DNA of 30,028 bases from a virus: IMG/VR virus record IMGVR_UViG_3300020463_000087, positions 1-30,028 of that record. One strand, written 5' to 3'. The position numbers and the translations under genes were made by a program. The notes beneath the pieces are model-generated. The model did not search any database, was not told the origin of the DNA, and saw nothing but the letters and a program-made list of their open reading frames with translations. This document shows, in pieces, positions 1 to 30,028 of this stretch. Each line of letters begins with the position of its first letter. The first letter of the stretch is position 1.

Positions 1-1
1 T

Positions 2-115
2 GCATGGTTAGATCCAAGTGCTATCGTAGACTTGAAGATAGATGCTTATATGATGAGGGCAGTTGAACTTGTACTAAGGTCACCACATGTATCAAAATAC
101 TCAAAACCTATATAA
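2..115 (+). CDS. 3' end of an unrecognised CDS (partial)
   Basis: The first 115 bases keep an open frame from nt 2 to a TAA at 113-115, giving 37 residues that end in SPHVSKYSKPI. The stop shares its last A with the ATG of the next gene (TAATG), a junction style repeated through this window, so this is very probably the C-terminus of a real upstream gene on the same transcript. The fragment has no motif I can assign. In T4-like phages the baseplate wedge gene 53 or head-completion genes often lie near this position, but nothing in these residues lets me choose among them. Confidence 0.6.
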   Translation, partial: AWLDPSAIVDLKIDAYMMRAVELVLRSPHVSKYSKPI

Positions 116-303
116 TGATGACACAAATATGTAACAAGAATATGAGCAAACGATTCACATTACCTGTGGAGGTTGATGACTTCGGTGATATGTCTATTAC
201 CTTTCCAGCAGAGTTAATGACTGAATTGGGATGGCACGAAGGGACAGAGATAGAATATACTGAGGAACTCGATGGATCTGTTATATTAAGAAAAGCACCT
301 TAG
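115..303 (+). CDS. Small AbrB/MazE-like (SpoVT-AbrB fold) protein
   Basis: This is a 62-residue protein. Residues 26-60 fit the swapped-hairpin AbrB pattern: a strand with ITFPAELMTELGW, then a Gly-Thr-containing turn (HEGTEIEYTE), an acidic stretch and a final strand (GSVILRK). In that family the fold dimerises and binds DNA, either as a transition-state regulator or as the antitoxin half of a MazE-type pair. No toxin-like partner is visible beside it, so a small phage regulator is the simpler reading. The start is uncertain: the ATG at 115 overlaps the upstream stop (TAATG), but an internal ATG at 142 (MSKRFTLP) would give a 53-residue protein that begins at the conserved part. Neither start has a clear Shine-Dalgarno. 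The match is by pattern only and the domain is short. Confidence 0.6.
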   Translation: MMTQICNKNMSKRFTLPVEVDDFGDMSITFPAELMTELGWHEGTEIEYTEELDGSVILRKAP

Positions 304-321
304 AAAAATAAATCCTAAACC

Positions 322-1002
322 ATGGAATCTGTGAAGTCTACTACTGTTAACTGGTTTGGTATCGAAAACTGTGCTGGGCGGGTACAGTATGATGATCCAA
401 GAATGTTCCACTTTAAGAGTTGGGCACCTAATACTACCTTCGCCCCAAGAATTAATTGTCCTATCTTTGTAGATAGAATAGAAGAATATAAATGTAAAAA
501 AATCCTAGAAGATTGGGGGTGGAGTAATTGTGAGAGACCGTGGTCTTCATATAACTTCTTCTATGAGCATAAGAAAAATAATCTTCTTGAAGAGATCATG
601 TTGATGACAGGAGCGTTCTGTGATATACTGGATGTAGAGTTAATTGATAATTTATGGATACGAGGTTGGTTGAACAAGTTGGAGACAGGAGAGAGTCTAC
701 CAGTACACCATCATAGCATCCATGAGAACACATATCTCTCTGGTAACATGTTACTGACTGAGAGTTCTATACCAACTGAATATACTATTCCTGGATGGAG
801 TCTTTATGGTGATAACCTTAAACCGCCCAGTAAGGTTGGTACCACTACGATCTTTCCTTCTTGGGTAGAGCATGGAGTAAAAGAAGTTGACTCACCACGT
901 ATTGCTCTTGCATGGGACTTGTATACATATGATGCAATGCTATATGCTGAGAAGAATAACCCAAACAACGAAATGATGTTGTCTATCCCTTTCAAGTTAT
1001 GA
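322..1002 (+). CDS. 2OG-Fe(II) oxygenase-like protein
   Basis: The protein has 226 residues. Its C-terminal half matches the layout of the 2OG-Fe(II) oxygenase family often annotated in marine T4-like phages: a histidine cluster HHHSIHENTYLSG (129-141) followed by G-x-TTIFPSWVEHGV (173-186) and SPRIALAWDL (191-200). By analogy the metal would be held by a His of the 129-134 cluster together with H184, with R193 contacting 2-oxoglutarate. Such enzymes couple 2-oxoglutarate decarboxylation to oxidation of a substrate; this substrate cannot be read from the sequence. The N-terminal 100 residues carry FAPRINCPIFVD and an aromatic WSSYNFFYEH segment. There is an 18-nt gap after the AbrB-like gene, and the stop overlaps the next start (ATGA at 999-1002). 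A catalytically dead structural relative is possible because the exact HxD triad is not obvious. Confidence 0.75.
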   Translation: MESVKSTTVNWFGIENCAGRVQYDDPRMFHFKSWAPNTTFAPRINCPIFVDRIEEYKCKKILEDWGWSNCERPWSSYNFFYEHKKNNLLEEIMLMTGAFCDILDVELIDNLWIRGWLNKLETGESLPVHHHSIHENTYLSGNMLLTESSIPTEYTIPGWSLYGDNLKPPSKVGTTTIFPSWVEHGVKEVDSPRIALAWDLYTYDAMLYAEKNNPNNEMMLSIPFKL

Positions 1003-1247
1003 ACGAAGAATTCCTAGACGCTTACAAAGAGCACATGGATATGGTATCCAAGGCAATAGAGAACCTTGCTGGTCGTATCATAGTGTTAGAACAGGCAATG
1101 GGTAAGATGCCTCAACCAGGTGCTGATATGATGAAGTACAAACCAGAAGGTTATGAAGAGCACTTAAATATGAAGGAACTATTAGATGATTTGTATATGA
1201 AGATAAATATGATGGAAGACCGAGTTAATCAACATAACATACCCTAG
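999..1247 (+). CDS. Short helical protein, unknown function
   Basis: This is an 82-residue protein I do not recognise. It is predicted to be almost entirely helical and amphipathic, with two Met/Leu/Glu-rich stretches (residues 4-35 and 53-78) separated by a Pro/Gly linker, GKMPQPGADMMKYKPEGY. The heptad-like spacing of Leu, Ile and Met suggests a short coiled-coil hairpin. There is no signal peptide or membrane segment. It overlaps both neighbours: the ATG lies inside the upstream stop (ATGA) and its TAG shares a G with the GTG start of the next gene. That tight placement suggests translational coupling, and possibly a role as assembly partner or chaperone of the large protein encoded next. 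That role is inference. Confidence 0.75.
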   Translation: MNEEFLDAYKEHMDMVSKAIENLAGRIIVLEQAMGKMPQPGADMMKYKPEGYEEHLNMKELLDDLYMKINMMEDRVNQHNIP

Positions 1248-4200
1248 TGGCAATATACATCCTCGAAACAGGTAGAGGATTTCCAAACGTAGATGCAGGA
1301 GGAGAATATCAACAGACATGGCAGAGACCATCGTCCAGTAGATATAAGAGTCACTCCTTTCATTCCTCGCCAGGAACCAACTACAATATAACCTTTAATG
1401 ACGAAGGACCAGGATCTTCTGTGTTCGGTCAAGACAAGGTGTACTATGTTGGCGACCAAGAAGAAATATGTGTAGGTAACTGTGATAATGAAAGAGTAGG
1501 GTTCCATAGATTCTATCGTGCTGATGGTTCCAATAGAGATCATAAGTACACACCCAACGGAGAACTAAGGTGGCCAGATGACTTCCCTGGTGATTCCCGA
1601 GGTAGTAGAAGCAAAGAGTTAACACACTCATATAATAAGGAACCAAGAAACGGTACACCTGTCTTTTATATGCTAGGCACTAGTCAGACAGGAACATCCG
1701 CTGTATACCATTGGTATAACAGCACTCTCAATGATAGTGCACTTAGTACACAGACTTCATATCTAAGTGGATACAGTAATATAGGAATAGTAGGATACGT
1801 TTGGACGTCTGCTTCTAATGCTTCCTCATATGCTACGACTGGTGAGACAGCAGTACCACTCTATGAGTATTACAGAAACGTCAATAGTAAGTTAAGAGAT
1901 CATTTCTATACAGCAAACCCAGCGGTTGAGGTAAATTTACAAACAGGAGTTGCAGGAGTACCTGATTGTAAGGACCCTCGTGACCAAGATTACACTTATG
2001 TTGGTATCGTTGGTTACGTTTTTGCGGATGATAACGGAACTGGTAACATAAAGACGCTTCGTGATCAAGGAATTATAGGACCAACTGGTTATGGTAGTCC
2101 AGTATCTTATGGAACAAGAGCAGGATGGTATAATTGGGACGCAACTGGTGATGGAATCTATACTCAGCAGAATTATGAGTATCAATATGATGCAAATGCG
2201 GGTCCAGTAAACCCATCACCGACTCAAAGACGTAGTAATCGTTGGAGAGGAACCCCATCAACCTCTGCATTTCCTAATTTTGGTTGGGGAGATCCAACTC
2301 TTTGCCCAAATTTAAACACAGATGCGTATTTTGAATGGGTCTATGGTAAAAGTGGGGCAGTGAAAGCAGCAGTTCCACGTTACTTAGAGTATCATACACT
2401 GTTTGATTCGCAATTTACTTACTATGTGTACGATACATCGTATCCATGGAAGGGTCCGATCTTCGGAATCCAGTATGCGACCTCAGATCGTAACTGTGGA
2501 CCCAACCAAGAGGTCAATGATGACTGTATTTTAAACGAAACACTCCTTAATATTGATTACTACTCACATTTTTACGAGATTAGACAGGATTCTTGGAACA
2601 CGACTCGTACAAAAATCAATATTACTGACTCAAAAGGTAATTCTGGTATCAATGAATCGTTCAAAGCGGTTGATACCGAGACAAAACGTATACTTTTCCG
2701 CTACACAACCAATACAGGTGACTCATTTAGAGAAGGTGACACCGTAAATGGGTGGGAAATTAGTGAAGTTGCATATTTTGGAAACAAATTGCGTGCGGGT
2801 TACATGGAATTGAAGGGTGATGGTAAGAAGTTTACCTACAATCAGACAATTACTGCTATTGGACCGAGTGGAAAGACCGCAAATGTGATATGTGGTTATG
2901 GAATTACCGACAAAGCGGGGTTCTTTGGTGTGTATGAGTTCCCAAAACGTATATCTTACTACCGAGTAGAGATAGATAAGACCGCATTAGTCAATAAACA
3001 GTCATTAGATGAGGCAGATGTAGATTGTAAGGTCAATAAGAACGGAGAAATTGAATCAATTACTGTAATCAATGGTGGTAGAGGGTACGTAAATCCTAAA
3101 ATTGTCATAGAAGAACCCGCACAACTAACCGAAAGGGGTGCAATGGACAACGTAAAAGAGTCAATGCATCAAATTGATGGGTGGGAAGGTGCAACTTTAC
3201 GTTCTCCTACCTCAACATTAGACAATCCTGACGGTACAAAGCACAATTTTACCTTTGATACTATCAAACAGAACCGCAATGACTCCGAAAGAAGCATAGA
3301 ATCCGATGCAACCGAGCGTGAAGCAAAGATTCCTTACGATTCCAGGAGCAATATCCAGATTGTAAGCGAGGATGAAGAACCTGATGTGGATGAAAAGTCC
3401 AAAACTATGATAAAAAGGAACAAGGTAAGAACTATAAGTGCGGAACATAGGAGAAAAGGTAAGTTCAGACAAGCAAAAGTGGAGATATTATCCTTAACTG
3501 ATGACGGAGCAATAGATGAAATCGTGATTAGGGACCGTGGATTCGGTTATGACACTGATCCTAACCGCAAACCTAAGATTTGGATAGCGCAAACAGAGGA
3601 CGAGACATATAAAATGCGCGGTCCTAACACTAGACAGCAGCAAAGTACCTATAAAGACACCGTAGATGCTAATGAAAAGACAGAAGACCTAACAGATAGG
3701 ATGCGTGGTACTGGTGTAGAACCCTCACAGGGGTCACAAGAGGTGACTGGTATCAAAGGAGAGGTGCGTACAAAGAGTGGAGCAAAGGAAAATCAACTTT
3801 CTATCATGGATGATGGCGTCATGGGGTCATTTGAAAGTATGATGGAAGGGTTTACTGCCGAATATCCTACTGGTTACATCAAGATGACTAGTCCTGATGA
3901 CGTAGAGAAGACTAAACTATGCAATAACCTACCAGCAGGGTGTGCAAACATCGAGATTCCGTCAGTTGTGGGCAAAGCACTGTTCCCAGTAGAGACAGTA
4001 CAAGGCATTGTAGAGGTCAATAACAGTTTTAAGAGTGTAATGGAGAACCAATACCCAGAAATGAAGAGGGGAGCGATCACCACAGACGATTCTACGACCT
4101 CTCTAAGCGATTTGTACGGGTGGAACGGAGGTGATGAGTGTATTTCTATCGCTCAACCTAAGTTTAAGACCGTTACACGACTCCAAGACCTACCTTGTCC

Positions 4201-5338
4201 CTATGTTGATGACGATACTGGACGTAATTTTGGTTGGATGATCTATAAGTACTGTGCAGCGGAGGGTGATAACGCTAATTTCAAGATTTCTTTGTCTATT
4301 GAGGGTAAAACAACAGGTGCACAGGGAGAACAGTTCATGGAATTCCTCCAAAACTTACCTAGACCGACCCAACAAGCAACTAGACCTGTTCTTGATGGTA
4401 GTGATAAGAAGAAAATGTGGAGATGTCACCGTCAGGGTATTGAAGGAAGGTGTTATTGGGCACCTAGCGGAAGTGATGACGTAGTTTTTGTTCCAGTAGG
4501 ACTTGATGAGAACACTTTTGACTGGTCTGCGAACAATTTCTCGGAGACGCAGCAACTTGGGGTGTGGTTAGGCAACAATTTTGTCCATTCTAGTAAGAGT
4601 ATAAGTGGATCTGGTAATAATTTCTCCCAAACGTCCAACGTAATATCGGTTTCTGCGCTTTCTAATGGAGTTCCACCTAATGAATGTTGGGATACTTACC
4701 TCAGACACGGTAATAATGCAAATGGAGTGCTTGATGTCTACTCGGCATACTACAATGACAATGAAACGCAAGGTAAAACCGCAGGAGGAGGATACTGGAC
4801 GAGCAGTGGACTGTATAATGGGTACACTTGCGGGTCTAATCCATGTGGAGGGAGTTATAATTACTCATACGGAACACCTGGATTCAATAATAACAACGCA
4901 TGCGGTCTTGAATACGTTAATGACATCTCTATCGCTGTGGATCCGCGTATGTTTACACAACTCGGTATGCGTATGGGACCATATCACGGAACTATGAACG
5001 TAAAGAACTGGAACACAGGTTCTAATATCGCATTTGGGCAAGCAGTACAGAATATGGGCAACCCATTCTTCTCAGAATGCGAAGGAGAGGCATTTGGTCA
5101 GTCACCTAATCAAATAAATCCACAACCTCCACTCAAAAGACGCAGAGTTCATAAATCATCACATGACCCAGGTGATGCTCAACTTCTTCAATCGCAATTT
5201 AAAGATTTGGACGACGTGGAGTTTAGTGATGATGCATGGAGAGAAAACTATGATCCTGATTTTGACTATCAGCAGGAAATAGCAAACAATCCAGTTTCTG
5301 ATTTCTCAACTAACCCTAAAACGGACTTGACACAATAA
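1247..5338 (+). CDS. Large virion structural protein in the baseplate hub (gp5) position
   Basis: This 1363-residue protein begins with GTG at 1247, inside the preceding TAG (TAGTG). The next in-frame Met is residue 142, and the sequence between reads as good protein, so the GTG start is favoured. Residues 84-262 contain repeats like the DUF5648 pattern (VGFHRFYRADGSNRDHKYT; VPLYEYYRNVNSKLRDHFYT followed by YVGIVGYVF), with a weaker copy at 374-412. Two GxGY units, GGRGYVNPK near residue 610 and RGFGYDTDP near 765, match the repeats of the giant protein downstream. The segment 700-900 is charged and probably extended. The C-terminal third is Asn/Gly/Cys-rich (WRCHRQGIEGRCYWAP; CGSNPCGG) and ends after a basic patch, PLKRRRVHK, in an acidic tail. 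It directly precedes the PAAR gene, where T4 has gp5, but I see no lysozyme motif or VxGxxxxx beta-helix. Hub or adhesin roles are both inference. Confidence 0.85.
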   Translation: MAIYILETGRGFPNVDAGGEYQQTWQRPSSSRYKSHSFHSSPGTNYNITFNDEGPGSSVFGQDKVYYVGDQEEICVGNCDNERVGFHRFYRADGSNRDHKYTPNGELRWPDDFPGDSRGSRSKELTHSYNKEPRNGTPVFYMLGTSQTGTSAVYHWYNSTLNDSALSTQTSYLSGYSNIGIVGYVWTSASNASSYATTGETAVPLYEYYRNVNSKLRDHFYTANPAVEVNLQTGVAGVPDCKDPRDQDYTYVGIVGYVFADDNGTGNIKTLRDQGIIGPTGYGSPVSYGTRAGWYNWDATGDGIYTQQNYEYQYDANAGPVNPSPTQRRSNRWRGTPSTSAFPNFGWGDPTLCPNLNTDAYFEWVYGKSGAVKAAVPRYLEYHTLFDSQFTYYVYDTSYPWKGPIFGIQYATSDRNCGPNQEVNDDCILNETLLNIDYYSHFYEIRQDSWNTTRTKINITDSKGNSGINESFKAVDTETKRILFRYTTNTGDSFREGDTVNGWEISEVAYFGNKLRAGYMELKGDGKKFTYNQTITAIGPSGKTANVICGYGITDKAGFFGVYEFPKRISYYRVEIDKTALVNKQSLDEADVDCKVNKNGEIESITVINGGRGYVNPKIVIEEPAQLTERGAMDNVKESMHQIDGWEGATLRSPTSTLDNPDGTKHNFTFDTIKQNRNDSERSIESDATEREAKIPYDSRSNIQIVSEDEEPDVDEKSKTMIKRNKVRTISAEHRRKGKFRQAKVEILSLTDDGAIDEIVIRDRGFGYDTDPNRKPKIWIAQTEDETYKMRGPNTRQQQSTYKDTVDANEKTEDLTDRMRGTGVEPSQGSQEVTGIKGEVRTKSGAKENQLSIMDDGVMGSFESMMEGFTAEYPTGYIKMTSPDDVEKTKLCNNLPAGCANIEIPSVVGKALFPVETVQGIVEVNNSFKSVMENQYPEMKRGAITTDDSTTSLSDLYGWNGGDECISIAQPKFKTVTRLQDLPCPYVDDDTGRNFGWMIYKYCAAEGDNANFKISLSIEGKTTGAQGEQFMEFLQNLPRPTQQATRPVLDGSDKKKMWRCHRQGIEGRCYWAPSGSDDVVFVPVGLDENTFDWSANNFSETQQLGVWLGNNFVHSSKSISGSGNNFSQTSNVISVSALSNGVPPNECWDTYLRHGNNANGVLDVYSAYYNDNETQGKTAGGGYWTSSGLYNGYTCGSNPCGGSYNYSYGTPGFNNNNACGLEYVNDISIAVDPRMFTQLGMRMGPYHGTMNVKNWNTGSNIAFGQAVQNMGNPFFSECEGEAFGQSPNQINPQPPLKRRRVHKSSHDPGDAQLLQSQFKDLDDVEFSDDAWRENYDPDFDYQQEIANNPVSDFSTNPKTDLTQ

Positions 5339-5871
5339 TGCCAGCAGGAATTTTACTACCAGTAGCACCAATAACAGGTTTACCTTGCTCAGGACATGGC
5401 ATATGCATTCCGAGTACGGTTCATTCAGTGCAGTCATGCAATTCACCACCTATTCCTTATACTATTAGGATAAAGGAGTGGACATGTTGGTGGCCACCGA
5501 CTCCATTAGTGCCTCTGGGTGCTCTTAGTCCCATGAAAGCAATGGTATTGACTAATGGGTTACCTACAATGACCTTTGGTGACAGATTCATACCTCATAT
5601 TTCTCCATGTACCAATATTATCATCTATATGTGCCCATGCGGTAAATCATTGTGCCCAGTTCCGACTCCAATCCCTTGTAGTCTACTTACCAGTGAAGAT
5701 ATGGGTGGTGCTGGTCATATTAGAATCTTATTTGCAACCTCATTGACTGTATATGTAACCAAGTTACCAATCGGACGTGTTCTAGACCCTCTGGGGGTAG
5801 GTACGTTGGCATATAGTTACCCATGTAACAGTGTGGTTGCATATGGGTCACCTAATGTGCTATCATCTTAG
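5338..5871 (+). CDS. PAAR-like spike-tip protein (gp5.4-like), cysteine-rich
   Basis: This 177-residue protein has the hallmarks of a PAAR-type tip, which caps the central spike of contractile tails with a metal-bound conical fold. Features seen are a Pro/Gly-rich start with GLPCSGHGICIPS (14-26), VLTNGLPTMTFGDRFIPH (70-87) matching the NGxP...GD core, and the terminal VAYGSPNVLSS resembling the repeated VxxGSPxV strand. Ten cysteines (17, 23, 34, 50, 91, 99, 101, 106, 114, 163) and His 20, 29, 87 and 127 offer more metal ligands than the usual three His plus one Cys, so the metal site may be elaborated. It is longer than the roughly 95-residue single-domain PAAR. The start overlaps the upstream stop (TAATG). 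Position next to the hub-slot gene and before gp25/gp6 supports the role. Confidence 0.75.
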   Translation: MPAGILLPVAPITGLPCSGHGICIPSTVHSVQSCNSPPIPYTIRIKEWTCWWPPTPLVPLGALSPMKAMVLTNGLPTMTFGDRFIPHISPCTNIIIYMCPCGKSLCPVPTPIPCSLLTSEDMGGAGHIRILFATSLTVYVTKLPIGRVLDPLGVGTLAYSYPCNSVVAYGSPNVLSS

Positions 5872-5890
5872 TAAATTCTATTTTTAACAA

Positions 5891-6043
5891 ATGCCAGTTA
5901 GAACAAAGACAGGAAATTTCGGATCTCACGTCGTAACTGATACGGTTCCTAAAAAGACAAAGCAAGGTCGTTCACAAAACACAAAACTCGCTGCAACTTC
6001 CAGAAATAAGGCAAAAAAGAAGTACAGAGGACAAGGATCGTAA
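5891..6043 (+). CDS. Small basic conserved phage protein
   Basis: This is a 50-residue frame, ATG at 5891 and TAA at 6041-6043, beginning MPVRTKTGNFGSHVVTD and ending KKKYRGQGS. Fifteen of the 50 residues are Lys, Arg or His, clustered in the second half (KKTKQGRSQNTKLAATSRNK), and there is no acidic residue except one Asp. It fills most of the gap between the PAAR gene and gp25 in the same orientation, and its composition is protein-like rather than random. From memory, very similar short proteins precede gp25 in marine T4-like phages, but I cannot verify this here. Function is unknown; the charge suggests nucleic-acid or acidic-protein binding. No Shine-Dalgarno is obvious upstream, where the DNA is TATTTTTAACAA. 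Confidence 0.7.
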   Translation: MPVRTKTGNFGSHVVTDTVPKKTKQGRSQNTKLAATSRNKAKKKYRGQGS

Positions 6044-6050
6044 AACTCGT

Positions 6051-6077
6051 CTAAATAATCCTGTTAACGAATAAATA
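6051..6077 (+). promoter_or_regulatory. Candidate T4-like late promoter motifs before gp25
   Basis: The 41-bp gap between the basic ORF and gp25 contains CTAAATA (6051-6057) and AATAAATA (6070-6077), both close to the T4 late promoter TATAAATA. Because a T4 late promoter starts transcription a few bases downstream of the motif, the first would leave a leader of about 20 nt before the gp25 ATG. The second would leave almost none. AT-rich DNA produces such words by chance, so this rests on position more than on the match. Confidence 0.4.
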
Positions 6078-6084
6078 AGACATA

Positions 6085-6498
6085 ATGTCGTCGTACAGGT
6101 TCCGATCCGAAAAGTTCCTATCTCGTGGATTCAAAGATTTAGCGATTTCATTTGAAGCAAATCCTAATACTAATGATTTTGCAGCAGTGACTAACGAGAA
6201 TGCTATAAAGCAGTCTATTCGGAACCTTGTACTGACAAGTTTTGGTGAAAGACCTTTCCAACCTAATATTGGTTCAAAAGTAAGAGGACTATTGTTTGAA
6301 CCCTTTGATGTTTTTATGTCAGAGGACTTAAAGGATGAAATTACAAATACTATTGAAAGATTAGAACCAAGAGTTGAGTTAGTTGATATTGAAGTGACAC
6401 TTTCTGATGATGAACATAGTATCGACATCGCTATTGAATATGCGATCGTTGGACAACCACAAACACAAGTTGTGGAATTCCTCTTAGAGAGAACGTAA
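6085..6498 (+). CDS. 25: Baseplate wedge protein gp25
   Basis: This 137-residue protein is a clear GPW/gp25 family member, close to the T4 gp25 length (132). It has the N-terminal FLSRGFKDLAISFEANPN (13-30), the central AIKQSIRNLVLTSFGERPFQ (40-59) and the PNIGSKVRGLLFEPFD run (60-75), all conserved in this family, followed by ERLEPRVELVDIEV. In contractile tails gp25 forms the core of each baseplate wedge with gp6 and gp53 and is proposed to help nucleate sheath polymerisation. The ATG at 6085 is the natural start, since the conserved region begins within a few residues. gp6 follows after one base. Confidence 0.97.
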   Translation: MSSYRFRSEKFLSRGFKDLAISFEANPNTNDFAAVTNENAIKQSIRNLVLTSFGERPFQPNIGSKVRGLLFEPFDVFMSEDLKDEITNTIERLEPRVELVDIEVTLSDDEHSIDIAIEYAIVGQPQTQVVEFLLERT

Positions 6499-6499
6499 C

Positions 6500-8602
6500 A
6501 TGCCCGCCACCCCATCGAATCTAACGTCATTAGATTTCTTCGAGATTAAGGAGTCAATAAGATCATATCTCAGAACTCGTCCAGAGTTTACTGATTATGA
6601 CTTTGAAGGATCTAGTGCATCATACCTAATAGACATATTAGCGTACAACACCTATTACAGTTCATTCACCGCTAACATGTCGATGAATGAAGCATTCTTA
6701 GAATCATCAACGGTTAGAGATAACGTTGTAAGAATAGCAAAGCAGATAAACTATACACCTAGATCAATTAAGGCATCAAAAGCATGTGTTCGTATAACAG
6801 CGCAGGCAGCAACTTTACCTGGCGGGCAAAGTTATCCTGATTCGATCACTATTAAGAAAGGTGATGTCTTTATATCAACAGTTAATGGTGAGTCATTTAC
6901 ATATGCTCTTACAAGAGACACACAAGCAACAGTAGACCAGACAACTGGGTTAGCAGCATTCACTCAACTCATAATCTACCAAGGTAATCTAATTAGTTAC
7001 AATTATACTGTTGATGATACTGCCAAAGCAAACTATATCATTCCTAGCGATGGAGTCGATACTGAGTTGCTTACAGTGTCAGTTAAACCTAATGAACAGT
7101 CTGCTGAGATAGATGAATATTCTTTATCTGCTAACGTTACAGCATTGACTGCTACTTCTCGTGTTTACTTCTTAGAAGAAACAGAGGATCTTAGATATAA
7201 GGTCATATTTGGTGATGGAGTTCTAGGACGTAAGTTAATTGACAATGAGTTCATTGTTTTAGACTATGTTACAACTGACGGACCAAGAGCAAACGGTGCA
7301 AACAAGTTTAGTTTCATAGGACAGGCAGTAGACGTCACAGGACGTCCTGTACTACCTTCTCAGATGTCCCTAGCAACGATTGACAGCAGTCAAAGTGGCG
7401 AAGACAGAGAATCTGCCCTAAGCATTAAGTTTCGCGCTCCTAGGGCATTCTCGACGCAGAACAGAGCAGTTACAGAAAATGACTACGCTCACATTGTTCA
7501 AGACATTTATCCCCAAGCAGCAGCGGTAACTGCTTATGGTGGAGAGAAACTCTCACCCCCAGAATACGGTAAAGTCTTTATAGCGGTTAGATCAAAGTCT
7601 GGTGTTAACTTAAACACAACGACTAAGAAGAGAATACAGAATCAATTACTTGCATATTCTATGGCATCAATACAACCTGTGGTTGTTGATCCTAGAATCT
7701 TTTACTTGTCTCCTAAGATCTATCCATCATATGATGGTAACAACACAACAAGATCTGCTAATGAATTAGCATCTGCTATCTTGAAATCTGTTGACAAGTA
7801 TAACTCACAGAATAGAGATGACAGATTTAATGGTCGTCTTGAAATGTCTAAGTTTAATAGTATGATTGACTCTGCTGATAATGCTATCGCTGGTACAACA
7901 ACCCAAATTTCTATTGGTCAGAACTTAGATCAGTTTACATTTGGTAATGTGTTTACTCAGTGTCTTGACTTTGGTAATGTTCTTACAGATCCTAGTTCTT
8001 ATGGTGGTGGAGATGTTGTAGGATGCGATCCTAAGTTCTCTTCTATTAAGTCTGGTGCATTCTATGCAACTGGTTATACCGAAGAAGTTGCAGACTTGAT
8101 TGCTGCTGGTGAAGCAGCGGGTTCATTGACTACCAGTGCATCCAGTGCAAGTGGTTTAGAAGCAGCGGTGTTCAATGGCACACAATCGACAACAAGTACA
8201 TTAGTACCTGTAAACCTCCGTGATGATGGTAAAGGTAACCTATTAATGGTTACTAATAGAAATGAAAAAGAGGTTATACTTTCTTCTTCTGTTGGTACAG
8301 TTGATTATGCAACAGGAAAGGTTTGTGCTGGACCGCTAAATATAGCAGATACCCCTGATAGCACTAATCGTGTTCCTATTGTAGTATTACCTGACGGTGA
8401 CGGTTTAACTATTCCACCAGGTGTCGATCCTACCTTATTTGACCCGAAAGTTTATCCTGTTGATTACATAACTAACCCTGCTAATGTCTCTGGGTTTGAT
8501 CCTTATAATTTTGCTGGTTGGAACTATGGCGGTGGTACCATAAATACAATCAACTACCCAATAGATGCGTTTACGTATCCAGAAATCGACTCCTGTTTCT
8601 AA
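6500..8602 (+). CDS. 6: Baseplate wedge protein gp6
   Basis: This 700-residue protein is recognisable as gp6 (T4 gp6 is 660). The N-terminal region has the family signature: FEGSSASYLIDILAYNTYY (35-53), then NMSMNEAFLESSTVRDNVV and AKQINYTPRS. A Baseplate_J-like core contains FGDGVLGRKL (near 237-246) and later FRAPRAFSTQNRAVTENDYA followed by a ridge of beta structure (GKVFIAVRSKSG). gp6 dimers link neighbouring wedges into the inner baseplate ring and contact gp25 and gp53. Residues from about 490 onward (Ala/Ser/Gly-rich, then Pro/Asp/Gly-rich and ending GWNYGGGTINTINYP...) do not resemble the conserved core and may be a lineage-specific extension facing the giant downstream protein. It starts one base after the gp25 stop and ends 7 bases before the giant frame, consistent with one transcript. 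Confidence 0.95.
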   Translation: MPATPSNLTSLDFFEIKESIRSYLRTRPEFTDYDFEGSSASYLIDILAYNTYYSSFTANMSMNEAFLESSTVRDNVVRIAKQINYTPRSIKASKACVRITAQAATLPGGQSYPDSITIKKGDVFISTVNGESFTYALTRDTQATVDQTTGLAAFTQLIIYQGNLISYNYTVDDTAKANYIIPSDGVDTELLTVSVKPNEQSAEIDEYSLSANVTALTATSRVYFLEETEDLRYKVIFGDGVLGRKLIDNEFIVLDYVTTDGPRANGANKFSFIGQAVDVTGRPVLPSQMSLATIDSSQSGEDRESALSIKFRAPRAFSTQNRAVTENDYAHIVQDIYPQAAAVTAYGGEKLSPPEYGKVFIAVRSKSGVNLNTTTKKRIQNQLLAYSMASIQPVVVDPRIFYLSPKIYPSYDGNNTTRSANELASAILKSVDKYNSQNRDDRFNGRLEMSKFNSMIDSADNAIAGTTTQISIGQNLDQFTFGNVFTQCLDFGNVLTDPSSYGGGDVVGCDPKFSSIKSGAFYATGYTEEVADLIAAGEAAGSLTTSASSASGLEAAVFNGTQSTTSTLVPVNLRDDGKGNLLMVTNRNEKEVILSSSVGTVDYATGKVCAGPLNIADTPDSTNRVPIVVLPDGDGLTIPPGVDPTLFDPKVYPVDYITNPANVSGFDPYNFAGWNYGGGTINTINYPIDAFTYPEIDSCF

Positions 8603-8609
8603 CAATTAG

Positions 8610-8795
8610 ATGTTTGCTGATAAAATAAACATTTCGGACAGAGTTGGTAATCAACTCCCCGAATACATTAGGGATGAAGACCAACAACTCGTCAACTTTC
8701 TCTTTGAGTACTACAAGTCCCAAGAGAAGACTGGTCGTGCTTACAATATACTTAATAATTTACTAGAATACTTAGATCTTGATGCTTATGATCCT
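8610..8795 (+). other. N-terminal anchor-like segment of the giant protein
   Basis: Residues 1-62 are predicted helical and include LPEYIRDEDQQLVNFLFEYY and YNILNNLLEYLDLDAYDP. Comparable 'peyir...Fl..YY' openings are familiar from very large structural proteins at this locus in T4-related phages, so this may be the part that docks to the gp6/gp25 wedge. The resemblance is from memory and the docking role is inference. Confidence 0.45.
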
Positions 8796-11700
8796 AAGAT
8801 TCTAACATCTTCGACTATCTTGATAAAAGATGTCGATACAACGATTGAGAAGATAGAAGTAGAAGCAATAGATGGATTCTTACCGAAAGATGGTTCGGTA
8901 ATGATTGATAATGAAGTAATATACTATCAAGAAACAGTTCGTGGTCCTGATGCTATATTAACACCAGGAATTTCATTAGAAGAATTTAATAAAAAGCGTC
9001 AAGCATTAGAAAGTCCTATAAAATTGTTCGATGGAGTTAAAACTACTTTCGATCTTAAATTCTTAGGCACCCCAGTCTCACCAGTCTCAGCAGAACACCT
9101 TGTGGTTACTGTTTTTGGGACAATGATGCAACCAGTAGTTGATTACTCAATCACTGGAAGTCAAATTGTCTTTACATCACCACCAAGAGCAAGAACTGGT
9201 AACGACGAAACAGAATTTACACAAATTCAATATTATATTGGTTTTGCTGACTCAGTAATCAAGAAATTAGAATATCCTGATGTTGCGACTCTTTCTGGTC
9301 AGGAATCAATGCCTATTACTTACAATAGTTTGGCATATTCCCCTATTGCAGAAATAGGTCTAATAATCAATCGTAATGGTGTTCTACAAAGACCATATGT
9401 CGATTATGTGTTGACTGATAACAACACAAGAATAAAATTCTTCGTTAATATTACTGCACAGGATGTTTACCACATAAGATCCATTGAGTACGTCTCTCCG
9501 TCCGTAGGAAGCGGTGCTGAGGCGGTTACTAGAATAGGTAGTAATGGTGAGATCGAATCTATCATCATCAAAAATGGAGGTACAGGATATGAACTTAACT
9601 TTGCTCCAAAAGTTTCTATATACAGTTCGACTGGCGTTGGTGGCAACTCGGCTGCAAGAAGTCTTGTCTCAGGAATCAAAAACGTCCAACTCATAAGTGG
9701 TGGTCAAGGATATACATCATATAACCCACCAATAGTTAATATTACACCACCTTCTGATCTAGTTAATGGATCACAGGCAAAAGCATCTATTACTGTTGAT
9801 GATGTTACTGGACAAGTCGATAGTATTGCAATTACAGACTCTGGATCAGGTTATGACTTTATTCCAGCAATTACTTTCTCAAATCCAAGAGGTGCTGCTG
9901 TTAGCGACCCTACCATTGATGGTGAAGGTCGTTTAATCATTGATTCAATTACAATTACTTCACAAGGTCTAGGATATAGTAATGCTCCAACAATTTACAT
10001 TGATGATGCACCATCTGACGGTATCAATGCAGAAGCAACTTGTACTGTGTCTCCTGACGGTCAAGTTGTTGCTGTTACTATTGTTAATAGAGGTAGAGGG
10101 TATCTAACTCCACCAAGAGCAAGAATTATACAACCAGTTGGTGCACAAGTATTAGATGTAACTGTTGCTAACGGTAGTGTCACTAATATCAACCTATTGA
10201 CTGGTGGTGCTGGATATACAGATGCACCTTCTGTTTATATTGTAGATGATCGTAAGGGACCACTAGGGGAAGCAATCGGTGGTACAGGAGCATTAGCAGC
10301 AGCGACTATATTCAACGGAGAGATCACTGATATCAATATCATTAATTTTGGTACAGGGTACTCCACAGAAACGCCCCCCAAAGTGTACATAGCCGAACCT
10401 TTATCCGCTGCATCGTCCTGTGACGTTGGGTTTGGTGAAATAACTGGTTGTAAGATTTTGAGTGCTGGTTCTTATTATGAACCATCTGCATTCCTTAATT
10501 GTGCTCGTGGTGTATCCGATGTAGTGCAATTTGATAACTTTTCTAACCAAGTATATGCAAAAGAGTCACAACTAGCACAAAGTGACCATACAAGTGGTGC
10601 TGTTGTACATAACCTAGACTCCCAAATCATTAAACAGGTATTTGACAAGTTCAGACGCCAATATATGCCTACTATCAATATTGACTACTCACAAGTCAAT
10701 CCGATACAGGTTATTAAGACTATTAGAGACTTCTACATCTCTAAGGGTACTAAGACTGCTGCACAATACCTATTCAAGATATTATTTGGTGAACAGGTTG
10801 ATGTTTACTACCCAAGAGAAGAATTAGTTACTCCATCTGCTGCTTCATGGATAGTTGACACTATTTTAAGAGCAGAGTTAATATCAGGTGACCCAGCAAA
10901 CCTTGCTGGTTCTCAACTTAACCAATTTGCTGATGTTGTTGATCCAAATATAGGAGATGCTAACGTATTGATTGAAAACGTTATTTCAATTATAGAAGGT
11001 ACCGACGTAATCTACGAATTAGCAATATCAGAAGAAACCTTAACAGGAACATTCAAGATTCCTTATAAAACAGTTCTCGCAGAACCATTAACAACTACTG
11101 AGAACATAATAACAGTTGACTCAACGATTGGGTGGCCAGAAAAGAACGGAACTATCATTATTGGTGATTCTGAGACTGTACAGTATAAGGAGAAGTCACT
11201 AAACCAGTTTATTGAGTGTACACGTTCTAAAAATGGTGTAGTAGAAGACTGGGATCCAGGAACTAAGATATTCTCCGACATATTTGTATATGTCAACCGT
11301 GGTTTAACAACAGAAGTTAAACTTCGTGTTCTAGGTATCGCAGAAGCGGGTACAACAATCCTAGAAGACAGCGGATCATATTATCTACCTGGTGATAAGT
11401 TAAACGTTGCTGCATTAGGTTCTACTGCTATTGATAAACGTTTAAACTCATGGTTATACAACGTTAAGAAGTTAATATCTGTTACTGAAATTACTCCTAC
11501 ACAAAACAACAACTCAGTAAGTCAAATTGCTAACGTTGTTTGTGCCAACCCACATGGTTTACTTGTAGAAGACAAGGTTACCATCTATGGTGCTAACCCT
11601 GCTGTATATAATGGTACGTTTGAAGTAACATCACGTCTTGATGAGTTTACCTTTACATATAACTTACCTGTTCCTACTGATATTATTCCACAGGGTAATA

Positions 11701-14700
11701 TTCTATTATCAGTTGACCTTAACAGAGGTAAGTCAACTGTAAACTCTATTAACGAAGTTATATCACTCTTTACTTCTAACATACAGAACTCATTCTTTAA
11801 TAATCAGTATGTTTACGTTGCTGCATCTGGATTACCCAACTATAAGGTTGGACCATTTACAGGATCTGCACTTATCCCAGGAAACCAGCGTAAGTTATTA
11901 AGATTCCCTAGATCAATTAGTACAGTATCTACAAGAACAACAGTTGGTGCTAATACTCCTATTGGATCTTGGGTTAACGGTGTTGCTGCATGGTCTTACA
12001 AGTCTGCTGACGTTGTAACGTTTGGACCTCTAACAAGTATTGGTATTGTTACCTCTGGTCAGGATTATGACGCTGGATCAAATCCAGCATTAGAAATAAC
12101 TGGTGGTGGCGGTACAGGTGCTGCTGCAACGGTAACTGTTAACGGTTCTTTATTCTCTATTAATGTATCTGCTGAGGGAAGTGGTTATACATCACAACCA
12201 TTGATCTCTATTGTTGGTGGTGGTGGATCTGGTGCTACTGCACAAGCGGTTGTTACTAATGGTAGAGTAACAAGAATACTTGTAGAGAACTCTGGTGTTG
12301 GATATACCTCGCAACCTACTATATCAATTACTGGTGGTGGAGGTGTAGGTGCTCTTGCAACTGCACAAGTTCGTGGTCCAATAGCAGCGGTTACACTATC
12401 ATCTGCTGGATCTGGATATACTTCAACTCCTACAATTAGACTAAACTCAGGTGAAGGTGCACTAGCACAACCTATTGTTATTAACGGTCGTATTGTTTCG
12501 ATCGCTATCATTAACTCTGGTTCTGGATATACAACTGCTCCTACTATCTTTATTAATGGTGATGGATTTGGTGCTCAGGCAACTGCTGTTATTGGAACAC
12601 TTGGCGAAGATAAGGGTAAGGTTATATCTGTATCAATCACAAACAGAGGTGTTGGATATACACAAGGTCAAACAACTGTACGTTTAGAAGCGGTTGGTCA
12701 ACTAGCAACATTCCAAGCAAACGTATTCCAGTGGAATAAAAACCTTGAATATGAACTATCAACAAAGTATGATGTAGCAAGAGGATATGTATTTACTGGA
12801 TTCAATAACCAGTATGGTGGTGAGTATGCACATATATCAGATCCAAAAGAATTAAGATATGTTGTTGGTGATAACGTTGTATTAGATCCAGCACTACAAG
12901 CATTTAGAGAGATAGGTGTCAATGAAACACACTCTCCTATTATTGGTTGGGCATTTGATGGTAACCCAATATACGGTCCATATGGATATATTGACCCAAC
13001 TGATCAGAACAGTGGACTAAGAAGAATGCGTTCGTCTTACAAACTTAAAGACGAAGTTGTATATGATATAGACACTAACCCTACACCTTCAAGGACAGAT
13101 GGTCCTACATTAGCAGACTATCCTGTTGGTACATTTGTTAATGACTACGAATATGCATTCCAACGTGGTGACTTAGATCCTTATAATGGTCGTTTCTGTA
13201 AGACACCTGATTTCCCTGCTGGAACTTATGCATACTTTATAACTATTGACGAATCAGATACAGGTCTACCAGTATTCCCTTATATTATAGGTCCTCAGTT
13301 CAACTCCGTTGTTGACACTTGGAACTTATCACTAAGCGCAGTTCAAGAGAACATACCTCTCGATGTTTCTCGTTTCAGAGATCCATATGCTAATGTTGAT
13401 ATTGATATTGACCGTCAACCTAACCAAGAGTCAGATTCTTTCGTTACTGAGAAGGAAGGAGATACAATTATCTTTGAAATAGAAGATATTGATGGAGATG
13501 GATTAATTACTCCTGTTGAGATTGCAAATCAACAAGCAATAACAGAAGAAGCAGCATTACAGATATATGATTACTTCCCATTAGTATCCACTGAGTCAAG
13601 AGTTGATATTGAAGTAGAAACAACTACAAAATTTGAATCTGCACAGATTGATGGGTTTGTTATTGAAAACCCAGGTGTATCTTATCAGGTTAATGATACA
13701 TTGTTCTTTGACAATACAGGAACAGAAGGATTTGGTGCATCTGCCCAAATCGAGTCAGTCGTAGGTAGAACTATATCAGCATACCAGAAGCAAGTTATAA
13801 ATGACGTACCTTATGGTAAAATTATTACTTCTTCTAACCATGAACTAGTTGCACAAGATGAAATCATCGTTAGTTCAAGAGTTATTCCAGAAAACACAAA
13901 TAAGAGATTCTACATGTCAGTTGTTACTGGTATTGAGACAATTTCTGTTGATCAGATTGGTGTTGGTTATAACGAAGCAATTCCTGCATCATATGAGATT
14001 ATTTCTAGTCAAGGACAAGATGTAGAACTAGATGTTATCCTCGATACTACAACTGGTAAGATTAATACTGTTAATATCATTAATTCTGGATTTGACTACT
14101 CTACAACTGCTGTACCACAGATTAGGGTATCACATCCACAACAATATAAGAAAACTTACTACTGGGTTAACCAGTATGCTGAAAGTGCTGCATCATTTGA
14201 AATATTTGATATTCAACCAGCAGATGATCGCACATTCTATGTCTGTGGTGAACTTACACAAACAAATGGCAATAGTTCTGCATTCTTAGCGAAGTTCTCT
14301 GATCTTGGTGTTGTAATTTGGGATAGAACACTTTTACCAAGTGCATCAATTAAGAAAGCAAGATTTAAGCGTATCTACTTAGATCAAACAACTGATGAGA
14401 ACCATATTCTATATGTACTTGGTGAAACTGAGTCACAATCAACTGCTGCATACAATCCTGACATTCTAATTACCAAATATACTTCTGGTCTTGATAATGC
14501 CAACAATCCAGAAGGTATTGTTCTATGGCAGAAAGAAATTGCTGGTGTATCAGGTTCAACAAGGTCTGACTATGCTGGTGACGTCTATCTTGATGATGAA
14601 CAAAGAATTTACATCTGTGGATGGACAGATACTAACTCAGTTGACCCAGATGACATCTGGATCATGCAACTTAACAGTTTGGGTGATGTTATTGAGAAAC

Positions 14701-17700
14701 GTAAGTTTGCTTCTACTAATAAAGGAGAGCAACTACATCAGATTCATTATATTGGAAATGACAAGATTATATTCTGTGGTATTGACTTAGATAACAACGA
14801 TCTCATGTTTGGTGAGATGGTTTATGATGGATCTAACATTGAGATGAGATATGTTAAAAAATTAGCAGTATCTGGTGGACAAGTACAAAGACCTCAGTTT
14901 GTTATTGATTCTTACAATGATTTGTACTTCACATGTGATATGTGGAACGGAACTAAGCATTATGGTGTTGCACTCTTCAAAATTGCAATGTCTCAGGTTG
15001 AAGCAACAGGATCTAACCCAACTTGGATATTCTCGAAGATTGTTGCTCCATCTATTACATTTGAGTCAGTTAATCATGCTGGTATCTCTCTTGATGAGTT
15101 TGGTAACATTAATCTTGTTACACATGTCAAATATGAAGATAATAACCAACAAGCAGTAATTAATTACATTAAGTATGATGGAACTACTCTTTACAAGTCA
15201 AATGTCATTTCTGGTGCTTGGAATAGTGGAACTAGCACTACTGACTACGGTTTAGGGTTTACTGCACATAATCATACAGTAGATAACTCAGGTGACGTTA
15301 TAATTCCAGCAAATATTCAACAGGCAACTCAAACTGCTGTATATCGCTTTGATGCGTCTGGTGATCTCTACTTTGATGCTACAAAACAGAAAAAGGCAAT
15401 TCCTACTATTGTAAACACTGCACAACTTGTTTATGACAGTACAGTTCAGAAATTTGGTACAGGATCACTTAAATTCCAACAATACGGTTCATTAACTTGG
15501 GCAAACTTCGATAACAACGATGATTGGACTGTTTCGATGTGGGTCAAGATGGATACGACTCATGACTCCAATAATCCAATAATGGAGATGGTTACAGTCG
15601 TAGATGACGCTGGTTCAACTGTAAAACTCAATATTATCGGTGCAGCGTCAGATGCCAACTTTGGTAAGATCAGAATGGTCATTTCACCGAATGGTGGAAG
15701 TGCAACTACTGTTGATTCAGTTGGATCGACTTATTTCACCACAATGGACGTTGGTGCATGGCATCACATTGCATTTGTTAAAGAAGAACCTACTTTGGGT
15801 TCATATGACTATTCAGTCTACTTTGACGGTGTAAGAACGAATACTGCGACTGTTGTTAGTGATATTGCAATGGACGACCTTACAATCGGTTGTGCAACAT
15901 CAGGACAAGCAATTACCAACTCATTCCTTGGACATATTGACGATATTGCTATTGAGGCGAAAGCAGTCTATACTGGATCATCATTAACTGTTCCAACTGA
16001 AAGATATCGCATTACAACTACAAATACTAATCTAGACTTAATTAAATTTGATAGAGAGCATAATAAGCGTGGTGACTTCCAAACTTCAACAGATGGCATC
16101 GTATTTACCGAAAATACTAATCTTAACATTAATACTCTTAATAATCCAGTAATTACTGTTTGGAACCAAGGTGCAAGTGGATTACAGATATTAGACTACT
16201 CAGATGTCACTTCTACACTAAGTCCTGGCACATACACCTTTACAAGTGGAATTACAACATTTGGATCTAAAACATCCACTATTCCAACACCATTAGGTAA
16301 GAGACTACTTATTACACCTAATGTTGTTGCAAAATACTATATTAGGGATGCTGGGTATTCTAAGATTGATAACGTTCTAGAATTCACATTTAACCAAGCA
16401 ATTAAGTATACGAAGGGAACTATCATCCAACAGTATAATTCTCAGGGTGTAACACAAGCATTTGGTACTATTGTTGAAGTTCCAACAGGAACACTTAATA
16501 ATCCTGGATTGGGCAACAAATACAAGATTGGTAAGACATACGGTAACTTTAACAACTCAGACAGATTTAGAAACGATACTGGTGAAGAAAACACTATTGA
16601 CAATCTAGTATTCGAGGTAGTGCGTCCACAAGCAGCATGGGTAAGTGGAAAGGCATATACAACTGGTGATCAGGTTTATAACGCTGGTAAGATATATGCT
16701 GCTACAAATACTGGAACTTCTGGTGCCACTGCTCCTACACACTTAATCGGTATTGTTACTGACGGTGCTGTTACATGGAACTTTATTAGCACATCTGGAA
16801 CATTACAAGTTGATCTAAGTCAATATCCATGGCCAACACCATCAGAACCAGAATGGGAAGAAAATAGATCTTATTCTGCTAATGATTACGTTTACTATGG
16901 TAGAAACAAATATCAAGCGGTAGGGGATGGTATTGCTGGACCAACTGCTCCTGTACATACATCATCCACTGCTAGTGATGGAACAATCACATGGACATAT
17001 GTTTCAACATATGATCCACTTTCAAGTTATGCAAGATTTAGACCTTTCGCTGTTGGTGATTATAAGGTGCAGATCATGGAAGTATTCTCTGATTCTACAT
17101 TCATCCCAGGAGACGTTGTATCACTTGGTAACAGCATAACCACTGCACCAAATACAGATAATCCAAAAATAGCAGATATCAACGGAATTGGATCTGTAAG
17201 TAAAATTAGATTTACTGTAAATCTTGATAAAGATATTCTTAGAACTGCTGAGGCAAGAACCGATTTAATATATGCAACTGCCACTACACCACATAATTTA
17301 AGTGCTGCTGACATCTTATATGTTGAAGGATTCTCAACTGCTGAGTTTAATGGATCATTCTTTGTACAAGAACTATTCTCTTCCAGAGACTTTACATATA
17401 GACTTCGTACCACTGCAACTGCTGAACCAGCATTTGTTAATAACGGTATTGCAAATGTCAAGATATCATCTAAGCACCCAACACTAATGTTGGTTAGAAA
17501 TCATTCTTATGTCTTTGATATGAGTGATGTATCTAACTTTGGATATTTCTTATCATTCTCACAAGATAACCAGTTTAAACTTGAATACTCATTCAACGTT
17601 ATCGAAAGAGATGGAACCCCTGGTGTATCTTCTTCAACTGAAACACCTACTGTTAAGTTTGCTATCGGTGGAGAAGTTACTAACATTACTTACTACTTTG

Positions 17701-20700
17701 ACCCATCAAGACTTGGTGCTAATTCACCTGTTGGAACAAACTCATTTATTGATGTTATTAAGACACCGTTTGATGGTACATTCAGAATTTCAGAGGTTCT
17801 AAGTGATACTGAATTTAGATTCCCACTATTATATGAACCAGAATTTACAAATGCTAATATAGGAGAAGACGATCAAGATCAACCTAACTCCAAATATTCT
17901 ACAACATCAGTTAAGGCGATTGGACCTATCAACACTATTAAGTTGATATCACCTGGTGGATTCTATCAAAGATTACCTGTTGTATCTGATATTGCATCAG
18001 ATCGTAAGATTGAAAAGATTAGAATTGTTAATGGTGGTACTGAATATGCAGTTGGTGTATATACTCAGGTTCCTATTCTTGGTGATGGTGAAGGTGGTCT
18101 ATGTCAAATCACTGTTGAAGTCAATGAAGAGATAGGATCAGGAACTATTACTGCTGTTGCATTAACAGACCCAGGAAAAGGATATACAGAGGCATCTATT
18201 GATGTAGATGGTATTGAAGGTATCTTAGGATCTACATTGTCAGGTTCTGGTGCTGAACTAAACGTTGTGATTCCTGCTGAGGGAACTGGTGCTGCTGTAT
18301 TCTTAACTGGTACACAGATCGGTAAGATCAAGACACTTAAAAACAATGAATTTGGTTATGGTTATTCACATGACTATACTCTACGTCCTGAGATTGCATT
18401 CCCAATCAACTTACAACTATTCAATACATCTATCCTTTCCCAGATTACAATTACAAATCCTGGTTCTGGATATACATCTCCTCCTTCTGTTATTATTCAA
18501 GGTGGTGGTGGAACAGGTGCTGAGGCAGAAGCAATCGTTAAGAACAATAGATTATCAGAGATTCTAATTAAAAATCCTGGTGCTGGATATAGTTCACAAC
18601 CATCAGTTACACTTAAATCAGAATTTACATACGTTGTAAACCTTGACTTGAACTACTTACAGTTTAACTTCCCACATGGTATTACAACTGGTGCTGCTGT
18701 GCAGTTTATAGCAGAAGATATTGGTTCTACTGTCGGTATACTACCAAAACCAAGTTCAGTTGGTTTGACATCATTATCATCAACTCAGACATACTATGCT
18801 ATTACTGGTGATGCTAACTCACTTGAATCTGACCAGTTAAGATTTGCTTTGACTGCTGTTGATGCACAATCTGGTAACTTTATCACATTCTTAACACAAG
18901 GTGATGGTCGTCAGGTTCTTCTTACTGAGGTATTTGGTGGTCAAGCAACTGCTGTTGTGGAAACATCTCGTTTCTTAGAAGGTGAAGAAGTATTCCAAGG
19001 CGAATCATTTGAACTTGCAAGTGCATTTGGTGTTGTATCAGAAAACGAAGGTTGGCAGATACAACCTAAGATCTTAAAGATTATTAACCCAACAGGAGAC
19101 TTTGTTGTTGGTGGTAAAGTACAAGGTGTGATATCTCGTGCATCTGGTATTATTGATAACTTGAATGTTGCTAAGGGTGTACTTAATATTGATGCTCTTA
19201 CTAGAACTCCTGGTAGATTTATTGATGACGTTGGTAAACCATCAGAGATTGTACAGAAGATTCAAGACTCTTACTTCTATCAGAACTTCTCTTATGTTAT
19301 TAAGTCTAAGATTCCTATTAATAGATGGAAGCAACAGATATTAGAGAACAACCACCCTGTTGGATTCAGTATGTTTGGTCAGTTAGAACTGACTGGTGGT
19401 AAGGACGTATCTGGACGTAAGGTTGTTGCTGGATTTACTAAACAAGTAAACATTAATGAATACACTAACATAAACCAGATTACATCATTTGGTGCTGCAC
19501 AACCAATCTATTCTACATTCAATAACTCTGAGGTTCTATTCCGTAAGAAAAGATTAACTAACTCTGAGGAAATTCTAACTTCTATCGTTAAGAAGATTGA
19601 TAATATTGCATCACAGTTTGATGGATCTAAGAAGTCATTCCCAATTTCGGTTGAGGGTGAGAACTTAGTTGTAGATGAGAATCAGTTACTAATTACACTT
19701 AACGGTATTATACAGGCACCTGGGCAGTCATATCAAGTTGTTGGTAATAACCTTGTATTTGCAGAACCACCTAAACCTGATTCAAAGGTTGTTTATAGAA
19801 ACATAGAAGTTGACTTATATCCAATCACAAGATTTAACTTGAATACTATCGGTGGTATATTCCCATCAATAGGTGATACTGTAATAGGTTTCGTTTCTAA
19901 TGCAACTGCGAGAGTTGTAGCAACTGGTGCTACCAGTATTGACGTTGTAGATATACAGAATGGTCCATTTGCACTTAATGAAAGAATTGATGTTTCCCGA
20001 ACTGGATTCAGTGCTTTAATCGGAAGTATCGACGACTCTGTAACAAAGCTATACTTATCCAGTATCGGTGGAGAATTTACCCAATCAGCACTTGCTGGTG
20101 ATAGGGTTACTGGTGCAACCTCAGGAGCAACCGCTACTATACAAACTGTTGACGCTGTTAACAACACGATTGATGTTACTGACATGTCAAATGGTTACTT
20201 CGATAGAGGTGAAACAGTTTCATTCTTTACTGCTGGATATGGTGCTACTCTTACAACTGTTGACAGTGTAAACTATAAAACTATCTTTGAGTTTGGTGAA
20301 ACAGTAACAAGTCTTGATGGTAATACTGCTGTAATTGAAGAGAACAACCTTGACCTTGATGGTGTTATTGATGATAAGTTAGTTCTTTCTAAAACATCAG
20401 GTACATCTGAATATGAAACAGGAACATACAGTATATTCTTAAATGATATAATCTATTCAGCAAGTTCTAACATTGCTGCTAAGATTACAAGTATTGCTCC
20501 ATATAGAGATCCTATTGTTTCTATTAATCTAGAACGTCCTATTGGTAGTACAACTGGATCATGGACTAGTTTTGAAGAAGGTGATAAATTCCAAGGACCA
20601 GGTGGAACTGCTACTGGTGAAATTGTAAGAATTGATTTTGACGCAAACCCAGTCATACTCTACTATTTGAAGTCAAGTGAAGCAGAAATTTCTTCTGGTG

Positions 20701-23700
20701 AAACTATTCAAAGATACTTCCCAGATGCATCGGGTAATAGGTTACTAGATTCTCTCACCGAAACGGTGGTTGGTACTAATGTACTAGGTGACATTGTTGA
20801 TACTCTTATCATTAACTCTGGATCTTCATTCAACGGTATTATATTTGAAAGACTTATATCTCTATCTAATCAGAATATAATTCTTGATAATATATCTGAG
20901 ACAACTATTACACCTACCACATTATTAGATCCAAGTAATCGTATTAATGCTGACTTCCTAGATTTTGAAGAAGTAAGATCTACTGAGGTTGAATATGAAA
21001 ACCTAACTGGTGGTTCAATAGCAGCAAATGATATACTCCGTTCTATTACATTTGAATATGGTAACCAAGTAACTAACGCTAAGAATAGATGGCAAGATGC
21101 TGGTCGTATGATTGGTCTAAACAAAGATCAAATTGTTGACTTTGCTAATGCACAGATAGCAGTTGAACACCCTGGATTCTACTACCCAGGTGATAACATA
21201 ACTGATGCTTGGAGTAGATATGCTGATGCTTATCGTCTAATCATCAAAAATATAGATTACATTGCTAATAAATCATATGCATTGATGGTTGCTGAATATC
21301 CATCATTGTCAATTCCATCTGGACCTAAGTGTATTAGAGATACTAAGTTAATGATCGAAGCATTAGCATTCGACGTTTACAGTGGTGGTACGATTTACAC
21401 ACGTAAATTGTTACAAAAGTATTTCTCTACTGATGGATTAACATTCTTATACGTAAATAATGAGGCAGCAGCAACTAACTATGCATTTGGACAAGCAGTT
21501 AGTTTGATGAAGCAAGCGTTAAGTAATATGCTTACAGGGTCTGAGACTGTTGACGGTGTGACCTATGTTAAGTATAATGAAAGAACTGCTGGCGGTTCCA
21601 GCGGAACTGGGATTACTGCTGACCCTTCACCAGGTAATCCCTACGGAACTGCTGGCACCAATACCACAAACTATTCAGCAACTAACTGTTCAGATGTACA
21701 ATCAGCTTTACAAACTTTATATGACAACGTTTCTGTTGTACTTACTGCTGGTTCTCTCGCTGATCTACTTGACTCAGTAACACCTACACAGTACACAGCA
21801 CATGAGATTAAGTGTCGTCGTGACATTGGATATCTTGTGGATGCTCTTGGTAATGATATTAGTAGTGATGGTAACTTCCAAACTGTTAAGTTTATTAAGA
21901 CATACTTTGATAGTCTTGGCGTTCCTATTAGTAACGGATTTGTCGGTGAAGTAAAAGAATATCTAAGTGCATTCAAACATGTAGCAGAGTTATGTAAGAG
22001 AGCAATTAATAACTTATTATATGTACAGGTCAATACTAGGACATCAGAAACAGGATACATGTTACATGATCCTACAACTTATGCTGCTCCTTATCTTGGT
22101 GCTAGTGGAAGTGCATTAACTCAGTTCACACCAACTGCTGTTACATATACTCCTGCTAATGGTCAGTTAGTAATGACTATTGGTAATCATAGTTTGACAA
22201 CCTCAGACACTGTTAAGATCAGACCTTATAGTTTGAACTTTACATGTACTATGGATGCTGGTGCTTCATTCCACCCATATCCTAGAACAGGTGATCCAGC
22301 ATTTAACGCTGCTCTAAATATATCCGCTACAACTCAAACTTCTATTACAGTTGACGTTGGGGCATCTCCTCTTGTACAATATACACCTACTGGTGCAACT
22401 TACGATCCAGCAACAGGTGTGATGGTTCTTACTATTGGATCTCATTCACTTGATATAGGTGATCCAGTAACTCTTGCTGACAACTCAATTACATTTACTT
22501 GTACACAAGATAGCAACGCTTCTAACCATTCATATCCAAGAACAACTGACCCTGCGTCTGGTGCATCTCTACCAATCGTTGCTAAGGATACAACTACTAT
22601 TTCTATAAACGTTGGTGCTTCTGCTCCAACTGATCAATATGCTCACACATTTGTTTCTGCCTCTTCTAACGCTGTTAGTTCTGGTGGTGGTTTTACTCAT
22701 ACATTTGTTTCTGCTGAACCTAATGCTGTATACAATGGGGGCGGAACCGAAGCAGCATATTACGATCCTAATTATTATAGTGGAGATAACGAAAGTCTTG
22801 GTAATTGTGCAGACGTTCAAGCAGGCATTCATACATTAATATCACATGTTTCTACTGCAATAGGTGCAGGATCACTTAGTGCTGTTCCTACTGGTGCTGA
22901 TCTAAATGATGGTGGATATGTAGAGAATGAAAACCTCAGAGTATTTAAGATTGCATATAAAGATCTAAGTGGTAATGGATTCTTCCTCCCAGGTGAAACT
23001 GTAAGAGGTGCAACTTCTAATGCTAACTTTGTATGTAAGGGAACCAATGCTGGACTCAAATGGTTGTTTACTAATGCAGTTACAGGAACATTCCAAGATA
23101 GAGAGATAGTTTCAAATACTAAATTAACTGTTAATGGTAGTGCTGTTCTAACAAAACTACAAAAGAAAGCAGGAACACAATCAATAAGATTTGATTCTAG
23201 TTCTTACTTAGCACATGCATTATCTGACCGTCAGAAATTCCAGACTGCTGACTTTACTGTTGAGATGTGGATACGTCCATCATCAGTAACTGGTACACAA
23301 TTCTTATGGGATACAAGAACTACAAGTGCAACACTTACAGGATCACCTGTTCTTTACATAGAGAACACACAAATTAAATACTGGTATGGTGGATCTGATC
23401 AGATAACTGGTGCACATAACTTAACTGCTAATGTATGGAGTCATGTCGCTGTTACTAGAACAACAAACATTACTAAGTTGTTTGTAAATGGTACACAGGT
23501 TGGTGGTGACTATGCTGATACAAATAATTACTTAGAGCGTCCATTTAATATTGCTGCTGACTGGCAGGGTAATAATGGATATGTTGGACATATGGATAAC
23601 TTTATCATCCATACTGAATCTAAGTATTCTGCAACATTCACACCAGGATTTACATACCCAACAAATACTGCTAAGGTGACATTTGGATTAGACTGTGAGT

Positions 23701-26700
23701 CATCTATAATCATCAGTACAGAAGATTGTTTCGGTACATATACAGGTCAGACAAACTCTACTGCTACAAGTAAGAAAGTTAACTACGATAATAAGACAGT
23801 TATTATTGAGGACATTGATTTAGGTAGAGACTCATACAGAGAAGCAGCAGATATATTAGAACTTAACTTAGATTGGATGGCAGAAACTGCTGTTGGTCTA
23901 ATGGCAGAGAAGTATCCTGATTTCATAATTCCAGGTGACGGTGTAGGAAGCACAACTGGTACTGCTAAGTGTGTTCGTGATACTAAGGAATATATTGCAA
24001 AAGCAATCATTGCTGATATCAGATATGGTGGTAACTATAATAGTACAATTTCTGGTAGAGGATATCTAACTAAGTCTGGTGGTTTAAACTACGTTGGTAA
24101 TGAATTACTACAATCAGTATATGCTTGGGATGAACTTGCTAACGTAATGAACTATGTCATTACAACTACAAGTAGTGATCTAGTAAATTATCCTGCTGCT
24201 GGAACTAAGTATACAGAGATTCTAAGAATTCCTAATAACTTCTCTTCTCCTGCATCTGCTGCTGTACAGGCAGAGATATCAAGTCTATCAGATCAGATAA
24301 TCAATATCCTTGCTCCAACTGGTGATAGGTTCAGAGATGGTGGTGATGCAATCTGGAAGAACAGAGATTACATTGCAGAAGAAGTTGCTCTTAAAATACA
24401 GAACGATTATAAAGCAAATATTAATGGTATTGACTTTGACTTCTTAGTAATGCCTGGATATGGTCAACCATATTGTGAGAGAGATATTAAGGTTTACATC
24501 CTCCCTGCTGTTATTACTGATCTATTGACAGGTGGTAACTCTGCTACTCAGTATGCTATTGATCAATATATCAATACATCTAGTCAGATCATTCATGTAG
24601 AAGATCAACTAAGTGCTATGTTAGATGCATTTGAGTGGACTAAGAAATTAGCACATCATGCAGTCAACCAAACACTATTAACATTCGGTACAACTGCATC
24701 AAGTCTAGGTATTGATTCACAATATCATGATGATTACTATGTGGCACAATTCACTCAGAAAACTGCATACAGAGATACAACAGTTACTATTGATACTCAG
24801 GCACCTGACCAAAGTAGAACTGCACCTAGTCACAATATCTGGATGGATACTGCTGACTTACTTGAAGCAAACAAACATGTTATTGCATGGGAAGCAGTAC
24901 ACACAATGAACGACATGTCTTACTTCCTAGACTTCACAGTCCCAGGTGGTAGAATGAATTGTGCTGATGACCTTGTTGATGTTATAGAAGCAATGGTTCA
25001 TGACATTAGATTAGGTGGTAACTCTAAGACTTGGGATGCTGCTGCACTATATCTAAACACAGAAGATGATACTCTTATCCATGTAGAAGGAGAAGATAAG
25101 GCATCTAAGTGGGCAATGACATGGGCAATGGAAATAGCAATCCTAACCATGAGAAATGGATTTGGTAGAGAAAACCTTTACATCTATGATCCAGAAGATA
25201 ACTCAGGTGGTGGTGGAACTGCTATTGGTGGTGGTAATTCAGATGAATCATTTAACGAAGTTGAGACAAGTACATATGAACAGAATGCTGTACTTGATAG
25301 ATTTATTGATGCTGCAAATATAATAGAAAGAAACACAAGATTTATTGCAGAAGAAGCAGTAAGATTAATGCTTGTACAATACCCATCATTACACAATACT
25401 GATTGGGTAAGTGGCGTTGGACCATTCAGTCCAGCAGCAGGAAGTATGACATATGATGCTGCTACTGGTGTTATAACATATGACCATGGTTCTGCTCATG
25501 GACTAACAACAGGGCGTAAGATCTATGTACGCCAAGAGTCATTAGTATTCACATGTACTAAGGATGGTAATAATTCTGAGCATGCATATCCTAGAACAAC
25601 TGATCCTTGGTATAACAAAGGTATTGCAGTTACATCAACAGGAACAAATACATTTACATTTAACGTGGGTGCTGCTGGTGCAAATGATCAATATACACAT
25701 ACATTTGTAAGAGCAGAATACGAAGCAATTACTGTTGCTGGTAGTCATGATTGTGTACACGATATTACTGACGTAATTGATGCAATGCAGTGGAACTTAC
25801 GCCATGGTGGTAACAACAAGGTATTCCATGCTGCTGAGATGTATACAGATGGAACTGCACTTGCACACGTTTCTGGTTATGTTACAGAAGTAACTTGGGT
25901 AATGAATAAAGCAAGAGATCTTGCTATTCAAGTTATGAGACAGGAGACTGTTAATACTGCTGGTTCTACACATGGATATACACAGAAGTTATTCAGTGAC
26001 TTGGACTTCTTCCCATACAACGTAGCAAACTACACTATTACTGCTGATGCATCTTCACCTCTTTGTGCTGATGTAGCATCTGCCTTAACAACATTTACAT
26101 CTATCGTTACTGATACTCTTGCAACTCCTGCAAGTATCTCCGATGGTACAATTAGTAAGTCACTACCAAACATTTGGCCAGTTAAGTATGCCAATGACAT
26201 GGCAAACCGTGACACATCAATCACATTCGACACATCAACAAGTGATTGGAATAATACCTGTGCACAGGCAGCATCTGGTATAGAGACATTATTTAATCTT
26301 GTGATGGATACAATAAGCGTAGCAGCGTCTAGCAGTCCATCTCCAAATCATCTTACAACTGTTACAAGAACAACTCCATACAATAGTAATACTGCATATC
26401 AGTTATACACATGTTACAACGTTGTATCTGCTTCTGATACATTATTTGATCTAATGATTGATACACTTGGTGGTGGAACTTCTCCACATACAGGTGGTAA
26501 TTTCTCTGATCGCACGATTGCAAGATACCTAACATTTAACAAACATGCTATTTCTGCTAAGGCATTTGCTGAGACACAATCACAATATCCTACAACAACT
26601 GCTGAACTATCGTTTGCAGAAACCATCATGGATGCAATTATCTACGATTTAAACACTCGTGGTAATGCTGGTATGATGCAGTATGCTAACTCATGGTTTG

Positions 26701-29700
26701 ATGGTGAAGGTAACTTTAATGCATTCCCTGGTGTTGTTAGACAGCATTTAGTATTCTATCTCTTACGTATTGCAGAGGCAGCGAAACGTATATCTTATGA
26801 TCAAAATAATACATCAGAGTGGGGAACAAATAATACCTATAACGCATACTTCGATCCTACTCTTTCTGCTGCTATACTCAATCGTATTGAATATCAGCAA
26901 GAATCTACTGAGTTCTTTATGGATGCATCCTTCAACGTTGCTGAGTTTGCATTGACAAGAGGCACACCTCCAACAAATAATACTATTACATGGATTAACT
27001 CAACTCATGCTCAGAACTTAACTAACAGTTATCAGGAAGGTAACGACTGGAATACAGATCCTGATCTTGTTCTTAACACACCAACCATTGAAGTTGGATT
27101 TGAGAGAAGAGAAAATAGAGTTAAGATTACTCGTCCTAACTTCTACTCTCGTGGTGATGTATTAACTTACATCCCTGCATCATCAGATATTGAGCAAGGA
27201 TTACAAGGACAGAGTTGGTTCTATGTTCTTAATGCAACTCCACAATACTTTGAAATTTCAAGACAGATTAGACATGATGCAAGATACTCTCGTTTCCGTG
27301 TAGATACAACTACTGGTGGTCAACAGCAGTTCCAAGTCGATGTAAGATCTGGTATTGTAAGAGCAACTACAACTTACGGTACAAGAGATATTGATACACC
27401 TGTAAGTGCTGGATTTAATATCGCTGATGTTGTTGCTGGTATTACATCTGATACTCGTGCTGATGTTATAAGCACTAGAAACAACGAAGCAAAAGTTGTT
27501 AAGTTGTATAGTAAGTTCTTTATTGATGCTGCATCTGGTAGATTTACAAATGGAGAGACAGTATCAGTTCAAGGATCTTCTGCTAACAACGGTAAGATTG
27601 TTCAGACATCAGTATTAACAGGTGACAATAGTAACGAAGGTTATATCTACGTTGAAACTATTACTGGTGCGTTCAGTAATGATGATGTATTAGTTGGTAC
27701 TGATAGTGCTGTTACTGCTTCGGTGAATGGTACAGGTAAGACTCGTATGTTAGTTAACCTTGATAGAGGATCATTTGCTGTTAATGAAATGATATTCAAC
27801 AAGGCAAACTCCGCTGAGGCAGATATCGTTCTTTATGAAAACTCATCAGGTGCACTTACAAGTAACCTTGGTGGTAGAATCAGTATTGATATTGAATCAT
27901 TAGATCAAGACTTTGTTGACGGTGATATCATCTATGGTTCTGTAACAGATAAAATTATTGATATTGCGGACATCAGAGTATCAGGATTAGATCAGATTGA
28001 ACTTAATCAGTTTGTACATGGTACTAAGACTGTTCAGTATCAAGTTGCTAGTGTCACAAGAGACCAAGGATTTACAGGTGACTTTGCAGCAGGAGATTTA
28101 GTATATCTCTTACAAGGAACTATTCCAAAGGAACCAGGTTGGACTGCTGTTGTAACCGAATACAACTATGATCAAGAGAATAGTATTCATAACATCTATC
28201 TTGCTAACTTTACACCTTATGGTTCAGCAGCAGATGGTACAACAACTGATGATCCAGACCTAGCAGTTAACGGTGCTGTTGGTAAGTTTGAAAACCTTAA
28301 TAACTTCCCGATTATATTTGCTAACCTAAGTAGCGCAGCAACTACTAACTACACATCTTATGGTCGTGTTTCTGGTAAGGCAATCTCAGGTACAACTGGA
28401 AGACTTTGGTTAGAAGATGTAAATGGTGCATTCCCAAGTAATTTAAGTATCGTATCTGACTACGGATGGACTGCTGGTGTTACACAGAGTAAAGATCTCA
28501 TTGGTCGCTGTGATAGATATTTCAGAGGATTTGATGGGGTTGCAACAACATTCAAACTCACTGTCAACAACGGAGAAGCATACTTCCCCGACCCTGCTGG
28601 TCATCTCCTCACATTCGTTAATGGTGTACTACAACCCCCAGGAGCAAACTTTGCATACACTGCCTTCTCAGACCAGATCCAATTTACAGAACCTCCAACT
28701 ATCGGATCTGAGTTTATCGGATACTATGTCGGTAAGTTACGCCAGTTGGACGACATTAGTTTTGAATTTGATTCACTTCGTGCGTCCTTCAACCTTAAAT
28801 ACCTCGGAGGATTCTACTCTCTAACCTTGACAGAAGGTGTTTCATCTAACACTATTCTTCCAGAAAATAATATCATCTGTTCATTGAACGGTGTTATACA
28901 GGAACCTGGAATTGGTTATGAACTTGTTGGTTCAAGAATAATCTTTGCTGAAACTCCTCGTGCAGGATCTACATTCGTAGCATTCTCATACATTGGTTCT
29001 GATGCTGACGTTATCGCAGCGACTGTGGTACCACCTATTGAAGCGGGCGATGTCCTAGAAATTGAAGGAGAAGGTTCTCCTCGTGAAGTTGCGTTGATCG
29101 AATCTTCAAACTCCTTAATTACTTTCGAGTACACAGGAACTGTTAAAGGTCGTGACGCAGCAGCGTTAGCAACTGTTAAATCTGGTGAAATTACTAAGGC
29201 AATAATCACTACCCCTGGTGATGGTTATAGCGCACGTCCAAACGTTGATGTTATATCATCTACTGGATTTGATGGACGTATTCGTGCCTTGATGGGTATA
29301 TCAAGTATTGTTGTTAAGAACGCTGGTATTGGTTATACATTACCTGTCGTTGAAGTAGAGACAACTGTTGATGATGATTTTGTCGCACCTACTGGTGGTG
29401 GTGTTAACGGTGGATTTGACACATATCTCGGACAAGGTACAGACGCAGATGGTAACCCAATCATTATCGTCCCTGGATTTATTCAGATCATTTCACATCC
29501 AACAAACGTAACTGTTAACCAAGGTCAGACTGCATCATTCACAGTCGATGCATCATTCAGACTTCAATCTGATAGCAGTGTAGGAACTACACCTCTCAAC
29601 TATCAGTGGCAGCGTAAGCAGTATGGTGAGACATCATGGAGTAACATAACTGGATCAACATCAGCGGTTTACACATCCGCAGGTGCTGAACAGGCAGATG

Positions 29701-29831
29701 ATAGTGATGAATTTAGAGTCGCGATTACCGCTGCGGGTGCAACACCTGTTTACTCTAACTCTGTAATCCTAACAGTACAGACTGGTGCTACTGTACTAAG
29801 TAACTTCACACCTGATCAACTCTTTCAATAA
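8610..29831 (+). CDS. Giant multi-domain baseplate/adhesin structural protein in the gp7 slot
   Basis: One open frame of 7073 residues (roughly 0.75 MDa) follows gp6, where T4 encodes wedge protein gp7. Order seen, by residue: N-terminal segment with LPEYIRDEDQQLVNFLFEYY (1-60); NGVLQ elements (139-294); seven GxGY repeats (296-597); an SKGT/YYP segment (637-761); six GxGY repeats (1143-1360); YHYH-like domain (1437-1565); EF-hand loop (1626-1637); beta-propeller (1846-2262); LamG-like (2267-2468); two CBM5/12-like repeats (2673-2805); more GxGY (3104-3337); HPxGF segment (3548-3595); GETV repeats (3738-4051); about seven helical modules with inserted domains (4159-6067); GETV repeats (6299-6631); two NGVLQ elements (6640-6801); Ig-like domain (6956-7062). 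No signal peptide or membrane helix is seen. The first ATG, 8 bases past the gp6 stop, is used; no strong Shine-Dalgarno. Baseplate attachment is inferred from position and adhesion from domain types; a fibre or receptor-binding role is likely but unproven. Confidence 0.93.
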   Translation: MFADKINISDRVGNQLPEYIRDEDQQLVNFLFEYYKSQEKTGRAYNILNNLLEYLDLDAYDPKILTSSTILIKDVDTTIEKIEVEAIDGFLPKDGSVMIDNEVIYYQETVRGPDAILTPGISLEEFNKKRQALESPIKLFDGVKTTFDLKFLGTPVSPVSAEHLVVTVFGTMMQPVVDYSITGSQIVFTSPPRARTGNDETEFTQIQYYIGFADSVIKKLEYPDVATLSGQESMPITYNSLAYSPIAEIGLIINRNGVLQRPYVDYVLTDNNTRIKFFVNITAQDVYHIRSIEYVSPSVGSGAEAVTRIGSNGEIESIIIKNGGTGYELNFAPKVSIYSSTGVGGNSAARSLVSGIKNVQLISGGQGYTSYNPPIVNITPPSDLVNGSQAKASITVDDVTGQVDSIAITDSGSGYDFIPAITFSNPRGAAVSDPTIDGEGRLIIDSITITSQGLGYSNAPTIYIDDAPSDGINAEATCTVSPDGQVVAVTIVNRGRGYLTPPRARIIQPVGAQVLDVTVANGSVTNINLLTGGAGYTDAPSVYIVDDRKGPLGEAIGGTGALAAATIFNGEITDINIINFGTGYSTETPPKVYIAEPLSAASSCDVGFGEITGCKILSAGSYYEPSAFLNCARGVSDVVQFDNFSNQVYAKESQLAQSDHTSGAVVHNLDSQIIKQVFDKFRRQYMPTINIDYSQVNPIQVIKTIRDFYISKGTKTAAQYLFKILFGEQVDVYYPREELVTPSAASWIVDTILRAELISGDPANLAGSQLNQFADVVDPNIGDANVLIENVISIIEGTDVIYELAISEETLTGTFKIPYKTVLAEPLTTTENIITVDSTIGWPEKNGTIIIGDSETVQYKEKSLNQFIECTRSKNGVVEDWDPGTKIFSDIFVYVNRGLTTEVKLRVLGIAEAGTTILEDSGSYYLPGDKLNVAALGSTAIDKRLNSWLYNVKKLISVTEITPTQNNNSVSQIANVVCANPHGLLVEDKVTIYGANPAVYNGTFEVTSRLDEFTFTYNLPVPTDIIPQGNILLSVDLNRGKSTVNSINEVISLFTSNIQNSFFNNQYVYVAASGLPNYKVGPFTGSALIPGNQRKLLRFPRSISTVSTRTTVGANTPIGSWVNGVAAWSYKSADVVTFGPLTSIGIVTSGQDYDAGSNPALEITGGGGTGAAATVTVNGSLFSINVSAEGSGYTSQPLISIVGGGGSGATAQAVVTNGRVTRILVENSGVGYTSQPTISITGGGGVGALATAQVRGPIAAVTLSSAGSGYTSTPTIRLNSGEGALAQPIVINGRIVSIAIINSGSGYTTAPTIFINGDGFGAQATAVIGTLGEDKGKVISVSITNRGVGYTQGQTTVRLEAVGQLATFQANVFQWNKNLEYELSTKYDVARGYVFTGFNNQYGGEYAHISDPKELRYVVGDNVVLDPALQAFREIGVNETHSPIIGWAFDGNPIYGPYGYIDPTDQNSGLRRMRSSYKLKDEVVYDIDTNPTPSRTDGPTLADYPVGTFVNDYEYAFQRGDLDPYNGRFCKTPDFPAGTYAYFITIDESDTGLPVFPYIIGPQFNSVVDTWNLSLSAVQENIPLDVSRFRDPYANVDIDIDRQPNQESDSFVTEKEGDTIIFEIEDIDGDGLITPVEIANQQAITEEAALQIYDYFPLVSTESRVDIEVETTTKFESAQIDGFVIENPGVSYQVNDTLFFDNTGTEGFGASAQIESVVGRTISAYQKQVINDVPYGKIITSSNHELVAQDEIIVSSRVIPENTNKRFYMSVVTGIETISVDQIGVGYNEAIPASYEIISSQGQDVELDVILDTTTGKINTVNIINSGFDYSTTAVPQIRVSHPQQYKKTYYWVNQYAESAASFEIFDIQPADDRTFYVCGELTQTNGNSSAFLAKFSDLGVVIWDRTLLPSASIKKARFKRIYLDQTTDENHILYVLGETESQSTAAYNPDILITKYTSGLDNANNPEGIVLWQKEIAGVSGSTRSDYAGDVYLDDEQRIYICGWTDTNSVDPDDIWIMQLNSLGDVIEKRKFASTNKGEQLHQIHYIGNDKIIFCGIDLDNNDLMFGEMVYDGSNIEMRYVKKLAVSGGQVQRPQFVIDSYNDLYFTCDMWNGTKHYGVALFKIAMSQVEATGSNPTWIFSKIVAPSITFESVNHAGISLDEFGNINLVTHVKYEDNNQQAVINYIKYDGTTLYKSNVISGAWNSGTSTTDYGLGFTAHNHTVDNSGDVIIPANIQQATQTAVYRFDASGDLYFDATKQKKAIPTIVNTAQLVYDSTVQKFGTGSLKFQQYGSLTWANFDNNDDWTVSMWVKMDTTHDSNNPIMEMVTVVDDAGSTVKLNIIGAASDANFGKIRMVISPNGGSATTVDSVGSTYFTTMDVGAWHHIAFVKEEPTLGSYDYSVYFDGVRTNTATVVSDIAMDDLTIGCATSGQAITNSFLGHIDDIAIEAKAVYTGSSLTVPTERYRITTTNTNLDLIKFDREHNKRGDFQTSTDGIVFTENTNLNINTLNNPVITVWNQGASGLQILDYSDVTSTLSPGTYTFTSGITTFGSKTSTIPTPLGKRLLITPNVVAKYYIRDAGYSKIDNVLEFTFNQAIKYTKGTIIQQYNSQGVTQAFGTIVEVPTGTLNNPGLGNKYKIGKTYGNFNNSDRFRNDTGEENTIDNLVFEVVRPQAAWVSGKAYTTGDQVYNAGKIYAATNTGTSGATAPTHLIGIVTDGAVTWNFISTSGTLQVDLSQYPWPTPSEPEWEENRSYSANDYVYYGRNKYQAVGDGIAGPTAPVHTSSTASDGTITWTYVSTYDPLSSYARFRPFAVGDYKVQIMEVFSDSTFIPGDVVSLGNSITTAPNTDNPKIADINGIGSVSKIRFTVNLDKDILRTAEARTDLIYATATTPHNLSAADILYVEGFSTAEFNGSFFVQELFSSRDFTYRLRTTATAEPAFVNNGIANVKISSKHPTLMLVRNHSYVFDMSDVSNFGYFLSFSQDNQFKLEYSFNVIERDGTPGVSSSTETPTVKFAIGGEVTNITYYFDPSRLGANSPVGTNSFIDVIKTPFDGTFRISEVLSDTEFRFPLLYEPEFTNANIGEDDQDQPNSKYSTTSVKAIGPINTIKLISPGGFYQRLPVVSDIASDRKIEKIRIVNGGTEYAVGVYTQVPILGDGEGGLCQITVEVNEEIGSGTITAVALTDPGKGYTEASIDVDGIEGILGSTLSGSGAELNVVIPAEGTGAAVFLTGTQIGKIKTLKNNEFGYGYSHDYTLRPEIAFPINLQLFNTSILSQITITNPGSGYTSPPSVIIQGGGGTGAEAEAIVKNNRLSEILIKNPGAGYSSQPSVTLKSEFTYVVNLDLNYLQFNFPHGITTGAAVQFIAEDIGSTVGILPKPSSVGLTSLSSTQTYYAITGDANSLESDQLRFALTAVDAQSGNFITFLTQGDGRQVLLTEVFGGQATAVVETSRFLEGEEVFQGESFELASAFGVVSENEGWQIQPKILKIINPTGDFVVGGKVQGVISRASGIIDNLNVAKGVLNIDALTRTPGRFIDDVGKPSEIVQKIQDSYFYQNFSYVIKSKIPINRWKQQILENNHPVGFSMFGQLELTGGKDVSGRKVVAGFTKQVNINEYTNINQITSFGAAQPIYSTFNNSEVLFRKKRLTNSEEILTSIVKKIDNIASQFDGSKKSFPISVEGENLVVDENQLLITLNGIIQAPGQSYQVVGNNLVFAEPPKPDSKVVYRNIEVDLYPITRFNLNTIGGIFPSIGDTVIGFVSNATARVVATGATSIDVVDIQNGPFALNERIDVSRTGFSALIGSIDDSVTKLYLSSIGGEFTQSALAGDRVTGATSGATATIQTVDAVNNTIDVTDMSNGYFDRGETVSFFTAGYGATLTTVDSVNYKTIFEFGETVTSLDGNTAVIEENNLDLDGVIDDKLVLSKTSGTSEYETGTYSIFLNDIIYSASSNIAAKITSIAPYRDPIVSINLERPIGSTTGSWTSFEEGDKFQGPGGTATGEIVRIDFDANPVILYYLKSSEAEISSGETIQRYFPDASGNRLLDSLTETVVGTNVLGDIVDTLIINSGSSFNGIIFERLISLSNQNIILDNISETTITPTTLLDPSNRINADFLDFEEVRSTEVEYENLTGGSIAANDILRSITFEYGNQVTNAKNRWQDAGRMIGLNKDQIVDFANAQIAVEHPGFYYPGDNITDAWSRYADAYRLIIKNIDYIANKSYALMVAEYPSLSIPSGPKCIRDTKLMIEALAFDVYSGGTIYTRKLLQKYFSTDGLTFLYVNNEAAATNYAFGQAVSLMKQALSNMLTGSETVDGVTYVKYNERTAGGSSGTGITADPSPGNPYGTAGTNTTNYSATNCSDVQSALQTLYDNVSVVLTAGSLADLLDSVTPTQYTAHEIKCRRDIGYLVDALGNDISSDGNFQTVKFIKTYFDSLGVPISNGFVGEVKEYLSAFKHVAELCKRAINNLLYVQVNTRTSETGYMLHDPTTYAAPYLGASGSALTQFTPTAVTYTPANGQLVMTIGNHSLTTSDTVKIRPYSLNFTCTMDAGASFHPYPRTGDPAFNAALNISATTQTSITVDVGASPLVQYTPTGATYDPATGVMVLTIGSHSLDIGDPVTLADNSITFTCTQDSNASNHSYPRTTDPASGASLPIVAKDTTTISINVGASAPTDQYAHTFVSASSNAVSSGGGFTHTFVSAEPNAVYNGGGTEAAYYDPNYYSGDNESLGNCADVQAGIHTLISHVSTAIGAGSLSAVPTGADLNDGGYVENENLRVFKIAYKDLSGNGFFLPGETVRGATSNANFVCKGTNAGLKWLFTNAVTGTFQDREIVSNTKLTVNGSAVLTKLQKKAGTQSIRFDSSSYLAHALSDRQKFQTADFTVEMWIRPSSVTGTQFLWDTRTTSATLTGSPVLYIENTQIKYWYGGSDQITGAHNLTANVWSHVAVTRTTNITKLFVNGTQVGGDYADTNNYLERPFNIAADWQGNNGYVGHMDNFIIHTESKYSATFTPGFTYPTNTAKVTFGLDCESSIIISTEDCFGTYTGQTNSTATSKKVNYDNKTVIIEDIDLGRDSYREAADILELNLDWMAETAVGLMAEKYPDFIIPGDGVGSTTGTAKCVRDTKEYIAKAIIADIRYGGNYNSTISGRGYLTKSGGLNYVGNELLQSVYAWDELANVMNYVITTTSSDLVNYPAAGTKYTEILRIPNNFSSPASAAVQAEISSLSDQIINILAPTGDRFRDGGDAIWKNRDYIAEEVALKIQNDYKANINGIDFDFLVMPGYGQPYCERDIKVYILPAVITDLLTGGNSATQYAIDQYINTSSQIIHVEDQLSAMLDAFEWTKKLAHHAVNQTLLTFGTTASSLGIDSQYHDDYYVAQFTQKTAYRDTTVTIDTQAPDQSRTAPSHNIWMDTADLLEANKHVIAWEAVHTMNDMSYFLDFTVPGGRMNCADDLVDVIEAMVHDIRLGGNSKTWDAAALYLNTEDDTLIHVEGEDKASKWAMTWAMEIAILTMRNGFGRENLYIYDPEDNSGGGGTAIGGGNSDESFNEVETSTYEQNAVLDRFIDAANIIERNTRFIAEEAVRLMLVQYPSLHNTDWVSGVGPFSPAAGSMTYDAATGVITYDHGSAHGLTTGRKIYVRQESLVFTCTKDGNNSEHAYPRTTDPWYNKGIAVTSTGTNTFTFNVGAAGANDQYTHTFVRAEYEAITVAGSHDCVHDITDVIDAMQWNLRHGGNNKVFHAAEMYTDGTALAHVSGYVTEVTWVMNKARDLAIQVMRQETVNTAGSTHGYTQKLFSDLDFFPYNVANYTITADASSPLCADVASALTTFTSIVTDTLATPASISDGTISKSLPNIWPVKYANDMANRDTSITFDTSTSDWNNTCAQAASGIETLFNLVMDTISVAASSSPSPNHLTTVTRTTPYNSNTAYQLYTCYNVVSASDTLFDLMIDTLGGGTSPHTGGNFSDRTIARYLTFNKHAISAKAFAETQSQYPTTTAELSFAETIMDAIIYDLNTRGNAGMMQYANSWFDGEGNFNAFPGVVRQHLVFYLLRIAEAAKRISYDQNNTSEWGTNNTYNAYFDPTLSAAILNRIEYQQESTEFFMDASFNVAEFALTRGTPPTNNTITWINSTHAQNLTNSYQEGNDWNTDPDLVLNTPTIEVGFERRENRVKITRPNFYSRGDVLTYIPASSDIEQGLQGQSWFYVLNATPQYFEISRQIRHDARYSRFRVDTTTGGQQQFQVDVRSGIVRATTTYGTRDIDTPVSAGFNIADVVAGITSDTRADVISTRNNEAKVVKLYSKFFIDAASGRFTNGETVSVQGSSANNGKIVQTSVLTGDNSNEGYIYVETITGAFSNDDVLVGTDSAVTASVNGTGKTRMLVNLDRGSFAVNEMIFNKANSAEADIVLYENSSGALTSNLGGRISIDIESLDQDFVDGDIIYGSVTDKIIDIADIRVSGLDQIELNQFVHGTKTVQYQVASVTRDQGFTGDFAAGDLVYLLQGTIPKEPGWTAVVTEYNYDQENSIHNIYLANFTPYGSAADGTTTDDPDLAVNGAVGKFENLNNFPIIFANLSSAATTNYTSYGRVSGKAISGTTGRLWLEDVNGAFPSNLSIVSDYGWTAGVTQSKDLIGRCDRYFRGFDGVATTFKLTVNNGEAYFPDPAGHLLTFVNGVLQPPGANFAYTAFSDQIQFTEPPTIGSEFIGYYVGKLRQLDDISFEFDSLRASFNLKYLGGFYSLTLTEGVSSNTILPENNIICSLNGVIQEPGIGYELVGSRIIFAETPRAGSTFVAFSYIGSDADVIAATVVPPIEAGDVLEIEGEGSPREVALIESSNSLITFEYTGTVKGRDAAALATVKSGEITKAIITTPGDGYSARPNVDVISSTGFDGRIRALMGISSIVVKNAGIGYTLPVVEVETTVDDDFVAPTGGGVNGGFDTYLGQGTDADGNPIIIVPGFIQIISHPTNVTVNQGQTASFTVDASFRLQSDSSVGTTPLNYQWQRKQYGETSWSNITGSTSAVYTSAGAEQADDSDEFRVAITAAGATPVYSNSVILTVQTGATVLSNFTPDQLFQ
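9024..9491 (+). repeat. NGVLQ structural elements, copies 1 and 2 (N-terminal pair)
   Basis: Copy 1 (9024-9251) reads LFDGVKTTFDLKF, then HLVVTVFGTMMQPVVDY, GSQIVFTSPP and YYIGFAD. Copy 2 (about 9345-9491) reads LIINRNGVLQRPYVDYVL followed by RIKFF. Both share the plan 'FDG..tF.L / L.v.lNGvlQ.P..dY / gs.I.F...P...s.f..yY.g' with copies near 19617, 28527 and 28770. Similar elements are common in phage tail proteins. Confidence 0.65.
9495..10400 (+). repeat. GxGY repeat cluster A (seven units)
   Basis: Seven units of about 40 residues each follow the plan 'G.I..i.I.n.GxGYt..P.v.I': GGTGYELNFAP, GGQGYTSYNPP, SGSGYDFIPA, QGLGYSNAP, RGRGYLTPP, GGAGYTDAP and FGTGYSTETPP. A degenerate eighth (SAGSYYEPS) follows. 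The units alternate a short beta hairpin with the GxGY turn, suggesting a stacked beta arrangement. Units differ at most codons, so the expansion is old. Confidence 0.8.
10518..10890 (+). other. Conserved baseplate-like segment with SKGT and YYP motifs
   Basis: Residues 637-761 read as helical, with FDKFRRQYMPTINIDY, then TIRDFYISKGTKTAAQYLFK and ILFGEQVDVYYPREELV followed by ASWIVDT. This 'IRDFY.sKGT...FLF.ilFgE.v.vYYP' pattern recurs, as far as I recall, in large structural proteins next to gp6 in T4-related phages, and it is the part of this protein that most looks like a conserved baseplate component rather than an adhesin. Function is inferred from position. Confidence 0.5.
11097..11240 (+). 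other. 'STxGWP...IGDSETVQYKE' beta element
   Basis: Residues 830-877 contain IITVDSTIGWPEKNGTIIIG, then ETVQYKEKSLNQFIECTRSK. It parallels the N-terminal IDGFLPKDGSVMIDNEVIYY near nt 8865, so the same small beta element is used twice. Such elements are common in phage structural proteins; no specific role can be given. Confidence 0.5.
12036..12689 (+). repeat. GxGY repeat cluster B (six units)
   Basis: Six tight units have period about 33-38 residues: GQDYDAGSNP, GSGYTSQP, GVGYTSQP, GSGYTSTP, GSGYTTAP and GVGYTQGQ. The first three are each followed by a GGGG-type turn (GGGGTGAAAT, GGGGSGATAQ, GGGGVGALAT). This is the most regular cluster, and the DNA itself is visibly repetitive (ggtggtggtggatctggtgc and near copies), implying more recent duplication than in cluster A. 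Confidence 0.85.
12918..13304 (+). other. Degenerate YHYH-like domain
   Basis: Residues 1437-1565 contain SPIIGWAFDGNPIYGPYGYI, then LDPYNGRFCKTPDFPAGTYA, followed by YFIT and PVFPYIIGPQF. Order and spacing match the YHYH domain (IGvafnGvpiyGP... D..nG....P.GtYhYH...pyvIG), but the namesake YHYH tetrad is YAYF here, so both histidines are lost. Binding activity, if any, is unknown. Confidence 0.65.
13485..13520 (+). other. Canonical EF-hand calcium-binding loop
   Basis: The twelve residues DIDGDGLITPVE (1626-1637) satisfy every position of an EF-hand loop: acidic at 1, 3 and 5, Gly at 6, Ile at 8 and Glu at 12. Flanking sequences (TIIFEIE before, IANQQAITEEAALQIYDYF after) could supply the helices, more convincingly on the C-terminal side. 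A dockerin-like or single-loop calcium site is possible; no second loop is seen nearby. Confidence 0.65.
13629..14135 (+). repeat. GxGY-like repeat cluster C (degenerate)
   Basis: About three weak units: IDGFVIENPGVSYQVNDTLF, ISVDQIGVGYNEAIPASY and NTVNIINSGFDYSTTAVPQI. They keep the 'I..I.n.G..Y' core of clusters A and B but have lost the strict GxGY. They lie just before the propeller domain. Confidence 0.6.
14145..15395 (+). other. Probable six-bladed beta-propeller
   Basis: Residues 1846-2262 show about six blade-like units, each a strand of type 'lYv.G.t', then 'D..i.k....G...W.k': FYVCGELTQTNGNSSAFLAK, LYVLGETES with ILITKYTS, IYICGWTDTNSVDPDDIWIM, IIFCGIDLDNNDLMFGEM, LYFTCDMWNGTKHYGVALFK and INLVTHVKYEDNNQQAVINY. 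This resembles the SBBP/delta-60 type of beta-propeller found in secreted proteins. In a virion it would be a candidate ligand-binding platform. Blade count is by eye. Confidence 0.65.
15408..16013 (+). other. LamG-like (concanavalin-type) lectin domain 1
   Basis: Residues 2267-2468 have the order expected of a LamG_3 jelly-roll: an early FGTGSLKFQQYGSLTW, then DDWTVSMWVKMD, GAWHHIAFVKEE, YSVYFDGVRTNT and FLGHIDDIAIEAKAVYTG. These 'fTvs.WvK / W.HvA.v / .ly.dG / G.iDdi.i' blocks are the usual signature. The family often binds glycans or proteins; the ligand here is unknown. Confidence 0.8.
16626..17022 (+). repeat. Tandem CBM5/12-like carbohydrate-binding repeats
   Basis: Two units of about 55 residues: AAWVSGKAYTTGDQVYNAGK followed by IYAATNTGTSG and a WNFIS end, and PEWEENRSYSANDYVYYGRN followed by KYQAVGDGIAGPTAP and TWTYVS. 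Both match the 'W....aY..Gd.V...g..Y.a...g..g..aP......W' plan of CBM5/12-type chitin/cellulose-binding modules. The aromatic residues that would stack on sugars are kept. Confidence 0.65.
17478..17700 (+). other. Cupredoxin-like 'YxFDxSDxSN' beta domain (degenerate)
   Basis: Residues 2957-3031 run LVRNHSYVFDMSDVSNFGYF with later GTPGVSS and VTNITYYFDPS. This follows the marine-phage plan 'rg.tY.FD.Sd.SN.gHpl.fs...GtpG...YYYC..H', but the final Cys/His metal ligands are absent, so any metal site is lost. It is preceded by a PHNL...EFNGSFFV...FTYRL element (about 17285-17430) that also occurs near 11550-11670. Confidence 0.5.
17919..18620 (+). repeat. GxGY repeat cluster D
   Basis: Four to five units: an opening IKLISPGGFYQRLP, then NGGTEYAVGV, PGKGYTEASI, PGSGYTSPPSVIIQGGGGTG and PGAGYSSQPSVTLK. 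The last two are nearly identical in plan to cluster B units, suggesting the clusters share a source. Confidence 0.75.
19251..19394 (+). other. 'QDSYFYQNFSYVI...HPVGF' segment
   Basis: Residues 3548-3595 include KIQDSYFYQNFSYVIKSKIP, then NNHPVGFSMFGQLEL. This conserved-looking aromatic block recurs, to my memory, in large marine phage structural proteins. Its role is unknown. Confidence 0.45.
19617..19817 (+). repeat. NGVLQ structural element, copy 3
   Basis: It reads FDGSKKSFPISVEGENLVVD, then LLITLNGIIQAPGQSYQVVG, NNLVFAEPP and VVYRNIEV. The plan matches the copies at 9024, 28527 and 28770. Confidence 0.7.
19821..20760 (+). repeat. GDTV/GETV repeat region 1
   Basis: Residues 3738-4051 carry about five short beta units built on 'G(D/E)(T/R/K)(V/F).G..SgAtA.i...': GDTVIGFVSNATARVVATGA, GDRVTGATSGATATIQTV, GETVSFFTAGYGATLTTV, GETVTSLDGNTAVIEE and GDKFQGPGGTATGEIVRI. 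They alternate with 'NG.F..GE' turns. A second region of the same type lies at 27504-28500. Confidence 0.6.
21684..21764 (+). repeat. NCxDVQ short helical repeat, copy 1
   Basis: It reads NCSDVQSALQTLYDNVSVVL, then TAGS. The same 25-residue helix plan (C.dv.sa..tL...v.d.l..g) recurs at 22803, 26061, 26256 and 26409. Confidence 0.65.
22122..22740 (+). repeat. FTCT/YPRTTDP beta repeats, copies 1 and 2
   Basis: Copy 1 (22122-22373): TYTPANGQLVMTIGNHSL, SLNFTCTMDAGASFHPYPRT, then TSITVDVGAS. Copy 2 (22374 onward): TYDPATGVMVLTIGSHSL, SITFTCTQDSNASNHSYPRT, then TTISINVGAS. Copy 2 is followed by a tail present twice in tandem (AHTFVSASSNAV and THTFVSAEPNAV), while copy 1 has no tail. A third copy lies at 25437. 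A small beta domain is likely; function unknown. Confidence 0.8.
22803..22880 (+). repeat. NCxDVQ short helical repeat, copy 2
   Basis: It reads NCADVQAGIHTLISHVSTAI, then GAGS, closely parallel to the copy at 21684. Confidence 0.65.
23130..23700 (+). other. LamG-like lectin domain 2
   Basis: Residues 4841-5031 contain AGTQSIRFDSSSYLAH, FQTADFTVEMWIRPSS, NVWSHVAVTRTTNITKLFVN followed by GTQVG, and GYVGHMDNFIIHTESKYS. This is the same jelly-roll order as the domain at 15408, but with low residue identity, so the two are not a recent duplication. Confidence 0.8.
25437..25735 (+). repeat. FTCT/YPRTTDP beta repeat, copy 3, inserted in a helical module
   Basis: It reads MTYDAATGVITYDHG, then SLVFTCTKDGNNSEHAYPRT, TFTFNVGAAG and THTFVRAEYEAI. 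It lies between the first helices (EEAVRLMLVQYPSL) and the second half (DCVHDITDVIDAM) of one helical module, so it interrupts that module in frame. Confidence 0.75.
26061..26478 (+). repeat. NCxDVQ-type short helical repeats, copies 3-5
   Basis: Three copies within about 420 bases: LCADVASALTTFTSIVTDTL (26061), TCAQAASGIETLFNLVMDTI (26256) and TCYNVVSASDTLFDLMIDTL (26409). They keep the Cys, the 'TL/TF' and the 'V.DT(L/I)' end of the copies at 21684 and 22803. Confidence 0.65.
27504..28500 (+). repeat. GETV-type repeat region 2
   Basis: Residues 6299-6631 carry beta units related to the region at 19821: GRFTNGETVSVQGSSANNGK, GAFSNDDVLVGTDSAVTASV, GSFAVNEMIFNKANSAEADI, QDFVDGDIIYGSVTDKI and FAAGDLVYLLQG. 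The shared plan is 'g.F..gd.v.g..S...a.v'. Confidence 0.55.
28527..29012 (+). repeat. NGVLQ structural elements, copies 4 and 5 (C-terminal pair)
   Basis: Copy 4: GFDGVATTFKLTVNNGEAYF, HLLTFVNGVLQPPGANFAY, DQIQFTEPPTIGSEFIGYYV. Copy 5: SLRASFNLKYLGG, IICSLNGVIQEPGIGYELVG, SRIIFAETPRAGSTFVAFSY. They are adjacent and share a plan with the N-terminal pair, so the giant protein carries the same elements at both ends. Confidence 0.75.
29181..29390 (+). repeat. GxGY repeat cluster E (two units)
   Basis: ITKAIITTPGDGYSARPNVD, then SSIVVKNAGIGYTLPVVEV, close to the C-terminus of the giant protein. The units match clusters A, B and D. Confidence 0.75.
29475..29795 (+). other. C-terminal Ig-like domain
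   Basis: Residues 6956-7062 follow the I-set Ig-like plan: ISHPTNVTVNQGQTASFTVD, LNYQWQRKQYGETSWSNITG, TSAVYTSAGAEQADDSDEFR, then VAITAAGATPVYSNSVILTV. The Gln-Trp-Gln core, the 'GSTSAVYT' strand and the final S-x-x-x-L-T-V are typical. The disulphide cysteines are absent, as in most phage Ig-like domains, which often decorate virions and bind surfaces weakly. Confidence 0.8.
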
Positions 29832-29834
29832 ATA
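29827..29834 (+). promoter_or_regulatory. Candidate T4-like late promoter motif AATAAATA
   Basis: AATAAATA overlaps the TAA stop of the giant gene and lies 4 bases before the next ATG (29839). It is one base off TATAAATA, but the spacing would give an almost leaderless transcript, so it may be chance. Confidence 0.25.
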
Positions 29835-29838
29835 GAAC

Positions 29839-30028
29839 ATGAGTGGAACTGCAACATACAATTCGGGAACTAATGTTATAGACGTATCGGCAAATGGTTT
29901 GCCGACGCCTGTTCTTTATGGTACATTCCCTAATGCAAACAATCCTAGTTCGGTAACTGAACAAGATTTTGATCATGATTTTACTTACAGAGGTGGATCA
30001 TTTGGTGCTACTAGAACGTTTGATGATG
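29839..30028 (+). CDS. Structural protein, probably YHYH family (5' part only)
   Basis: An ATG 7 bases after the giant gene's stop opens a frame that stays open for 63 codons to the window edge. It starts MSGTATYNSGTNVIDVSANG, continues LPTPVLYGTFPNANNPSSVT and reaches FTYRGGSFGATRTFDD. This beginning, with 'GLP..pvlyG.fPna.NPs.vt.q.F...YRGG', is what I recall of YHYH-domain proteins in marine T4-like phages, in which the YHYH part lies further downstream and cannot be seen here. In T4 the slot after gp7 holds gp8, but I see no resemblance to gp8. The giant protein has its own YHYH-like domain at 12918. Confidence 0.6.
   Translation, partial: MSGTATYNSGTNVIDVSANGLPTPVLYGTFPNANNPSSVTEQDFDHDFTYRGGSFGATRTFDD

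Follow-up and report, generated by a model that had tools for sequence, protein, structure and literature searches.

Introduction

Gp7 of phage T4 is a baseplate wedge protein of 1032 aa whose gene follows that of gp6 (PDB 5hx2 and 5iv5; relative 9f4a). Its main extra part, roughly 650-700 residues, lies before the conserved core. A minimal counterpart is gp17 of phage XM1, a 242-residue gp7 orthologue. According to the available part of its description, the N-terminal helix-turn-helix of this protein forms a core bundle with the gp6-type dimer, and residues 80-106 and 201-242 bind the tail spikes (PMC10457771). Besides the core, XM1 gp17 thus has a loop and a C-terminus holding the receptor-binding spikes, which are separate proteins. 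Cyanophages encode far larger homologues, collected in phrog_701 and known as 'baseplate wedge initiator' (S-WAM1, S-SZBM1, P-TIM40, P-RSM6); the records of P-SSM2, S-RIM50, S-WAM1 and Bellamy already name gp7 or 'baseplate wedge initiator'.

Two further systems proved relevant to the gene described here. The phycobiliproteins (phycocyanin, phycoerythrin, allophycocyanin; PF00502) have a globin-like fold with a characteristic Cys and Asp, and an Arg-86-type residue is a secondary feature of these proteins. CpeT of cyanophages resembles T-type phycobiliprotein lyases (PF06206). The accessible sections of PMC3037559 count phage cpeT among the auxiliary metabolic genes, with a part in pigment assembly of the host, and call its role unresolved.

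We analysed the whole 30,028-base IMG/VR record IMGVR_UViG_3300020463_000087, a fragment of a phage genome that we refer to as the window. Coordinates written with two dots refer to its plus strand.

Results

A 7073-codon gene in the place of gp7

A single frame is open from 8610 to 29831 (8610..29831; 7073 codons), with an ATG start and, on translation, a sole stop at its end. It starts directly after the genes for the baseplate wedge subunit gp25 (6085..6498; Pfam GPW_gp25 PF04965, E 7.9e-16) and the baseplate wedge protein gp6 (6500..8602; Pfam PF21379, Gp6-like_1st, E 9.7e-16; phrog_219, E 2.3e-197). This is the position of T4 gp7, the order in T4 likewise being gp6-gp7. The ORF list, the translation and the Pfam and PHROG matches upstream confirmed the reading of a first-pass annotation of the window, which had noticed one 7073-codon frame right after gp25 and gp6. 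Its statement that the product is nearly seven times larger than T4 gp7 is also right, given the 1032 aa of the T4 record. Further upstream, a PAAR-family ORF occupies the T4 gp5.4 position (5338..5871; phrog_281 PAAR motif, E 4.1e-23), preceded by a 1363-aa ORF (1247-5338) that matches phrog_22792 over nearly its full length and by a 2OG-Fe(II) oxygenase-like ORF (322-1002; phrog_81, E 1.6e-15), which thus lies beside baseplate genes. Compared by position only, the place of the 1363-aa ORF is taken by long hypothetical ORFs in S-WAM1, P-RSM6 and S-SZBM1.

The same gene order is found in other phages. Judged by annotation, a gp6-type gene lies immediately upstream of the gene in the gp7 place in 13 of 13 phage records, and a gp25-type gene lies upstream of the gp6-type gene in all but T4 (12 of 13; phiM7 has one gene between). 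Eight overlapping pieces of the giant gp7 each matched phrog_701, the best stretches spanning profile positions 2-6132 of 6136. Because all eight pieces match and isolates have uninterrupted homologues, a chance open frame is excluded.

The gp7 core is split by long additions

By sequence homology, the 7073-aa protein is a relative of the T4 gp7 baseplate wedge protein and would share its function as a wedge scaffold. This conclusion rests on profiles of conserved blocks built from 13 relatives. The profile of block B (A1; residues 626-830, 10485..11099) matched T4 gp7 731-758 and ranked gp7 top among 177,635 PDB sequences (E 4.7e-6). For block C (A2; residues 3490-3640, 19077..19529) gp7 was again the top PDB match, at residues 865-894 (E 0.019). 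Searched against 11 T4 baseplate and tail proteins, both blocks ranked gp7 first (E 2.9e-10 and 1.3e-5, respectively). Pairwise comparison aligned T4 gp7 733-758 and 866-897 with residues 707-732 and 3564-3595 (E 7e-4 and 8e-4), and blocks B and C are colinear, retaining the order of T4 gp7.

Block A (residues 1-62, 8610..8795) was delimited in a 13-member alignment, in which Q15, P17, Y34 and Y35 are invariant. Its profile also placed gp7 first among the 11 T4 proteins, with a non-significant E of 0.43. By analogy with XM1 gp17 residues 1-48, block A is probably the core-bundle helix-turn-helix. The two segments that had looked conserved in the first-pass annotation, 8610-8795 (residues 1-62) and 10518-10890 (residues 637-760), are both conserved in the family alignments; a third, residues 3490-3640 (19077-19529), had been overlooked.

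The distances between the blocks differ widely from those in a small relative, the 896-residue protein of Melnitz-3. In the alignment, blocks A and B are separated by 643 residues in giant gp7 versus 126 in Melnitz-3, blocks B and C by 2,693 versus 290, and 3,478 residues follow block C versus 223. Thus, whereas T4 gp7 carries its main extra part before the core, the giant family has additions between and after the core blocks. In addition, residues 3327-3481 (18588-19052) match T4 gp10 52-220 (pairwise E 3.4e-4), perhaps as a shared repeat domain.

Giant forms of gp7 are widespread among marine T4-like cyanophages

We compared 14 proteins in the post-gp6 place, ranging from 896 to 8,573 aa. 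The small members are those of Melnitz-3 (896 aa), phiM7 (1006), HTVC008M (1016) and T4 (1032); S-RSM4 (3515), Bellamy (4067), P-SSM2 (5195) and S-RIM50 (6405) are of middle size; and S-SZBM1 (6619), S-WAM1 (6737), ACG-2014d (6817), the window (7073), P-TIM40 (7351) and P-RSM6 (8573; L011 7908-33629) are large, the last being the largest of the 14. The nine cyanophage relatives span 3,515-8,573 residues. The protein is therefore oversized with respect to T4 gp7, as first annotated, but unexceptional within its own family. Residues 1-760 matched 432 of 50,697 phage records, and 290 of these cover at least 80% of the query. Together with the size ladder, this number indicates that a gp7 of giant size is a common trait of marine T4-like cyanophages, the window holding one such protein.

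The isolates S-WAM1, S-SZBM1, P-TIM40 and P-RSM6 each have a single uninterrupted homologue with 58-73% identity along at least the first 3,800 residues (S-SZBM1: 70.6% over residues 1-3809). Homology to giant gp7 extends over most of the length of these proteins; they differ in the last part, which varies in size and has been rearranged. Other environmental contigs, 90-99% identical, share the same regions. Two relatives have been detected in virions, according to the available parts of the respective reports. In CsCl-purified S-SZBM1 particles, the 'baseplate wedge initiator' (724.20 kDa, 6619 aa) was represented by 71 peptides covering 13.5% (PMC9146016), and ORF122 of S-CREM2 by 91 unique peptides at 27.2% coverage (PMC10665884). 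ORF122 is a 1937-aa gene that matches giant gp7 residues 659-747.

Domains between and after the core blocks

The first-pass annotation had named propeller, lectin and Ig-like folds among the added domains. The lectin fold is borne out by a Laminin_G_3/concanavalin-like lectin domain above the Pfam cut-off (PF13385, E 4.9e-17; residues 4871-5002, 23220..23615), and a single-sequence phmmer search of residues 3631-7073 against the PDB found an S-layer protein at this domain (E 2.2e-4). A second sandwich appeared in a template-free AlphaFold2 model of residues 1838-2470 (27 sequences; mean pLDDT 71.9, pTM 0.57), which is almost all beta and whose best Foldseek matches are propeller-plus-sandwich glycosidases. 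This medium-confidence model also supports the propeller, at residues ~1860-2200 (14187..15209), which matched Sec12 with a TM of 0.63-0.64 of the target; the predicted lectin-like sandwich (residues ~2273-2450, 15426..15959) matched AbnA domain 4 at 0.64 of the target. The Ig-like fold was found at the C-terminus only (residues ~6964-7062, 29499..29795), through PHROG matches to head and tail decoration proteins: phrog_613 (head protein, E 1.6e-9), phrog_3995 (tail protein, 3.4e-6) and phrog_4069 (Hoc-like, 6.3e-4). The label rests on Hoc, which we take to be Ig-like.

A strong YHYH domain lies inside this baseplate protein (PF14240, E 8.9e-29; residues 1400-1547, 12807..13250), and a possible carbohydrate-binding module 5/12 stayed below its curated cut-off (PF02839, E 1.4e-4; residues 2676-2706, 16635..16727). 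The phmmer search of residues 1-3630 against the PDB gave one match only, which we judged to be chance. A second type of repeat (phrog_1276 and phrog_5342, tail fibre) with a Tyr-Pro-Arg-Thr motif occupies residues ~4499-4720 and 5600-5710 (22104-22769 and 25407-25739). It sits between, and partly inside, the helical units described below and occurs in many copies in P-RSM6 and P-SSM2.

Phycobiliprotein-fold units in the last part of giant gp7

The list of extra domains in the first-pass annotation, right in part, had missed a set of repeated helical units in residues 4149-6064. The first lead came from weak matches of the Pfam phycobilisome model to two pieces of giant gp7 (E 0.0013 and 0.0072) and from phycoerythrin hits in the phmmer search of residues 3631-7073 (E 0.017-0.029). 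With a unit HMM, five units scored 90-130 bits and four weak or partial ones 37, 32, 16 and 10 bits. Unit 1 (residues 4181-4310, 21150..21539; 115 bits) carries the motif Cys-Ile-Arg-Asp and is followed by the weak unit 2 (residues 4334-4472, 21609..22025; 37 bits; Cys-Arg-Arg-Asp). Beyond the Laminin_G_3 domain come unit 3 (residues 5062-5190, 23793..24179; 118 bits; Cys-Val-Arg-Asp), which was also modelled and matched by fold and reaches residues ~5057-5235 with the last helix of the model, unit 4 (residues 5224-5358, 24279..24683; 114 bits; Cys-Glu-Arg-Asp) and unit 5 (residues 5390-5520, 24777..25169; 130 bits; Cys-Ala-Asp-Asp). A half unit comprising the first helices only (residues 5545-5612, 25242..25445; 32 bits) precedes unit 6 (residues 5651-5782, 25560..25955; 90 bits; Cys-Val-His-Asp), and a degenerate unit in which the motif Cys is absent (residues 5947-6064, 26448..26801; 16 bits) ends the series. 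Motif Cys and Asp are both present in six of eight window stretches. In phycobiliprotein numbering they are of the Cys-84 and Asp-87 type.

Profile A4, for which the window and seven phages supplied 34 units, found 158 PDB sequences at E<=10; the best 60 were all phycobiliproteins, counting a 'bacterial fluorescent protein' among them (top E 1.1e-8). When the motif was replaced by X in 16 units, phycobiliproteins still made up 55 of 58 PDB matches (best E 1.4e-4), with a designed repeat protein second (E 1.1e-3). A further profile was made from orthologues of the three-unit stretch (residues 5057-5532; 47 sequences). It had 82 PDB matches at E<=1, and phycobiliproteins, taken to include smURFP and a near-infrared fluorescent protein, accounted for 55 of the best 60 (best 0.0029); the other five were armadillo-type or importin-type repeat proteins. 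The Pfam model PF00502, which was built independently of our profiles, matched three of three unit-bearing records tried and none of 13 unit-lacking records at E<=0.1, and exceeded its cut-off in S-RSM4 and S-WAM1. Searched singly, 15 of the 34 units matched it at E<=1, the best at 3.1e-4 and 21.2 bits, under the cut-off of 22.2.

A template-free AlphaFold2 model of residues 5057-5532 (476 residues) reached a mean pLDDT of 79.6 and a pTM of 0.66. Foldseek placed phycobiliproteins in 48 of the best 50 of its 392 matches; the best E-value was 0.044, and none was at or below 0.001. With VIA, the best 50 matches were all phycobiliproteins (Z 15.4-17.1), a list that in effect probes the first modelled unit only (model residues 1-179). 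Twenty of the 50 superpose at 2.1-3.1 A, the other 30 at 5.3-6.2 A; examples are 7ssf_F (Z 17.0, 2.5 A over 146 residues) and 7lj0_B (2.1 A over 137 of 145). We conclude that, as judged by sequence profile and predicted model, the units have the phycobiliprotein (globin-like) fold.

The seed pattern of the unit HMM contained Cys and Asp, so that their invariance in A4 is partly built in. For this reason we ran a search with these columns masked on 137 environmental loci and the window, which yielded 826 rows, 651 of them full-length, and 54 non-redundant units (<60% identity). The Cys was kept in 44/51, the Asp in 47/53 and both in 44/54 units, which ranks them among the best-kept columns; two Gly were present in 50/54 and 46/54 units and a Tyr in 46/54. 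The Arg-86-type residue before the Asp was found in only 18/53 units, its place being taken mostly by Asp (14) or His (11). Among the 47 orthologues of the modelled stretch, whose identities go as low as 24%, Cys and Asp are invariant in the first two units. In the third, neither is on the list of invariant or 90% conserved positions, and an intervening Asp is conserved in at least 90%. The units thus resemble phycobiliproteins in their predicted fold, in Cys and Asp, in a Gly-Gly after the following helix and in a repeat period of ~160 residues. They differ in standing in tandem inside a viral tail protein and in the frequent loss of the Arg beside the Asp.

Distribution of the units among phages

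At E<=1e-3 the three-unit stretch matched 364 of 50,697 phage records, 285 named after Synechococcus, 60 'Cyanophage', 18 after Prochlorococcus and one 'Marine virus'. Prochlorococcus phages with units include P-HM1, P-TIM40, P-RSM6 and P-SSM7. The units lie in two or three separate large ORFs in S-RSM4, S-WAM2, Syn1, P-HM1 and S-SCSM2R and are confined to one ORF in S-CAM1 and S-SCSM1. This distribution bears on the suggestion in the first-pass annotation that the protein keeps baseplate segments and merges wedge and host-recognition roles that are separate genes in T4. The profiles uphold the first part; the merging is not demonstrated. In S-RSM4, S-WAM2, Syn1 and S-CAM1 the same extra units occur in another large ORF, annotated 'tail protein' in the S-WAM2 and S-CAM1 records, and relatives also list separate tail-fibre genes (e.g. 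S-SCSM2R, and the records of P-HM1 and S-SCSM1).

Units and cpeT occur in the same phages

At 30,028 bases, the window is too short to reveal a cpeT gene. We searched 27 hand-picked whole phage records, namely 13 from the gp7 comparison and 14 added after a first association had emerged and meant to cover cyanophages with and without units. The profile search found units in 14 of the 27. Seven of these 14 had supplied rows of A4, so their matches are by construction; the other seven are independent of A4, as are two further phages, S-SCSM2R and S-CREM1. PF06206 (CpeT) was detected in 12 of the 14 unit-bearing records and in none of the 13 that lack units. With CpeT of S-RIM50 as query, the remaining two were recovered, P-SSM7 (E 5.8e-25) and ACG-2014d (3.7e-7), again with no match in the 13 unit-lacking records, so that cpeT is present in 14/14 versus 0/13. 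Nine of the 13 are cyanophages (P-SSM2, Bellamy, S-B05, S-SSM6a, Sf-FS3, S-N03, S-CREM2, S-CAM9 and P-TIM68); for cyanophages alone, 14/14 versus 0/9 has a naive probability of 1.2e-6, with kinship ignored. On a gp23 tree the trait needs three changes and gives two supported independent contrasts (p 0.5, non-significant); with units and cpeT going together in each of the 27 rows, this tree counts contrasts and is no test of agreement. S-SCSM1 carries both units and cpeT, and the seven other sampled members of its supported clade carry neither.

Two CpeT queries matched 249 and 71 records collection-wide, partly overlapping and all named as cyanobacterial viruses apart from one 'Marine'. S-SCSM2R and S-CREM1, picked through such matches, both bear units. 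The CpcT-annotated gene of S-SCSM2R (L238 4965-5366) was missed by the S-RIM50 CpeT query and recovered by that of S-WAM2. Right after it come a tRNA, a small ORF and a long tail fibre gene; S-SCSM2R has its units elsewhere, in two other large ORFs. PF06206 was also present in 6 of 18 environmental contigs holding giant gp7 relatives, including the 92-kb contig L023 (91% identity over the query); as most of the 18 are fragments, the absence of a match in the other 12 carries no weight.

We surveyed the cpeT neighbourhood in 12 stretches, with ORFs called in the analysis. In S-WAM2, S-RSM4, S-CAM1 and Syn1, a large unit-holding ORF lies one or two small ORFs away from cpeT. In S-WAM1, S-SZBM1, P-RSM6 and P-TIM40 cpeT directly precedes a gp5-type hub gene, and in S-RIM50 it stands one ORF ahead of that gene. 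Neither arrangement was found in the stretches of P-HM1, Syn30 and S-SCSM1. Pfam Gp5_OB was detected in two of the five gp5-type genes; the other three share 53-61% identity among themselves, ~38% with one Gp5_OB gene and 27-28% with the other, and by these sequence identities all five are homologous. The gp5 region, a frequent site of cpeT, is a hot spot of extra genes, the latter as stated in the accessible text of PMC3037559, and the cpeT neighbourhood is therefore supportive at best.

Bilin reductase (PF05996) was tried as a tracker of the units and rejected, being present in two of seven unit-bearing and one of six unit-lacking records. For four marine phages of cluster C, namely S-CREM2, S-H34, S-N03 and S-B68, the available part of PMC10665884 reports cpcV, an S-type lyase gene. 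In S-CREM2 and S-N03 (L161 and L159) we found no units with either the unit profile or PF00502; a diverged partner domain may be present in their large tail genes.

Discussion

The homology and splitting of the core, the phycobiliprotein fold of the units, the conservation of their Cys and Asp and the concordance with cpeT in 27 genomes together form an account that we hold with high confidence. Three short core segments, two of them proven by T4 homology and one probable, would anchor giant gp7 in the wedge beside gp6. The thousands of residues between and after these segments, with propeller, lectin-like sandwiches, YHYH and Ig-like domains, most likely form covalently attached arms, of adhesin or fibre-like type, that point outward, and the last part of these arms would be a string of phycobiliprotein-fold domains that keep Cys and partner Asp. 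Such arms may touch the host. The additions seem to be at places that roughly match the spike-holding regions of XM1 gp17, from which we infer that receptor-facing material was added where outward loops already existed; the giant gp7 domains belong to the same polypeptide, unlike the separate spikes of XM1.

Could the giant frame be an artefact, or the units a chance likeness? Processing of the 7073 codons into several proteins, or fusion during assembly, would fit the low peptide coverage of the S-SZBM1 homologue (13.5%, in the available part of PMC9146016) and the origin of the window as an environmental contig. The same uninterrupted frame in isolate records and the similar environmental contigs exclude a fusion artefact for the family, though not proteolysis, and we regard this explanation on the whole as improbable. 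Convergence on a common helical bundle is more improbable still. The weak Foldseek E-values, the designed repeat protein second in the masked-profile list and the caution given for VIA, that a Z of ~14 is attainable for helical models with no clear match, speak for it, but the sequence profile by itself gives phycobiliproteins throughout its best 60 matches at E-values down to the 1e-8 range and survives masking of the motif, PF00502 matches unit-bearing and not unit-lacking records, and the superposition on 7ssf_F is close. We give least credence to mimicry, by which the units would imitate antenna proteins of the host and thereby let the tail dock on parts of its phycobilisome or evade recognition by it. 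The names of the unit-matching records (363/364 cyanobacterial viruses) agree with it; however, antenna proteins are inside the host and the tail acts outside, and four Prochlorococcus phages also carry units, their host being described as without intact phycobilisomes in the accessible text of PMC3037559.

What the units do in the tail is a closer question. Phage CpeT may act on them in folding, bilin loading or other maturation, a reading that we favour tentatively, at somewhat short of even chances. The competing reading, that the units are apo structural or adhesive spacers, with Cys and Asp retained because folding or a disulfide needs them and cpeT found alongside merely because both traits are bound to clades and were inherited together, is a serious contender. 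It draws on the two supported contrasts of the gp23 tree, on the loss of the Arg in most units and on the resemblance of the other added domains to plain decoration. T-type lyases such as CpcT are moreover reported to serve the Cys-153 site and not the Cys-84-type site (PMC10452541, available part), and S-CREM2 and S-N03 have a lyase but no detectable units. The coincidence of units and cpeT in 27/27 records, the occurrence of both in S-SCSM1 inside a clade otherwise lacking them, and the place of Cys and Asp among the best-kept columns argue against apo spacers. Because of the lyase-site mismatch, the cpcV phages without units and the bilin reductases that do not track the units, we consider apo units nearly as likely as an action of CpeT on them. 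A step beyond CpeT action as such would be that CpeT matures the units, both in giant gp7 and in other tail proteins, and that they carry covalent bilins in virions; this we think rather unlikely.

Giant gp7 itself was already known. What does appear to be new is that it contains phycobiliprotein-fold units and that these are concordant with cpeT. The records of S-WAM1, S-SZBM1, P-TIM40 and P-RSM6 contain no annotation of such units that we could find. Neither the units in cyanophage tails nor the concordance is reported among the open-access literature matches listed, to the extent of the text available, and the same holds for both in the accessible portions of PMC2984593, PMC9146016, PMC3037559, PMC10452541, PMC10457771 and PMC10665884.

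The split core reveals the places at which a conserved wedge protein can accommodate additions of thousands of residues, and the units suggest a possible job for cpeT, the puzzling pigment-attachment gene of related viruses. If the units did carry bilins, the virion tail would be a biliprotein, its bilins either drawn from the host or synthesised within it, and phage cpeT, perhaps together with bilin reductases, would serve structure instead of metabolism.
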